Below the pieces are notes generated by a model. It made no database searches and had not been told where the DNA came from. It was given only the letters and a program-made list of their open reading frames with translations. DNA of 64,000 nucleotides. It comes from Rhodanobacter sp. (GTDB taxonomy: Bacteria > Pseudomonadota > Gammaproteobacteria > Xanthomonadales > Rhodanobacteraceae). Of the stretch, positions 1-64,000 are shown in pieces; the first letter of the stretch is position 1; each line of letters starts with the position of its first letter. The stretch covers positions 310,001-374,000 of the forward strand of contig SCRM01000016.1 in assembly GCA_004298045.1 (NCBI GenBank). Direction: 5' to 3'. The translations under genes and the position numbers were made by a program.

Positions 1-3000
1 CGAAAGGTACGCCAGCGACGAATAGCCGGTGCCGAAATCGTCGAGCGAGATGCGGATGCCGTGCGAGCGCAACTGCGCGAGCTTCATCGCCGCATCGGCA
101 AGGTCGCCGAGGATGGCCGACTCGGTGATCTCCAGCTTGAGCCGCGCCGGGTCGGCGCCGGATGCCTTCAGCGCGTCACGCACGCTGGCCACAAAGCCGG
201 GCTGCGCAAACTGGTGTGCGCTGACATTGGCGGCCAACGACAACATGTTGGTAGCCGGTTCCACCGACCACGCCACCAGCTGCTCGCACGCACGCTGCAG
301 CACCCACGCGCCGAGCGGCACAATCAGGCCGTTGTCTTCTGCCACCGGAATGAACACATCCGGCAGCACCTGGCTGCCGTCGTGGCGCGTCCAGCGCAAC
401 AGCGCCTCAGCGCTGACGATGTGACCCTCGCGATCGGCCTGCGGCTGCAAGTACAGCTCCAGCTCATCGTCGACGATCGCCGCGCGCAACTCCTGCACGA
501 GCTCCTCGCGCTGCGCGAGGTCAGCCAGCATGTCAGGGTCGAAACGCCGCACCTGATCGCGCCCAGCCGCCTTGGCGGCGTACATCGCCAGCTCTGCCTC
601 GCGCAACACGGTTTCGGCAACGTCTTGCCGCGGTACCAACTCGGTCCAGCCGATGCTGGCCGTGACTGTCGCACCGCGTCCGGGCACCAACGCAAATGGC
701 TCACGCAATTGCTGGCGAAGGCGCTCGGCATAGTCGACGGCTAGGTCCTTGCGCGCCACCGGCCCCACGTCGCGACCAGGTACGACCATGGTGAACGTGC
801 CGCCGCCAAAACGGCCAACCATGCAATCGCCATCGGCAAGCACGCGCAAGCGGCGTGCAACCAGCGCCAGCAGGCGGTCGCCCGCGGCGTGGCCACGCAG
901 GTCATTGATCCGCTTGAAGTGGTCGAGGTCCGCGATCAGCAGCACACCGCCGGTGCCAGCCTCTCCCAGCATGTGCTGCAAGTAGCCAAGCAGGTACTGG
1001 CGATTGGGCAGCTCAGTCAGCGAATCGAAATAGGTCATGCGATCGACGCTGGCATGTGCCTCGCGCTCGCTGGTCAGATCGACCATGGTATACACGTAAT
1101 GGATGAGCTTGCCGGCAGCATCGTGCACGGCGGAAATCGCGGTGCGTACTACGCGTGGCTGACCCTGCTTGACGCGCACCCATTGCTCGCCTTGCCAAAA
1201 GCCGTAGTGGGCAAGCTGCGAACGACGGGCGCTGTCGTCGCCGTGCATGCCCATCGCGCTGGAAGGCATGCCCAGCACTTCGGCCGGAGCAAAACCGGTC
1301 AACCGGGTGAATGCCTGATTGACGCGCTGAATCAGCCCCTGCGCGTCGCTCACCAGCAACGCCTCCTGGGTCTCGAACGCCACTGCTGCCAGTCGCAACT
1401 CGGCCTCGGCGCGTTTGCGCCCGCTGATGTCCTGCGCATACACAATGACAAACTCGGGCTCACCGCTGGCATCGCGCGATGTGGTGCAATCGAGCAACAC
1501 CGGGAACCGGCGCCCATCGCGAGTAATCTGCTCGGTTTCGACCATCATGTGCTGATGGGCGTCGATCATTTTCCGCATGCGCTTGCGCTCTTCGACCAGG
1601 TCAGCGGGATAGAGCGCGTGTACCGACATATTGACCATTTCCTCACTGGTGTAACCGCGCTCCCGCGCAAAACAGGGATTGGCGGCAACAATGCAACGCG
1701 TGCGGGCATCGAAGATCGCAAGGCCAAACCCACCGTGTTCGAACGCGGTGGCCCACAGCCTCAGCTTTACCTCGGTTTCGCGGCGCGCCGTTACATCACG
1801 CGCCGCGCTGAGCACACCGCGGACGGCGCCGTCCGCCTCCAGCAGCGGCGCCGTGATGACCTCGTATTCGCGCGTGCCGCCATCGGCCAGGGGAAACGGG
1901 CATATCGCGCTGCGTTGAACCCCCGAGCGCAGCACCTCGGCATCCATGGTGTGTACGTCAGCCGCGGCGGCATCGCCAAACAGCTGGCTGTCGGTGCGCC
2001 CGATCAGGCGCTCGCGCGGCACCTGGAACAACGTCTCCACCTGGCGGTTGGCATCCAGCAGCACGCCTTGTCGATCCTTGAACCAGATCGCGTCCGGGCT
2101 GGCGTCAAACAGTGCGCGCACATTGCGCTCCTGCGCATGCAGCTCGCGCGTCCGCGCCGCCACATTGCGCCGCAGCGACCATACCCAAGCCAGCATCAAG
2201 GCCAGCAAAAGCAGCACGCTGCCCAACCCAATTTCGGCCGCACGCCAATACTTCGCCAGCATCATCGGGTGGTCGAGCCAGCGCGCCGCCAGCTGCACAC
2301 GTTCCTGCGGGGTGATTTGCGCCATGCCGCGGTTGACGACCCGCAGCATGCCCAAGTTGCCCTTGCGCACCGCGCGCCGGAACTGGCCGCTGTAGAACAC
2401 GAATGCGTGATCGAAGCGATCAAGCGCGCCATCCTTGTACAAAAAATAATCGGCGGGCGACTCATCCATGCAAAAGATGCGCACGTCGCCGCGCACCGCG
2501 GCGTTGATCACGCCCTGGTAATTGGGAAACTGCAGCAAATCCACTAACCCAGCACTGGCAAGCCGGTCGGCGCACGCATCGCCGCGCTCCACGCCAATGG
2601 GGAAACCGCGCAGCGTCGCCAGGTCGTGCACGCCGTGAATGCGCCGATCCACGTAGATGCCGGCACGCACCGTCGCAAACGGCGCGGTGTAGTCGTAATG
2701 CGGCTCGCGTTCCGGCGTGCGAAACATCATGTCGATCACGTCCGCCTTGCCCGCCAGCAGCTCACGCTGCGCCTCGGCCCACGGCATGCCCTGAAGATCC
2801 ACCTGGATACCGGTGCGCGCCTGAAACAGGCGCCACATGTCCACCTCGTAACCCTGCAGCTTGCCGTCAGCATCGGCAAACAGGTACGGCGGGTAGTTGT
2901 TGTCACCCACGACGCGGATGCGCAGGGGCTGCGCACCAGCTGCCGGCGCGGGAGCAGATGCAACGACGCCTGCTGCCGGCAGCAACGCCGTGCAGCATCC

Positions 3001-3036
3001 CAGCGCCAGCCTGCCTGCCAGACCCAATCCGTGCAT
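1..3036 (-). CDS. Sensor protein: solute-binding domain, three PAS, degenerate GGDEF, EAL (3' end outside window)
   Basis: The reading frame enters from the left edge, so the C-terminus is missing; 1012 residues are visible. The order is signal peptide (1-25), periplasmic solute-binding domain type 3 (about 35-255), one membrane segment (265-289), PAS domains near 305-415, 430-540 and 550-655, GGDEF (about 665-835) and EAL (from about 855). The cyclase signature reads GGGTF, so diguanylate cyclase activity is unlikely. The EAL part keeps AEALLRW and DDFGTGYSSL, typical of active c-di-GMP phosphodiesterases. The likely role is an inner-membrane sensor that binds a small ligand in the periplasm and hydrolyses c-di-GMP. 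The start at 3036 gives a signal peptide directly. It follows the histidine kinase in the same direction after about 190 bases, so it may have its own promoter. Confidence 0.9.
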   Translation of the reverse strand, partial: MHGLGLAGRLALGCCTALLPAAGVVASAPAPAAGAQPLRIRVVGDNNYPPYLFADADGKLQGYEVDMWRLFQARTGIQVDLQGMPWAEAQRELLAGKADVIDMMFRTPEREPHYDYTAPFATVRAGIYVDRRIHGVHDLATLRGFPIGVERGDACADRLASAGLVDLLQFPNYQGVINAAVRGDVRIFCMDESPADYFLYKDGALDRFDHAFVFYSGQFRRAVRKGNLGMLRVVNRGMAQITPQERVQLAARWLDHPMMLAKYWRAAEIGLGSVLLLLALMLAWVWSLRRNVAARTRELHAQERNVRALFDASPDAIWFKDRQGVLLDANRQVETLFQVPRERLIGRTDSQLFGDAAAADVHTMDAEVLRSGVQRSAICPFPLADGGTREYEVITAPLLEADGAVRGVLSAARDVTARRETEVKLRLWATAFEHGGFGLAIFDARTRCIVAANPCFARERGYTSEEMVNMSVHALYPADLVEERKRMRKMIDAHQHMMVETEQITRDGRRFPVLLDCTTSRDASGEPEFVIVYAQDISGRKRAEAELRLAAVAFETQEALLVSDAQGLIQRVNQAFTRLTGFAPAEVLGMPSSAMGMHGDDSARRSQLAHYGFWQGEQWVRVKQGQPRVVRTAISAVHDAAGKLIHYVYTMVDLTSEREAHASVDRMTYFDSLTELPNRQYLLGYLQHMLGEAGTGGVLLIADLDHFKRINDLRGHAAGDRLLALVARRLRVLADGDCMVGRFGGGTFTMVVPGRDVGPVARKDLAVDYAERLRQQLREPFALVPGRGATVTASIGWTELVPRQDVAETVLREAELAMYAAKAAGRDQVRRFDPDMLADLAQREELVQELRAAIVDDELELYLQPQADREGHIVSAEALLRWTRHDGSQVLPDVFIPVAEDNGLIVPLGAWVLQRACEQLVAWSVEPATNMLSLAANVSAHQFAQPGFVASVRDALKASGADPARLKLEITESAILGDLADAAMKLAQLRSHGIRISLDDFGTGYSSLAYLS

Positions 3037-3228
3037 GCATCCCCCTGCAGTACCGAAGCCCGCGCCATACGTACCACGGACTGCCGACTGCGGCACCCCG
3101 CACGCCGCAGGTCTTCCGAAGAGCTATCGGCAAAACTGAGCCGCGCTTGATGATGGCCGTGTCAACGCAATGAGCTGGGGCTGAGATTCGGGAGCGCGGC
3201 GTGCGGCAAGCCTTCAGCCCGACCGCAG

Positions 3229-4611
3229 TTACCCGCCGCCGGGGTGGCTCCCCGGCAACCGCAGACTCACGCGCAGACCGCCACCTTCGCGGTTGGCGAG
3301 CTGCACGCGGCCACCATGGGCTTCGGCGATCTCGCGCGCCAGCGCCAGGCCCAGCCCGGTGCCGGCGCGCTTGGTGGAATAGAACGGCAGCAATGCCTGC
3401 GCCAGTACGGTATCGCTCATGCCGGGGCCGCGGTCGGCCACGTCCAGGCGCAGCTCCTGGCCACGCAGGCCGATGGACAGCGTCACCGCGTCGGGAGCAC
3501 TGCCGGATTCCTGCGCGTTCTTGACCAGGTTCAGCAGCACCTGTTCGATCTGTGCCGGATCGAAATGGCCGGGCGTCTCCGGCAACGCGCCTTCCAGCCG
3601 GAACCGGCAATGCTGCGCGAGGCCGTCGAGAAACGGTGCCCACGGCACCGTCTGCCAGCGCGGCGCCGGCAGCTTCGCGAAACGCGCATAGCCGGCAATG
3701 AAACCATGCAGGTGACGCGAGCGCTCGCCAATGGTGGCGAACACGCCGGGCAGGCGCGCAAAGTCGCCGCGCCGCACCAACTCGTTGCCGGAGTGCGCGA
3801 GCGAGGAGATCGGCGCCAGCGAGTTGTTGAGCTCGTGGCTGATGACGCGGATCACGCGTTTCCAGGTGGCCACTTCCTGCCGCGACAGCTCGCGCGTCAT
3901 GCGCCGGAACAGATACAGCCGATGCGGCCGGCCCTGCAGGCGAAAGCCGCGCTGCGAGAGGTGGAAGGTTTCCTCGCCGCCGTCCATCTCCGCCGCAAAC
4001 AGGCCGTCCTCGCCGGCCGCCACCGCATCGCGCAGGGTTTCGGGCGCAGCCCGCAGCAACTCACCGAAGTCCAGCCCGTTGAGGCTCTTGCCGTCGTTGA
4101 ACAGGTGCCGCGAGGCCAGGTTGGCATACGCCACCCGGCCGCTCGCACTGACCAGCACCAGCGCCACCGGCGTGTTCTGCACCACGGTTTCCAGTAGCAG
4201 CTCGCGCTGCGCGAGTTGCTGGCGCTGCTCGCGCAGAGTGTGGCCCAGCGCGTTGTGCATGCGGATCAAACGCCCCAGCTCATCGTCGCGATCCACCGCA
4301 ATGGACAGGCTGAAGTCCCCGTCGCGATAGCTGGCCACCGCACCTTCGAGCGCACGCAACAGGCGGGTGACCGGCGCCAGCGCGTGGCGCGCCAGCCACC
4401 ATGCAAACGGCAGCCCCAGCAGTGCCACCACTCCCAGCGCCGCTGCATCGTGCAAACGCTCTGGCGATCCCCAGGCCAAGCCAAGGCCGGCGTGCAACCA
4501 GCCAACCAACTGCGGCAGCGGCCAGCGGGTGACTGCCACGAAAGCCAACGCGCCGCCCACACCGGCCAGCGCCAGCAGCACGGTGAGCCGCATTTGCAGC
4601 GATCGCCACAT
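3229..4611 (-). CDS. NtrY-like membrane sensor histidine kinase
   Basis: A 460-residue kinase with two membrane segments (about 8-28 and 57-77), a HAMP-like linker (77-125), a PAS domain (135-235), the dimerisation helix with phospho-acceptor His259 in VISHELNNSLAP, and an HATPase domain with N box NLVKNAQES, G1 box DRGPGM and G2 box GTGLGLA. The HELNNSLAP form of the H box is typical of NtrB/NtrY-class kinases that pair with sigma-54 activators, matching the NtrC-type regulator at 5041-6375. It is the last gene of the transporter block and probably senses the stress the efflux system answers. Its ligand is not visible in the sequence. Confidence 0.92.
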   Translation of the reverse strand: MWRSLQMRLTVLLALAGVGGALAFVAVTRWPLPQLVGWLHAGLGLAWGSPERLHDAAALGVVALLGLPFAWWLARHALAPVTRLLRALEGAVASYRDGDFSLSIAVDRDDELGRLIRMHNALGHTLREQRQQLAQRELLLETVVQNTPVALVLVSASGRVAYANLASRHLFNDGKSLNGLDFGELLRAAPETLRDAVAAGEDGLFAAEMDGGEETFHLSQRGFRLQGRPHRLYLFRRMTRELSRQEVATWKRVIRVISHELNNSLAPISSLAHSGNELVRRGDFARLPGVFATIGERSRHLHGFIAGYARFAKLPAPRWQTVPWAPFLDGLAQHCRFRLEGALPETPGHFDPAQIEQVLLNLVKNAQESGSAPDAVTLSIGLRGQELRLDVADRGPGMSDTVLAQALLPFYSTKRAGTGLGLALAREIAEAHGGRVQLANREGGGLRVSLRLPGSHPGGG

Positions 4612-4643
4612 TCAGGCGACTCCACGCATGCCGCGCACGGCTT

Positions 4644-4976
4644 TCAGTGGCAGGCGGCATCCATCGGCGTGCTCGCACACTCGACCGGCGGCTTGCCGCC
4701 GACCCATGCCCGCCCCAGGCCGAGCACCACGTCGCGATCGTTTGCACGCGGTGGCGGTGGATCGCGGTAACGGCGTGCATCGCGAAACGCGAACGGCGAG
4801 CTGGCGGCATCGTCCGCACCAGGCAGGGTTACGTTGCCAGCCGCCGAAAACGGCGCCACCAGCGCCGGACGCTCCAGCGCCAGACGCAGGTGTACGTGCG
4901 GCTGTGTCGGCATCGCCGCCAAAGCAGCGGTTGCCGGCAAGCATGCCAACGCCACCGAAAGCCAGAAAGTCTTCAT
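4644..4976 (-). CDS. Small exported protein between regulator and kinase
   Basis: A 110-residue protein I do not recognise. The chosen start gives a clear signal peptide (MKTFWLSVALACLPATAALA), so it should be periplasmic; a longer frame to 5024 would bury the signal. The mature part is rich in Pro, Ala and Arg and has two cysteines near the C-terminus (ECASTPMDAAC) that could pair. It lies 65 bases after the response regulator and 32 bases before the histidine kinase, in the same direction. That position suggests a periplasmic accessory or ligand-presenting partner of the kinase, but this is inference from context only. Confidence 0.7.
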   Translation of the reverse strand: MKTFWLSVALACLPATAALAAMPTQPHVHLRLALERPALVAPFSAAGNVTLPGADDAASSPFAFRDARRYRDPPPPRANDRDVVLGLGRAWVGGKPPVECASTPMDAACH

Positions 4977-5040
4977 CGCCCTTCCCCCCGACGCGAATAT
5001 CTGCCCCACGGCCGGCAAGCTCACGCATGGCGCAGCGCCC

Positions 5041-6375
<1,335 letters not shown>

Positions 6376-6442
6376 GGATTTCCTGCACATGTCTGCATGG
6401 ATGCGGTTCCCACCCGAAAGGTTGCCATGACTAATGAACTAT

Positions 6443-6825
6443 TCAACTGCCAGAAGGTGGAATGGGCGGCGCGCTGCCGTCGAGCCAGCGCACGGCGATG
6501 CTTTCGACCGCGCCGATGCGTGCCTGGCGGCTGACCCACAGCGTGCCGCCGCGGCGCGCCGTGACGGGGCCATCCACTGCCACGCCCGGGCCGATCACCA
6601 CCACCGGCAGGCGTTTTTGGCCGGCGTCGTCCACCTTGGGGCTGGGCAGCAACAGGGCGATGCCGCCGTCGGCATGGACGGCGCCATCCAGCTGAATGCG
6701 GTCCGAGACCGTTTCCAGCCGGCCTGCCACCAGCGCGCCGCGCGCCTCAATATCGTGCAGCCCGTGACAAGGCAGCCCACCGCCGCCAGCCACATCCGGT
6801 TTCCCGTTCGCGCCATCGTCGCCAT
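6443..6825 (-). pseudogene. Small lipoprotein gene with a frameshift
   Basis: The first reading frame (start 6825 or 6816) encodes a lipoprotein signal, MWLAAVGCLVTGC, whose lipobox ends at Cys. After about 6750 that frame turns into low-quality sequence. The neighbouring frame then reads as a plausible soluble domain (for example LVAGRLETVSDRIQLDG and VTARRGGTLWVSRQAR) down to a stop at 6443. One missing base near 6745-6755 would join them into a lipoprotein of about 125 residues. It is either a real pseudogene or a sequencing error. The family is unknown. It sits between the last permease and the response regulator, in the same direction. Confidence 0.55.
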
Positions 6826-6873
6826 CCCCCCCCCATGTCGGTCTTTGCATTCCGCGCACGCGGCTCGTTCGCC

Positions 6874-8097
6874 TCACACGCTGCGCGTCGCCACCACCGG
6901 CGGCACCGCCGCCGCGCGCAGCGCGGGGCCGAGCACGGCGAGTTGGCCGAGCAGCCACAGCGCGAGCGCACCAATCGGCAGGTAATAGCCGGGCAGGCGC
7001 CCCAGTTCGTAATGCCGCATCAGCAACAGGTTGATGCCGTAGGCCAGCACCATGCCCAACGCAATGCCGAACGTGGCGATCAGGAAGTTTTCAACCTGGA
7101 AGTAGCGCAGGATGTCGCCGCGTGTCGCTCCTATCGCGCGGCGGATGCCGATCTGCCTTCGCCGCTGCGCCACCCAGAAACTGGTCAGCCCCACGATGCC
7201 CACCGCCGTGACGGCCAGCAGCGACACGCACACGCCCACCAGCAGCCACGCCATGGCGCGGTCGTTGCGGTAGTACTTGGCGCGCGCCGCCTCCAGCGTG
7301 GTGGCGTCCTTCGGCGACACCAGCCGGAGCGGGCCATCGGTCTTCAGTGCATGCAAGGCAGCGTGGATCACCGCAGCGCGTTGCGATGCATCCCTCACGC
7401 GCAGCAGGTAGGTGCCTTGCGCATACGACAGGTTCACCGGGAACAGCATGGCGTATTCGTAGGCCTCGGCAGAGCCGGAATCCCGCGGCTGCACCAGCCG
7501 ATCCACCACGCCCACGATGCGATTGGTGCCGAAGGCATAGATCACCTTGCCAACTGCCTGCTGACTCGGAAAGAAATGCCGGGCCAGGGCGCGAGTGATG
7601 ATGACCGGCACGGTACCGCCCGCGCCTTCCATTTGTTCGTCGCTGACGAATTCGTCCGGCTTGAACCAGCGCCCGTCGACCAGCTTGAGGCCCAGCGTGC
7701 CGGGCAGCTGCGCATTGCCGTAATACTGGGTCACCGTGATCGACGGTGCCTTGGGTGCATCGCTGAGGCTGACGCCGCTGGCGCTGAACGAATGGCCGAA
7801 CAAGGTCTGGTTGACGATCGACACATGGGTCACGTCGGGGACGGCGCGCAACGCGGCGAGGTCGGTGTGCGTCTGCGCCATGATCGACCCGGCCGAGCCG
7901 GGCGCGATGCTGCGCACGCGTACCTGCACGAGGTGCGCCTCGTCGACGCCAGTGGGGCGCCGCATGCGCTCCAGGCGCGCGCTGATCAGGAACAGCGCAT
8001 TGCAGATCACTGCGCAGGAGAAGGCGATCTCGAGCACCAGCAGGCACACCGCCATGCGATGACGGGCCAGCGCGCTGAGTATGTGGCGGAAATGCAT
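6874..8097 (-). CDS. MacB/FtsX-type ABC permease, B type (pair 1)
   Basis: A 407-residue permease with one N-terminal membrane segment, a large periplasmic MacB-like domain (about 45-270) and three C-terminal membrane segments carrying the FtsX motif (IGIRRAIGATRGDILRYF). It lacks any fused ATPase domain. The B-type mark is the GVDE motif just after the first membrane helix. A GAGGGGG ribosome site precedes the start. It is the last permease of the array, 13 bases after its A-type partner at 8111-9400, and probably forms a heterodimer with it, powered by the single ATPase at 22056-22781. Confidence 0.9.
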   Translation of the reverse strand: MHFRHILSALARHRMAVCLLVLEIAFSCAVICNALFLISARLERMRRPTGVDEAHLVQVRVRSIAPGSAGSIMAQTHTDLAALRAVPDVTHVSIVNQTLFGHSFSASGVSLSDAPKAPSITVTQYYGNAQLPGTLGLKLVDGRWFKPDEFVSDEQMEGAGGTVPVIITRALARHFFPSQQAVGKVIYAFGTNRIVGVVDRLVQPRDSGSAEAYEYAMLFPVNLSYAQGTYLLRVRDASQRAAVIHAALHALKTDGPLRLVSPKDATTLEAARAKYYRNDRAMAWLLVGVCVSLLAVTAVGIVGLTSFWVAQRRRQIGIRRAIGATRGDILRYFQVENFLIATFGIALGMVLAYGINLLLMRHYELGRLPGYYLPIGALALWLLGQLAVLGPALRAAAVPPVVATRSV

Positions 8098-8110
8098 CGT
8101 CGGTTCCCCC

Positions 8111-9400
8111 TCAGTTCGACTTGATCGCGGCGGCGGGCGCCACGTTCATCGCCCGCCACGCCGGCAACAAGCCCGCCAGCAGGCTGCTCGCCAGGGCCAG
8201 CGCGAACGTGGCCAGCAACATCCGCAGATCCATGTGGATGAAGGCCGCGTAATCGGTGGGCTGGTGGCGCACCAGCAGCAGTCCGAGGCCGGCCAGCGCC
8301 AGGCCGAGCACGCCGCCGGCCAGGCCCACCACGCCGGCCTCGACCAGGCATTGCAGGAAGATCGCGCGACGCGACGCACCCAACGCACGCCGCACGCCCA
8401 GTTCGCTGCTGCGACGCAGAAACTTCGCCAGCAACAGGCCCACCGTGTTGAGCAGGCAGATGCCCAGGAAACCCAGCGCCAGCCACATCTGCAGGCGCAC
8501 GTCGGAGGGCACCACGCCCTTGAAGTCCAGCCACTGCATCACGTCCTGCAATTCGACCTGGCCAGGATGGGTGAAGCGCCCGGCCTGCTGCTGCAGCGCG
8601 ATGTAGTTGCCCAGGTATTGGCGGTAGGCCGCCTTGGCCGGCGTGCCCAGTTCCACCCAGTACTGCAGCCAGATGCACGGCGCGTCGGCGGCGAGGGGGT
8701 CGCTCGCGTTGCCCCAGCACCACATGCTGCCGCTGGTGGACAGTTTCATGTCCACCGCCGTGGACAGAGGCACGAACACGTCCTCGCTGTCGCCGAACTG
8801 GCCGTTGCTGAGGTCATAGAAGCGTGGATTCATGTCCCAGTCGCCCAGCACGCCGACGATACGCAGCGATTGTTTGCCCACCTGCAGGGTTCGGCCCACG
8901 CTGTCCTTGCCGCCGAAGAGCTGCTTGTTCAATTCGCCGGAGATCACCGCGACGTGCGCGCGCTCGGCATCGTCGCTGCGGCTCCACGCGTGGCCGTAGC
9001 GCAGCGGCACGTCGAACATGGGGAAGAAATCCGCGCCGGTGTAGCGCGCCTCCACATTCAACGGATCGCCCTGCGTCGGCACCACGACCATCGAACCACC
9101 CGACATCGCGGCCTGCCGGTCGCCGCGCGCGTCGCGCAGCAGGGCCTCGGCATCGCGCCGGGAAAGGTTGTCCGGCGCCTTGTCTCCGGCTTGGTAATGC
9201 GCGTCGGGGAACACGGCCATGCGCACGCGGAACAATTGCGCGCTCTTGCCTGGAATGGGGTCGCCCGACAACACGTGCATCACCGTCAGCGTGGTCATGC
9301 TGGTGCCGATGCCCAGCGCGATCGTCAGCACCATCAGCGCGGTGAGCGCCTTGTTGCGCTTGAGGCTGCGCAGCGCCAGGTCGAGGTAATAACCGAACAT
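8111..9400 (-). CDS. MacB/FtsX-type ABC permease, A type (pair 1)
   Basis: A 429-residue permease: membrane helix at about 20-42, periplasmic MacB-like domain to about 290, then three helices with the FtsX signature (ELGVRRALGASRRAIFLQ). The start MFGYYLDLAL, preceded by GGAGG, is shared with the other A-type permeases; an upstream in-frame extension is non-coding. Two periplasmic cysteines, Cys228 and Cys242, enclose a 13-residue loop followed by IW and are conserved in position in all five A-type proteins. Expected function is mechanotransmission by MacB-like export with its B partner (6874-8097). Confidence 0.9.
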   Translation of the reverse strand: MFGYYLDLALRSLKRNKALTALMVLTIALGIGTSMTTLTVMHVLSGDPIPGKSAQLFRVRMAVFPDAHYQAGDKAPDNLSRRDAEALLRDARGDRQAAMSGGSMVVVPTQGDPLNVEARYTGADFFPMFDVPLRYGHAWSRSDDAERAHVAVISGELNKQLFGGKDSVGRTLQVGKQSLRIVGVLGDWDMNPRFYDLSNGQFGDSEDVFVPLSTAVDMKLSTSGSMWCWGNASDPLAADAPCIWLQYWVELGTPAKAAYRQYLGNYIALQQQAGRFTHPGQVELQDVMQWLDFKGVVPSDVRLQMWLALGFLGICLLNTVGLLLAKFLRRSSELGVRRALGASRRAIFLQCLVEAGVVGLAGGVLGLALAGLGLLLVRHQPTDYAAFIHMDLRMLLATFALALASSLLAGLLPAWRAMNVAPAAAIKSN

Positions 9401-9420
9401 TCCATGCCTCCATGTTGAAC

Positions 9421-9448
9421 TCCCCTCTCCCGCAAGCGGGAGAGGGGA
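9421..9448. repeat. Perfect 13-bp inverted repeat between permease pairs 1 and 2
   Basis: TCCCCTCTCCCGC and its exact complement are separated by AA. It lies between two co-directional permease genes and could form a strong RNA hairpin, but no T-run follows on either strand, so it is not a typical terminator. Confidence 0.7.
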
Positions 9449-9453
9449 AAACT

Positions 9454-10689
9454 TCACACGCTCCGCGTCGCCACCACCGGCGGCACCGCTGCCGCGCGCA
9501 GCGCGGGGCCGAGCACGGCGAGCTGGCCGATGATCCACAGCACCAGTGCACCGATCGGGAAATAGATGGCCGGCAACCGCGGCAGCTCGTAGTGCATCAT
9601 CAGGAACAGGTTGATGCCGTAGGCCAGCACCATGCCGAGCATGATGCCGAAGCTGACGATCAGGAAGTTCTCGGTCTGAAAGTAGCGCAGGATGTCACCG
9701 CGGGTGGCGCCCAGCGCGCGGCGCACGCCGATGGTGCGGCGGCGCTGCCCCACCCAGAAGCTGGCCAGGCCGACAATGCCCAATGCGGTCACGGTGAGCA
9801 GTGCCACGATCACGCCGACCAGGATACCGGCCATCGCGCGGTCGTTGGCGAAGAACTTCCCGCGCACTTCATCGTAGGTGCGCTGCTGGGTCACCACCCG
9901 CGCCGGGTCGGCCTTCTTCAGCGCGGCCACGGCCGCGTTGAGCACGGCTTCGCGGACTTGCGGCCGGGTGCGGATGATGTAGCTCTGATCCTTGCCCGCG
10001 CCCATGAACAGTGGCAGGACGACCGAATAATGCGCGGTGGTGTCGTTGTAGGCGTTGGCGCGCACCAGGTCGGCCAGCACGCCGACCACACGCACGCCCA
10101 CTTGGGCTGTGAGGTAGATCGTCTTGCCCAGCGGGTTCTGCCCCGGCCACAGGCGGTCGGCCAGCGCCCGCGTGATCACCGTGACCGCCACAGGCAGGCC
10201 CTTCGTATTGCCGCCGGCCAGTGCTTTGATCACCACATCCGCATTGACGATCTCGTCCGGTTGCAGGTGACGCCCCGCCACCAGCCGCGCACCCATGGTC
10301 TGCGGAATGTCCTCGCCGAAGTAGGTGCCGGCACTGAGCGTGGGCTCGCGCTGCGCCGGATCCAGCTTGATGCTGGCGTTCGACGAAGTACCTCCCAGCG
10401 GCAACTGGTTGGTCAGCGCCACCGCCTGTACACCCGGCACCTGCCGCAACACGGCAAGGTCTTCCCGCGCCCGCGCGTAGATGTCGGGCGTGGGCGCGAT
10501 CGCGGCCAGTTGGATCTGCACCAGCGCGTGCTCGTCAATGCCGGTAGTCATGTCCATGTGCTGCAGGCGGTGGCCGATCATGAACACCGCGTTGCAGACG
10601 ATCGCGCAGGTCAGCGCGATCTCCAGGATCAGCAGCCACGAGGTGGTCTTGTGCCGCCGCAGCGTGGAAAGTATCGGTCGCAGTTCCAT
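9454..10689 (-). CDS. MacB/FtsX-type ABC permease, B type (pair 2)
   Basis: A 411-residue B-type permease: N-terminal helix (about 20-42), GIDE motif, MacB-like periplasmic domain, and three C-terminal helices with the FtsX motif IGVRRALGATRGDILRYF. The start is preceded by TTGAGGGC. It follows its A-type partner (10699-12006) after 9 bases. Closest visible relatives in the window are the B proteins of pairs 1 and 3. Confidence 0.9.
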   Translation of the reverse strand: MELRPILSTLRRHKTTSWLLILEIALTCAIVCNAVFMIGHRLQHMDMTTGIDEHALVQIQLAAIAPTPDIYARAREDLAVLRQVPGVQAVALTNQLPLGGTSSNASIKLDPAQREPTLSAGTYFGEDIPQTMGARLVAGRHLQPDEIVNADVVIKALAGGNTKGLPVAVTVITRALADRLWPGQNPLGKTIYLTAQVGVRVVGVLADLVRANAYNDTTAHYSVVLPLFMGAGKDQSYIIRTRPQVREAVLNAAVAALKKADPARVVTQQRTYDEVRGKFFANDRAMAGILVGVIVALLTVTALGIVGLASFWVGQRRRTIGVRRALGATRGDILRYFQTENFLIVSFGIMLGMVLAYGINLFLMMHYELPRLPAIYFPIGALVLWIIGQLAVLGPALRAAAVPPVVATRSV

Positions 10690-10698
10690 GGTGTGCCC

Positions 10699-12006
10699 TC
10701 AATTGCTCTTGAGTTGCAGGGCGGGCGCCACCTGGCAGGCGCGCCAGGCCGGCAGCAGGCCGGCGAGCAGGCTCGCGCCCAGCGCCAGCAGGAAGGTGGT
10801 CAGCAGCATGGCGGGATCGAGGTGCGCCAGCGCGGCGTAATCGGAAGGCCGGTGCCGCACCACCCACAGGCCGAGCACGGCGAGCAGCAGGCCACCCACG
10901 CCACCCACCAAGCCGACTACGCCCGACTCGATCAGCAACTGCGCGAACAGCGCGCGCCGCGATGCGCCCAGTGCACGTCGCACGCTGAGTTCGGCGCTGC
11001 GGCGCAGGAACTTCGCCAGCATCAGGCCCACCGTGTTGACTAGGCAGACCAGTAGGAAGCCGAACGCCAGCCCGGTCTGCAGGCGCACGTCGTCGGGCAC
11101 CACCTGCATGTGCGCCAGCCATTGCATCAGGTCGCGCAGGCGCACGTTCGGCGCCTTCACGAAGCGGCCCAGCGCTTTCTGCTGCTCGGAGTAATGAACC
11201 AGGAATTCCTTGTAGTCGGCGGCCTTGGCCGGCGTGTCCAGTTGCACCCAGAACTGCATCCAGACGCAGCTCGACGAGGGATAGATGCGGCCCACGCCGC
11301 CGGTGCCGTTGCCCCAACAGTCGGAGGATCCGTTGTGGTCCACGTGCAGGTCCAGCGCTGTCTGCAGCGGCATGAACACCTGTTCCGCATAGCCGTAGGC
11401 ACCGGTGTTGAGATCGTAGAAATGCGGGCTGGGCGCCCAGTCGCCGAGCACGCCCACGATGCGGAACAGGCTGCCAGCCATGCGCAGGGTGCGCCCCACG
11501 CTGTTGGCGCCGCCGAACAGGCGCTCGTTCAACTCGCCGCTGATGACAACGTCGCGTGCCTTCGCCTCGTCGTCGGCGGCATTCCAGCCGTGGCCGTAAC
11601 GGAACGGCGCGCCGAACATCGCGAAGAAATCCGCCGTGGTGTAACGCGCCTCCACGTAGAACGGATCGATCGCGGCGGAGTCAGGCCGGATCGGTACCGA
11701 GCCGCCCGTCATCAGCGCCTGCCGATCCGCCCGCTTCGCATGCAGCAGGTTGAAGCCGTCGATCTCCGTGACCTGCTGCGGCGGCTCCTTGCCCGGCATG
11801 ATGCCGCTGTCGTCGCGCGCGTCGACTTGCGGGTAGTACAGCGTGCCGCTGCGCCCCGGCAGCGGGTCGCCGGACAGCACGTGCAGCACGGTGAGCGTGG
11901 TCATCGACGCGCCGATGCCCAGCGCGATGGCCAGTACCATCAGCGCGGTGAGCGCCTTGTTGCGCCTGAGGCTGCGCAAGGCGAGGTCGAGGTAGTAGCC
12001 GAACAT
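10699..12006 (-). CDS. MacB/FtsX-type ABC permease, A type (pair 2)
   Basis: A 435-residue A-type permease starting MFGYYLDLALRSLRR, with the usual topology: one helix, a large periplasmic domain, three helices with ELSVRRALGASRRALF. Cys230 and Cys247 flank a 16-residue loop rich in Gly, Ser and Tyr that differs from the loops of the other copies. It belongs to the pair 1-3 subgroup by its LTVLHVLSGDPLPGRS segment after the first helix. Confidence 0.9.
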   Translation of the reverse strand: MFGYYLDLALRSLRRNKALTALMVLAIALGIGASMTTLTVLHVLSGDPLPGRSGTLYYPQVDARDDSGIMPGKEPPQQVTEIDGFNLLHAKRADRQALMTGGSVPIRPDSAAIDPFYVEARYTTADFFAMFGAPFRYGHGWNAADDEAKARDVVISGELNERLFGGANSVGRTLRMAGSLFRIVGVLGDWAPSPHFYDLNTGAYGYAEQVFMPLQTALDLHVDHNGSSDCWGNGTGGVGRIYPSSSCVWMQFWVQLDTPAKAADYKEFLVHYSEQQKALGRFVKAPNVRLRDLMQWLAHMQVVPDDVRLQTGLAFGFLLVCLVNTVGLMLAKFLRRSAELSVRRALGASRRALFAQLLIESGVVGLVGGVGGLLLAVLGLWVVRHRPSDYAALAHLDPAMLLTTFLLALGASLLAGLLPAWRACQVAPALQLKSN

Positions 12007-12029
12007 GTCGATGCTTCCTTCAGTGACGA

Positions 12030-12118
12030 GATTCGGGATGGCGGAATTGGGGATTCGGTAACCGCACGAGCTCGCAAAATTCGGCCTCTACAAATCCCCA
12101 ATCCCGCCATCCCGAATC
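12030..12118. repeat. GGGATTCGG-family inverted repeat, best copy
   Basis: A 26-base arm at 12030-12055 matches the complement of 12093-12118 with one mismatch; the loop is 37 bases. It fills the gap between pair 2 and pair 3 of the permease array. The same GGGATTCGGGAT/GGGGATTCGG words recur in many intergenic gaps of this window. Confidence 0.85.
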
Positions 12119-12128
12119 CCGGCCCCCA

Positions 12129-13346
12129 TCACACATTCCGCGTCGCCACCACCGGCGGCACCGCGGCGGCGCGCAATGCAGGACCGAGCACGGCAAGCTG
12201 GCCGAGCAGCCACAGCGCGAGTGCGCCGATGGGCAGGTAGTGCAGCGGCAGGCGCGGCACCTCGAACACTTTCATCAGCAGGAGGTTGATGGCGATGGCG
12301 GCCACCACGCCGAGCACGATGCCGAAGCTGACGATCAGGAAGTTCTCGGTCTGGAAGTAGCGCAGGATGTCGCCGCGGGTGGCGCCGATGGCGCGCCGGA
12401 TGCCGATCTGCTTGCGCCGCTGCGCCACCCAGAAGCTGGTCAGGCCCACGATGCCCAGCGCGGTGACGCCAAGCAGCGCCACGATCACCCCCACCAGCAG
12501 GCCGGCCATGGCGCGATCGGTGGCGAAGAAGCGCTCACGCAGTACGGGCAGCGTATCGCTCTGCTGGTGGTCGAACACGGCATCGGGCGCAATCCTGGCC
12601 AGCACCGTCCTGGCCTCGACCATCACGCGATCCAATGCCTGTGGATCGGCGCGGATCAGATAGGTTCCGGCCAGCGGCGGCCCCGACTTCGTGGGCACGA
12701 ACACCGTCCATTGCGCACCGCGTTCGCCCTCCTCGTCGTATTGCTGCACCGAGAGGTTCGCCACCACGCCGATCACGCGAAACTGGTTTTTGCCCGTCCA
12801 GAACGTCTTGCCGAGCGCGTCCTCGCCAGGCCACAGGCGCTGCGCGAACGTGCGCGTGATGAGGACATTCGAGCTGGCCGGCAGATAGCCTTCCACCACG
12901 CTTTGATAATCCTGCGCGCCCGGCATGCGGCCGGCGACCAGCTTCAGCCCAAGAGCTTCCGGCGTACCCGGGTCGCCAAGGTAAAGCTCGGGAACGCCGC
13001 GAAACTGCTTGCCGGCCTGGTCCAGCGTGACGCCAAAGGCGCCGGCCTGCGGGCCAAACGGCACCGAGTTGATGACATGCACGGATTGCACCCCGGGCAT
13101 GGCGCCCAGGCCGGCAACCACACGCGCATTGAGATCGTTGGCGACCTTTGGATCGAAGCCTTCGAGCTGGATGAAGCCCAGCGATGATTCATCCACGCCG
13201 CTGACGAGCTGCATCGCCGACAACCGGCTCGCGATCAAAAAGCCAGCGTTGCACAGCACTGCGCAGGCCAGCGCGATTTCGAGCACGATCAGCAAGGCCG
13301 CGAGCCGGTGCTTCTGCAACGCCGAGAGGACTGGTTTGATCTGCAT
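12129..13346 (-). CDS. MacB/FtsX-type ABC permease, B type (pair 3)
   Basis: A 405-residue B-type permease. The open frame extends far upstream through the neighbouring gene, but the B-type start (MQIKPVLSALQKHRLAAL) at 13346 is preceded by a good site, AGGGGTG, and matches the other B proteins. The GVDE motif follows the first helix, and IGIRRAIGATRGDILRYF marks the FtsX domain. It lies 11 bases after A-type partner 13358-14683. Confidence 0.9.
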   Translation of the reverse strand: MQIKPVLSALQKHRLAALLIVLEIALACAVLCNAGFLIASRLSAMQLVSGVDESSLGFIQLEGFDPKVANDLNARVVAGLGAMPGVQSVHVINSVPFGPQAGAFGVTLDQAGKQFRGVPELYLGDPGTPEALGLKLVAGRMPGAQDYQSVVEGYLPASSNVLITRTFAQRLWPGEDALGKTFWTGKNQFRVIGVVANLSVQQYDEEGERGAQWTVFVPTKSGPPLAGTYLIRADPQALDRVMVEARTVLARIAPDAVFDHQQSDTLPVLRERFFATDRAMAGLLVGVIVALLGVTALGIVGLTSFWVAQRRKQIGIRRAIGATRGDILRYFQTENFLIVSFGIVLGVVAAIAINLLLMKVFEVPRLPLHYLPIGALALWLLGQLAVLGPALRAAAVPPVVATRNV

Positions 13347-13357
13347 CGAAATCACCC

Positions 13358-14683
13358 CTAGAGCACCTTGAGCTGCAGTGCCGGCGGCACGCGGCTGGCA
13401 CGCAGCGCAGGCAGGGCCCCTGCGAGCACGCTCACCACCACCGCCAGCGCAAACGTCAGGAAAAACATGCCGCCGTCGAGGTGCGCAAGATCCGCATACG
13501 GCGTGGGTTGCCGCCGCACCAGCCACAGGCCGAGCAGGCTGAGCAACCAGCCGCCCACGCCGCCGATGAAGCCGATCAGCGCGGCCTCGGCCACGCATTG
13601 CGCAAACACCGCGCGGCGCGAAGCACCCAGCGCCCGGCGCACGCCGAACTCGCCGGCCCGGCGCAGGAACTTGGCCAGCAGCAGGCCCACGGTGTTGAAC
13701 AGACAGATGCCGAGAAAGGCGAAGGCCAGCCAGGTCTGCAGCCGCGCGTTGCGCGGGACGGCGTGGTTGAAATCCAGCCAGCCCATCAGGTCGCGCAGGC
13801 GCGTCTCGGCGTGCTGGAAGCGCCCCAGCGCTTTCTGCTGCTGCGCGTAGTGGTCGAGAAATTCCCGGTACGCGGCCACCTTGGCATGGCTGCCAAGTTC
13901 CACCCACAGCCCGATCCAGTTGCACGGCGCGTTTTGCAGGTGGCCGGGGGCAGACGGCTGTCCCCAGCAATTGAACGGCTGGAACGCACCGTCGTTGATC
14001 TCCAGCGCGCTCCGGAACGGCACGAATACGTCCTCGGGCCTGCCAAAGTAGCCCGCGGTATCGCCGTTGGCGAAACGTCCGCCGGCCACCGTGTAGAACT
14101 GCGGCGCCGGTCGCCAGGGTTTCAGCACGCCGACGATACGTACATCGCTGTCCCTGAGGCGCAGGGTGCGGCCCACGCTGTTCTCGCCACCGAACAGCTT
14201 GTCGTTGAGGTTGGCGGAGATCACCGCCACGCGCGCTCGCTGCGTGTCGTCCTGCGCCGTCCACGCACCGCCATATTGAAACGGCACCGCAAACATCGGG
14301 AAAAAATCCGTGGTGGTGGCAAGCATGGTGAGCATCAGCGCCGGCTTGTTCGACTGCGGCGCAGTGGCCTTGAGCTGGCTGTCCACGATCAGCGCCTGGC
14401 GGTCGGCGCGATGCGCGGTCCACAGGTCCGTTGCGGACTGGTAATCGAGCATGTCCGGCGGCTCGCGATGGTTGCCACCGTGCGGCATGGGGTCGCCGTC
14501 CACCTGCGCATAGAACAGCTGCGCACTGCGCCCCGGCAGGGGGTTGCCGGAGAGGATGTGCATCACCGTCAACGTGGTCATCGCCGCACCGATGCCTACC
14601 GCGATCGCCAGCACCATCAGCGCGGTGAGCACACGGTTGCGCCTGAGGCTGCGCAGCGCCAGATCTAGGTAGTAGCCAAACAT
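13358..14683 (-). CDS. MacB/FtsX-type ABC permease, A type (pair 3)
   Basis: A 441-residue A-type permease (MFGYYLDLALRSLRRNRVL) with the standard layout and FtsX motif EFGVRRALGASRRAVFAQ. Cys239 and Cys254 flank a 14-residue loop. Translation is probably coupled to the DUF559 gene upstream: that gene stops 3 bases before this start and its last codons contain the GGGGGGAGG ribosome site. Confidence 0.9.
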   Translation of the reverse strand: MFGYYLDLALRSLRRNRVLTALMVLAIAVGIGAAMTTLTVMHILSGNPLPGRSAQLFYAQVDGDPMPHGGNHREPPDMLDYQSATDLWTAHRADRQALIVDSQLKATAPQSNKPALMLTMLATTTDFFPMFAVPFQYGGAWTAQDDTQRARVAVISANLNDKLFGGENSVGRTLRLRDSDVRIVGVLKPWRPAPQFYTVAGGRFANGDTAGYFGRPEDVFVPFRSALEINDGAFQPFNCWGQPSAPGHLQNAPCNWIGLWVELGSHAKVAAYREFLDHYAQQQKALGRFQHAETRLRDLMGWLDFNHAVPRNARLQTWLAFAFLGICLFNTVGLLLAKFLRRAGEFGVRRALGASRRAVFAQCVAEAALIGFIGGVGGWLLSLLGLWLVRRQPTPYADLAHLDGGMFFLTFALAVVVSVLAGALPALRASRVPPALQLKVL

Positions 14684-14686
14684 GGT

Positions 14687-15139
14687 TTATCGCCTCCCCC
14701 CGATTTCCCCGTCGGCCGGCGGGAAGTCGATGGACTCCGCACCGCGGCGCGTTTGCCCTTCCCGACCCTTCCCAGCAAGGGAAGAGGTCGGCTTCGATGC
14801 CTGCAGCGCCGCCCGGATCACTTCCCGCACCGCAGCCGAATCGGTGAACACCTCGTGGTGCCCGAAGCGCAGCACGCGAAACCCGGCCCCTTCGAGAAAC
14901 AGCGTGCGCACGGCATCCGCCGCGGCCTGCCCTGCGTCCAGCTCGACGACCACGCGGCGTTCCAGGCACACGAAATCGAGGATGTAATCGGCAAACGGAT
15001 GCCGGCGATGGAATTCGCAGCCATCCATCCGGCGGCCGCGCAGGTACCCCCACAGGAACCGCTCGGCGTCGGTCGCACCATGACGCAAGAGGTGCCGCAG
15101 TGTGGGGCCAAGGGTGAACAGGCTGATCTGGCCTCTCAT
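14687..15139 (-). CDS. DUF559 (restriction-endonuclease-like) protein
   Basis: A 150-residue protein of the DUF559 family, relatives of very-short-patch-repair and other PD-(D/E)XK-type nucleases. Family marks are TDAERFLWGYLRGRRMDG, the RRHPFADYILDFVC stretch and VVELDAGQ (the D...ExD-like core), then VLRFGHHEVFTD. The start MRGQISLFTLG fits the family and has AGGA upstream; a longer in-frame start exists at 15193. The C-terminal 35 residues (TSSLAGKGREGQ onward) look like a non-conserved tail. It lies between permease pairs 4 and 3, in the same direction, with no obvious link to efflux. Confidence 0.82.
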   Translation of the reverse strand: MRGQISLFTLGPTLRHLLRHGATDAERFLWGYLRGRRMDGCEFHRRHPFADYILDFVCLERRVVVELDAGQAAADAVRTLFLEGAGFRVLRFGHHEVFTDSAAVREVIRAALQASKPTSSLAGKGREGQTRRGAESIDFPPADGEIGGRR

Positions 15140-15196
15140 GGTCTTCGTCCTGATATTCGCCGTGTCGTCTCGCACCATGTCCGCTCGCCGCATGGG

Positions 15197-16456
15197 TCAC
15201 CCCGCCCGCGTGGCCACCACCGGCGGCACGTTGGAGGCGCGCCGCGCCGGCACGAACACGGCACACTGGCCCAGCACCAGCACCGCCGCCACGCCAACCA
15301 GCGCATAGGCCACCGGCAGGCGATCCATCTCGTAGTAGTGCATCAGCGCCAGGTTGAGGCTCACCGCCATGCCGATGCCGACGACCGCGCCAGCGCCGGC
15401 GATCAGCAGGTTCTCCAACTGGAAGTAGTGCAGGATGTCCACCTTGCGCGCGCCCAGCGCCCGGCGTACGCCGATCTGCCGATGCCGCTGGCCGACCCAG
15501 AAGCTGGTGAGGCCGACGATGCCGGCGGCGGTGACGGCGATCAGGATCAGGCAGATCACGCCCATCAGGATCGCCATGCCCACGTCGGCGCGGTAGGCCT
15601 TGGCGCGGATGTCGCCGAACGACTTCACGCTGTTGTCGTCGAGCACGCGCAGCGGATTGGCCCGGTACAAGGCGGGCGCCACCGTACGCATCACCGCATC
15701 GAGCTGGCCCGGCCTGGTGCGCACCGCATAGCGCGAGAAGTTCGCGTCCAGCCGCGCCGGAATCAGGGTGGCGTTCCAGGCGAAGTCATTGGCCCAGGTG
15801 CCGACGGCCGGCGCCTGCAGGCGCGCCACCACGCCGATAATGGTGGATGGTGTGCTGCTGCCGTCGCTGTAGATCGCCTTGCCCACCGCACCGCCCTGCG
15901 GGAACAGCTTGTCCGCCAGCGCCTTGGTGACCATCACGATGGGGCGCGGCGGGTTGTCGCGGAAACCCTGGTGCTGCACGTCGCCGGCATGGAACGCGCG
16001 GCCGGCGACCAATGTCAGACCCAGCGTGGACATCACTTGGTCGTCGGTGAAGTAGTAGGTGGTGCGCACATTGGCGGACTTGTCACTGAACTTCGCGTCC
16101 GGCTTGAGCGACACCGCGCCGTTCCATGACGAGTCGAGCAGCGGCAGCGAGTTCACCGACGCCACCGAGGCCACGCCGGGCAGGCTGCGCAGCGCCGCCA
16201 GGTCTTCCTTCTGCATGGCGTCGAGCTTCGCCACGCCGTCGGGAGTGTCGGCATTGGGCGCGCCCACCCATTGCTGGCTGACCAGGAACAGGTTGCTCTC
16301 GTCCAGCCCGGTGGGACGGTTCACCCGGTCGACGCGCTGGCCGATGATGAAGATCGCGTTGCAGACGATCGCCAGGGTCAGCGCGATCTGCAGCGCGATC
16401 AGCACCACGCCCGCTTTGTGCTTGCGCAATGCCGCGATCATGGGGTGCAGTTTCAT
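15197..16456 (-). CDS. MacB/FtsX-type ABC permease, B type (pair 4)
   Basis: A 419-residue B-type permease with start MKLHPMIAALRKHKAGV, preceded by AAAGGAAAT. The first helix reads LIALQIALTLAIVCNAIF, shared almost exactly with pair 5 but not with pairs 1-3, and a GLDES motif follows. The FtsX motif is IGVRRALGARKVDILHYF. Its A-type partner is 16596-17912; the 139-base gap between them holds a REP-like hairpin. Confidence 0.9.
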   Translation of the reverse strand: MKLHPMIAALRKHKAGVVLIALQIALTLAIVCNAIFIIGQRVDRVNRPTGLDESNLFLVSQQWVGAPNADTPDGVAKLDAMQKEDLAALRSLPGVASVASVNSLPLLDSSWNGAVSLKPDAKFSDKSANVRTTYYFTDDQVMSTLGLTLVAGRAFHAGDVQHQGFRDNPPRPIVMVTKALADKLFPQGGAVGKAIYSDGSSTPSTIIGVVARLQAPAVGTWANDFAWNATLIPARLDANFSRYAVRTRPGQLDAVMRTVAPALYRANPLRVLDDNSVKSFGDIRAKAYRADVGMAILMGVICLILIAVTAAGIVGLTSFWVGQRHRQIGVRRALGARKVDILHYFQLENLLIAGAGAVVGIGMAVSLNLALMHYYEMDRLPVAYALVGVAAVLVLGQCAVFVPARRASNVPPVVATRAG

Positions 16457-16513
16457 GGTGAGATTTCCTTTCGCAAGACAAGCGATCCGACGCGCCGAAT
16501 ATTTGTTGCAAGT

Positions 16514-16572
16514 GCCCGCTCGCGGGCGATGACGCTTTCGCCAGGAGCGTCGCCCGCGGGCGGGCTCCTACG
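16514..16572. repeat. REP-like palindrome (GTAGGAGC type)
   Basis: GCCCGCTCGCGGGCGATGACGC pairs imperfectly with the GCGTCGCCCGCGGGCGGGC arm, followed by GCTCCTAC (GTAGGAGC on the other strand). This layout is known from REP elements of Pseudomonas and Xanthomonadales. It separates the two members of permease pair 4. Confidence 0.75.
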
Positions 16573-16595
16573 GTTCGAGGCAGACGGGCACGGCA

Positions 16596-17912
16596 TCAGT
16601 TCGATTTCAGTTGCCACGCGGGCTGCACCCGCGAGGCACGCCAGGTGGGATAAAGGCCAGCCAGCATGGTGGCGAGCACCGCCACCAGCAGGGTCAGCAC
16701 CAGCAGCGAAACGTCCAGCCGCGCCAGCGAGGCGATGTCCTTCGGCAGCACCCAGCCCACACCGGCCACGCCAGCGCAGGTAAGCGCGAGGCCGAGCCCG
16801 CCGCCGGCCACGCCGACCATGCCGGCCTCGGTGAGAAACTGCAGGTAGATCGCCTTGCGCGTCGCACCCAGCGCACGGCGCACACCGATCTCACCGCTGC
16901 GGCGCAGGAACTTCGCAAGCAGCAGGCCGATGGTGTTGACCAGGCACACCAGCAGCAGGCCCAGCGCCACCAGCAGCGAGACCTTGGTGTCCCGGGGCAC
17001 CACGTGTTGGTCATCCAGCCACGCGCGCAGGTCGCGCAGGCGGTTGTTCGGCGCCCAGCCGAAACGGCCGGCCTGCTGCTGCTCGCGCGCATAGCCCTGC
17101 AGGTAATCGCGGTAGGCGGCCACCGCCGCGGCATCGTCCAGCTCGGCCAGATACGCGATCCACACGCACTCGGATTGCTGCAGGCCGATGAAGCCGGATT
17201 CCTTGGGCACCGCGTTGCAGTTGGTATTGCCGTCGTTCGGGATGGCCGCCTGGATCGCCGTCTGGAACGGCAGGAACACGTCGTCGGACTGGCTGTTGAA
17301 GCCGCCCGAATTGACCACGTCGTAGAACCGCGGCTGCGGGTTCCAGTCGTTCAGCACGCCCACCACGCGATAGTCGCGGCCCTCGATGCTGACGCTCCGG
17401 CCCACGCTGTTGGTGCCGCCGAACAGCTTCTGGTTGAGCTTGCTGCTGATCACCGTCACCTGCGCGCGGTTGGCGTCGTCGCTGGCGCCCCAGCCGCTGC
17501 CGTACTGGAACGGCGTATCCAGCATCGGGAAGAATTCGCCGTAGACCGCGTGGCCGCTGACGTTGATCGGGTGCTTGCCGGCCCCTGCGGGCACGATCGA
17601 GGGCGAGATCTGGTACATCGCCGATTGCCGCTTGGCGCGGTGGTCGCGCATCAGCGTGGTCGCGTCGGCGTAGTCCATCGCACTTGGCGGGTCGCCATTC
17701 GGATTTCGGCCGTTCGGCCCCCAGTTGTCGATTTGCGGCACGAACAGTTGCGCGGATTTCCACGGGATCGGATCGCCCGACACCGCGCGGAACACCGACC
17801 ACGAGGTCATCGAGGCGGCCACGCCAAAGCCGATCGCCAGCACCATCAGCGCGGTCAGTCCGGGGCTGCGTTTCAGGCTGCGCAGGGCCAGTTCGAGGTA
17901 ATAGGCAAACAT
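16596..17912 (-). CDS. MacB/FtsX-type ABC permease, A type (pair 4)
   Basis: A 438-residue A-type permease; the start MFAYYLELALRSLKRS matches the family, and the upstream in-frame part comes from the intergenic repeat. After the first helix it has SVFRAVSGDPIP, shared with pair 5 but not with pairs 1-3. Cys232 and Cys249 flank a 16-residue loop. The FtsX motif is EIGVRRALGATRKAIYLQ. Confidence 0.9.
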   Translation of the reverse strand: MFAYYLELALRSLKRSPGLTALMVLAIGFGVAASMTSWSVFRAVSGDPIPWKSAQLFVPQIDNWGPNGRNPNGDPPSAMDYADATTLMRDHRAKRQSAMYQISPSIVPAGAGKHPINVSGHAVYGEFFPMLDTPFQYGSGWGASDDANRAQVTVISSKLNQKLFGGTNSVGRSVSIEGRDYRVVGVLNDWNPQPRFYDVVNSGGFNSQSDDVFLPFQTAIQAAIPNDGNTNCNAVPKESGFIGLQQSECVWIAYLAELDDAAAVAAYRDYLQGYAREQQQAGRFGWAPNNRLRDLRAWLDDQHVVPRDTKVSLLVALGLLLVCLVNTIGLLLAKFLRRSGEIGVRRALGATRKAIYLQFLTEAGMVGVAGGGLGLALTCAGVAGVGWVLPKDIASLARLDVSLLVLTLLVAVLATMLAGLYPTWRASRVQPAWQLKSN

Positions 17913-17933
17913 TCCGGTCACTCCGTTGAGGGC

Positions 17934-18004
17934 GGGATTCGGGATTCGAGAAGAACCGGGCTTGCGTCGCCGTCGCTTTTCCGAATCCCCAATCCCCAAT
18001 CTCG
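17934..18004. repeat. GGGATTCGG-family inverted repeat
   Basis: GGGATTCGGGATTCGAG at the left and a CCGAATCCCCAATCCCC arm at the right enclose a short GC-rich loop. It fills the gap between permease pairs 4 and 5. Confidence 0.75.
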
Positions 18005-18012
18005 ACTTTTCA

Positions 18013-19251
18013 TCACACGCTGCGCGTGGCTTCCACCGGCGACACGCGCGAGGCGCGCAGCGCCGGCGCCAGCACCGCGCCTTGTCCCAGCAGCAACAGC
18101 ACGATCACGCCGACGCCCACGTAGCCCAGCGACATGCGATCCAGCGCGAAGCGGGTCACCGTCCACAGGTTGAAGGCGAACGCCAGCACCACGCCCAACG
18201 CCACACCCGCCGCGCTGATCAGGAAGTTCTCGGTGAGGAAGTAGGCGAGGATGTCGCGCTGCCTGGCTCCGAGTGCGCGGCGCACGCCGATCTGCCTGCG
18301 GCGCTGACCCACCCAGAAGCTGGTGAGGCCCACGATGCCGGCAGCGGTGATCGCCAACAGCACCACGCAGATGATGCCCATCAGGATCGCCATGCCGCGG
18401 TCGCTGTCGTACACCTTGTGACGGATGGTCGCGTAATCCTGGATGCCGTCCTTCGGGTCGATGATGCGCAGTCGGCTCTGGGCGAGCAGTGCCTTCGGCG
18501 CCTCGCGCATCGCAGCAGCGAGCTGGCCCGGCTTGGCGCGCACGATGTAGTAGAGGCCGCGCGAATCGTCCGACCGTATCGGCCAGATCAGCGCCTGGCC
18601 GGCATGGGCGTTGCTGTATTGATCCACGCCCTGCCGGTGCAGCGGATCGACGATGCCGACGATGGTGCTGGGCATGGGGCTCATCGCGTAGAAGCTTTTA
18701 CCCAGTGCGTCGCCGGCGGGAAACAGCTTATCGGCCAGCGCCTTGCTCACGATCGCCGTCGGCGAGAACGTCGCCTGCTGGGTGCCCATCACCATCACCT
18801 CATCGGGACGGAAGTTGCGCCCTGCGACGAGCTTCAGGCCCAGTGTGTCGAGGAAATTCGCGTCGCCGGTGTACACCGCCGCATCGGTGGTCGGCTGGGT
18901 CTGTTCGGGGGTCAGTGTGACGAAGTTGTCCCAGCCGCCGCCCTTCAGCGGATAGCCGGTGGCCGGTGTGGCATCGCGCACGGCTGGCAGCCGCCGCAGC
19001 GCGAGCAGGTCGGCCTGCACCTGTGCATCGACCTGCGGCGTCGACCAGTCTGCTGCCCATTGGTTGGCGATCACGAAGACACTGGACTCGTCCACTCCGC
19101 TGGCCTTGGACAGGTTGGCCAGCCGCGCGTGGATGATGAACAGCGCGTTACACACGATGGCGAGCGTCAGCGCGATCTGCAGCGCGATCAACAGGGTGCC
19201 AGACTTGTGCCGGCGCAACGCGGTGAGGATGGGGCGGAAATGCAGGTTCAT
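18013..19251 (-). CDS. MacB/FtsX-type ABC permease, B type (pair 5)
   Basis: A 412-residue B-type permease (MNLHFRPILTALRRHKSG) preceded by GAGGAGAGG. Topology and motifs follow the array: GVDESS after the first helix, a periplasmic domain, then IGVRRALGARQRDILAYF. It is closest in text to the B protein of pair 4. Partner: 19262-20572, 10 bases away. Confidence 0.9.
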   Translation of the reverse strand: MNLHFRPILTALRRHKSGTLLIALQIALTLAIVCNALFIIHARLANLSKASGVDESSVFVIANQWAADWSTPQVDAQVQADLLALRRLPAVRDATPATGYPLKGGGWDNFVTLTPEQTQPTTDAAVYTGDANFLDTLGLKLVAGRNFRPDEVMVMGTQQATFSPTAIVSKALADKLFPAGDALGKSFYAMSPMPSTIVGIVDPLHRQGVDQYSNAHAGQALIWPIRSDDSRGLYYIVRAKPGQLAAAMREAPKALLAQSRLRIIDPKDGIQDYATIRHKVYDSDRGMAILMGIICVVLLAITAAGIVGLTSFWVGQRRRQIGVRRALGARQRDILAYFLTENFLISAAGVALGVVLAFAFNLWTVTRFALDRMSLGYVGVGVIVLLLLGQGAVLAPALRASRVSPVEATRSV

Positions 19252-19261
19252 CGTCCTCTCC

Positions 19262-20572
19262 TCAACTCGACTTCAACTGCCAGGCCGGCTGCACGTGCGC
19301 CGCGCGCCAGGCCGGATAGAACGCCGCCAGCACGGTCGCGACGATGGCTGCGAGCAGGGTGAGCCCCACCAGCGAGACATCAAGCTGCGCCAGCTGCGCG
19401 ATCTGCGGTGGAAACAGCACGCCCACGCCAGCCACGCCCAGCGCGGTGAGCAGCAGACCAAGCACGCCGCCGGCCAAACCTACCGTGCCCGCTTCGGTCA
19501 GGTACTGCGCGTAGATCTCCAGCCGCGTGGCGCCCAGGGCGCGGCGCACGCCGATCTCGCCCGCACGCCGCATGAACTTCGCCAGCAGCAGGCCGATGGT
19601 GTTGACCAGGCAGATCAGAAAGAAGCCCAGCGCCACCGCCAGCGAGATGCGCGTTTCCGGCGGTACCACATGCCGATAGTCCAGCCACTGCGCCACGTCG
19701 CGCAGGCGCACGTTGGGCGCCCAGGCGTAGCGTCCGGCGCGTTGCTGGCCGGCGGCGTAATGGGTGAGGAAACTGCGGTAGCTCGCGACCTCGGCCGGGG
19801 TGTCCAGTTCCACCCAGGGTGTGATCCACACGCAGTTGCTCTGCAGATACTCCTGCCAGGTGGTGAAGCTGAGCGAACCGCGGCAACTGTTGCGGCCACT
19901 GGGGCGCATCTGCAAATCCAGCGCACGGGTGAACGGGATGTAGATATCCGATTCGTCGGCAAAACCGTGGGTACTGAACAGGTCGTAGAAGCGCGGACGA
20001 GGGTTCCAGTGATTGGTGACGCCCACGACACGGTAATCGCGACCACCAAGGTTGATCGTGCGTCCCACGCTGTTCGCGCCGGCGAATACCTTCTGGTTGA
20101 GTTCAGCGCTGATGACCACGTCGGCGGCACGCGCATCATCGTCTTGTTCGCTCCAGCCGCCGCCGTAGCGGAACGACACTTCGAACATCGCGAAGAAGTC
20201 GCTGCCCACGGCATAACCGATTGCATTCAAGGGCAGGTCGCGGTCGTCGCCCGGCATCACCGACATCTGGACCTGATACAGCAACGTCTGGCGCTTTGCC
20301 TCGTGCGCCCGCATCAGCGCCATCGCGTCGATGTAGCCCAGCGCCTCCACCGGCTCGCCATCGATGTTTTGCTGCGGCCCCCAGGCATCGACCTGCGGAA
20401 TGAACAACTGCGCCGACTTGTCCGGTATCGGGTTGCCCGACACCGCGCGAAACACCGAATACGTGATCATCGACGCCGCCACGCCGAAACCGATCGCCAT
20501 CACCATCAATGCGGTGAGCGCCGGATTGCGCCGCAGGCTGCGCAGACCAAGTTGAAAGTAGTAGGCGAGCAT
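19262..20572 (-). CDS. MacB/FtsX-type ABC permease, A type (pair 5)
   Basis: A 436-residue A-type permease (MLAYYFQLGLRSLRRN), the first permease to be transcribed in the array. Cys230 and Cys247 flank a 16-residue loop. The FtsX motif is EIGVRRALGATRLEIYAQ. The VFRAVSGNPIP segment groups it with pair 4. It follows the outer-membrane channel gene after 104 bases that contain an inverted repeat. Confidence 0.9.
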   Translation of the reverse strand: MLAYYFQLGLRSLRRNPALTALMVMAIGFGVAASMITYSVFRAVSGNPIPDKSAQLFIPQVDAWGPQQNIDGEPVEALGYIDAMALMRAHEAKRQTLLYQVQMSVMPGDDRDLPLNAIGYAVGSDFFAMFEVSFRYGGGWSEQDDDARAADVVISAELNQKVFAGANSVGRTINLGGRDYRVVGVTNHWNPRPRFYDLFSTHGFADESDIYIPFTRALDLQMRPSGRNSCRGSLSFTTWQEYLQSNCVWITPWVELDTPAEVASYRSFLTHYAAGQQRAGRYAWAPNVRLRDVAQWLDYRHVVPPETRISLAVALGFFLICLVNTIGLLLAKFMRRAGEIGVRRALGATRLEIYAQYLTEAGTVGLAGGVLGLLLTALGVAGVGVLFPPQIAQLAQLDVSLVGLTLLAAIVATVLAAFYPAWRAAHVQPAWQLKSS

Positions 20573-20579
20573 GGCTTAT

Positions 20580-20674
20580 CCGGGATTCGGGATCAGAGAT
20601 ACGGGATTCGGAAAAGCAACGGACCCGCGAGCTTGGGGTTTTGCGAATCTCCCACCCCCAATCCCGAATCCCGG
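20580..20674. repeat. GGGATTCGG-family inverted repeat
   Basis: Arms CCGGGATTCGGGAT (20580-20593) and ATCCCGAATCCCGG (20661-20674) are perfect complements. It lies between the channel gene and the first permease gene. Confidence 0.8.
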
Positions 20675-20676
20675 CC

Positions 20677-22020
20677 TCATTGCAGCAACCCGTTCACCGC
20701 CTGCAGGTCGCGCATGTCGATGGTGCCGGCGGCCTGCTTGAGCAGCAGCTTGTTGAGCACGAACTGGTGGCGCACCACGGTGTATTCGCTCTGCATGCTG
20801 GCGAGGTACTGGATGGCGAACACCACGTTGGTCAGCGACTGCGTGCCGATGGTGTAGCCCGCGCGCATTGAGGCCACGGTCTTCTGCGCGGCATCGACCG
20901 AGTCGCGCGCGCTGGCCACCTGCTCGATGCCGTCCACCACCAGGTTGAAATAGTTGGCCGCGTCGCGCGCGGCCTGGCGGCGCCGGGTTTCCAGCACACC
21001 CTGGTCGGCGTCGCGCTGGTACAGCGCCTGCTTCACCCGTGCATGCGTGAGCCCGCCGCTGAACAACGGGACATTGAGGGTAAGGCCCACCGTGGTGGTG
21101 GCCGGCCCGTAGGCGCCGGTGCCCGGCATGGTGTTCGACCACTGGCCGAACTTGTTGTAGCCAACGCCGGCGACGAGCGTCGGCAGGTGGCCGGCGCGCG
21201 CCGCGCCCACCCGGTGCTCGTCGCTGGTCACGGCGTAGCGCGCGGCGAGCACGGTGGGGTTGGTCTTCAGCGCCGCGTCCACCCACGCCTGCTCGCTGTC
21301 CGGCTGTGGCGGCTGCATCGGCAGGTCGTCGCGCAGCTTCTTCAGCTCGCCCACCGGCTTGCCGGTGATCTGCTGCAGCGCGCGGCGGGCGTCCTTGACG
21401 CCGTCCTGCGCACTGATCCGCTGGGCCTTGATGTACAGGTAGAGCGCCTTCGACTGGTTGACGTCGGCCTCCATCGACAGCCCGTTCTTGAAGCGCGAGG
21501 AGGTCTGCTCGAACTCCTGCTTGTAGGCGTCCTCGTAGGCACGGTCGATGGCGAGCATGTCCTGGGCCACCAGCACGTTGAAATACGCACCGGCCACGCG
21601 CACGTACAGGTTCTGCAGCGCGGCCTGGTAGGTCTGCTCCTGGGCATCCTCGGCGGCATGCGCCGCGCGCAGGCTGGCAATGGCGGACAGGTCGACGATC
21701 GGCTGGCTGAAGTTGCCGACGAGACTGCGGCCGCGCACGTGCCCGCCACCGCCGGTCTGGACGATGTTGCCGCTGCCGTCGGTGGTCTGCGTGCTGCCGG
21801 TGCTGTGGATCTGGTTCAACGCCAGCCCGGCCGACAACTGCGGCAACAGCGCCGCGCGCGCCACCGGCACACCTTCGGCCACCAGCAGCCGCTGTGCATC
21901 GGCGGTGGCCAGCACCGGATCGTTGGCGACCGCCTGGCGGTAGGCGTCCATCAGGTCTTCGCCGTGCACCAGCATCGGCGCAAGGGCAAGCAGCAGGGCG
22001 GGCAACAGCTTCATGCGCAT
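20677..22020 (-). CDS. TolC-family outer-membrane efflux protein
   Basis: A 447-residue TolC/OEP-type protein. The signal peptide is MRMKLLPALLLALAPMLVHG; the alternative start 22014 differs by two residues. The mature part has the two OEP halves with long coiled-coil helices (DAYRQAVANDPVL, ARYAVTSDEHRVGAARAG, then the C-terminal YTIGTQSLTNVVFAIQYL). It should form the trimeric outer-membrane exit duct for the adaptor and permeases of this block. It lies just after the ATPase gene (35 bases). Confidence 0.92.
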   Translation of the reverse strand: MRMKLLPALLLALAPMLVHGEDLMDAYRQAVANDPVLATADAQRLLVAEGVPVARAALLPQLSAGLALNQIHSTGSTQTTDGSGNIVQTGGGGHVRGRSLVGNFSQPIVDLSAIASLRAAHAAEDAQEQTYQAALQNLYVRVAGAYFNVLVAQDMLAIDRAYEDAYKQEFEQTSSRFKNGLSMEADVNQSKALYLYIKAQRISAQDGVKDARRALQQITGKPVGELKKLRDDLPMQPPQPDSEQAWVDAALKTNPTVLAARYAVTSDEHRVGAARAGHLPTLVAGVGYNKFGQWSNTMPGTGAYGPATTTVGLTLNVPLFSGGLTHARVKQALYQRDADQGVLETRRRQAARDAANYFNLVVDGIEQVASARDSVDAAQKTVASMRAGYTIGTQSLTNVVFAIQYLASMQSEYTVVRHQFVLNKLLLKQAAGTIDMRDLQAVNGLLQ

Positions 22021-22055
22021 GGACGGCACCGGGTGGCGGGGGTGGTTCTGGAACC

Positions 22056-22781
22056 TCACGCCGGGTCCGCGCTGCCGTGCGCGGCGGCGTGGCCGGTGTG
22101 GAACCGCGGTTCCTCGGCGAGATCCACCACCTGGCCGTCGATGATGTGCACGTTGCGCTGTGCACGGGCGGCCAGCTCGGGATCGTGGGTGACCATGACG
22201 ATGGTGGCGCCGCCCTGGTGGATTTCCTCCAGCAGCTCCAGCACGCCGCGCGCCATCTGCGTATCCAGGTTGCCGGTGGGTTCATCGGCGAGCAGCAGGC
22301 GGGGTGAACCGGCCAGCGCGCGGGCGATCGCCACGCGCTGCTGCTGGCCGCCGGAAAGCTCCGCCGGATAATGCTTGAGCCGCGACGACAACCCCACGCG
22401 CTCCAGCGCATCCATGATCCGCTGCTTGCGCTCCGGCGCCTTCATGCCGCGGTAGCGCAGCGGCACCTCCACGTTGTCGAACACGTTGAGGTCGGGAATG
22501 AGGTTGAACGCCTGGAAGATGAAGCCGATCTTCTCGTTGCGGATCTTCGAGCGCGCGTTGTCGTTCAACTGGCTCACCTCGATGCCGTCAAGGTGGTACT
22601 CGCCGCCGCTGAAGGTTTCCAGCAGGCCGGCGATGGTGAGGAAGGTGGTCTTGCCCGACCCGGACGGGCCGGTGACGGCGACGAACTCGCCTTCCTTCAC
22701 GTCGATGTTGAAATCGCGCAGCGCATAGGTCTCCACCACTTCGGTGCGATAGACCTTGGACAGGTGGGTCATTTTCAGCAT
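22056..22781 (-). CDS. ABC transporter ATPase, MacB/LolD type
   Basis: A 241-residue nucleotide-binding protein with Walker A GPSGSGKTT (about 41-49), Q loop, signature LSGGQQQRVAIARAL, Walker B LLLADEPTGNLD and the switch His in VTHDPEL. The family is that of MacB, LolD and FtsE. The start (MLKMTHLSKVYRTEVVETYAL) has GAGG upstream; the upstream in-frame extension is the intergenic repeat. It is the only ATPase in the block, so it presumably powers all five permease pairs. Confidence 0.94.
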   Translation of the reverse strand: MLKMTHLSKVYRTEVVETYALRDFNIDVKEGEFVAVTGPSGSGKTTFLTIAGLLETFSGGEYHLDGIEVSQLNDNARSKIRNEKIGFIFQAFNLIPDLNVFDNVEVPLRYRGMKAPERKQRIMDALERVGLSSRLKHYPAELSGGQQQRVAIARALAGSPRLLLADEPTGNLDTQMARGVLELLEEIHQGGATIVMVTHDPELAARAQRNVHIIDGQVVDLAEEPRFHTGHAAAHGSADPA

Positions 22782-22848
22782 GGGTGTTGCCTCGCGCTTA
22801 TGGATGAATGGGTGATGCAAACATCGTGGTTCTGGTGAAGCTGGATTC

Positions 22849-22924
22849 GTGATTGGGGATTCGGCAAAGCCAAGGCCCACGCACTGCCGTTTTTCCGAAT
22901 CTCCAATCCCGGATCCCCAATCAC
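22849..22924. repeat. GGGATTCGG-family inverted repeat
   Basis: GTGATTGGGGATTCGG is complemented by a CCGAATCTCC...CCCCAATCAC arm. It lies between the adaptor and ATPase genes, within the same transcription direction. Confidence 0.7.
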
Positions 22925-22945
22925 GGGACGGCACCGAAAGCTCCG

Positions 22946-24217
22946 CTACCGCGCGATCGCCACGCGCGCCGCACCCTTGAAACTATCCGTACCGGAAATC
23001 ACGATCTGGTCGCCTTCCTTGAGGCCCTGCAGGATCTCCACCTTGTCGATGCTGGAGACGCCCACGCGAATCGGGGTCCTGGTGGCAATGCCGTCCTTGA
23101 CCACGTAGGCGTAGCTGCCGCCGGATTCGTCGACGAAGGAACCGCGCTGCACGGTGAGCACGTTGTCGCGCTTGTCGAGCAGGATGCGCACGGACAGGCG
23201 CTGGTTCTGGCGCAACTGCTTCGGCGTGGTGCCCTCGAAGCGCACGCGGGCGGCCACTTCGCCGTTCACCACCTCGGGCGAGATCGCGCTGACCAGGCCT
23301 TTCCAGGTGTTGCCGTTGCCGCTGATCTCGCCGGTCATGCCGATCGCGAGGTCGCGGGCGAAGCTCTCGGGCACCTTCACTTCCACTTCCAGCGCGGTGA
23401 GGTCGATCACGCTGAGCAGCTGCGCGTCCTTCGCCACGGTCGCCACCGGCGCGATGAACAACTGGCCGACCTGGCCGTCCACCGGCGATTTCACGTTCAA
23501 ATCGTCCACCTGGCGCTGCAGGTCCTGCACCACCAGCATCTGGTTGGCATGCGCCAGCTTCTTGGCCTGGATGTTGAAGTTCAGGCTGTCGTTGCTCATG
23601 CCGAGATCGGCCTTGGCATGCGCCAGCGTGATCCTGGCCTTTTCCAGATCGTCCTTGGCCTTGTCCACCGCCACCCCGGTGGACGCGCCGGCGGCATACG
23701 CCTTCTGCTCGCGGTCGAGGTTGTTGGCGGCGCTCTTGGCATCGATCTGGGCGTCGTCGTAGGCCTTCTGCAAGGCGCCGCGCCTGGTCCGCGCGTCCAC
23801 CTGCGCCTGCAGGTAGTCCACCTTCATCGCGTCGGCCCTGGACTGTTCCTGCGCCAGCTTGTTGCGCAGCTCGGGGCTGTCGATCACCGCCAGCACCTGG
23901 CCCTTCCTCACCGCGTCGCCGGCGCGCACCTTAAGCACCGCCGCGCCGCCGTAGGTGGCGTAGAGCGTGGGGCTGTTCGCCGCCACCACCTTGCCCTCGG
24001 CGGCGATGTCGCGCACGAACGGGCCGCGTTCCACGGTGGCGAAGGCCAGCCGCGACGCGCTCACCGAGGCGTCGGCCGAGAACAGGCGGAGGATGCCGGG
24101 CATGGCGAACGCCAGCACCACCAGCAAAGCCACGCCGCCACCGATGAAGAGCAGGCGACGCTTGCGGTTGGGCTTGGTTTCGACCAGACGGTCCTGGGCG
24201 GAAGTGTCGCGGATCAT
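22946..24217 (-). CDS. Periplasmic adaptor (HlyD/MacA-like), first gene of the efflux block
   Basis: A 423-residue membrane-fusion protein: basic cytoplasmic tail, membrane anchor (about 22-42), lipoyl-like half with ATYGGAAVLKVRAGDAV, a long alpha-helical hairpin (about 120-220), then barrel domains with VKSPVDGQVGQLF. It should link inner-membrane permeases to the TolC-type channel. The start 24217 is supported by the sigma-54 promoter: its predicted transcription start (about 24251) lies inside a longer frame beginning at 24286, excluding that start. No strong Shine-Dalgarno sequence is visible. Confidence 0.92.
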   Translation of the reverse strand: MIRDTSAQDRLVETKPNRKRRLLFIGGGVALLVVLAFAMPGILRLFSADASVSASRLAFATVERGPFVRDIAAEGKVVAANSPTLYATYGGAAVLKVRAGDAVRKGQVLAVIDSPELRNKLAQEQSRADAMKVDYLQAQVDARTRRGALQKAYDDAQIDAKSAANNLDREQKAYAAGASTGVAVDKAKDDLEKARITLAHAKADLGMSNDSLNFNIQAKKLAHANQMLVVQDLQRQVDDLNVKSPVDGQVGQLFIAPVATVAKDAQLLSVIDLTALEVEVKVPESFARDLAIGMTGEISGNGNTWKGLVSAISPEVVNGEVAARVRFEGTTPKQLRQNQRLSVRILLDKRDNVLTVQRGSFVDESGGSYAYVVKDGIATRTPIRVGVSSIDKVEILQGLKEGDQIVISGTDSFKGAARVAIAR

Positions 24218-24262
24218 CGGCGGCTCGCTCGCCGCGGACAGCGCGGCATCGCCAGACTGTGA

Positions 24263-24277
24263 GCAAGCCGCGTGCCA
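24263..24277 (-). promoter_or_regulatory. Sigma-54 (-24/-12) promoter of the efflux block
   Basis: On the minus strand the sequence is TGGCACGCGGCTTGC, an exact match to the consensus TGGCACG-N4-TTGC. It lies about 45 bases before the adaptor start and downstream of two perfect dyads. No other equally good match was seen in the gaps of the block that I examined. Confidence 0.88.
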
Positions 24278-24318
24278 GCCCGGCACGGGATATCGAAGTT
24301 ACGCCGAATCAGCTACTT

Positions 24319-24341
24319 GCATGCGGCCGACAGCCGCATGC
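24319..24341. promoter_or_regulatory. Dyad 2: candidate enhancer site for the NtrC-type activator
   Basis: GCATGCGGC and GCCGCATGC, perfect complements, are separated by five bases. The centre is about 78 bases before the predicted transcription start, a normal distance for activators of sigma-54 promoters. Confidence 0.65.
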
Positions 24342-24342
24342 C

Positions 24343-24358
24343 GGTGTCCGCGGACACC
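24343..24358. promoter_or_regulatory. Dyad 1: candidate enhancer site for the NtrC-type activator
   Basis: GGTGTCCGCGGACACC is a perfect 16-base palindrome centred about 98 bases before the predicted transcription start, two helical turns from dyad 2. Confidence 0.65.
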
Positions 24359-24375
24359 GTGCGGACAATACGCGG

Positions 24376-25263
24376 TCAGCGCCGCAGGCCAGCCTGCGCG
24401 ATGAACGCGTCGAGCAGCGCGCCGCGGTATTTTTGCCGGTGGATCAGCATCGACAGCTTGCGGCGCAGGTCGAGAAACGGTGTTTTCAGCGCCCTGATCC
24501 GACCGGTCGCCAGCGCGTCGGTTACCGCCACCTGCGGCAGGCAGGCAATGCCCAGCCCGGCAATCACCGCCTGCTTGATCGCCTCGATCTGGTCGAGTTC
24601 CAGCACGGTATCGCCCGGCGGCAATTGCGAAAGCACGCGTTCGGTAGTGGCTCGCGTGGCGGAGCCAGGCTCGCGCAGCACCCAGTGCGCACCGGCGAAA
24701 TCGGCTGGTTTCAGACCGCGTTTGTGCGCCAGCAGGTGATCTGGCGCGGCGCATACCACGAGCGAGTCGTCACGCCACGCGCGCATGTCCAGTTGCGGAT
24801 GGGTGACCGGACCTTCGACGCAGCCAATGTCCAGACTGTGATCGAGTACCCCGGCAGCAATCGCGGCGGTGTTTGCCACGCGCAAATGGATCGCTACCTG
24901 GGAGTGACTGCGCACGAAACCGCCGAGCAATTCACCCACGCGGTAGTTGCCCACGGTATTGCTGGCGCCCACGCGCAGTTCGCCGACCAGTACCTCGCCA
25001 CCTGCGCGGCCGCGATGCAGGAAATCGGCGTGGCGTTCGAGCAGCTCCTGTGCCAGCGGCAACAGCTCACGGCCGCGTGCGTTGAGCCGCAAACGGCCGC
25101 GCTCACGGGCAAACAGCGGTGCACCGAGCTGCCGTTCCAGCTCGGCCAGCGCCATGCTGGCCGCCGGCTGGGTGAGATGCAGTTGGTCGGCGGCGGCGCG
25201 CACGCCGCCGCCAAGCGCCACCTGCACGAAGACGGCAAGTTGCCGCGGACTGCTGCCTTGCAT
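24376..25263 (-). CDS. LysR-type regulator, YeiE-like
   Basis: A 295-residue LysR protein: N-terminal winged helix-turn-helix (about 1-60, with AAADQLHLTQPAASMALAEL), then a two-lobed effector-binding domain. It is divergent from a YeiH-type exporter gene 72 bases away, the arrangement known for the YeiE regulator and YeiH. A perfect dyad in the shared gap (25275-25292) is a likely binding site. It probably controls the exporter in response to a small sulfur-containing anion; that ligand is inferred from the family, not seen here. Confidence 0.9.
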   Translation of the reverse strand: MQGSSPRQLAVFVQVALGGGVRAAADQLHLTQPAASMALAELERQLGAPLFARERGRLRLNARGRELLPLAQELLERHADFLHRGRAGGEVLVGELRVGASNTVGNYRVGELLGGFVRSHSQVAIHLRVANTAAIAAGVLDHSLDIGCVEGPVTHPQLDMRAWRDDSLVVCAAPDHLLAHKRGLKPADFAGAHWVLREPGSATRATTERVLSQLPPGDTVLELDQIEAIKQAVIAGLGIACLPQVAVTDALATGRIRALKTPFLDLRRKLSMLIHRQKYRGALLDAFIAQAGLRR

Positions 25264-25274
25264 CAGTTTGCCTT

Positions 25275-25292
25275 ATGTTTGCCATCAAACAT
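25275..25292. promoter_or_regulatory. LysR-type dyad in the divergent regulator/exporter gap
   Basis: ATGTTTG and CAAACAT, perfect complements with a four-base spacer, lie just upstream of the regulator start and in the promoter region of the exporter gene. Confidence 0.6.
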
Positions 25293-25335
25293 TTGCAATT
25301 TTGCTGATGTACCGGGGCCAGGACAATGGCCCCTC

Positions 25336-26361
25336 ATGAATACCGCCACCGTCGCGCCAGCCGCTCGTCCGTCACCGCTGCGCCTCGCGCCGGGGCTGGC
25401 GCTGGCCGCCGCCATTGCCGTGCTCGCCAGCGGGTTTGGCACGCTGGCGCCGCTGATCGGCGCACCGGTGATCGGCATCGTGCTCGGACTGCTCGTGCGC
25501 AACTTTGCACCGCCAAGCCCACGCTTTGCCCCCGGCCTCGCGTTTGCCAGCAGCAACGTGCTCAAGGCGTCGGTGATCGCCCTGGGCTTCGGCCTCAGCC
25601 TCGACCAAGTGGTGGCGGTGGGCGGCAAATCGCTGGCGGTGACGCTGGTTACCCTCAGCGTGGCGTTTGCCAGCGCGTGGCTGCTCGGGCGCTGGTTGAA
25701 CGTGCACGGCAAGCTCGCGGTGCTGATCGGCGTCGGCACCGCCATCTGCGGCGGCTCGGCGATTGCCGCGGTCACGCCGATCATCCAGCCGGAGGATCAC
25801 GACACCGCGTTCGCGATGGCGACCATCTTTCTGTTCAACGTGATTGCGGTGCTGCTGTTTCCGTTGCTGGGTCACCTGCTGCACCTGTCCGATCTCGGCT
25901 TCGGCCTGTGGGCTGGCACTGCGATCAACGACACGTCGTCGGTGGTGGCCGCCGGCTACAGCTTCAGTCACGCTGCGGGCGACTACGCCACCATCGTCAA
26001 GCTGACGCGCGCCACGCTCATCATTCCGGTGTGCCTGGTGCTGGCCTTGGCGGTGGCCGCGCGCGCCAAACGCGGCGGCGCCGGCGATTTCAGCCTGCGC
26101 CGGATTTTCCCGTGGTTCATCGCTTGGTTCGTGGTGGCTTCCGGTGTGCGCACGCTGGGGCTGATTCCGTCCGCACTACTCCCGGTATTGCACGCCGCAT
26201 CGGTGTTCCTGATCGTGCTGGCACTGACCGCAATCGGCCTCAGCGCCGACCTGCGCCGCATGCTGGCGAGCGGGCCGCGCCCGCTCCTGCTCGGCTTCGG
26301 CGTGTGGGCCGCGGTGGCCATCAGCAGCCTGGCCGTGCAGTACGCGATGGCGAGTTTGTAA
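25336..26361 (+). CDS. YeiH-family putative sulfate exporter
   Basis: A 341-residue polytopic membrane protein with about ten hydrophobic helices. It carries family signatures GLSLDQVVAVGGKSL, GVGTAICGGSAIAAVTP, AFAMATIFLFNVIAVLLFP and LWAGTAINDTSSVVAAGY. The start follows the divergent gap with the LysR gene; a longer in-frame extension overlaps that gene and is rejected. The function of the family (UPF0324/YeiH) is predicted as inorganic sulfur anion export and is poorly tested. Confidence 0.9.
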   Translation: MNTATVAPAARPSPLRLAPGLALAAAIAVLASGFGTLAPLIGAPVIGIVLGLLVRNFAPPSPRFAPGLAFASSNVLKASVIALGFGLSLDQVVAVGGKSLAVTLVTLSVAFASAWLLGRWLNVHGKLAVLIGVGTAICGGSAIAAVTPIIQPEDHDTAFAMATIFLFNVIAVLLFPLLGHLLHLSDLGFGLWAGTAINDTSSVVAAGYSFSHAAGDYATIVKLTRATLIIPVCLVLALAVAARAKRGGAGDFSLRRIFPWFIAWFVVASGVRTLGLIPSALLPVLHAASVFLIVLALTAIGLSADLRRMLASGPRPLLLGFGVWAAVAISSLAVQYAMASL

Positions 26362-26382
26362 GGGCCGGCATCGCGCTTTGCC

Positions 26383-26480
26383 GAATCCCGGCTTGCCGGA
26401 CTAGAGCCCATTCCCGTGAGAACGGCGCGCTCGCACGCTCTCCGCTTTACCAAATCCCGAACCCCAATCCCGGATCCCGA
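26383..26480. repeat. GGGATTCGG-family repeat remnants between convergent genes
   Basis: GCCGAATCCCGGC and, after 60 bases, CCAAATCCCGAACCCCAATCC lie between yeiH and tsaB, whose 3' ends face each other. Confidence 0.6.
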
Positions 26481-26483
26481 CCA

Positions 26484-27188
26484 TCAAGCGTGGGGCAGCG
26501 GCTTGCCCTGCTCGGCCAGCGTCAGCGCAACGTGGTCGCGCAGATACACCGGCAACGCTTTTTCGGGCGCCACCGCACGCCCGGCGCGAAATTCGCGCGC
26601 GCCGATCTCCGCCACGTGCACGGCCTGCGGGAAACGCTCGCCATCCTCGTAACGTGGCTCGCTGCCCAGCTTGGCGCGCAACGCGTCGCGATAGGTGGCC
26701 CAGCCGGTGCCGACTACCTGCCACGCCGCCGCCGACGGCAGCACCAGCGCCTCCGCGGTGCATACGCGTTCCTCGTCCAGCGCAAGCAACGCGCCGTCGC
26801 CACCGCGGCGATAACTGGCGGCGTAGATCTCCCCCATGCGCGCGTCGATCACGGCGAGGATGGCGGCGTCGCCATCCTGTGGAGCCTCCCAGGCCAACGC
26901 GGCCAGCGAAGAGACCGGCACCACCGGCAAGTCGAGCGCCAATGCCATGCCTTGCGCCAGCGACACGGCCAGTCGCACGCCGGTGAAGGCGCCAGGGCCA
27001 CGGCCGACGGCGATCGCGTCCAGCGCATGCCGGTCGATGCCGGCGGCGGCGAGCAGCTCGTCGGTCATCGGCAACACGCGCTCGGCGTGCCGGCGCGGCG
27101 CGAGCTCGCTGCGCGCAAGCACCTCCTCGCCATGGATCAACGCGACGGAGCAGGATTCGGTGGAGGTTTCAATCGCGAGCAGGTTCAT
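26484..27188 (-). CDS. tsaB: tRNA threonylcarbamoyladenosine biosynthesis protein TsaB
   Basis: A 234-residue ASKHA-fold protein. The N-terminus MNLLAIETSTESCSVAL and the motif GRGPGAFTGVRLAVSLAQGMA identify TsaB, which dimerises with TsaD and is needed to make the t6A37 base of ANN-decoding tRNAs in the cytoplasm. The start is at the MNLLAIETS motif; the in-frame upstream stretch is not conserved. It is transcribed in the same direction as the lactate dehydrogenase gene upstream (97-base gap). Confidence 0.96.
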   Translation of the reverse strand: MNLLAIETSTESCSVALIHGEEVLARSELAPRRHAERVLPMTDELLAAAGIDRHALDAIAVGRGPGAFTGVRLAVSLAQGMALALDLPVVPVSSLAALAWEAPQDGDAAILAVIDARMGEIYAASYRRGGDGALLALDEERVCTAEALVLPSAAAWQVVGTGWATYRDALRAKLGSEPRYEDGERFPQAVHVAEIGAREFRAGRAVAPEKALPVYLRDHVALTLAEQGKPLPHA

Positions 27189-27285
27189 AGCCGGGCATGA
27201 TACTGCCGGCTGCACTTTGCCTGCCGTGGCACTGGGTACGAGCAACCCTGCGGAACGAGACGTTCGCCACTCGCGGGAAGTGGCG

Positions 27286-28449
27286 CTACCCCATCCCGAA
27301 TCCCGCATCGCCAATCCCGGCTGCCAAGCTGTCGCGGCTGATGTCGGCGATCCGCCGGGCGCCGGTCAACGTCATCGCCACCCGCATTTCGCCGGCAATG
27401 AGGTCGAGCAGATGCGCCACGCCGCGCTCGCCGGCAGCCGCCAGGGCGTAGACAAACGGCCGACCGAGCAGCACGCCACGCGCGCCTTCAGCAATGAGCC
27501 GCACCACGTCGAGACCGCTGCGCACGCCGGAATCGGCCAGGACAGTCAGGTCGCCCTGCACCGCGTCGGCCACCGCGGGCAAGGCGCGCGCCGACGACAG
27601 CACCCCATCCAGCTGGCGCCCGCCATGGTTGGAAACCACGATGCCGTCGGCGCCAAAGCGCACGGCTTCGCGCGCGTCCGCGGGGTCGAGTATCCCCTTG
27701 AGGATCATCGTGCCCTTCCACGCCTCGCGGATCCAGTCTAGATCTGCCCAGCCAATGGCCGGATCGAAGTTGTTCCCCAGCCAACCGATGTAGTCCGCGA
27801 GCTGGATGCGGTGGCCCAGATAGGTGGAGATGTTGCCCAGGTCGTGCGGCCTGCCCCACAGGCCGACTTCCCACGCCCAGCGCGGATGACAAACGGCTTG
27901 CAGCATGCGCCGCGATGCCGCGAACGGCCCGGACATGCCCGAGTGCGCATCGCGGTAGCGCGCGCCCGGCACCGGCATGTCCACGGTAAACACCAACCGC
28001 CGCACGCCGGCCGCCCATGCGCGTTCCAGCACGTTTCGCATGAACCCGCGATCTTTCAGCACGTACAGCTGGAACCAAATCGGCCGCGCCACCTGCGACT
28101 GCACCTCTTCGATCGGACACACCGACACCGAGGACAAGGTGAACGGCACGCCCTTGCCGGCCGCCGCGCGCGCCGCCTGCACCTCGCCACGCCGCGCGTA
28201 CATGCCGGTCAGCCCGACCGGCGCCAGCACCACCGGCAGCTTCAGGTCTTCGTCGAACAGTTTGGTCGCAAGGTCGACCTCGCCCACGCCACCCAACACG
28301 CGCTGGCGCAACGCCAGCGCCTGCAGGTCGCGGACGTTGCGGCGCATCGTCACCTCTTCATACGCGCCACCATCGATGTAATGGAACAGGAATGGCGGCA
28401 GGCGTCGCTTCGCCGCCGCGCGGTAATCACCTGCGGAGGAAATGATCAT
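27286..28449 (-). CDS. lldD: FMN-dependent L-lactate dehydrogenase
   Basis: A 387-residue flavoprotein of the alpha-hydroxy-acid oxidase family. Visible family marks are the N-terminal [41 protein letters not shown], the catalytic His in [12 protein letters not shown] and [14 protein letters not shown]. It oxidises L-lactate to pyruvate and feeds electrons to the quinone pool from the inner face of the membrane. The start [18 protein letters not shown] matches the family; an ATG 18 bases upstream is also in frame. There is no lactate permease or regulator next to it. Confidence 0.93.
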
Positions 28450-28726
28450 GATGGCGGCACTCTGCACCGCGCGATGCGACGCCGCAACCGCGACCCCGCG
28501 CGAGTGCTGCCGGTGCGCCGACGACGCGGCCTATACTCGCCGCCTGCCACCATGTGCCAAGTGCGGAAGCCTGGGAGCGTGGGCGATCACCGGCATGGGA
28601 GACGCACCAGACGGTGCCACCCCGCCACGATCCCGAACAACTTCCAGCATCACCGCAGCCGGCAACGCATCGCCGTGGCGCGCATGGAAATCCGCAGTTT
28701 TCGTTTGCCAATGCATGAGGAGAGTC
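28450..28726. other. Divergent gap between lldD and the FNR-like gene
   Basis: No gene is supported here. A TATACT hexamer near 28531 could be a -10 box for the rightward gene, without a convincing -35. The stretch has no GGGATTCGG repeat. Confidence 0.5.
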
Positions 28727-29434
28727 ATGGCCATTTACGACACCAAGATCGTCGGCAAGAACCCAGTTGCCGACGGCACGATGGAACTCCTGCTGGAGAA
28801 ACCTGCCGCGCTCAAGTACCGAGCAGGGCAGTTCTTCGACATCATCCTCACGGCGAAGCCGGGCGCCGAGAAGAGCAGCTACGTGCACGGTTTCTCGTTC
28901 GCCAGCGCGCCGTGCGAGCCCAACCTGGTCGCCGCCACACGCATGCGCGGCACGCCGTTCAAGAACACCATCCGCGACCTGCCGATCGGTACCCCGGTGA
29001 AGATCGACGCGGTGTTCGGCAGCTTCACGCTGCACAAGGACACGAAAGTACCGGCGGTGTTCATCATCGGCGGCGTCGGCATCACGCCGGTGCGCAGCAT
29101 CATTGCGCAGTCCACCCACGACCAGAGCGGCCACCAGCTCGCGCTGATCTACGCCAACGACACACCGGCACGCGCGCCCTACGTCAACGACCTCAAGGGC
29201 TTCGCCAAGGCCAATCCGAACTTCCATTTCGTGCAGACCTTCACCCAGGCTCCTGGCGGCGACGAACACGGTCGCGTCGATGCGGCGATGATCAAGCGCC
29301 ACGTGCAGGACATCATGGCGCCGATCTACTACCTCTCCGGCCCGGCCGGCATGGTGCGCGCCACGCGCGAAACGCTGATGGGCATGGGCGTGGACGAGGA
29401 CAACATCCGCACCGAGGAGTTCGAGGGGTATTGA
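28727..29434 (+). CDS. Ferredoxin-NADP reductase-like oxidoreductase
   Basis: A 235-residue FAD/NAD(P)-binding protein of the ferredoxin reductase fold. FAD domain: LKYRAGQFFDI and HGFSFAS (the variant of RxYS). Nucleotide domain: IGGVGITPVRSII, then YYLSGPAGMVRATRETLMGMG and the C-terminal EEFEGY. GAGGAG lies 5 bases before the start; longer in-frame starts run into the divergent promoter region and are rejected. No [2Fe-2S] domain is attached, so it needs a separate partner. The electron acceptor is unknown. Confidence 0.88.
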   Translation: MAIYDTKIVGKNPVADGTMELLLEKPAALKYRAGQFFDIILTAKPGAEKSSYVHGFSFASAPCEPNLVAATRMRGTPFKNTIRDLPIGTPVKIDAVFGSFTLHKDTKVPAVFIIGGVGITPVRSIIAQSTHDQSGHQLALIYANDTPARAPYVNDLKGFAKANPNFHFVQTFTQAPGGDEHGRVDAAMIKRHVQDIMAPIYYLSGPAGMVRATRETLMGMGVDEDNIRTEEFEGY

Positions 29435-29460
29435 GCGCGCTTTTCCTCGCATGAAAGTGA

Positions 29461-29492
29461 ACGGCACCCGGTATCCACCGAGTGCCGTTTTC
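29461..29492 (+). terminator. Rho-independent terminator after the FNR-like gene
   Basis: ACGGCACCCGGT and ACCGAGTGCCGT form a 12-bp stem with one mismatch, followed by TTTTC. It lies between convergent genes and could serve both. Confidence 0.8.
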
Positions 29493-29588
29493 ACGGGTTC
29501 GTCCCGAATGAGACCCCATGGGTCGAGCTTCAGCCCGAAATCCTGCGGCTCGTCCGGTCGGGATGAATCCCGGCCCACGGGCCGCCCG

Positions 29589-30350
29589 TCACGTCGCTGC
29601 CAGTGCCACGCGCAATTGCCGATAGCCCTCGACCAGGCGCGGGCCGGGGCGACCGAGAAACGCCTCGCTGATCGGCACGACGCGGTGATGCACCACGGCC
29701 GGCACCGCCATCCAACCCTCGCGTCGCTCGACCACGTCGGCGCGGTAGTGCGCCACCTTCACCCCGCACCAGCTCATCACCACAATATCCGGCGCCAGTG
29801 CCGCGGCGTCGGCGTTCTGCTGCGGCACGCTCTTCGCATCGAAGACTTCCCACGGATTCATGCCACCGGCGCGACGGATCAGCTCGTTCACCCACGAGTA
29901 CTTCGCCGCCGCGATCACCGGCTTGGGCCACCACTCCACCAGCACGCGTGGGCGCGCACCGCGCGGCGCAACCTCCGGCATGGCCGCTTCCATCTCCGCC
30001 ACCAGTTGCTCCCCACGCGCCGGCACGCCCAGCGCGGCGGCGATGCGGCCGATGTCGGCGTAGACGTCGTCCAGCGATTGCGGATCACATACCAGCACCG
30101 CCATGCCGGCTGCTTCGAGCGCGGCCACCACCTTTTCGTGGCCCGGCACGGTCAGCGAGGTCAGCACCAGGTCGGGCGCCAACGCGCGCACCGCGTCGAT
30201 GTCGAGATTCAGGTCGCGGCCGGTCTTCGGCAAGCTGGCCACCACCTCGGGCGGGTAATCCGAGTCGGCATCCACGCCGACCAGCTGAGCAGCGCAGCCC
30301 AGCGCGCAGACGATCTCGGTGTTGGAACAGGTATGCGAAAACACGCGCAC
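29589..30350 (-). CDS. BtuF-like cobalamin-binding protein, no signal peptide
   Basis: A 253-residue periplasmic-binding-protein fold of the BtuF/FhuD class: SNTEIVCALG at the N-terminus, then PDLVLTSLTVPG, WWPKPVIAAAKYSWVNELI, APDIVVMSWCGVK and the closing SEAFLGRPGPRLVEGYRQL. A GTG start at 30350 has GGAGA at the right distance; the in-frame frame upstream runs through the divergent yyaL-like gene and is rejected. The visible N-terminus has no signal peptide, so export is doubtful. No btuC or btuD genes are adjacent. Confidence 0.85.
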   Translation of the reverse strand: MRVFSHTCSNTEIVCALGCAAQLVGVDADSDYPPEVVASLPKTGRDLNLDIDAVRALAPDLVLTSLTVPGHEKVVAALEAAGMAVLVCDPQSLDDVYADIGRIAAALGVPARGEQLVAEMEAAMPEVAPRGARPRVLVEWWPKPVIAAAKYSWVNELIRRAGGMNPWEVFDAKSVPQQNADAAALAPDIVVMSWCGVKVAHYRADVVERREGWMAVPAVVHHRVVPISEAFLGRPGPRLVEGYRQLRVALAAT

Positions 30351-30401
30351 GGCTTTTCTCCGGACAGGGCCCGCAGTGTGCCGCAGCGTTAGCATCGCTG
30401 C

Positions 30402-32489
30402 ATGAGCGACTTCCATCGCAACATGCTGGCTGACGCCGCCAGCCCCTATCTGCGCCAGCACGCCGGCAACCCGGTGCACTGGCAAACGTGGAACGCGGCC
30501 ACGCTGGCGCATGCGCGCGAAACGGATACGCCGATCCTGCTTTCCGCCGGCTACAGCGCCTGTCACTGGTGCCACGTGATGGCACACGAAAGCTTCGAGA
30601 ATCCCGCCATCGCGCGGGTGATGAACGCGCATTTCGTCTGCATCAAGCTCGACCGCGAGGAGCGGCCCGACATCGACCGCGTCTACCAGCTTGCGCACCA
30701 GGCGCTGCACGGCCGCGGCGGCGGCTGGCCGCTCACCGCCTTCATCGACCCGCAGGATCTGGTGCCGTTTTTCACCGGCACCTACTTTCCGCCCGCGCCG
30801 CGCCACGGCTTGCCGGCGTTTGGTGATCTGCTGGTGCATGTACGTGATTACTTCGACGCCCATCGCGATGCCTTGCGCGAACAGGCCACCGCCTTGCGCG
30901 AGTGGCTGGCGCAGGTGGAATCCAATCCGGCACCGGCCAGCGCGCTGCCCGATGTCGCCACCACGCAAGCGCTGGCCTTGGAACAGTTCACTGCCAACTT
31001 TGACCCGCAGCACGGCGGCAGCGCCGGGGCGCCCAAGTTTCCGCGTGCGGCGGAACTCGAATGGCTGCTCGGCCTGCCCGACGCCGGCACCCGCAACATG
31101 GCGCACCTCACGCTGCGGCAGATGGCGCAACGCGGCCTGCAGGACCATCTCGGCGGCGGCTTTTTCCGCTACTGCGTGGATGCCGATTGGACGATCCCGC
31201 ACTTCGAAAAAATGCTGTACGACAACGCACAACTGTTGCCGGCCTACGCACGTGCCGCCGCCGATGCCGCGCTCGATGCCGGCACGCGCACGCTTGCGCA
31301 CCGGGCCGCAAGCGGCATCGTCGACTGGATCGAACGCGAGATGACGCTCGCCGACGGCACCTTCGCCAGCTCCCTGGATGCCGACAGCGAGCACGAGGAA
31401 GGCAAGTTCTACCTGTGGACGCGCGGGGCCATGGCGGGTGCACTTGATGCGCCACATGCCGCGCTGGCGCTGGCGGCCTATGGCCTCGACCGCGCACCGA
31501 ACTTTGAAGCCCGTGCGTGGCACCTGGTGCGCGACGAATCGCTGGACACGTTGGCGACAAGTACCCGGCGCTCGCCGGAAGACACCGCGCGGGCATTGGA
31601 GGAAGCGCGCCAAAGCCTGCTTGCCGTGCGCATGCGTCGCACTCCGCCAAACCGCGACGACAAGACACTCACCGCGTGGAACGCGCTCGCCATCACCGGT
31701 CTCGCACGCAGCGCACTCATGCTGGACGACGCCCGCCGCGCGGCGCTCGCGCAACGCGCGCTGGAGGGCTTGCGCCACGACGCGTGGCTGGATGGCACGC
31801 TGTACGCCAACATCGCGCCGCCGGCTGCGCGCATCCCCGGCTTCCTCGACGATCACGCGTTTCTGCTCGACGCCCTGCTGGAAACCCTGCAGTGGCGCTT
31901 CGATCCGCAACACCTCGCCTGGGCCACGGCGCTCGCGGATGCCTTGCTTGAACGCTTCGTCGACCCGGCCAGCGGCGCATTCTGGTTCGCCGCCGCGGAA
32001 CACGCCACGCCGCTCGCACGCGGCCGCCAGTACACCGACGATGCCCTGCCCAACGGCAACGCCGTCGCCATCCGTGCCCTGCTGCGCCTGGGTCACCTCA
32101 TCGGCGAAACGCGTTACCTCGACGCCGCCGAGCGCGCATTGCAGGCCGGCGCGGCCGCACTGACGCAACTGCCCGCCGCCTGCCCCACCCTGCTGCGCGC
32201 GCAAGCCGAAGCCGCGCACCCGCGCCGGCAACTGGTGGTGCGCTGCGCGCCGGAACAAGCAGCCGCCTGGCGCGCCACGGTGCGCACTGCACTGGCCGAA
32301 AACAACTTGTCGCCCGCCACCGACGCCATCGACGTCTTCGTGATCGACGCCCCCGCAGGCGCCCTGCCCGGCGTACTTGGCGCGCGCGCCGTGGCAAGCG
32401 CCAGCGGCAGCGCGCAGCTTTGCACCGGGCTCACCTGCCAGCTCTCCGTCACCGATCCGGCGAAACTGTCGGATGCGTTGCGCGCGTGA
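30402..32489 (+). CDS. YyaL-type thioredoxin-domain protein (DUF255)
   Basis: A 695-residue protein with an N-terminal thioredoxin-like DUF255 domain (about 1-165; NPVHWQTW, SACHWCHVMAHESFENPAIA with its CHWC pair, DREERPDIDRVY, GGWPLTAFIDP) followed by a six-hairpin glycosidase-like region (DHLGGGFFRYCVD, HFEKMLYDNAQLL, DADSEHEEGKFYLW, RDDKTLTAWNALAITGLA). It matches the size and order of the family (YyaL, spermatogenesis-associated protein 20). The reaction is unknown. It is divergent from the cobalamin-binding gene, 51 bases apart. Confidence 0.92.
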   Translation: MSDFHRNMLADAASPYLRQHAGNPVHWQTWNAATLAHARETDTPILLSAGYSACHWCHVMAHESFENPAIARVMNAHFVCIKLDREERPDIDRVYQLAHQALHGRGGGWPLTAFIDPQDLVPFFTGTYFPPAPRHGLPAFGDLLVHVRDYFDAHRDALREQATALREWLAQVESNPAPASALPDVATTQALALEQFTANFDPQHGGSAGAPKFPRAAELEWLLGLPDAGTRNMAHLTLRQMAQRGLQDHLGGGFFRYCVDADWTIPHFEKMLYDNAQLLPAYARAAADAALDAGTRTLAHRAASGIVDWIEREMTLADGTFASSLDADSEHEEGKFYLWTRGAMAGALDAPHAALALAAYGLDRAPNFEARAWHLVRDESLDTLATSTRRSPEDTARALEEARQSLLAVRMRRTPPNRDDKTLTAWNALAITGLARSALMLDDARRAALAQRALEGLRHDAWLDGTLYANIAPPAARIPGFLDDHAFLLDALLETLQWRFDPQHLAWATALADALLERFVDPASGAFWFAAAEHATPLARGRQYTDDALPNGNAVAIRALLRLGHLIGETRYLDAAERALQAGAAALTQLPAACPTLLRAQAEAAHPRRQLVVRCAPEQAAAWRATVRTALAENNLSPATDAIDVFVIDAPAGALPGVLGARAVASASGSAQLCTGLTCQLSVTDPAKLSDALRA

Positions 32490-32733
32490 GTCGAGCGAAC
32501 TCGGGGCCACGAATCAACCTGTTCCGAGCGGTACGCTTGGTGCCAAACGGCCTTCGACCCAGCGTTCTCACGGCACGGCGGTTCCGGGCTCGCGCTTGGT
32601 TTCTTCGGTTGGCGCGGCATCAGGGTGGTTTTGCGTGGCACCGGCGCGACACGCGGCATCAGAGTCGGTTTCGTGTGGGGGCAGTACGGGGGCGTGGCAT
32701 CCGAGCGGTTTCGTGCGCCCTGCGGGCGCGCGA

Positions 32734-32769
32734 GCTACTTTCTCTTTGCTTGCCCAAAGAGAAAGTAGC
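32734..32769. repeat. Left perfect hairpin of the palindromic element
   Basis: GCTACTTTCTCTTTG and CAAAGAGAAAGTAGC are perfect complements of 15 bases with a 6-base loop. Confidence 0.9.
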
Positions 32770-33213
32770 CAAAGAGAAACGGCACCCCGCGGCAGCGCTT
32801 TCCGTCCTTCCATGGACGGAAAGTCCGTGAGGCGGGGCCGGGCCTTTCGAGCGGGCATCGTGCCCGCGCGAAAAGGCGAGGCCATCCCTGGCCTCGCCCG
32901 CTGCGCGGCTTTTCGAACCCCGCCTCACCGCCGCCGAGGGGCCCCCAGAAGAGCGGCGCGCATCGTGCGCGCCAGAAGCCAAAGCATCACCCGTCCCGCA
33001 GCTGGTGGTGCGCGGACGCTCTGCTTCGGGCGCGCGGACGCGCGCCTGCCGTTGTGGGGCTCCTATGGCGCGGCGGGTGGGCTGCGGATAGTCCGTCAGG
33101 ATGGCCCGCAGGGAGGCGGGCCAGTTTTCCGCCGGCACACGGAGGTGCCGTCGGAAAACCCCGCAGCCCACCCGCGCACCCGGAGGGCGCGCCATCGGGG
33201 TGGCCTCTCTTTT

Positions 33214-33249
33214 GGCTACTTTTCTCTGGCCATTCAGAGAAAAGTAGCC
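33214..33249. repeat. Right perfect hairpin of the palindromic element
   Basis: GGCTACTTTTCTCTG and CAGAGAAAAGTAGCC are perfect complements of 15 bases with a 6-base loop; the stem is a variant of the left hairpin. Confidence 0.9.
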
Positions 33250-33396
33250 CGGACGCCCAAAGGGCGTTCGAAACCGCTCCAGTGCCGCGCGTCGCGCCGG
33301 TGCCGCACGAAACCGCCCTGATGCCGCACCTCCCGCGAAACCCGCGGCAGCACGAAACAGCTTCGATCCCACGCCTGCCACAGACCGGATCCCGAC

Positions 33397-35325
33397 CTAG
33401 GCAAAAAACGCCTGTACATCCCTCAGATCCCGCGTACGCGGCATCGGCGGCAGGCTGGCGAGGAAGAGCTTGCCGTAGCCTTTGCTGGTGAGGCGTGGGT
33501 CGCCGAGCACCAGCACGCCGCGGTCGGTCACGCTGCGGATCAGGCGTCCGGCGCCCTGCTTGAGCGCGATCGCGGCGGCGGGCACCTGCCAGCCCATGAA
33601 CGGGTTGATGCCCTGCTCTTCCAGTGCTTCGAGGCGCGCGACCAGCACCGGGTCATCCGGCGCGGCGAACGGCAGTTTGTCGATCACCACCACGCTGAGC
33701 GCCTCGCCGACCACGTCCACGCCTTCCCAGAAACTCGCGGCGCCGAGCAGCACGCCGTGGCCGCTGCGGCGGAACTCCTCCAGCAGCTGATGGCGCGGCG
33801 CGGTGCCCTGCACGAACAACGGCCACGGCCATTGGCCATCCAAACGTTGCGCGGCATGGCGCAAGGCGCGGTGCGAGGTGAACAACAAAAACGCGCGGCC
33901 CTGCGAGGCTTCAAGCACCGGCTTGACCGCATCGAGCAGGCGGTCGGTGTGGTCGCGCGCCGCCGGGTCGGACAAGCCATCGGGCAGATAACACAGCGCC
34001 TGCTTCGCGTAGTCGAACGGGCTTTCCAGCAACAGCGTTTGGGGTTCGTCCAACCCGAGTTGGCGCGAGAAGTGATCGAAGCTGCCGGCGACGGAAAGCG
34101 TGGCCGAGGTGTAGATCCACGCGGCCGCGCTTTTTTCGCGCAGCGTGCGCAGCGGCGCCGCCAAATCGAGCGGCGTCGCGTGCAGCGCGAAGCCGCGCGG
34201 GAAGCGTTCGTACCAGCGCACGTCGTGCGCGCCGCCAGCGTCGAGCAGGTGGTCGAGATGCCCGCCCAGCGCCAGCGCGCGCTCGTGTGTATTGGCCAAA
34301 CCGCGCGACCGCTCGGCCTGCGAGCCAAGCAAGTCGGCGAACGTGGAGAGCAACTCGGCCAGCGCGCGCAAACCGTCACGCACCGCCGCACGCTCGTCGA
34401 GCTGACCAAAGCTGCCGCGCGGCGGCAGGCCTTCCATCGCCAGGCGCAGTTCGCGCAAGACTTGGTTCAAGGCTTCGACCGGCTCCAGCAGCAGGCTGGT
34501 CGCGCCGGTAACACCGTTGCCTTCGCGCAAGGCATCCTGGGCCAGCTCGCCGAGTTGGCGCGCGCTGACCGTTTCGCTGAAAAACTGTCCCGCCAGCTCG
34601 GGCACCTGATGGGCCTCGTCGACAATATAGGCGGCGGCGCTCGGCAGGATCTCGCCGAAACCGCCCTGCTTCAGCGCCAGATCGGCAAACAGGAGGTGAT
34701 GGTTGACCACGACGAGGTCGGCTTCCATCGCCTCGCGACGGGCCTTGAACACGTAACAGTCCTCATAGAACGGGCACTCCACGCCAAGGCAGTTCTCCGC
34801 CGTGGAAGTGACCAGCGGCCACAGCGCGGAATCTTCCGGCACCTCGGCCAGTTCCGCACGGTCTCCGCGCCGGGTACGCGCCGACCACGCGCGGATCGCC
34901 GCGAGCTGGCGCGCCTGCTCGGGAGAGAGCGACGCGCCCTCGCGCACGGTCTGGTCGAGTCGGTACAGGCACAGGTAGTTGGCGCGCCCCTTGAGCAAGG
35001 CGGTTTTGACGTGCACGCCCAGCACCGACAGCACGCGCGGCAAATCGCGGAAATAGAGCTGATCCTGCAGCGCCTTGGTACCGGTTGACACGATCACGCG
35101 CTCACCTGAAAGCAGCGCCGGCACGAGGTAGGCAAAGGTCTTGCCGGTGCCGGTGCCGGCCTCCGCCAGGAGCGTATCGCGGCCGGCAATGGCGGCGGCC
35201 ACGGCATGTGCCATCGTCCGTTGCGCGGCGCGCGGTACAAAGTCGGGCACCTCGCGGGCAAACGGGCCATCCGGGCCCAGCAGCGCGGCAACGTCGTCCG
35301 GCTGCGTGTCGTCAGAGTCGATCAT
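33397..35325 (-). CDS. yoaA: DinG/YoaA-family ATP-dependent DNA helicase
   Basis: A 642-residue superfamily 2 iron-sulfur helicase. Walker A AEAGTGTGKT (54-63), the four [4Fe-4S] cysteines Cys119, Cys179, Cys184 and Cys190, and DEAH box 236-239 (VDEAHQVPELA) are all present; later helicase motifs include SATLSV, GAASFWEGVDVVG and QGAGRLIRS. Length fits YoaA (about 640) better than E. coli DinG (about 715). It unwinds DNA with 5'-3' polarity in repair and in processing stalled forks. The start at 35325 was chosen because the upstream in-frame part is antisense to the next gene's region. Confidence 0.92.
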   Translation of the reverse strand: MIDSDDTQPDDVAALLGPDGPFAREVPDFVPRAAQRTMAHAVAAAIAGRDTLLAEAGTGTGKTFAYLVPALLSGERVIVSTGTKALQDQLYFRDLPRVLSVLGVHVKTALLKGRANYLCLYRLDQTVREGASLSPEQARQLAAIRAWSARTRRGDRAELAEVPEDSALWPLVTSTAENCLGVECPFYEDCYVFKARREAMEADLVVVNHHLLFADLALKQGGFGEILPSAAAYIVDEAHQVPELAGQFFSETVSARQLGELAQDALREGNGVTGATSLLLEPVEALNQVLRELRLAMEGLPPRGSFGQLDERAAVRDGLRALAELLSTFADLLGSQAERSRGLANTHERALALGGHLDHLLDAGGAHDVRWYERFPRGFALHATPLDLAAPLRTLREKSAAAWIYTSATLSVAGSFDHFSRQLGLDEPQTLLLESPFDYAKQALCYLPDGLSDPAARDHTDRLLDAVKPVLEASQGRAFLLFTSHRALRHAAQRLDGQWPWPLFVQGTAPRHQLLEEFRRSGHGVLLGAASFWEGVDVVGEALSVVVIDKLPFAAPDDPVLVARLEALEEQGINPFMGWQVPAAAIALKQGAGRLIRSVTDRGVLVLGDPRLTSKGYGKLFLASLPPMPRTRDLRDVQAFFA

Positions 35326-35383
35326 TGCCGCAGTATCGCCCGGCCATGCGCGCAGGCAAACCGCAAGCGTCAAACGTGAACCA

Positions 35384-35917
35384 TCAGAACCGGTTGACAC
35401 CCTGCACGTGACACTTAGCCACCCACTTCTCGGCAGTGGCGACACCGGTATCGTCGCCGGCGCTCTTGCGCAACTGCGCAATGGTTTCCCAATTGCGCGC
35501 GCACAGCGGGCCGAGCTTCGGGCCCAGTGACCACGAGCGCTGCGCAAGCTTTTCCGCCAGCGGGTAGTCATGCTGCCAGATTGCCACTTCGGCGCGGTCT
35601 TGCAGCAACTCGGGCGAATCCGGACTGCGGCCCAAGGCCTGGTCGAGCTGGACCGCGGCGGCATCGTACTTGCCGGTGTGCACATCCTTCTCAGCCGTGG
35701 CCTGCCACGCCGCAATACCGGGATCAGCCAGCGGTTTCACCGCGATCACCGATTTTTCCTGGTCACCGGCAGCGTGGACGGCGGCGACGATGGTCGCCGG
35801 GGTCAATGTTGGACGCGACACCGGCGGCGCAGTCGGCACCGTCGCGGCACAGGCCGCCAGTGCGGCCACCGCAAGCGGCAGCACACCACGAACGAGGAGA
35901 CGACGGGGAAGATTCAT
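35384..35917 (-). CDS. TPR-containing lipoprotein
   Basis: A 177-residue protein with a lipoprotein signal (MNLPRRLLVRGVLPLAVAALAAC, lipobox LAAC at about 20-23), a Pro/Thr-rich linker, and a tetratricopeptide-like region (KYDAAAVQLDQALGRSPDSPELLQDRAEV, a helical pair, then WSLGPKLGPLC). It begins 2 bases after the stop of the PBP1b gene, so the two are probably translated together. Its role in cell-wall synthesis, for example as an accessory of PBP1b, is inferred from this coupling. Confidence 0.82.
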   Translation of the reverse strand: MNLPRRLLVRGVLPLAVAALAACAATVPTAPPVSRPTLTPATIVAAVHAAGDQEKSVIAVKPLADPGIAAWQATAEKDVHTGKYDAAAVQLDQALGRSPDSPELLQDRAEVAIWQHDYPLAEKLAQRSWSLGPKLGPLCARNWETIAQLRKSAGDDTGVATAEKWVAKCHVQGVNRF

Positions 35918-35919
35918 GG

Positions 35920-38295
35920 TTAATGACCACCAGCAACGGGTTGGGGGAGATCCGGCGCACGGGCCGGCGCCGGGGGCGGAGGCACGCTCGATGCCGACGC
36001 CGGGCCACCGCCGAACAGGCTCTGCCAGAAGCAACCCTCCACCTCGTTCGGCAGCGAGCCGGCCACTACCGGCACCTGCTGCGCGCCGGCGCACTGCGGC
36101 TCGGTCGGCTTGCCATCGGCGGGATTGATCCACGCCATCTGCAGGCCGTCGCCCAGCGCGGCGGAAAGCGGCTTGGTCGGCAACTTCGCAAACAGGTCGC
36201 GCCACACGCGCAGCGCGCCGGTGGCACCGAACAGATGCGCCGGCTTGTTGTCGTCGCGGCCCATCCAGAACACCGCGAGGTGCTCGCCGGTGAAGCCGGC
36301 AAACCAGCTGTCGCGCAGGCCGTTGCTGGTGCCGGTCTTGCCGGCGGCGTGCAACGAAGCGAGGGGCGAATTGCCGATGGAAGCCGCAGTGCCATACGTG
36401 GCCACCTGCTGCATCGCCCAAGTGATGAGGCGCACGGCCGGCTGGTACTCGCCCTTGCCGGCCTGTACCTCGTAACGCTTGATCGTGCGGCCGTTGCCGT
36501 CGACCACGCCGCGCACCGCCAGCAGTGGCAACGCGTGACCATCGGAGGCGATGTACTCGTACATCTGCGCCAGTTGCAGCGGGGAGATGTCCAGCGCGCC
36601 AATCAGGAGCGACGGGCTCGGGTTGACGTCGGTCAGCCCGAAGGATTCGAGAAACGCGCGGATGCGCGGCAAGCCCACCGCCAGCCCGAGATGAATGCTC
36701 GCGAGGTTCCATGATTTCGCCAGCGCATCCACCATCGGCACCATGCCATGGCTCTGGTCGTCGTCGTTGTGCGGCTCCCACAGCGTGCCGTTCGGCTGCC
36801 GCATGCTGATCGGGCTGTCGTCCAGCGCGGTGGCGAGATTCCAGCGTGCAGGGTCGGTCAGCGCCACCAAATACACGAACGGCTTGATGGTGGAACCGAT
36901 CGGCCGTTGCGAATCCAGCGCACGATTGAAGCCCTGGTCGCCGGGGAACTTGCTGCCGATCACCGCCAGCACGCTGCCATCGTGCGCATCGGTCACCACG
37001 CCCGCGGCCTGCACCGCCTCGCCACGCTTGCCCAGACCCTTCACCGTGGTCGAAATGGCCTGTTCGGCGTAGATCTGCGCGGCCGGGTCGAGCGTGGTGA
37101 AAATCGAAAGGTTGCCGGCTCGCAGCGTGTCCTCGTCGAAGTCCTTGGTGATCTGCTGGCGCACCAACTGCATGAACGCCGGGAAGCGGTCATGCGGCAA
37201 CTGGCCACTGGTGGTGATGCCGAGCGCCGTGGCCTGCGCCGCCTTGCCCTGGTCGGCGGAAATCAGGTCGTTGTCGACAAATTCCTGCAGCACCAGGTTG
37301 CGCCGCGCCAGCGCGCGATCCGGATAACGCCGCGGATCGTAGAAACTCGGCCCCTTGACCAGCCCGACCAGCAGCGCGATCTCCTGCACCCGCAGATCGC
37401 GCAGCGGGCGGCCGAAGTAGAACTCCGACGCCGCGGCAAAGCCGTGCACCGCCTGCGCCCCTTGCTGGCCAAGGAACACCTCGTTGACGTAGGCCTCCAG
37501 GATACGGTCCTTGCTGTAGTGGAACTCCAGCAACAGCGCCATCAGCGCCTCGTTGGCCTTGCGCGTGAAGGTTTGCTGACGGGTCAAAAACAGATTGCGC
37601 ACCAACTGCTGGGTGAGCGTCGAGGCGCCCTGCACGGTATGCCCCGCGCGCAGGTTGGCAAACGCCGCGCGCGCGATCGCGCTGAAGTCGATGCCGATGT
37701 TGTGGCGGAAATCGCGATCCTCGACAGTGATGAGGCCGTTGACCAGCAGCGGCGGCAAATCCGCCAGCCGCACGATGCGGCGGTCCACCTGTTTGGCGCC
37801 GTACACCGTGGCGATGCGCGCCGGGTCCAGATGCGCAAGCGGCATCGCCGCGCCGGTCAAAAGATCCCGCACGCGCTGCACGCGGCCTTGCCCCAGAGTA
37901 ACCTCGATGCGTTTGGGCAGCTCGCCGCCATCCGGCCCGGCATAGCCGCGCGAGGAAATGGTGTAAGTCGCGCCGCGCTTCATCCAGGTGCCAGGCACCT
38001 TGCCGTGGCTATCCTCGACGTAACCGGCAAAGGTCAGCTCGAGCTGCAGCGCCGCCGGTGTCATCGGATCCCCCGGCGACAGCGGCAACGGCCGTGCGAA
38101 CACCCGCGTCGGCACCGCAAACACGAGGTCGCTGAAGCGTTGTTGCACGCGCTGGTTGAGGACCAGCGCATACGGCAGCACGAACCCCACGAACAGGCCG
38201 AAGCCGATCCAGAACGGCACCCGCAGCCACGGCCAGCTCGCGTGCAGCAACGCGCGGATACGGGTCAGCACAGGCGCTGGCTGATGAGTTTGCAC
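35920..38295 (-). CDS. mrcB: Penicillin-binding protein 1b, bifunctional
   Basis: A 791-residue class A PBP: cytoplasmic tail, membrane anchor (about 24-46), UB2H-like region, glycosyltransferase domain with VEDRDF, GASTLTQQLVRNLFL and RKANEALMALLLE, and transpeptidase domain with SxxK motif STIK (in RPIGSTIKPFVY), SWN and KTG (AGKTGTSNG). It ends with a Pro/Ala-rich tail. It polymerises and cross-links peptidoglycan at the inner membrane. The length is typical of PBP1b. Confidence 0.95.
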   Translation of the reverse strand: MQTHQPAPVLTRIRALLHASWPWLRVPFWIGFGLFVGFVLPYALVLNQRVQQRFSDLVFAVPTRVFARPLPLSPGDPMTPAALQLELTFAGYVEDSHGKVPGTWMKRGATYTISSRGYAGPDGGELPKRIEVTLGQGRVQRVRDLLTGAAMPLAHLDPARIATVYGAKQVDRRIVRLADLPPLLVNGLITVEDRDFRHNIGIDFSAIARAAFANLRAGHTVQGASTLTQQLVRNLFLTRQQTFTRKANEALMALLLEFHYSKDRILEAYVNEVFLGQQGAQAVHGFAAASEFYFGRPLRDLRVQEIALLVGLVKGPSFYDPRRYPDRALARRNLVLQEFVDNDLISADQGKAAQATALGITTSGQLPHDRFPAFMQLVRQQITKDFDEDTLRAGNLSIFTTLDPAAQIYAEQAISTTVKGLGKRGEAVQAAGVVTDAHDGSVLAVIGSKFPGDQGFNRALDSQRPIGSTIKPFVYLVALTDPARWNLATALDDSPISMRQPNGTLWEPHNDDDQSHGMVPMVDALAKSWNLASIHLGLAVGLPRIRAFLESFGLTDVNPSPSLLIGALDISPLQLAQMYEYIASDGHALPLLAVRGVVDGNGRTIKRYEVQAGKGEYQPAVRLITWAMQQVATYGTAASIGNSPLASLHAAGKTGTSNGLRDSWFAGFTGEHLAVFWMGRDDNKPAHLFGATGALRVWRDLFAKLPTKPLSAALGDGLQMAWINPADGKPTEPQCAGAQQVPVVAGSLPNEVEGCFWQSLFGGGPASASSVPPPPAPARAPDLPQPVAGGH

Positions 38296-38350
38296 ATAGG
38301 TCTTGGATAATACGGGGTGTCAGCCGGCGGGGGGATGAATGGGGTTGGAG

Positions 38351-38573
38351 CCGGGATTCGGGATTCGGGATTCGGGATTCGAGATTTGGGATTGGAGATT
38401 CGAAAAGGCGGGCTGCGGCCAGCCTCCACGCTTCGCGGGTCGGCTTCAGCCGACTGGAGACTCGCGCCGGGTTAAAACCCGACTGGCAAAAGCTGGCATC
38501 TTGCGGCAACCGGCTCCTGCAAATCCCCAATCCCGTATCCCAAATCCCGGCTCTCTGGATCCCCAATCCCGTC
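38351..38573. repeat. GGGATTCGG-family repeat cluster upstream of mrcB
   Basis: Left half: four tandem GGGATTCGGGATT-like units (38351-38405). Right half: complementary CCCCAATCCCG/TCCCAAATCCCGG units (38520-38573). Between them lie two smaller palindromes around GTCGGCTTCAGCCGAC and CGGGTTAAAACCCG. The 279-base gap holds no gene; the mrcB promoter must lie near 38300-38345. Confidence 0.75.
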
Positions 38574-38574
38574 G

Positions 38575-41163
38575 CTACTCGTCCCCCGACCGGTGCGCGA
38601 TCCACGCGCCGGCCATGGCGGATAGATACGGCACCGATTGCGCGCCGAGGATGAACATCCACAGTGTGCCTTCGATATAGCGGGTGCCGTAGGCGTGGGC
38701 CATGCCGACGATGCACAGGATCAGCGCGACGGCCATCAGCATCTCCTCGCGCACCGGGGCGAACGCGGCAAAGCTCGAACCGCCCATGCGGCGCTTCTTG
38801 GCGGTGACCACAAAGGCGGTCTTCTTGCGCGTCAGGCCATGCAGGATGCCGCGCGCGATGGCATGGGAGAGCCCCATGCTGGCGACCGAGGCCATGATGG
38901 TGTCGTACCAGCCGCACGGCACCCGCGCGCGGTAGAGCACGATGCCGAAGATCATCTTGGCGAAGAAGAAGCCGATCACCGGGATCAGGAACAACTGCAT
39001 CGGCAGGCTGAAAAGGTACGGGAACGCGATCATGCCGGCGGTCCAGTACAGCGCCATCAGAGTGAAGATGAGCAGCAGCGCATCGGCAAACCAGCTGAAC
39101 CAGCCAGTGAGAAAGTGGAAGCGCTGCCCGGGGGTGAGCGGGCCCTTCTTCACCATCCAGTCCCAGCGCCCCTTGAGGATCTGCATGGCACCGAACGCCC
39201 AGCGGTAGCGCTGGCTCTTGTACGCCTTGAAGTCGGCCGGGGTGAGGCCCTTGCCCATCAATTCATCGACGTAGACCAGCTCGTAGCCGGCGTGCATCAG
39301 GCGCAGGCCAAGCTCGGCGTCCTCGCAGATCGTCCATTCCGACCAGCCGCCGGTGCCTTCGAGCGCGGCGCGGCGCACCATCGTCATGGTGCCGTGCTGG
39401 ATGATGGCGTTGCGCTCGTTGCGGTGGTGCATGCCGATGCGGAAGAAGCCGTCGAACTCCCACGCGGTCATGCGGCGGAAACGGTTCTTCTGGAAGTCGC
39501 GATGCGCCTGCGGGCACTGCACCACCGCCACCTTCGGGTCGTGGAAATAACCGGTGAGGGTGGCGAGCCAGTCGGTGCGCACCACGTAGTCGGCGTCGAT
39601 CACCGCGATCACGTCCGCACGCTGGTTGGTTTCCTTGAGGCCGAAATTGAGCGCGCCGGCCTTGAAACCCGGCCATGGTTCCAGATGGAAAAAGCGGAAA
39701 CGTTCGCCGAGCTTTTCGCAATACGCCTTCACCGGCCCCCACACCGCCGGGTCCTTGGTGTTGTTGTCGATCACCAGCACTTCAAAGTTGGCGTAGTCGA
39801 GCGCGGCCAGCGAATCGAGCGTGACCTGCACCATCTCCGGCGGCTCGTTGTAGCAAGCCAGGTGGATCGACACGAACGGCTGCTTCTCCGGCGGGTCTGG
39901 CCTGAGCATGTGCGCCTCGCGCATCCACTTGCGCCGCCACAGCACCTCGGTGAACTCGAAACCGTTGATGAGCAGGATGGCGATGATCGCGATCTGCGCC
40001 GGAAACAGCAGCAGCAACATCGTCCAGTCGACCCAGCTCAGGTAGAACTGGAACGGCAGCGTGGCCGACCACACCAGGATGCCGGCGCAGAACTGGATAA
40101 GCACGCAGAAGAACAACCGCCCGGTGAGCTTGAAGCGCTCGAAGCGCAGCGCGAACCAGATCATCGGCCACAGCGCGAGCAGGCTCGCCGCCAGCGCCTT
40201 CCACGGCCACGAGGTGTCCTCGGTGACCGGGCCGGTGAGCGGGAACTTGAGCTGACGGTCGGCGTTGAACATCCCCCAATACGCCTCGGTGCGGCCTGAA
40301 AGCTGCTCCTTCCACGGCTGGTCGAACGCCTCCATCACGTAGTAGTCGATGTGGTCGCGCTTGGCCACGTTGAACCACTGGCGCAGGAAGATCGCCTCGT
40401 TCGACACCGACGGGTCGGCATACTCGTGGCGATCGCCGTTGGACGGCCAGCCGATTTCGCCGATCACGATCGGCTTGTTCGGGAACAGTTGCCTCAGGTG
40501 GTTGTAGCTGCCCAGCACCGCGCCGATCGCGTCCTTGCGCGGGATGCCGTTCCAGTAGGGGAACAGGTGCACGGTGATGAAATCCACGTGCTGCGCCAGC
40601 TCGGGGTATTTCTCCCAGATGTAGTCCGGCTCGGCGGTCGACACCGGCTGGCGCAGCGCAGCGCGCACGCGGTCGAGATAGGCCATGAGCTGGTCGGGCG
40701 AGACGTCGTTGCGAAACAGCACCTCGTTGCCCACCAGCACGCGGTTGATGGTGCCGGGGTAACGCCGCGCCTGCGCGATCAGCGCATCGATCTCCTGCTC
40801 GTTGTTCTCCAACCGGGTGTCGATCCACGCACCGGACAGCACCTTGAGTCCGTCGCGCTCTGCCAGGCGCGGAATCTGCGGGTTCTGCAACATCGAATAG
40901 GTGCGGATGTTGTGCGTGTAGTGGCGCAGCAGCTTGAGGTCGCCATCAAGCTGCTCGTCGGTGGGGAAATCACCCTTGAGCGGGCTCTGGTAGCGCTGGA
41001 ACGCCGACAGCGCATAGCCGCTGACCGGGCCGTGCCAGTCTTCCGGGCCGTGCGGACGGTTGCTCCACCACCACAGGCCGATGTTCAGCGCGGCCACCAC
41101 CAGGGCCAGCACGACGGCAACAAACCAGGACGGACGGCGGTGGGTGACAGGCTCGGCGCTCAA
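38575..41163 (-). CDS. GH17-GT2 membrane beta-glucan synthase (NdvB-like)
   Basis: An 862-residue fusion. After an N-terminal anchor (about 12-32) comes a glycoside hydrolase 17-like domain (about 45-310) with the two acidic motifs VLVGNEVL and VIGEIGWPS. Membrane helices follow, then a GT2 synthase domain with DNNTKD, DADYV, CEDAELGLRL and QRYRW (the D, DxD, ED and QxxRW set), and C-terminal helices. The layout matches bacterial beta-1,3(1,6)-glucan synthases such as Bradyrhizobium and Pseudomonas NdvB types: the GT2 part polymerises glucose from UDP-glucose, the GH17 part probably remodels or closes the product in the periplasm. Confidence 0.9.
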   Translation of the reverse strand: MSAEPVTHRRPSWFVAVVLALVVAALNIGLWWWSNRPHGPEDWHGPVSGYALSAFQRYQSPLKGDFPTDEQLDGDLKLLRHYTHNIRTYSMLQNPQIPRLAERDGLKVLSGAWIDTRLENNEQEIDALIAQARRYPGTINRVLVGNEVLFRNDVSPDQLMAYLDRVRAALRQPVSTAEPDYIWEKYPELAQHVDFITVHLFPYWNGIPRKDAIGAVLGSYNHLRQLFPNKPIVIGEIGWPSNGDRHEYADPSVSNEAIFLRQWFNVAKRDHIDYYVMEAFDQPWKEQLSGRTEAYWGMFNADRQLKFPLTGPVTEDTSWPWKALAASLLALWPMIWFALRFERFKLTGRLFFCVLIQFCAGILVWSATLPFQFYLSWVDWTMLLLLFPAQIAIIAILLINGFEFTEVLWRRKWMREAHMLRPDPPEKQPFVSIHLACYNEPPEMVQVTLDSLAALDYANFEVLVIDNNTKDPAVWGPVKAYCEKLGERFRFFHLEPWPGFKAGALNFGLKETNQRADVIAVIDADYVVRTDWLATLTGYFHDPKVAVVQCPQAHRDFQKNRFRRMTAWEFDGFFRIGMHHRNERNAIIQHGTMTMVRRAALEGTGGWSEWTICEDAELGLRLMHAGYELVYVDELMGKGLTPADFKAYKSQRYRWAFGAMQILKGRWDWMVKKGPLTPGQRFHFLTGWFSWFADALLLIFTLMALYWTAGMIAFPYLFSLPMQLFLIPVIGFFFAKMIFGIVLYRARVPCGWYDTIMASVASMGLSHAIARGILHGLTRKKTAFVVTAKKRRMGGSSFAAFAPVREEMLMAVALILCIVGMAHAYGTRYIEGTLWMFILGAQSVPYLSAMAGAWIAHRSGDE

Positions 41164-41326
41164 AAGAATCCCCGTGGAGGCCCCTCGGCAAACGGGGGGA
41201 GCCGCAGGAGCTTAACCAATCCGCGCCCGCACGCTCAATAAAACCACTTCGCCGCAGTCAGCCGCAGCTAAGCCACGGGGTGCCGCGCAGCACCTTGGCG
41301 GCGCCTCGCGCAACCGGCAACGGCTC

Positions 41327-41674
41327 TCAACGCCCGCCGAACTCATGCACCATCTGGGTCATGGTGCGTGCCACACAGGCGCCGTCGCAGCGGCCGGCCA
41401 GGTAGCCGGAGCCGCAGGCCATCAGCTCCGCCAGCGTGCCGTACAGCGCCTGCGCGTCGCGGTCGTGCGGCTCGCCGTTGCTGCCCAGCGCTTTCTCCTG
41501 CTCCACGTAGGTGCGCACCGCACCCACCATGGTGTGCGCCATGTCGTCCGCGTGGACCTCTCCGCGCAGGAACGGCGGTGCAAACGCCACCGCCTTGTCC
41601 ACCGCCGCCTGCATGCGTGCAGCCTGGGTGGCGGGTACGGCGGCGTCCGGGGTAGGCGTTGCGTCGGTGGTCAT
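41327..41674 (-). CDS. Conserved-looking hypothetical protein
   Basis: A 115-residue soluble protein I do not recognise, preceded by GAGG. It is rich in Ala and helical, with three cysteines near the C-terminus (ACGSGYLAGRCDGACVARTM). No signal peptide or membrane segment. It stands alone between the glucan synthase and the divergent M16 peptidase. Codon use resembles its neighbours. Confidence 0.65.
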   Translation of the reverse strand: MTTDATPTPDAAVPATQAARMQAAVDKAVAFAPPFLRGEVHADDMAHTMVGAVRTYVEQEKALGSNGEPHDRDAQALYGTLAELMACGSGYLAGRCDGACVARTMTQMVHEFGGR

Positions 41675-41967
41675 GGCTTGCCTCGTGGGTGATTGATCGG
41701 CGGCAAGTATGCGCCGGCGCGGACAAGCCGCCGTGATGCAGGTCGGTTCCCATGGAAGACGTCGAAGAGCTGCACCTTCGCCCAAGCTTGCGGGAACGGC
41801 GCACGTACGCGCACCAAGTAAGTCGGATGATGCGCGCGTTTTCCCCTTCCTTGCTGCTCGTCGCGGCAACGTTGGTGCCACGCGGCAACACGAGCGGGTT
41901 TACCCTCTGCAACACCTCCGGGCGCGGGTCACGCGTCCAACTTCCAAAACGACACAAGGATTGATCG

Positions 41968-44631
41968 ATGAAGAAGCGAACGCTTCGGTTGGTGGCGGCG
42001 ATTGGCCTGGCGCTGGGTACGTTCAGCGCATGGGCGGCGAGCGATGCGGAGGTGACGCGCGCCACGCTGGACAACGGTTTGCGCGTGGTGATCGTGCGCG
42101 ACACGTTGGCGCCGGTGGTCACCACGGAGATGAATTACCTCGCCGGCTCGGACGAGGTGCCGGCCGGGTTCCCCGGCACCGCGCATGCGGTGGAACACAT
42201 GATGTTTCGCGGCAGCCCGGGGCTGTCCAAGGATCAGCTCGCGGCGATCGCGGCGAACATGGGCGGCGCGTTCAACGCGGATGCCACGCAGGGCGTGACG
42301 CAGTATTACTTCGTGGCGCCGGCGCAGGATCTGGACGTGGCGCTGAAGGTGCAGGCGCTGCGCATGCGCGGCGTGGACATGGACCAGAAGGAGTGGGACA
42401 AGGAGCGCGGCGCGATTTCGCAGGAGGTGTCGCGCGATCTCTCCAGCCCGGATTTCAAGTTCTACTCGCAGATGCTGGCGCAGATGTTTTCCGGCACGCC
42501 GTATGCGCACACGCCGCTGGGTACGCGCGACTCGTTCGACCAGACCAACGCGGCGATGCTCAAGGCGTTCCACGACACCTGGTACGCGCCGAACAACGCG
42601 ATCCTGGTGATTGCCGGCGACGTCGATCCGACGGCGACGCTGGCGAAAGTGAAACAGGAATTTGCCGGCATCGCGAAGAAGACGCTGCCGGCGCGGCCGG
42701 CGTTCGACTTCAAGCCGGTGGCGGCGAAGACCGTGCAACTGCCGACCGACAGCCCGTATGGCTCGGTGTATCTCGGCTATCGCCTGCCCGGCCTGAAATC
42801 GAAGGATTACGCCACTGCGCTGGTGCTGGGCCAGGCGCTCGGTTCACAGCGCGCGGCGCTGGCCGGCATGCGGTTCGACGGCACCGCCCTGTTCGGCGGC
42901 TTCGTCGGCCAAAGCATGCCGCACGCCGGGCTTGGCCTCGCGGTGGGCATCTTCCCCAAGGGCGGCAACCCGCAACCGGTGCTGACCAAGATGCAAGCCA
43001 TCCTGGCCGACGCTGCGGCGAAGGGTATCGACCCGGCGCTGGTGGAGGCGGCCAAACACAAGGCGGTCTCCGATCTCGAATTCAAGAAGAACTCGGTAGA
43101 CGGGCTGGCCAACGCGTGGTCGCATGCACTGGCGTTCCAGGGCGCGGATTCCCCGGATGCGATCAAGGCCGCGATCGAGGCGGTGACGCCGGCAGCCGTG
43201 AATGCGCTGGCGAAGCAGACCTTCGACCCCAAGCATGCGATCACCGCCATTCTGACCCCGGAGAGCTCCGGCAAGCCGGTGGCCGGCAAGGGCTTCGGCG
43301 GCGCGGAGAGCTTCTCATCCACACCGGACAAGCCGGTGGAGCTGCCGACGTGGGCGCAAGCGGCGTTCGCCAAACTGGCGGTGCCGAAATCCTCGCTCGA
43401 TCCGGTGAGCTACACCCTGCCCAACGGCCTGCGCCTGATCGTGCAGCCAGAGACCATCAGCGACACGGTGGAACTCTACGGCAGCATCAAGACCAACCAG
43501 GATCTGCAGGCGGGCAAGGGCGAGGAAGGCGTGAGCGAAGTGCTTGCCGGGCTGTTTCCATTCGGCACCGAGCATCTGGACCGCATCCAGTTTCAGCAGG
43601 CACTGGACGCGATCGGCGCGCACGAAAGCGCCGGCACCAGCTTTTCGCTGGCGGTACCCGCGGCACACTTCGCCGAAGGCGTGAAACTGCTCGCCGACCA
43701 CGAACTGCATCCGGCACTGCCGGCGCAGGCGTTCTCGCTGGTGCAGAAGCAGACGGCGGGCATGGTGGCCGGGCAACTGCAGTCGCCCGATTTCCTCTAC
43801 CAGCTCGGGCTGGGCAAGGCACTGCTGCCGGCGAACGACCCCTCGTTGCGCCACGCCACGCCACAGAACGTGATGGCGCTGACGCTGGACAAGGTGAAGC
43901 AGTACTACGGCGCGACCTTCCGTCCGGACCTCGCCACTATCGTCATCGTCGGCAAGGTCGACCCGGCGCAGGCGAAGCAGGTGATCGAGCAGGCGTTTGG
44001 CAATTGGAAGTCCACCGGGCCCAAGCCCGACACCGACTACGCCGCGGTGCCCGCGAACCAGCCCGGCAAGCTGCACGTGCCCGACGCCAGCGCGGTGCAG
44101 GACAGCGTGGACATGGCGCAAACCATTGCCGTCACCTACGACGACCCGGCGCGCTACGCGATCCACCTCGGCAACCAGGTGCTCGGCGGCGGCTTCTACG
44201 CCTCGCGCCTCACCCGCGACCTGCGCGAGAAACACGGGCTGGTCTACACCGTGGGCGTCAGCTTGGACACTGACAAACACCGCGGCACCTACAAGGTGTT
44301 CTACGGCAGCGATCCGGACAAGGTCGGCGCCGCCAGCGCGCTGGTGGTGCAAAACCTCAAGCAGATGCAGGACGCACCGGTGACCGATACCGAGCTGAGG
44401 CAGGCCAAGGGCATCCTGCTGCGCCGGATGCCGCTCGGCGAATCGAGCTTCGGCGCCATCGGCAGCCAACTGCTGGAACTCGCGCAGCAAGGCAAGCCAC
44501 TTGATGCCATGACCATCGCCGGCCGGCACTACCTGTCGCTGACCGCGCCCGAGGTGCAAGCTGCGTTCAAGAAATACGTGCGGCCGGAAGGCTTGGTGAC
44601 GGCGGTGAAGGGGCCGGCACCGAAAGGCTGA
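41968..44631 (+). CDS. Periplasmic M16-family zinc peptidase
   Basis: An 887-residue pitrilysin-type protein with signal peptide MKKRTLRLVAAIGLALGTFSAWA. The first half has the inverted zinc motif HAVEH (in GTAHAVEHMMFRG) and a downstream glutamate in GAISQEVSRDL; the second half repeats the fold without the zinc motif (GEEGVSEVLAGLFPFG), as expected. The pattern VLGGGFYASRLTRDLREKHGLVYTVG is the substrate-binding R/Y motif. AAGGA precedes the start. It probably degrades peptides in the periplasm. A strong terminator follows. Confidence 0.93.
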   Translation: MKKRTLRLVAAIGLALGTFSAWAASDAEVTRATLDNGLRVVIVRDTLAPVVTTEMNYLAGSDEVPAGFPGTAHAVEHMMFRGSPGLSKDQLAAIAANMGGAFNADATQGVTQYYFVAPAQDLDVALKVQALRMRGVDMDQKEWDKERGAISQEVSRDLSSPDFKFYSQMLAQMFSGTPYAHTPLGTRDSFDQTNAAMLKAFHDTWYAPNNAILVIAGDVDPTATLAKVKQEFAGIAKKTLPARPAFDFKPVAAKTVQLPTDSPYGSVYLGYRLPGLKSKDYATALVLGQALGSQRAALAGMRFDGTALFGGFVGQSMPHAGLGLAVGIFPKGGNPQPVLTKMQAILADAAAKGIDPALVEAAKHKAVSDLEFKKNSVDGLANAWSHALAFQGADSPDAIKAAIEAVTPAAVNALAKQTFDPKHAITAILTPESSGKPVAGKGFGGAESFSSTPDKPVELPTWAQAAFAKLAVPKSSLDPVSYTLPNGLRLIVQPETISDTVELYGSIKTNQDLQAGKGEEGVSEVLAGLFPFGTEHLDRIQFQQALDAIGAHESAGTSFSLAVPAAHFAEGVKLLADHELHPALPAQAFSLVQKQTAGMVAGQLQSPDFLYQLGLGKALLPANDPSLRHATPQNVMALTLDKVKQYYGATFRPDLATIVIVGKVDPAQAKQVIEQAFGNWKSTGPKPDTDYAAVPANQPGKLHVPDASAVQDSVDMAQTIAVTYDDPARYAIHLGNQVLGGGFYASRLTRDLREKHGLVYTVGVSLDTDKHRGTYKVFYGSDPDKVGAASALVVQNLKQMQDAPVTDTELRQAKGILLRRMPLGESSFGAIGSQLLELAQQGKPLDAMTIAGRHYLSLTAPEVQAAFKKYVRPEGLVTAVKGPAPKG

Positions 44632-44640
44632 TCGCAGCGA

Positions 44641-44682
44641 ACCGCACTCGCCCGGAGCAACCGGGCGAGTGCGGTCTTTTTT
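44641..44682 (+). terminator. Rho-independent terminator of the M16 peptidase gene
   Basis: A perfect 15-bp stem (ACCGCACTCGCCCGG and complement) with loop AGCAA is followed by CTTTTTT. Confidence 0.93.
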
Positions 44683-44706
44683 GCCCTTCAAAAACTTTCA
44701 CACGCC

Positions 44707-45024
44707 ATGCCTGAGTCAGACCACTACCCCATCCGCGCATGGCCTTGGCGCACGCAGTTGCGCGATACCTACCGGGTGCTGTTCGTTCCCGTCACGCTGG
44801 CCGTCGTCGCCAGCGCGACCCGGTTCTTCCATTGGCCTTGGGGACTAGCGCTTGGCGCCTGCCTCGGCATGCTGCCTTCATATGTCCTCGGTACGCCTTC
44901 CCGCATGCCGATCGCGCCGGGTGACAGCGCCACCATCGACCACTGGCTCGCCGCGCACAAACATGTCCACGATGCCCGCGGCTGGGTGCCACGCCTGCCC
45001 CGCAACGCCTATTTCGACAGCTAG
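44707..45024 (+). CDS. Small hypothetical membrane protein
   Basis: A 105-residue protein with two hydrophobic stretches (about 25-40 and 44-62). I do not recognise it. No good ribosome site is visible, and it sits after a terminator, so expression is uncertain. Composition agrees with coding DNA of the region. Confidence 0.5.
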   Translation: MPESDHYPIRAWPWRTQLRDTYRVLFVPVTLAVVASATRFFHWPWGLALGACLGMLPSYVLGTPSRMPIAPGDSATIDHWLAAHKHVHDARGWVPRLPRNAYFDS

Positions 45025-45459
45025 GTCGTGCACTGGCAAGGCGACGCGCCGTGATCGGGCCGCCCATCACGTTGCGCGCGCTGAAAACGATATTGCGCAG
45101 AGGGCCATCCGGCGGGTGAACACGGCATGGCAAGTCGATCTTCGGTACGTGGCGCAACGAAGTCCCTTGCGCACCCGCCCCAGCCGGTCGAACCATGGTT
45201 TGGCTGCGCCACGCGTCACTTCACACGCCCCCTTCACCGGCAACCTGCCGCGGTCGGCCCGCGCGTGCATGCATGACAACTTCCGTGCCCGCGTCCGGCA
45301 CATGTCACCTGCCGCCCACAGCCCCGCAAGCGCTTGCGACCGCAACCGGCACGCTCTTGCCGACGAAGGGCAGTCCAGCACGCGAAACCACGGTCGGGAT
45401 CATGTGCTGCCGGGTACCGCGGTACCCGCCCGCGGTATCCCGCGCACCGCCCCCTTGGC
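45025..45459. other. Non-coding stretch upstream of tRNA-Thr
   Basis: No open frame here looks real. It contains an 18-base perfect palindrome CGGGTACCGCGGTACCCG (45411-45428). The tRNA promoter follows directly. Confidence 0.5.
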
Positions 45460-45488
45460 TTGCGTCACACTGCAGCGCCCCGTAAACT
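45460..45488 (+). promoter_or_regulatory. Sigma-70 promoter of tRNA-Thr
   Basis: TTGCGT and TAAACT are separated by 17 bases; transcription would start about 10 bases before the mature tRNA end, after a GC-rich discriminator as in stable-RNA promoters. Confidence 0.75.
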
Positions 45489-45503
45489 TCGCGGCTCACG
45501 CTC

Positions 45504-45579
45504 GCCGGAGTAGCTCAGTTGGTAGAGCGGCGCATTCGTAATGCGTAGGTCGCAGGTTCGACTCCTGTTTCCGGCACCA
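45504..45579 (+). tRNA. tRNA-Thr (anticodon CGU)
   Basis: A complete cloverleaf: acceptor GCCGGAG pairs with TTCCGGC, D loop AGCTCAGTTGGTAGAGC, anticodon stem GCGCA/TGCGT with loop TTCGTAA (anticodon CGT in DNA), T loop GGTTCGACTCC, and an encoded CCA end. Reads ACG codons. Confidence 0.97.
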
Positions 45580-45585
45580 TTTACA

Positions 45586-45622
45586 ACACAGGTCCGCATT
45601 GCTGCGGACCTGTGTTTTTTTT
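45586..45622 (+). terminator. Rho-independent terminator of tRNA-Thr
   Basis: A perfect 13-bp stem (ACACAGGTCCGCA and complement) with loop TTGC is followed by a run of T. Confidence 0.93.
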
Positions 45623-45664
45623 CGCAGGGTGCCCAGCGTCGCGATCTCGGCGAGACGACAGCGG

Positions 45665-46165
45665 TCAGTTCGACGCGTCTGCAGCGTGGCTGCCGAACAG
45701 GCCGAAGACGACCAGCAGCACGGCACCAACGGTGATGCCGCAGTCGGCCAGGTTGAACACCGGGTAGTGCCAAGCGCCGAATTGCACGTCGATGAAGTCG
45801 GTGACTTGCGCGGCGAGCATGCGGTCGATGAGGTTGCCGATGGCGCCGCCGATCACCAGCGCCAGCGGCAGCGCGGTGCGCCAGTCGCGACGCGCAGTGC
45901 GGGCCAGCCAAACCACCAGCGCGATGGAAATGACGACGGCCAGCGCCGAGAACAGCCAGCGCTGCCAGCCGTCGTGGTTGGCAAGAAAGCTGAAGGCCGC
46001 GCCGCGGTTGTAGGTGAGCGTCCAGTTGAGGAAACCGGAAATCACCGGGTGTGCCAGGCCTTCGGGCTGCAGCGTGGCCGCCGCCCACGCTTTGCTGAGC
46101 TGGTCGAGCACGATGAGCGCGCCGGAGAGCGCAAGCCACGGCAGGGCATTGGGTTTGATGGTCAT
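45665..46165 (-). CDS. lspA: Lipoprotein signal peptidase
   Basis: A 166-residue polytopic aspartic peptidase (type II signal peptidase) with four hydrophobic helices. The family motifs include LDQLSKAW, NWTLTYNRGAAFSFL, GGAIGNLIDR and the second catalytic Asp in FNLADCGITVG. The start MTIKPNALPWLAL fits the family. It lies downstream of ileS, the usual order. The fkpB-ispH genes that often follow are not here; a tRNA gene comes next instead. Confidence 0.96.
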   Translation of the reverse strand: MTIKPNALPWLALSGALIVLDQLSKAWAAATLQPEGLAHPVISGFLNWTLTYNRGAAFSFLANHDGWQRWLFSALAVVISIALVVWLARTARRDWRTALPLALVIGGAIGNLIDRMLAAQVTDFIDVQFGAWHYPVFNLADCGITVGAVLLVVFGLFGSHAADASN

Positions 46166-46377
46166 GGGTGGCGGGGTTTCCGGTTCAACGATTTCGATGC
46201 TTGTCGTGGGGTACGCGCCAGGCGTGCTGGGTTTGGTGGGTGATCGAGGCGGTAGCCATTGCCAAGGCGGAGTGAGCATTGGCAAGTCCCGGCCCCTCAC
46301 CTCGATCCTCTCCCCGCCGGGGAGAGGAAGAAAGGCGAAGCGATCCCTCACCGGTGCGATGGAAGCAAAGCGGCGCG

Positions 46378-49239
<2,862 letters not shown>

Positions 49240-49425
49240 CGCTTCGGGTGCCTCGGGTTGTTTCGCCCCGAGGCCCGAAGGACTGCGAAGCGCCATGTGC
49301 CCGCCCGTCGCGCGCGGCGACTGGCGCACGCGCTACGGGCGAGTGCCTTCAAATAATAATGTTGCCGACGGTCGCCACGCATGCGCGGCGGACGGGGAAC
49401 GGTGTGGCGGGATTGTCGCGGTGGA

Positions 49426-50376
49426 TCATGCGCGGGCCAGTACCGGGTTCACGCCCAGGATGGCCCGGGCCGAACGCGCATCATGATCCATCTGCGCTTT
49501 GAGCGCATCCAAGCCGGCGAACTTCTGCTCGTCGCGCAGCTTGGCCACAAACTCCACGGTCATGCGCTGGCCATAAAGATCGCCGTCGAAATCGAACAGG
49601 CACACTTCAAGCAACGGCTCGGCCACCTGGTTCACCGTGGGACGCACGCCGAGGCTCGCCACGCCCGGCCGGGTACAGCGCCCACCGCCCAAACCGGCGC
49701 GCACCGCATAGATGCCAGCCAGCGGGCTGACCCGCCGATGCAGGTGAATGTTGGCGGTCGGAAAACCGAGCGTGCGCCCGAGCTGGTTGCCGTGTTCCAC
49801 CTTGCCGCCAATGGTGAACGGGTGCCCCAGGAAGGACTTGGCGGCGACGAAATCGCCGGCCGCCAGCAGGCTGCGCACCCGGCTGGCCGAGACCCGCTCG
49901 CCGTCGATCAGCACCGGCGGCATCACCCGCGTCGCAAAGCCGAGTTCGCGCCCCATCTGTTCCAGCAGGTTGACGTCGCCGACGCGGCCGTGGCCAAAGC
50001 GGAAATCGCCGCCCACCCAGATTTCGCGCGCCGCCAGGCGATCCACCAGCACGCGGCGCACGAACGTCTCGGCGGAAACCGCCGTCAGTCCGGCATTGAA
50101 GCGCAGCAGCAGGGTGTGGCCGATGCCGGCCGCCGCAAAGCCGGCGAGTTTTTCCCGCACGCTGGAGAGACGCGGCAACGGCTGACGCGAAAAGTACGCG
50201 CGCGGCAACGGTTCGAAACTCACCACCGCCGGCGTGCAGCCCTTGGCCGCCGCGCGCATGCGCGTCTCGGCCAGCAAGGTCTGATGGCCACGGTGCAAAC
50301 CGTCGAACGCGCCAATCGCGACGACACTGCCGCCCGGCAGCAAACACGATCCGGCAATGTCGCGTGAAAGTCTCAT
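49426..50376 (-). CDS. ribF: Bifunctional riboflavin kinase/FAD synthetase
   Basis: A 316-residue protein: N-terminal FMN adenylyltransferase domain with GAFDGLHRGHQTLL and the ISSTxIR-like VSASRVRSLLAAGD, then a C-terminal riboflavin kinase domain with GNQLGRTLGFPTANI. It converts riboflavin to FMN and FAD. It sits between murJ and ileS in one direction, 34 bases from the murJ stop. Confidence 0.96.
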   Translation of the reverse strand: MRLSRDIAGSCLLPGGSVVAIGAFDGLHRGHQTLLAETRMRAAAKGCTPAVVSFEPLPRAYFSRQPLPRLSSVREKLAGFAAAGIGHTLLLRFNAGLTAVSAETFVRRVLVDRLAAREIWVGGDFRFGHGRVGDVNLLEQMGRELGFATRVMPPVLIDGERVSASRVRSLLAAGDFVAAKSFLGHPFTIGGKVEHGNQLGRTLGFPTANIHLHRRVSPLAGIYAVRAGLGGGRCTRPGVASLGVRPTVNQVAEPLLEVCLFDFDGDLYGQRMTVEFVAKLRDEQKFAGLDALKAQMDHDARSARAILGVNPVLARA

Positions 50377-50410
50377 GGCCGGGTGATTATATCGGTGAAA
50401 ACGGTGCGAC

Positions 50411-52018
50411 CTACCCTACGCGCAGATCGCGCACGCGCATCCCGGTCGCAAACAACGCCGCCACGTAGACGCCGGCGCCCGCCACCACCAGCACCAGCAA
50501 ATGCCAGATACGCGCTAATACCGGCACGTGCGTCCAATCCGGCCACCACCAGCGCCCGACCAGCAGCACCGCCACCATCGCCGCACAGGCCACAGCCAGG
50601 CGCACCCAATGCCGCCACCAGCCCGGCTGGCGGTCGTAGACGTTGGCCCGCTTGAGCCAATGCCACAACAACGCAAAGTTGAGATAACTCGCCAGCGCAC
50701 TGGCGATGCCCAGCCCCAGATGCAACCCCGGCACCTGCGCAATGCCATCCAGCCAGTTGCCCTGATGCAGCGCCGGCGGCGCCCACAGCTCGAACAGCAG
50801 CGCGATGAAAATACCGTTGCACAGCATGTTGGCGACGAGTGCCGCCACGCCGGCGCGCACCGGCGTCTTCGTGTCCTGGCGCGCATAGAACGCCGGCAGC
50901 AGCACCTTGACCAGCGCATACGCCGGCAAACCGCACACCAGTGCCAGGATCGACAGCGTCGACATGCGCGTGTCGAAGGCGTTGAAGCGCCCGTGCTGGA
51001 ACAGCGTCGCCACCAGCGGCTCGGCCAGCAGCAACAAGGCGAACATCGCCGGCACCGCAATCAGCAGTGTCAGCCGCAAGGCCCAATCCAGCGCCCGGGA
51101 AAACCCCGCGCGGTCGGTACTGACGTAATGCCGTGACAAGGTCGGCAGCACGACCGTACCGAGCGCCACGCCGAACACGCCCAGCGGCAGTTCGAGAAAC
51201 CGGGTGGACAGCGACAACCAGCTTTGCGAACCGGTCACCAGCAGCGAAGCGATCACCGTATCCAGCAGCAGGTTCACCTGCGCGACGGAAGAGCCGAACA
51301 GCGTCGGCACCATGAGATGCAGGATCCGCCGCACCTCGGGGTGATGCCAGCCCCAGCGCGGCCACACCAAAAGATCGAGCTTGCGCAACGCCGGCAGCAG
51401 AAACAGCACCTGCGCAATGCCCGCCACCAGCACCGCCCAGCCCATCGCCATGATCGGCACCGCCAGGTAGCGCGACACCCACAGCGCGCCGGCGATCATG
51501 CAGATGTTGAGGATCACCGGCGCCAGCGCCGGCAGCGCAAACTGGTGGAAGCTGTTGAGTGCACCGGCCGCCAGCGCGGTCAGCGACACGCACAACAGGA
51601 ACGGAAACGTCAGCCGCAACAGGCTCACGGTCAGCTCGAACTTGTGCGGCTGGTCCAGCGCGCCCGGCTCGAACACCGCCGCCAGCTGCGGCGCAAACAG
51701 CAGCCCGAGCGCGGTGATGATGAGCAGCACGGCGCTGAGCGTGCCGGTCACGCGTGCCATCAACTCCTTGAGCTCGGCGTGCGAGCCGCGCTCCTTCACC
51801 TGGGTGAACACCGGTACGAAAGCGGTGGAAAACGAGCCCTCGGCAAACAGCCGACGCATGAAATTCGGGATGCGGAACGCCACCCAGAACGCATCGGTAA
51901 TGGCGTTGGCGCCAAACACCGCGTTCAGCGCCATGTCCCGGACCAACCCGAGCACGCGCGATACCATCGTCATGCTGCTGAACGACAGCAGCCCGCGAAA
52001 CATGCTGGGGGACTTCAT
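50411..52018 (-). CDS. murJ: Lipid II flippase MurJ
   Basis: A 535-residue polytopic protein (about 14 helices) of the MVF family. Family marks include [42 protein letters not shown] and the [20 protein letters not shown] region. It flips the peptidoglycan precursor lipid II across the inner membrane. It is divergent from rpsT and heads the murJ-ribF-ileS-lspA run. Confidence 0.96.
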
Positions 52019-52119
52019 CCGGCCGGTAACCCTGATGATCGACGCTGGTGCAATGGCCGCACAGTCTGACAGCGGACGCGGGCAAGATCACTGCGCGATG
52101 ATGGCGGGGCGCGGGCAAC

Positions 52120-52148
52120 TTGACGATAGCGCGTCACACCCGCATAAT
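52120..52148 (+). promoter_or_regulatory. Sigma-70 promoter of rpsT
   Basis: TTGACG and CATAAT are separated by 17 bases, about 45 bases upstream of the rpsT start codon. Confidence 0.8.
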
Positions 52149-52193
52149 TTCATCCTTTCTTCAACCAATAACCCGCGATTCGGGAGTTCTGCC

Positions 52194-52457
52194 TTGGCCA
52201 ACATCAAGTCCGCGAAGAAGCGCGTGCGTCAGTCCGAGCAGCGTCGCCTGCGCAACGTCAGCGCCCGTTCCATGGTGCGCAGTGCGCTGAAGAAGGTCAT
52301 CAAGGCGATCGACGCGAAGGACAAGACCGCCGCGACGGCTGCGTTCGCCGTGGCGCAACCACTGCTGGATCGCTACGCCTCGCGTGGTTTGATCCACAAG
52401 AACAATGCCGCCCGCCACAAGAGCCGACTGAATGCGCGCATCCACGCGCTGGGCTGA
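52194..52457 (+). CDS. rpsT: Ribosomal protein S20, TTG start
   Basis: An 87-residue basic protein: [20 protein letters not shown] at the start, [15 protein letters not shown] in the middle, and the conserved end [12 protein letters not shown]-type (here [13 protein letters not shown]). No ATG is available; the family N-terminus begins right after a TTG with GGGAG upstream. E. coli rpsT also uses UUG, which tunes its translation. It binds 16S rRNA in the small subunit. A terminator follows. Confidence 0.96.
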
Positions 52458-52480
52458 GCCCGGGTTGCAGCGGTAACGAA

Positions 52481-52505
52481 AAGCCGGCGCAAGCCGGCTT
52501 TTTTG
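52481..52505 (+). terminator. Rho-independent terminator of rpsT
   Basis: AAGCCGGC-GCAA-GCCGGCTT followed by TTTTG. Confidence 0.92.
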
Positions 52506-52547
52506 TTGCCCGCACGTGACGGGCGAAACTCGTCGCTTCCCGCTCTT

Positions 52548-52582
52548 CCGAATCCCGAATCCCCAATCCCCAATCCCGTCGC
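52548..52582. repeat. Half copy of the GGGATTCGG-family repeat
   Basis: CCGAATCCCGAATCCCCAAT and following units lie between rpsT and the facing radA gene; no complementary arm is present. Confidence 0.6.
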
Positions 52583-52586
52583 CCCA

Positions 52587-53963
52587 TCAGCGACAAGCGT
52601 CCATCGCCTGCGCCAGGCGTTCGACGCCGATCACCTCCAGCTCGCCGACATGGCCGGATTTCGGCGCGTTGGCCTTGGGCACGATGGCGCGGCGGAACCC
52701 GTGGTGCGCGGCTTCCTTCAAACGTTCCTCGCCGTTCGGCACCGGGCGGATCTCGCCGGAAAGCCCCACTTCGCCAAACGCCACCGTCTTCTCCGGCAGC
52801 GGGCGATCACGCAGCGAGGACAGCACGGCGAGCAGCGCCGGCAGGTCGACCGCGGTCTCCTGCACGCGGATGCCGCCGACCACGTTGATGAACACGTCCT
52901 GGTCGTAGACCGCGACGCCGCCGTGCCGGTGCAGCACCGCCAGCAGCATCGCCAGCCGGTTTTGCTCCAGCCCCAGCGCGACACGGCGCGGGTTGCCCAG
53001 GCTTGACTGATCCACCAGCGCCTGCACCTCGACCAGCAGCGGGCGCGTGCCCTCGCGGGTAACCATCACCGCGCTGCCCGGCGTGGGGCCGGTGTGCGCG
53101 GAAAGAAAGATCGCCGACGGGTTGGGTACCTCGCGCAGCCCCTTGTCGCTCATCGCGAACACGCCGAGCTCGTTCACCGCACCAAAGCGGTTCTTGAACG
53201 CGCGCAGCACGCGGAAGCGGCTGCCGGCCTCGCCCTCGAAATACAGCACGGCGTCAACCATGTGCTCGAGCACGCGCGGGCCGGCAATGCCGCCTTCCTT
53301 GGTGACGTGGCCGACGAGAAACACGCTGGTGCCGGTTTCCTTCGCGTAGCGCGTCAGCCGCGCGGCCGACTCGCGCACCTGCGACACCGAACCGGGCGCC
53401 GCGGTCAGGAGTTCGGTCCAGATGGTCTGGATCGAGTCGATCACCAGCACCCGCGGATGCGCCACCGCCGCTTGTTCGAGGATGCGTTCGATGCAGGTTT
53501 CCGCCAGCGCATCCAGCGGTTCGAGCGGCAGGCCCAGGCGCTGGCCGCGCGCGGCCACCTGGGCGAGCGATTCCTCGCCGGTGACGTAGACGCTGGGCAA
53601 CTGCGCGCCGAGCGTGCCGAGCATCTGCAGCAGCAAGGTGGATTTGCCGATGCCGGGATCCCCGCCCACCAGCACCACCGAGCCTTCGACCAGCCCGCCG
53701 CCGAGCACGCGATCGAGCTCGCCAATGCCAGTCAGCGTGCGCGCCTCGACGGTGACCGCCACCGCAGTGAGCGGCGTCACCTTCGATGCGCCAGCCGCCT
53801 TGCCCGCGTAACCGCCGCGTGCCGCGGCGACGGACTTTACCGCCGGCTGCAGCACGATCTCCGACAACGTGTTCCAGGCCCCGCACTCACCGCACGAACC
53901 CTGCCACTTCGGGTACTCCGCTCCGCAGTCGTTGCACACATACGCTGTCTTGGCCTTCGCCAT
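52587..53963 (-). CDS. radA: DNA repair protein RadA
   Basis: A 458-residue protein: N-terminal zinc finger with Cys10, Cys13, Cys24 and Cys27, RecA-like ATPase with Walker A GGDPGIGKSTLLL, the RadA-specific KNRFGAVNELGVF motif, and a C-terminal Lon-like domain (VNVVGGIRVQETAVDLP, FGEVGLSGEIRPV). It promotes branch migration in recombinational repair. It lies downstream of dnaB in the same direction, about 93 bases apart. Confidence 0.97.
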   Translation of the reverse strand: MAKAKTAYVCNDCGAEYPKWQGSCGECGAWNTLSEIVLQPAVKSVAAARGGYAGKAAGASKVTPLTAVAVTVEARTLTGIGELDRVLGGGLVEGSVVLVGGDPGIGKSTLLLQMLGTLGAQLPSVYVTGEESLAQVAARGQRLGLPLEPLDALAETCIERILEQAAVAHPRVLVIDSIQTIWTELLTAAPGSVSQVRESAARLTRYAKETGTSVFLVGHVTKEGGIAGPRVLEHMVDAVLYFEGEAGSRFRVLRAFKNRFGAVNELGVFAMSDKGLREVPNPSAIFLSAHTGPTPGSAVMVTREGTRPLLVEVQALVDQSSLGNPRRVALGLEQNRLAMLLAVLHRHGGVAVYDQDVFINVVGGIRVQETAVDLPALLAVLSSLRDRPLPEKTVAFGEVGLSGEIRPVPNGEERLKEAAHHGFRRAIVPKANAPKSGHVGELEVIGVERLAQAMDACR

Positions 53964-54021
53964 GCCTCACCACTCCCGGAATCCGCCCTGCGCAACCACA
54001 CCCTCGCCGTACGCTGCTCTT

Positions 54022-54056
54022 TCCGAATCTCCCATCCCGCATCCCGAATCCCGGCC
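54022..54056. repeat. Half copy of the GGGATTCGG-family repeat
   Basis: CCGAATCTCCCATCCCGCAT and CCCGAATCCCGG fill the gap between dnaB and radA. Confidence 0.6.
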
Positions 54057-55451
54057 CTACTCGAACCCGCCCACGAACGAGTCCGGTGCGTAGTTTTCGA
54101 ACTTGGTGTACTGGCCGAGGAAAGTGAGCTTGATGGTGTCGGTCGGACCGTTGCGCTGTTTGCCGACGATGATTTCCGCCAGGCCTTTGTCGGCGGATTC
54201 CTTGTTGTAGTACTCGTCGCGGTAGATGAACATGATGACGTCGGCGTCCTGCTCGATGGCGCCCGATTCGCGCAAATCGCTCATCATCGGTCGCTTGTCG
54301 GCGCGCTGTTCGAGCGAGCGGTTGAGCTGCGAAAGCGCGACCACCGGCACGTTGAGTTCCTTCGCCAGGCCCTTGAGCGAGCGCGAGATCTCGGAGATCT
54401 CCGTGGCGCGGTTCTCCTTGTTGCCGGGCACCTGCATGAGCTGCAGGTAGTCGACCACGATCAATCCGAGCCCGCCGTATTCGCGGTGCAGGCGACGCGC
54501 GCGCGAGCGCAGTTCCACCGGCGACAGGCCTGGCGTGTCGTCGATGAAAATCTTGGCTTCGGAGAGGATGGCGATGGCGTTCGATACGCGCGGCCAGTCC
54601 TCTTCGGCCAGCTCGCCGTTGCGCAGACTCTGCTGATGGATGCGCCCCACCGAGGAAATCAGGCGAAAGGCCAGCTGCGAGGCGGACATTTCCATCGAAA
54701 ACACCGCCACTGCCTTTTTCGCGCGCAGCGCGGCGCTCTCGGCGACGTTCAGCGCAAACGCGGTCTTGCCCATCGACGGGCGCGCCGCGACGATGATGAG
54801 GTCGGAGGGCTGCAGGCCCGAGGTGAGGTTGTCCAGATCGGTGAAGCCGCTGGTGATGCCGGTCAGCTGCCCGCGGTTTTCATAGCGCTCGGTGAGCAGG
54901 CGGAACGCGTCTTTCACCGCGTCGCGCATGGTCACCGAATCCTTCTTGCCGCGCGCGCCGGTTTCGGCAATGTGGAACACGCGCTGCTCGGCGTTTTCCA
55001 TCACCTCCTGCACGCTCTTGCCTTCCGGGCGATAGCCGTCCTCGGTGATCGCGGTGCCGGCGTCGATCAACTGCCGCAGTACGGATTTCTCGCGCACGAT
55101 CTCGGCGTACGCGGTGATGTTGGCGGCGCTCGGCGTGCCGTTCGCCAGCTCAATCAGATAACTCGCGCCGCCGACCATCTCGGCCAGACCGTTGGCCTCG
55201 AACCAGTCGCCTAGCGTCACCGCATCGCACGGCATGCCCTTGTTGGCCAGCTCGTTGATGGCGCGCCAGATCAGGCGGTGGTCGCGGCGGTAGAAATCAT
55301 CCTCGGCCAGGCGGTCGGCCACTTTGTCCAGCGCATCCGGCGCCAGCATCAGCCCGCCCAGCACCGCCTGCTCGGCATCGATCGAATGCGGCGGCACCCG
55401 CAAGGCCTCGACCGCGGGCGACGCGGGTTTGCGTTCGGGAACAAAGGACAT
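54057..55451 (-). CDS. dnaB: Replicative DNA helicase
   Basis: A 464-residue hexameric helicase: N-terminal domain with PHSIDAEQAVLGGLM, then a RecA-like motor with Walker A AARPSMGKTAFALN, LIVVDYLQLMQ and the C-terminal motif EIIVGKQRNGPTDTI. It unwinds DNA 5'-3' at the replication fork. It follows the rpsF-rpsR-rplI operon in the common gammaproteobacterial order. No intein. Confidence 0.97.
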   Translation of the reverse strand: MSFVPERKPASPAVEALRVPPHSIDAEQAVLGGLMLAPDALDKVADRLAEDDFYRRDHRLIWRAINELANKGMPCDAVTLGDWFEANGLAEMVGGASYLIELANGTPSAANITAYAEIVREKSVLRQLIDAGTAITEDGYRPEGKSVQEVMENAEQRVFHIAETGARGKKDSVTMRDAVKDAFRLLTERYENRGQLTGITSGFTDLDNLTSGLQPSDLIIVAARPSMGKTAFALNVAESAALRAKKAVAVFSMEMSASQLAFRLISSVGRIHQQSLRNGELAEEDWPRVSNAIAILSEAKIFIDDTPGLSPVELRSRARRLHREYGGLGLIVVDYLQLMQVPGNKENRATEISEISRSLKGLAKELNVPVVALSQLNRSLEQRADKRPMMSDLRESGAIEQDADVIMFIYRDEYYNKESADKGLAEIIVGKQRNGPTDTIKLTFLGQYTKFENYAPDSFVGGFE

Positions 55452-55582
55452 CCATCACCTCGACAATACGTTCAGCCAGCGCGCGGCGCGCGCCAGGTTC
55501 CCATCATGCGCGGCAGCGTCTCACCGGTCGAGACGGATTCCTGTGGAAAAGCTGGGGAAAACGGGGGATAAGTGGTTGTAGT

Positions 55583-55658
55583 CGGGATTGGGGATTCGGG
55601 ATTGGGGAAAAGCACGGCAATCCCGCTGCGGCGCGCTTGGTCAAATCCCCAATCCCTG
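55583..55658. repeat. GGGATTCGG-family inverted repeat
   Basis: CGGGATTGGGGATTCGGGAT at the left faces CAAATCCCCAATCCC at the right. It lies between rplI and dnaB, next to the rplI terminator. Confidence 0.75.
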
Positions 55659-55661
55659 CCG

Positions 55662-55712
55662 GCCCCGAGCAACAAAAAAGCGCCCAGCGGGCGCTTCTTT
55701 GTTGCTCGGGGC
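55662..55712 (-). terminator. Terminator after rplI (long two-part stem)
   Basis: The outer arms GCCCCGAGCAAC/GTTGCTCGGGGC are perfect complements, and an inner stem AAGCGCCC/GGGCGCTT is followed on the minus strand by TTTTTTGTTGC. It should end the ribosomal operon before dnaB. Confidence 0.85.
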
Positions 55713-55720
55713 AAACCCCC

Positions 55721-56173
55721 TTACTTCTTTTCGGCCACCACGACCACCTTCACCGAAGCCTGCACGTCGGCGTGCAAGTGGATGGCAACGTCGTGTTCGC
55801 CGACGTTGCGGATCGGGCCTTCGCCCATCACCACTTCGCCCTTGTGGATCTTGTGGCCTTGCGCCTGCAGCGCGAGGGCGATATCGCGCGGCCCCACCGA
55901 GCCAAACAGCTTGCCTTCCGGACCAGCGTGGGCTTCGATCGTGACCGCGACCTCGGCCAGCTTGGCCTGGCGCTCCAGCGCCTCGCTCAGCATGTTCTTG
56001 GCGCTGGCTTCGTACTCAGCGCGCCGCGCCTCGAACTCGGCGAGGTTGGCCGCATTGACGCGCACCCCCTTGCCCTGCGGGATGAGGAAGTTGCGGCCAT
56101 ACCCCGGGCGCACCTTCACCTTGTCGCCAAGGTTGCCGAGGTTGCGGACTTTCTGCAGCAGAATGATTTCCAT
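55721..56173 (-). CDS. rplI: Ribosomal protein L9
   Basis: A 150-residue two-domain protein. N-terminal marks are [19 protein letters not shown] and [18 protein letters not shown]; a long helix follows, then the C-terminal domain ([16 protein letters not shown]). Two ATG codons lie in tandem; the second (56173) has AAGGA at better spacing. Third gene of rpsF-rpsR-rplI. Confidence 0.96.
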
Positions 56174-56240
56174 CATGGTTCCTTTTCGTTAGCGCCGGCA
56201 ATACCGGTGCAGCCGTGAACGGACGGGTGTCCGAAGAGCC

Positions 56241-56320
56241 GGGAATCGGGAATCGTCAATAGGGAATCGGAAAGCGGCAAGTTGCCATACCGATTCCCTA
56301 TTCCCCATTCACTATTCCCA
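56241..56320. repeat. GGGAATCGG variant of the intergenic inverted repeat
   Basis: GGGAATCGGGAATCG...AGGGAATCGG pairs with CCGATTCCCTATTCCC and following units. It fills the gap between rpsR and rplI. Confidence 0.7.
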
Positions 56321-56322
56321 GC

Positions 56323-56553
56323 TCAAACATCGTGATTATCGGTATACGGCAGCAGCGACAGGAAGCGGGCGCGCTTGACGGCGGTGGCCAGCTGGCGCTG
56401 GTAGCGGGCTTTGGTACCGGTGATGCGGCTGGGCACGATCTTGCCGTTTTCGGTGATGTACTGGCGCAGCGTGTTGAGATCCTTGTAGTCGATCTCCTTG
56501 ACGTGCTCGGCCGTGAAGCGGCAAAACTTGCGGCGACGGAAAAACTTGGACAT
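56323..56553 (-). CDS. rpsR: Ribosomal protein S18
   Basis: A 76-residue basic protein with the S18 core [29 protein letters not shown] and [14 protein letters not shown]. It binds S6 in the small-subunit platform. It starts 14 bases after the rpsF stop. Confidence 0.97.
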
Positions 56554-56567
56554 GGTCTGGTTTCCTC

Positions 56568-56990
56568 TTATTCGTCGCTGTCGTGGCTGTCGTGGTTGTG
56601 GCCATGGTGGCCTTCACCGGCGTCTTCGTCATCGCGGCGGCGCGACGAGCGCGCGTCGTCCTTTTCCTTGCTCTTCAGGATGAAGGACGGCTCGACATCG
56701 GCGGCATCGCGCTTGATGACCAGGTGGCGCAGCACGGCATCGTTGAAACGGAAGCCCGATTCGAGCTCGCTCAGCGTGCTCTGGCCGACTTCGATGTTCA
56801 TCAGCACGTAATGGGCCTTGGCCAGGTTCTGGATGGAGTACGCCAGCTGGCGGCGGCCCCAGTCTTCCAGGCGGTGAATCTTGCCGCCCTCGCCTTCGAT
56901 CAGCGTCTTGTAGCGCTCGATCATGGCGGGAACCTGCTCGCTCTGGTCAGGGTGGACCAGAAACACGACTTCGTAATGACGCAGGGTCAT
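56568..56990 (-). CDS. rpsF: Ribosomal protein S6
   Basis: A 140-residue protein: [32 protein letters not shown] and the conserved YVLMNIE segment. The C-terminal tail is Asp/Glu/His-rich ([18 protein letters not shown]), as in S6 proteins that receive added glutamates, and has an unusual run of histidines. First gene of rpsF-rpsR-rplI. Confidence 0.96.
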
Positions 56991-57097
56991 CGTGGATCAA
57001 CTCCTTGTGGATGCGGCCGCAAGCGGCCTCGCAGCCTCCCGCCGGATGCGGTGAGGCAAGTGTCCGTCCGGCCCATTTCGCACCGGACAGAAGCGGA

Positions 57098-57127
57098 ATT
57101 GTAGGGGTGTCGCGCGGGTGGTTGCAA
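57098..57127 (-). promoter_or_regulatory. Sigma-70 promoter of the rpsF operon
   Basis: On the minus strand TTGCAA and TACAAT are 18 bases apart, about 110 bases upstream of rpsF. The rest of the 305-base divergent gap holds a small hairpin near 57013-57030 and no gene; the asnS promoter was not assigned. Confidence 0.65.
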
Positions 57128-57295
57128 GTTGTTGATTGTACGGCTGCAACCGCTGGCTTCCCGGCTGACGCCCGGGTCGCCGTCGCAGTGCAGCAAGCGC
57201 GTCCGTTATCATGCTGGTTTGTCCACGCGCGCCTGACGGCGTGCGTTCCAGTCAACCGTGCGCCGGCGGCGCACTCAACCCAAGGAATATTTCCG

Positions 57296-58711
<1,416 letters not shown>

Positions 58712-58720
58712 TCCGCACCT

Positions 58721-59560
58721 ATGTTGAACCGCACCCGCATCGTTCCCCTTTGCCTTGCTCTCGGTGCCGGACTGCTGCTGGGAGGGTGCCACGCCGCCAA
58801 GGTGTTGGTGCCGCCCAACCTGCGTGCCGCCGACACGACGACCGACGACCCGTTGAAGCTCGCCCAAACGCGGCTTGCCGACGCCACGCCGTGCTGCACC
58901 AACTTCGCCGATTTCTCCTACCAGAATCCGCTGCCGTGGCAGCCGCAGAAGTTCACCGTGGGCCCGGGCAGCAGCGTGGCCAACATCAGCGGCACGCACA
59001 CCTATTTCCTTGCCTTCAAACTGCCCGAGAACGCGAAACTTCCGTACCGCATCGCGTTCAAGGCCGAGCTCAGCGGGCGCTGGGTGAAGACCAGCTACCT
59101 GTTTGCCCCCACCGTGGTGCTGCTCGACAGCGGTTTCCAGCCGACCGGCGCGAGCGACGACATCAAGCTGTGCGAACGCATGGGCTGGAGCGACGAAACT
59201 TCCGGCGCATTTGGCGCCTATACCGTGAACAGTGCGGACGCGCGCTATATGCTGATCTACAGCTCGGCCGATCAGCAAAGCGGCAAAACCTATTGGGAGC
59301 AATCCCCGGCCGCGTTCAACAGCAAGGCCACGCTGGCGATGAACAACACCGGTTCGTTCAGCGTGCAGCATGGCCCGGACGGAACGTTGTGGGTCGGCAT
59401 GATGAACGACACCTACGCCAAGGCGGTGGATGACTCGATCTGCGGCAAGCATGAAAAAGGCGACGGTGTGCTGAATACGTTGCGTAGTGCGGTGCCGTTG
59501 CCGTGGAGCGGCGACCACAGCGCCACGCCCGACAAGAACGCCGGCAACAAGGGCGGCTGA
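58721..59560 (+). CDS. MalM-like lipoprotein
   Basis: A 279-residue lipoprotein (MLNRTRIVPLCLALGAGLLLGGC, lipobox LGGC). The mature part resembles the MalM family: CCTNFADFSYQNPLPW, YFLAFKLPENAKLPYRIAF and FAPTVVLLDSGFQPT. MalM in E. coli is a periplasmic protein of the maltose regulon with unknown function; no maltose genes are near here. It follows asnS after 9 bases and precedes a small membrane protein by 2 bases. Confidence 0.8.
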   Translation: MLNRTRIVPLCLALGAGLLLGGCHAAKVLVPPNLRAADTTTDDPLKLAQTRLADATPCCTNFADFSYQNPLPWQPQKFTVGPGSSVANISGTHTYFLAFKLPENAKLPYRIAFKAELSGRWVKTSYLFAPTVVLLDSGFQPTGASDDIKLCERMGWSDETSGAFGAYTVNSADARYMLIYSSADQQSGKTYWEQSPAAFNSKATLAMNNTGSFSVQHGPDGTLWVGMMNDTYAKAVDDSICGKHEKGDGVLNTLRSAVPLPWSGDHSATPDKNAGNKGG

Positions 59561-59562
59561 GC

Positions 59563-59880
59563 ATGCTGCTGCTCTACTTTGCCCTGCTGCTGGCCGGCGT
59601 CACCTTGTTCACGCTGTCGTTTGCGGCGCCCTTCCAGGTGGCCGCGCTGATGCGCAAGCGCTACCCGCAGCACTGGCAGATCGTGGCCGAAAGTGCGCAC
59701 GGCAAGCTCGGCTGGTTCCGACTGTGGGTACGCATGCAGTACGTGCTGCGCTCGCCCGCGCTGTTGGCGCTGGACGACCGCGCGGTGCTGCGCTGGCGGC
59801 GCATCTGGCGCTTCGGTTTGCTGGCCGGATGGGCCTGCTGGCTGGCCGCGCTGGCCATCCGTCTGCATTACGCCGGCTGA
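59563..59880 (+). CDS. Small two-helix membrane protein
   Basis: A 105-residue protein with hydrophobic helices at about 1-25 and 84-101 and a basic loop between (RKRYPQHW...RLWVRMQYVLRS). Its start lies 2 bases after the MalM-like stop, so it is probably translated with it. The family resembles small uncharacterised membrane proteins; the function is unknown. Confidence 0.75.
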   Translation: MLLLYFALLLAGVTLFTLSFAAPFQVAALMRKRYPQHWQIVAESAHGKLGWFRLWVRMQYVLRSPALLALDDRAVLRWRRIWRFGLLAGWACWLAALAIRLHYAG

Positions 59881-59882
59881 AA

Positions 59883-60785
59883 TCACGTCAGCGCGTCGCC
59901 GCTGGTGGCCCGCAGCAGCAACTGGTTCAGCGGCCCAACCGGGTGGTCGTGCTGGGCGGTGATCGCGTAGAAGTGCTCGGTCAACTGCGGCGAGCGGCCA
60001 ACGCTCACCAGCACGCCGGAGCGCAGTTCGTCCTGCACCACCACTTCAGGCAGCACGGTGATCCAGCCGCTGTCGCGCGCCACCAGGCGCAGCATGGTCA
60101 TATCGTCGATCTCGGCCCGCAGGTTCGGCGCCACGCCGGCGGCAAAGCACAGCGCGTCGAACTGGGTCCGCACGCTGTGCCGCGCGCTGGGCAGCGCCAC
60201 CTCCACGCCGGCAAGATCACGCGGCACCTCAAGCGTGGTGCCCGCCCAGCGATCGGCGCGCCCCACCAGCGAAATCACCTGGCTGCCGAGAAAACGCGAA
60301 GACACCGGACGGGTCGGGTCGGACGGTACCGGCTCGTTGGCCAGCACCACGTCGAGCTGATGGCGCAGCAGGCGGGCCACCAGCCCTTCGAGCGAGCCGG
60401 AATCCACCGACAGCACCACACTGGGGTCGGCAAACAGGGGCCGCAACCAGTTGACCTGGAAATTGCGCGACATGGTGGCCACGCTGCCCACGCGCACGCG
60501 CACGTTGCCTTCGCTGCGGCCATCCAGCCAGCCGAGCATCTGCTCGCCCAGCTCGAAAATGCTGTCAGCATAGGCAAACACGCGCTGGCCGGTGGCGGTC
60601 AATTCCAGCCCACGCCCGCGGCGATCGAACAGCGGCTTGCCCAGGCGCTGCTCCAATTGTCTGATCTGGGTGGACAACGCCGACTGCGAGGTGTGGATTT
60701 GTTCTGCGGTGCGCGTCAACGAGCCCTCTTTGGCTACCCACCAGAAGTAGAACAAGTGCTTGAAATTCAGCTTGTTGATATCCAC
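59883..60785 (-). CDS. LysR-type regulator (NhaR-like), divergent from dabBA
   Basis: A 300-residue LysR protein. The N-terminus KLNFKHLFYFWWVAKEGSLT is characteristic of the NhaR-like subgroup, followed by the helix-turn-helix AAEQIHTSQSALSTQIRQLE-type (here RTAEQIHTSQSALSTQ). A GTG start at 60785 with GAGGAAAG upstream is preferred over the ATG at 60815, which lacks a good site. It is divergent from dabB, and such regulators often accompany DAB operons, so it probably controls inorganic carbon uptake. Confidence 0.88.
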   Translation of the reverse strand: MDINKLNFKHLFYFWWVAKEGSLTRTAEQIHTSQSALSTQIRQLEQRLGKPLFDRRGRGLELTATGQRVFAYADSIFELGEQMLGWLDGRSEGNVRVRVGSVATMSRNFQVNWLRPLFADPSVVLSVDSGSLEGLVARLLRHQLDVVLANEPVPSDPTRPVSSRFLGSQVISLVGRADRWAGTTLEVPRDLAGVEVALPSARHSVRTQFDALCFAAGVAPNLRAEIDDMTMLRLVARDSGWITVLPEVVVQDELRSGVLVSVGRSPQLTEHFYAITAQHDHPVGPLNQLLLRATSGDALT

Positions 60786-60815
60786 TGTTCTTTCCTCTAG
60801 AACGATGTTGCACAA

Positions 60816-60828
60816 TAAATATAATTTA
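60816..60828. promoter_or_regulatory. AT-rich dyad in the LysR/dabB gap
   Basis: TAAATATAATTTA is a perfect dyad in an otherwise GC-rich region, placed midway between the divergent starts; it fits a LysR-type box (T-N11-A). Confidence 0.55.
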
Positions 60829-60879
60829 CAGAACCCGTAAGACCAACAAAAATGCGCCCGGCGTTTGACGAGGTGCGCA

Positions 60880-62475
60880 ATGAGCGAGTGGTACGCGGCA
60901 AACTTTGCGGTAGGCCTGATTCCGGCGCTGCTGATGGTGGCGGCAGCGCTGCGGGCCTACGCCAGCGGCCACACCCTGCCACGGCACATGTGGCGTACCT
61001 TCAACGCGCTGGCGCTGCTGGCGCTGGCGTTTGCCGCCGCGGCACTGGTGCTCGAACTACTGGCGGCACACAGCGGCCACGCGGTCACCACCGGCATCGG
61101 CAACTGGCTGGCGATAAACCAGTTTGGCACCTGGGTGAGCCTGCTGGTGCAGCTCCTCGGCGCCGCGATCGGCATCTACTCCTCCAAACATCTCGAAGGC
61201 GAACCACGCCAACGGGTCTACATCGCCGCGCTGGCCGCTGTACTGGCTTCGGTGCACCTGTTGCTGCTGGCCAACCACTGGGTGGTGCTGATCGCCGCGT
61301 GGGCGGCGATCGAGTGGGCCATGCACTACCTCCTGTGCTTCTATCGGGACCGGCCGTTCGCGCTGCTCGCCGCGCACAAGAAAATGGTCACTGATCGCGG
61401 CGCCGACGTGCTGCTGGTTATCGCCGCGCTGCTGGCCTGGCGCGAGGTGGGCAGCGGCTCGCTGACCGACCTGTGGGCGTACCTGGCCGCCGGCCACGCA
61501 TCGCCGACACTGGCGTGGAGCGGCGTATGCCTCGCGCTGGCGGTGATTGCCCGCACCGCCCTGATGCCGGTGCACGGCTGGCTGGTGCAGGTAATGGAGG
61601 CGCCGACGCCGGTTTCCGCCCTGTTGCATGCCGGGGTGGTCAACCTCGGTGGCTACGTGCTGGTGCTGTTCGCGCCGCTGCTCGGCGTGGCGCTGGCCGC
61701 GCGCTGGCTACTGGTGGTGTTCGGCCTGGTCTCCGCCGTGGTCGCCGGCCTGGTGCTGCTCACGCGCGTCAGCCAAAAAGTGCACCTGGCGTGGTCCACC
61801 ATCGCGCAGATGGGTTTCATGCTGCTGGAGTGCGGACTGGGCCTGTACCTGTTTGCCGCACTGCATCTCCTGGGACACTCGCTGTACAAGGCGCACAACT
61901 TCCTGAACGCATCGAGTGCGGTGAAGGAAACCAGCCGCAAGCTCATCACTGGCGAGGTCGAGAACTCGCACGCAAGCATGTTGCTGGCGGTGCCGGTGGC
62001 GCTGGCCATCGTGCTGGCCTTCCGTCTGCTGGCCGGCAATCATGCCTGGCCGTGGTGGTGGGCCGGCGTGCTGGCACTGGCCTGGGCGCCGCTGCTGTGG
62101 GTGCCCAAGGCCTCGCGCGAGCGCACCGGCACGGTGGCCGTGCGACTGGCCACTGCGCTGGGTACCGCGGTGGCCCTGACCGTGGCCGCCTGCCTTGTCG
62201 ACCGGGCGCCGATCGGCGCCAGCGAAGCGCCGCTGGCCGGCGCCGGCATCGTGGCGCTGGTCGGCATGACGTTGATGTATCTGGAAATGGTCGCCTTCCA
62301 GGTCTGGCCGCACGCGATCCGCACCTTGCGCCGCTGGGTCTACGCCGGTTTCTACATGGACGAGGGCTACACCCACTGGGTGCTGCGCCTGTGGCCCACC
62401 CGTTGGGCCGGGGTGGAGAGCTGCGCGGTGGTGACGCCCGCGTCCACTGGCACCTGTGCCCGTTCAGAGGCCTGA
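60880..62475 (+). CDS. dabB: DabB, proton-conducting subunit of the DAB inorganic carbon pump
   Basis: A 531-residue polytopic protein of the NuoL/MrpA antiporter superfamily. Typical stretches are VVLIAAWAAIEWAMHYLL, MPVHGWLVQVMEAPTPVSALLHAGVVNLGGY and LGHSLYKAHNFLNAS. With DabA it forms a complex that couples cation (proton) flow to directional hydration of CO2 to bicarbonate in the cytoplasm. The start at MSEWYAANFAVG has GAGG upstream. dabA begins 5 bases after its stop. Confidence 0.93.
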   Translation: MSEWYAANFAVGLIPALLMVAAALRAYASGHTLPRHMWRTFNALALLALAFAAAALVLELLAAHSGHAVTTGIGNWLAINQFGTWVSLLVQLLGAAIGIYSSKHLEGEPRQRVYIAALAAVLASVHLLLLANHWVVLIAAWAAIEWAMHYLLCFYRDRPFALLAAHKKMVTDRGADVLLVIAALLAWREVGSGSLTDLWAYLAAGHASPTLAWSGVCLALAVIARTALMPVHGWLVQVMEAPTPVSALLHAGVVNLGGYVLVLFAPLLGVALAARWLLVVFGLVSAVVAGLVLLTRVSQKVHLAWSTIAQMGFMLLECGLGLYLFAALHLLGHSLYKAHNFLNASSAVKETSRKLITGEVENSHASMLLAVPVALAIVLAFRLLAGNHAWPWWWAGVLALAWAPLLWVPKASRERTGTVAVRLATALGTAVALTVAACLVDRAPIGASEAPLAGAGIVALVGMTLMYLEMVAFQVWPHAIRTLRRWVYAGFYMDEGYTHWVLRLWPTRWAGVESCAVVTPASTGTCARSEA

Positions 62476-62480
62476 TCGTC

Positions 62481-64000
62481 ATGCCAAACCAGACTGCCAT
62501 GGCCACCTCTCTCACCGCTGCTACCGACGACGCCGCCCTGCAAGCCGCCATCACCGGCGCCTGCGCCAGCATCATGGCGGCGTGGCCGCTGGATCAGGCG
62601 GTGGCCGTCAACCCGCACTGGCGGCGCGTCGGCCGGCCCATCCGCCAAGTCGCCGCGCAGCTGGCGGTGCTGGGCGATTTCCGCGTGTTTCCGGCGCGCG
62701 ACTACATTCGGCGCGAGTGGAATGCCGGGCGTATCCGCCGCGCCGACCTCGACGTCGCCCTGCAGGTTCACGCCACCCACGAGCCCTGTGCGACCACCGC
62801 GGAACAATGCATCGCCGAGCTGGCCAAGCCGCTGCACGTGGCGCAGGAGCCGCTGCTGGTCGATCTGCTCGACGACCCGGTGCAACAGAACCTGCGCTGG
62901 CCGTGGCGCGCGGCGATCGTGTTCCAGCTGAGCCAGATGTGCGCCACCTATTTCGACCGCCACCAGGCCGACTGGCGCGCTGCCGGCAACCCGAGCCTGT
63001 ACGGGTTCTGGCGCGAAAGCGCGGTGCGCGACCACGGTCTGGGTTCGATGCTCGGCCTGCCCGGCCTTGCCCGCGAGCTGCACCAGTTGCCCGTGCAGGC
63101 GGACGCAGCCGCGCGCTGGGCGATCGCCGAACTGGGCTTGCCGCCGGCCGCGTGGCAAGAACATTTCAAGGCGCTGCTGCTGTCGATCAACGGCTGGGCC
63201 TCGTGGTGCGCGTACATCCAGTGGCAGAAGGTGCCCTCCGAGCAAACCGATCTGCGCCTGCCCGAACTGCTCATTGCCCGCCTGGTGTGGGAGGCGGTAC
63301 TGGCGCGCTGCGTTGCGCCGGATTGCCGGCGTGCCGCGCTGGCCACGCTGGCATCGAGCTGGGCCGACTTCGACGCCCGTGTCGCCGCCGCCGATGCCGC
63401 GCTGGTGGTGGACGAACTGTGGCAGCAGGCGCTCGAGGCCAGCTACCAGCGCGAGCTGGCCGACAAATTGCGCACGCCGGTTGCCCCGGTTGCGCCCACC
63501 GCGCCTGAGGCGCAGGCCGTGTTCTGCATCGACACCCGCAGCGAACCGATGCGGCGCGCGCTCGAAACCAGCTACCCGCAAGTGGAAACCCGCGCGTTTG
63601 CCGGGTTCTTCGGCATTCCCATCCACTACAACCTCCTGGGTACCGACATCCGCCGGCCGCAATTGCCGGGTCTGGCCTACCCCAGCATCGCGGTGCAGGA
63701 AGTGGTGACTGCCCCCGGCGAAAGCGCCGCCGACGAGGCCCGACTGGCGCACACGCGCAGCGCACGCTGGAAATATCTCGCCCGCTTCGATCAGTGGCTG
63801 GGCACCGTGCGCTGGCCGAGCGCGACGTTCTCGTTCGTCGAGTCGTTCGGCGTGGGCTACCTTGGCAAGATCGCGCACTGGATTCGTCCACCGGCCGGCC
63901 CGCGCGTCAGCGCCGACCGCCTTGGCCTGCCGGCCGCGGTGCAGGCGCAGGTGCGCCCGCAGATCGTCGGCCTCGACCCGGCGCAAAGAGTCGAGCTGGC
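62481..64000 (+). CDS. dabA: DabA, carbonic-anhydrase-like subunit (3' end outside window)
   Basis: 506 residues are visible of a DUF2309/DabA protein; the frame runs off the right edge. Family marks are VAVNPHWRRVGRPI near the start and the zinc-site motif FCIDTRSEPMRRALE, with Cys349 and Asp351 corresponding to the catalytic Cys351/Asp353 known from Halothiobacillus DabA2. FAGFFGIPIHYNLLG follows, as in the family. The remaining zinc ligands (His and Cys near 524 and 539) lie outside the window. It is cytoplasmic, bound to DabB. Confidence 0.93.
   Translation, partial: MPNQTAMATSLTAATDDAALQAAITGACASIMAAWPLDQAVAVNPHWRRVGRPIRQVAAQLAVLGDFRVFPARDYIRREWNAGRIRRADLDVALQVHATHEPCATTAEQCIAELAKPLHVAQEPLLVDLLDDPVQQNLRWPWRAAIVFQLSQMCATYFDRHQADWRAAGNPSLYGFWRESAVRDHGLGSMLGLPGLARELHQLPVQADAAARWAIAELGLPPAAWQEHFKALLLSINGWASWCAYIQWQKVPSEQTDLRLPELLIARLVWEAVLARCVAPDCRRAALATLASSWADFDARVAAADAALVVDELWQQALEASYQRELADKLRTPVAPVAPTAPEAQAVFCIDTRSEPMRRALETSYPQVETRAFAGFFGIPIHYNLLGTDIRRPQLPGLAYPSIAVQEVVTAPGESAADEARLAHTRSARWKYLARFDQWLGTVRWPSATFSFVESFGVGYLGKIAHWIRPPAGPRVSADRLGLPAAVQAQVRPQIVGLDPAQRVEL

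What the first reader, a model, noticed from the sequence alone, without database searches (positions are those of the whole stretch)
6874..24217. Five tandem MacB-type permease pairs served by a single ATPase, adaptor and channel
Ten full-length MacB/FtsX-type permeases without fused ATPase lie in one direction as five A-B pairs, with only one ATPase gene, one adaptor and one TolC-type channel at the promoter-proximal end. The sequence shows the pairs directly. Known MacAB-TolC pumps use a homodimer of an ATPase-permease fusion. Here one energy module seems to be shared by five alternative heterodimers, like an exchangeable set of periplasmic 'heads'. This looks like an undescribed modular export system.
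Basis: partly seen in the sequence, partly recalled or inferred. Interest (0 to 1): 0.87.

Follow-up and report, generated by a model that had tools for sequence, protein, structure and literature searches.

The report
Exporter array sharing one motor
A soil bacterium of the Rhodanobacter group carries five different two-part membrane pump heads in a row with only one motor gene beside them, and relatives carry between one and twelve such pairs behind the same single motor, a modular pump design that I did not find described.

Summary
In 49 of 49 complete arrays read from relatives the order is adaptor, ATPase, (channel), (A-B)n, regulator, with n = 1 to 12, strictly alternating, one ATPase gene each. 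Pairs are inherited as units: A and B fall into matching types, and shuffling partners within arrays destroys the correlation. A conserved operator and sigma-54 promoter lie before the adaptor in most loci; none was seen between permease genes. Tandem arrays of fused A-B permeases (ADOP) also begin with adaptor and ATPase in 18 of 18 loci read, though 8 of these hold a second ATPase. Best reading: one motor and adaptor serve several alternative heterodimeric heads, perhaps for peptide-like substrates. Sharing is inferred, not shown. A published 17-gene Rhodanobacter operon (dssA, plant immune suppression) may be this array; identity untested. New variant of the type VII (MacB/LolCDE) tripartite exporters.

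The parts
24345..24356 (.). palindromic operator TGTCCGCGGACA, probable regulator binding site
   Evidence: exact, once in the window; within the 14-base form once exactly in the held genome; upstream of the adaptor in 43 of 51 loci
24262..24277 (-). sigma-54 type promoter TGGCAC-N5-TTGCT
   Evidence: only exact match in the window, though 4 matches with up to one mismatch against 3.14 expected; same element upstream of the adaptor in 44 of 51 loci
22946..24217 (-). periplasmic adaptor (HlyD/RND_mfp type)
   Evidence: start by conservation of the MIRDT start
22056..22781 (-). ATPase (LolD/MacB/DarD type), the only ATPase gene of the array
20677..22020 (-). TolC-type outer-membrane channel; the genome has a second TolC-like gene elsewhere
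19262..20572 (-). permease A1 (pair type b)
   Evidence: structure model mean pLDDT 83.4, best PDB match MacB 5gko
18013..19251 (-). permease B1
   Evidence: structure model mean pLDDT 91.5, best PDB match MacB 5gko
16596..17912 (-). permease A2 (pair type d)
   Evidence: start by similarity to A1
15197..16456 (-). permease B2
14687..15193 (-). DUF559 protein gene inserted between pairs 2 and 3; probably not part of the machine
13358..14683 (-). permease A3 (pair type c)
12129..13346 (-). permease B3
   Evidence: start by similarity to B1
10699..12006 (-). permease A4 (pair type a)
9454..10689 (-). permease B4 (FtsX domain only recognised by Pfam)
8111..9397 (-). permease A5 (pair type h)
   Evidence: start by similarity to A1
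6874..8097 (-). permease B5
5041..6390 (-). NtrC-family sigma-54 dependent response regulator (GAYTGA motif)
   Evidence: the genome has one sigma-54 gene
4644..4976 (-). 110-aa predicted secreted protein ending in a cysteine pair (CASTPMDAACH)
   Evidence: found at this place in 22 of 49 loci; no Pfam match
3229..4611 (-). histidine kinase with two predicted transmembrane segments and only a short loop between them

Best explanation
A type VII (MacB/FtsX-fold) tripartite exporter with one shared motor and several alternative heads. Two copies of the single ATPase sit under one A-B permease heterodimer, as in LolCDE; a hexameric adaptor and a TolC-type channel carry the cargo from the periplasm across the outer membrane by the MacB bellows (mechanotransmission) mechanism. 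Each A-B pair is a separate head with its own periplasmic surface and so, probably, its own substrates. The regulator at the far end binds the palindrome before the adaptor and switches on the whole array from one sigma-54 promoter. Shown from sequence: gene order, families, predicted folds, pairwise co-inheritance, conserved promoter and operator. Inferred: sharing of the ATPase and adaptor, heterodimers, substrate differences, binding of the operator by this regulator, and peptide-like substrates (some relatives carry secreted peptidase-like genes inside the array).
For: One ATPase gene and strict A-B alternation in 49 of 49 complete arrays, n = 1 (7 arrays) to 12. Type correspondence of A and B: adjusted Rand index 0.995 at 20 clusters (0.78-0.97 at 10, 15, 25), shuffled partners at most 0.086; within-array distance correlation 0.82 against a shuffled mean of 0.08, largest 0.22 of 300. 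In 0 of 249 cases was the nearest A relative a paralogue of the same array, so the pair types are old. Arrays combine about 25 types; 39 of 50 hold no type twice. Within arrays the periplasmic parts are less alike (A 0.41, B 0.31) than the FtsX parts (A 0.55, B 0.60), and the RRALGA-type stretch is close to invariant. The ATPase is the most conserved component in the genomes compared, apart from G010 and G002 where the adaptor is slightly higher. Models of A1 and B1 match MacB best. Promoter in 44 and operator in 43 of 51 loci upstream of the adaptor; combined pattern in 92 of 117 family genomes and in none of the backward controls shown. Elsewhere in the genome the next ATPase is 47% identical, and four of the seven next ones lie beside another permease gene, one of these by a weak match.
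Against: No interaction was tested; only monomers could be modelled. Co-inheritance of neighbours shows joint duplication and descent, not contact. The nearest A relative and nearest B relative lie in the same pair in only 146 of 257 cases. 11 of 50 arrays hold a type twice. Periplasmic domains diverge faster in such proteins generally, so that contrast is weak. In 8 of 18 fused-permease arrays a second ATPase stands at the end, so a single motor is not the rule for the sister type. Three of the seven next ATPases of the genome had no permease match within their 3.6-kb loci and could serve some pairs.
Confidence: 0.72

Rival explanations
1. Only one or two pairs use the linked ATPase and adaptor; the others are served by other LolD/MacB-type ATPases of the genome or are idle.
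For: 37 ATPase-like matches exist in the genome, the next best 47% identical; three of the seven next ones had no permease match close by. Sister arrays sometimes carry two ATPases.
Against: The array keeps exactly one ATPase while n grows to 12, all pairs keep the conserved coupling-type stretch, and arrays with one pair use the same ATPase family.
Confidence: 0.12
2. The permeases are mainly sensors or mechanical signal givers (as FtsEX or Bce-type modules), feeding the kinase, rather than pumps.
For: In most kinases that could be read the predicted loop between the two membrane segments is about 15-32 residues or less, so there is no large periplasmic sensor domain (crude hydropathy); a small secreted protein lies between regulator and kinase in 22 of 49 loci.
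Against: Adaptor in every array and a TolC-type channel in some fit export. The kinase may sense in the cytoplasm.
Confidence: 0.1
3. Recent tandem duplication for gene dosage, without different functions.
For: 11 of 50 arrays hold a type twice.
Against: Types are old and shared between genera: 0 of 249 A proteins have their nearest relative in the same array; within-array periplasmic identity is only 0.31-0.41.
Confidence: 0.06

Closest known systems
MacAB-TolC (type VII ABC exporter)
   Same: MacB_PCD and FtsX domains, MacB fold by model, adaptor and TolC-type channel
   Different: ATPase is a separate gene; two different permeases per pair; several pairs per ATPase
LolCDE
   Same: two different permeases with one separate ATPase of the LolD type
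   Different: adaptor and channel genes present; below NCBIfam cut-offs; several pairs
Darobactin exporter DarBCD
   Same: DarD is the best NCBIfam match of the ATPase, DarC among the matches of the adaptor
   Different: below the DarD and DarC cut-offs; no darobactin-type biosynthesis gene was recognised among the array genes, the rest of the window was only partly scanned
ADOP (TIGR03434) duplicated permeases
   Same: A matches the first half and B the second half of the model; tandem arrays behind adaptor and ATPase also occur in the same order
   Different: A and B are separate genes here; score far below the ADOP cut-off; ADOP arrays often have a second ATPase
Group II ECF transporters (shared energising module; recalled)
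   Same: works alike: one motor, exchangeable substrate units
   Different: importers of another fold; not homologous as far as I know
dss locus of Rhodanobacter R179 (PMC11928319)
   Same: an ABC permease (dssA) inside a 17-gene operon, order-wide distribution, also in some Oxalobacteraceae
   Different: identity with this array not tested; the sections and passages I read do not describe tandem pairs or a shared ATPase

Membership tests
MacAB-TolC | MacB_PCD plus FtsX permease | tested here: met
   nine of ten permeases both, one FtsX only; models match MacB best
MacAB-TolC | ATPase fused to the permease | tested here: not met
   separate ATPase gene 22056-22781
MacAB-TolC | adaptor and TolC-type channel | tested here: met
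   MacA model itself 57.5 bits against a cut-off of 342
MacAB-TolC | homodimer of the permease | not testable with these tools
   A and B are 18-24% identical, which suggests heterodimers
LolCDE | NCBIfam LolC/LolE and LolD cut-offs | tested here: not met
   LolD 217.2 of 307.75; lolCE at most 26.1 of 362.45 in four of the ten permeases scanned
LolCDE | lipoprotein release without an outer-membrane channel | not testable with these tools
   an adaptor and a channel gene are present, which speaks against it
Darobactin exporter | NCBIfam DarD and DarC cut-offs | tested here: not met
   254.9 of 375 and 76.6 of 450
ADOP (TIGR03434) | duplicated permease in one chain of about 800 residues over cut-off 622.3 | tested here: not met
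   152-190 bits, each matching one half only, in four of ten permeases scanned
dss locus of Rhodanobacter R179 | sequence identity of dssA with an array permease | not tested
   the R179 sequence and the paper's supplements were not available to me; only operon size and distribution were compared

The most novel reading that the evidence does not exclude
An exchangeable-head secretion array: one motor and adaptor drive a repertoire of about 25 old pair types, each array holding its own subset, with the regulator also switching on small cysteine-pair peptides in relatives that are the cargo or the cue; the fused ADOP permeases are a parallel version that is not orphaned; and this array is the dss operon that quiets plant root immunity.
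Probability: 0.25. Interest if true: 0.92.

Novelty: new variant of a known kind. Interest (0 to 1): 0.78.

Why it matters
If one ATPase and one adaptor really serve up to twelve different heterodimers, type VII ABC exporters have an exchangeable design like that of group II ECF importers, which I did not find described for exporters. It would give a large, unassigned group of permeases (including ADOP arrays) a motor, an adaptor and a regulator, and a natural series (n = 1 to 12) in which head specificity can be tested one pair at a time. It may also give a mechanism to a published plant-commensal immune-suppression locus.

Tried and rejected
A first promoter scan used the wrong spacing (six free bases instead of five) and weak scoring, and found nothing convincing; the alignment of the upstream regions showed the true element. 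Taken alone, the promoter match in the window is no better than chance when one mismatch is allowed (4 against 3.14 expected); the case rests on conservation. Gene dosage by recent duplication was rejected because no A protein has its nearest relative in its own array. The idea that each pair has its own ATPase nearby was rejected from the gene order. A count of 17 genes as proof of the dss identity was rejected: with accessory genes I count 16 in strain Root480 and 18 in R. spathiphylli, so 17 is only in range. Ten paper searches brought no description of such arrays; the library holds only open PMC papers. Phyla outside the class were not searched for the layout.

Of PMC11928319 I read sections 8 and 11 and passages (abstract among them); of PMC5985334 and PMC8277102 passages only (of the latter the first 300,000 characters are held); other papers only as search listings.
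Full report
What is there. On the minus strand of the window, read in the direction of transcription: adaptor (22946-24217), ATPase (22056-22781), TolC-type channel (20677-22020), then A1 B1 A2 B2 (DUF559) A3 B3 A4 B4 A5 B5 down to 6874, then an NtrC-type regulator (5041-6390), a 110-residue predicted secreted protein (4644-4976) and a histidine kinase (3229-4611). The own genome has 12 MacB_PCD matches, nine of them in this array. The window lies in a genome of 3.26 Mb. Its closest named relatives by the adaptor are Rhodanobacter and Fulvimonas records, then Dyella, Frateuria, Luteibacter and others, so the host is very probably of the Rhodanobacter group.

It is a family-wide system. The adaptor has a match in 140 of 147 family genomes, in 192 of 299 genomes of the order, and in 8 of 321 genomes drawn from the class, 4 of them outside the order; it also occurs in Roseateles toxinivorans. 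I read 51 loci that hold the adaptor, all with distinct adaptors. Two end inside the array. The other 49 all read adaptor, ATPase, sometimes channel, (A-B)n, regulator. The kinase follows in 44; in four of the remaining five the fetched stretch ends at the regulator, and in G018 no kinase matched. Pair numbers: 1 (7 arrays), 2 (4), 3 (2), 4 (4), 5 (11), 6 (6), 7 (6), 8 (2), 9 (4), 11 (2), 12 (1). The channel gene follows the ATPase in 15 of 49, and in one more it lies before the adaptor. Of 20 genomes searched for the channel, 7 carry it in the array and a second TolC-like gene elsewhere; the other 13 have one to three TolC-like genes elsewhere. In G002 the ATPase falls in two reading frames. 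The gene calls rest on profiles built from the window's own proteins.

Pairs are units. On 257 pairs the A and B distance matrices correlate at 0.88; within arrays at 0.82, against a mean of 0.08 and a maximum of 0.22 in 300 shuffles of partners within arrays. Clustered separately into 20 types, A and B agree with an adjusted Rand index of 0.995 (0.78, 0.87 and 0.97 at 10, 15 and 25), shuffles at most 0.086. The nearest A and nearest B in other genomes lie in the same pair in only 146 of 257 cases, as close relatives compete. In 0 of 249 cases is the nearest A a paralogue of the same array. With the joint distance cut at 2.0 there are 25 types; the window reads b d c a h; 11 of 50 arrays hold a type twice. 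So the repertoire is old and differs between genomes by gain and loss of whole pairs.

Constant dock, variable head. Within arrays the mean identity is 0.41 (A) and 0.31 (B) in the periplasmic part and 0.55 and 0.60 in the FtsX part. The stretch around RRALGA, in the region where related transporters contact their ATPase (recalled), is nearly invariant. AlphaFold2 models of A1 (mean pLDDT 83.4) and B1 (91.5) match MacB 5gko best, with LolCDE, YbbAP and Bce-type permeases further down the lists. In the 14 genomes compared, the array ATPase is 90-94% identical to the window's in nine family genomes, 85% in G002, 75% in G018, and 69-83% in the three outside the family.

Regulation. Alignment of the upstream regions in 11 genomes of the genus showed two conserved blocks: TGTCCGCGGACA about 138 bases and TGGCAC-N5-TTGCT about 60 bases before the adaptor start. 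In 51 loci the strict promoter pattern occurs upstream of the adaptor in 44 and the operator in 43. Further down, the strict patterns matched in four places only: one promoter pattern beyond the array (G010), one inside a kinase gene (Luteibacter rhizovicinus), one operator-like site inside a regulator gene (G025), and one operator in G367 that lies in an overlong adaptor frame; none lies between permease genes. The combined pattern is found in 92 of 117 family genomes and in none of the backward controls shown. The 14-base palindrome occurs once exactly in the held genome, and once more with one mismatch; the backward control has one match. The genome has one sigma-54 gene, and the regulator carries GAYTGA. 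That this regulator binds this operator is inferred.

Other members of the regulon. In other genomes the operator-promoter pair occurs at further places. Of the roughly 150 sites listed I fetched 14, picked because they looked alike between genomes, so the sample is biased. In 13 of 14 a short gene follows, mostly 42-53 bases behind the promoter, for a protein of the type MKFExLMLRSLFVACLLVCG; in 11 of these it ends with a cysteine pair such as CALPPDGVVCP. Two of these peptides had no Pfam match, and no NCBIfam match above cut-off. The protein between regulator and kinase also ends in a cysteine pair; a profile built from 8 examples finds it at that place in 22 of 49 loci. These small proteins are candidates for cargo, cue or sensor partner. 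This is a lead, not a result. Whether the window's genome has the MKFE-type peptide was not searched.

Accessory genes. Some arrays of relatives carry extra secreted-protein genes: a DUF885 protein in Dyella jiangningensis, an S33-type alpha/beta hydrolase in G004, a PDZ protein in Dyella solisilvae, and a weak YkuD match below cut-off in G155. One example of each was scanned; frames of similar size in other arrays were not. The window has none of these. They make peptide-like substrates plausible, no more.

The sister type. ADOP proteins are fused A-B permeases: the window's A matches the first and its B the second half of the model. Of 121 genomes of the order, 38 have ADOP matches over the cut-off (few candidates were scored per genome, so per-genome counts are lower bounds). 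I read 18 loci chosen for tandem ADOP genes: 18 of 18 have an adaptor and an ATPase in front of tandem ADOP genes (2 to 11 in the stretch read; in G026 one ADOP gene precedes the adaptor, and in G199 the adaptor frame is partial), 12 have a regulator and 6 a kinase behind them within the stretch, and 8 have a second ATPase at the end. Five G018 proteins were scanned and all five exceed the ADOP cut-off. I recall that the family was named 'orphan' because no ATPase genes were found beside it; in these genomes that does not hold.

Literature. In PMC11928319 (sections 8 and 11 read) Rhodanobacter R179 dssA, an ABC transporter permease in a 17-gene operon, is needed for full suppression of flg22-triggered root growth inhibition; orthologues occur in 74.7% of Xanthomonadales genomes and in some Oxalobacteraceae. 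Operon size and distribution fit this array. Identity is not tested. If it holds, loss of one permease already has a phenotype, which speaks against full redundancy of the pairs.

Verdict. The shared-motor reading is well supported by comparison but not proven. It is a new variant of the type VII tripartite exporters.

Noticed in passing
G018 C1:366000-405999 (L137, L138) and 17 further loci L179-L196: Tandem arrays of fused ADOP permeases stand behind an adaptor and an ATPase in 18 of 18 loci read; 8 have a second ATPase at the end.
   Followed up: partly
window 4644-4976: Small secreted cysteine-pair protein between regulator and kinase, present at this place in 22 of 49 loci, no Pfam match.
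   Followed up: partly
L197-L206, L208-L210: In relatives the same operator and promoter precede a 45-79 residue membrane or secreted peptide gene, mostly ending in a cysteine pair (13 of 14 fetched sites; biased pick).
   Followed up: partly
window 14687-15193; L033:17995-18591: A DUF559 gene lies inside the permease array, between different pairs in the window and in G014.
   Followed up: no
L160:13410-15209; G004 C31; L159; G155: DUF885, S33 hydrolase, PDZ and weak YkuD-type secreted proteins encoded inside or at the end of arrays of relatives.
   Followed up: partly
L025 (G002): The array ATPase of G002 falls in two reading frames; real break or assembly error not decided.
   Followed up: no
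G006 C44:67996-114059: Permease matches with equal scores at mirrored positions on opposite strands, looking like an inverted duplication or an assembly artefact.
   Followed up: no
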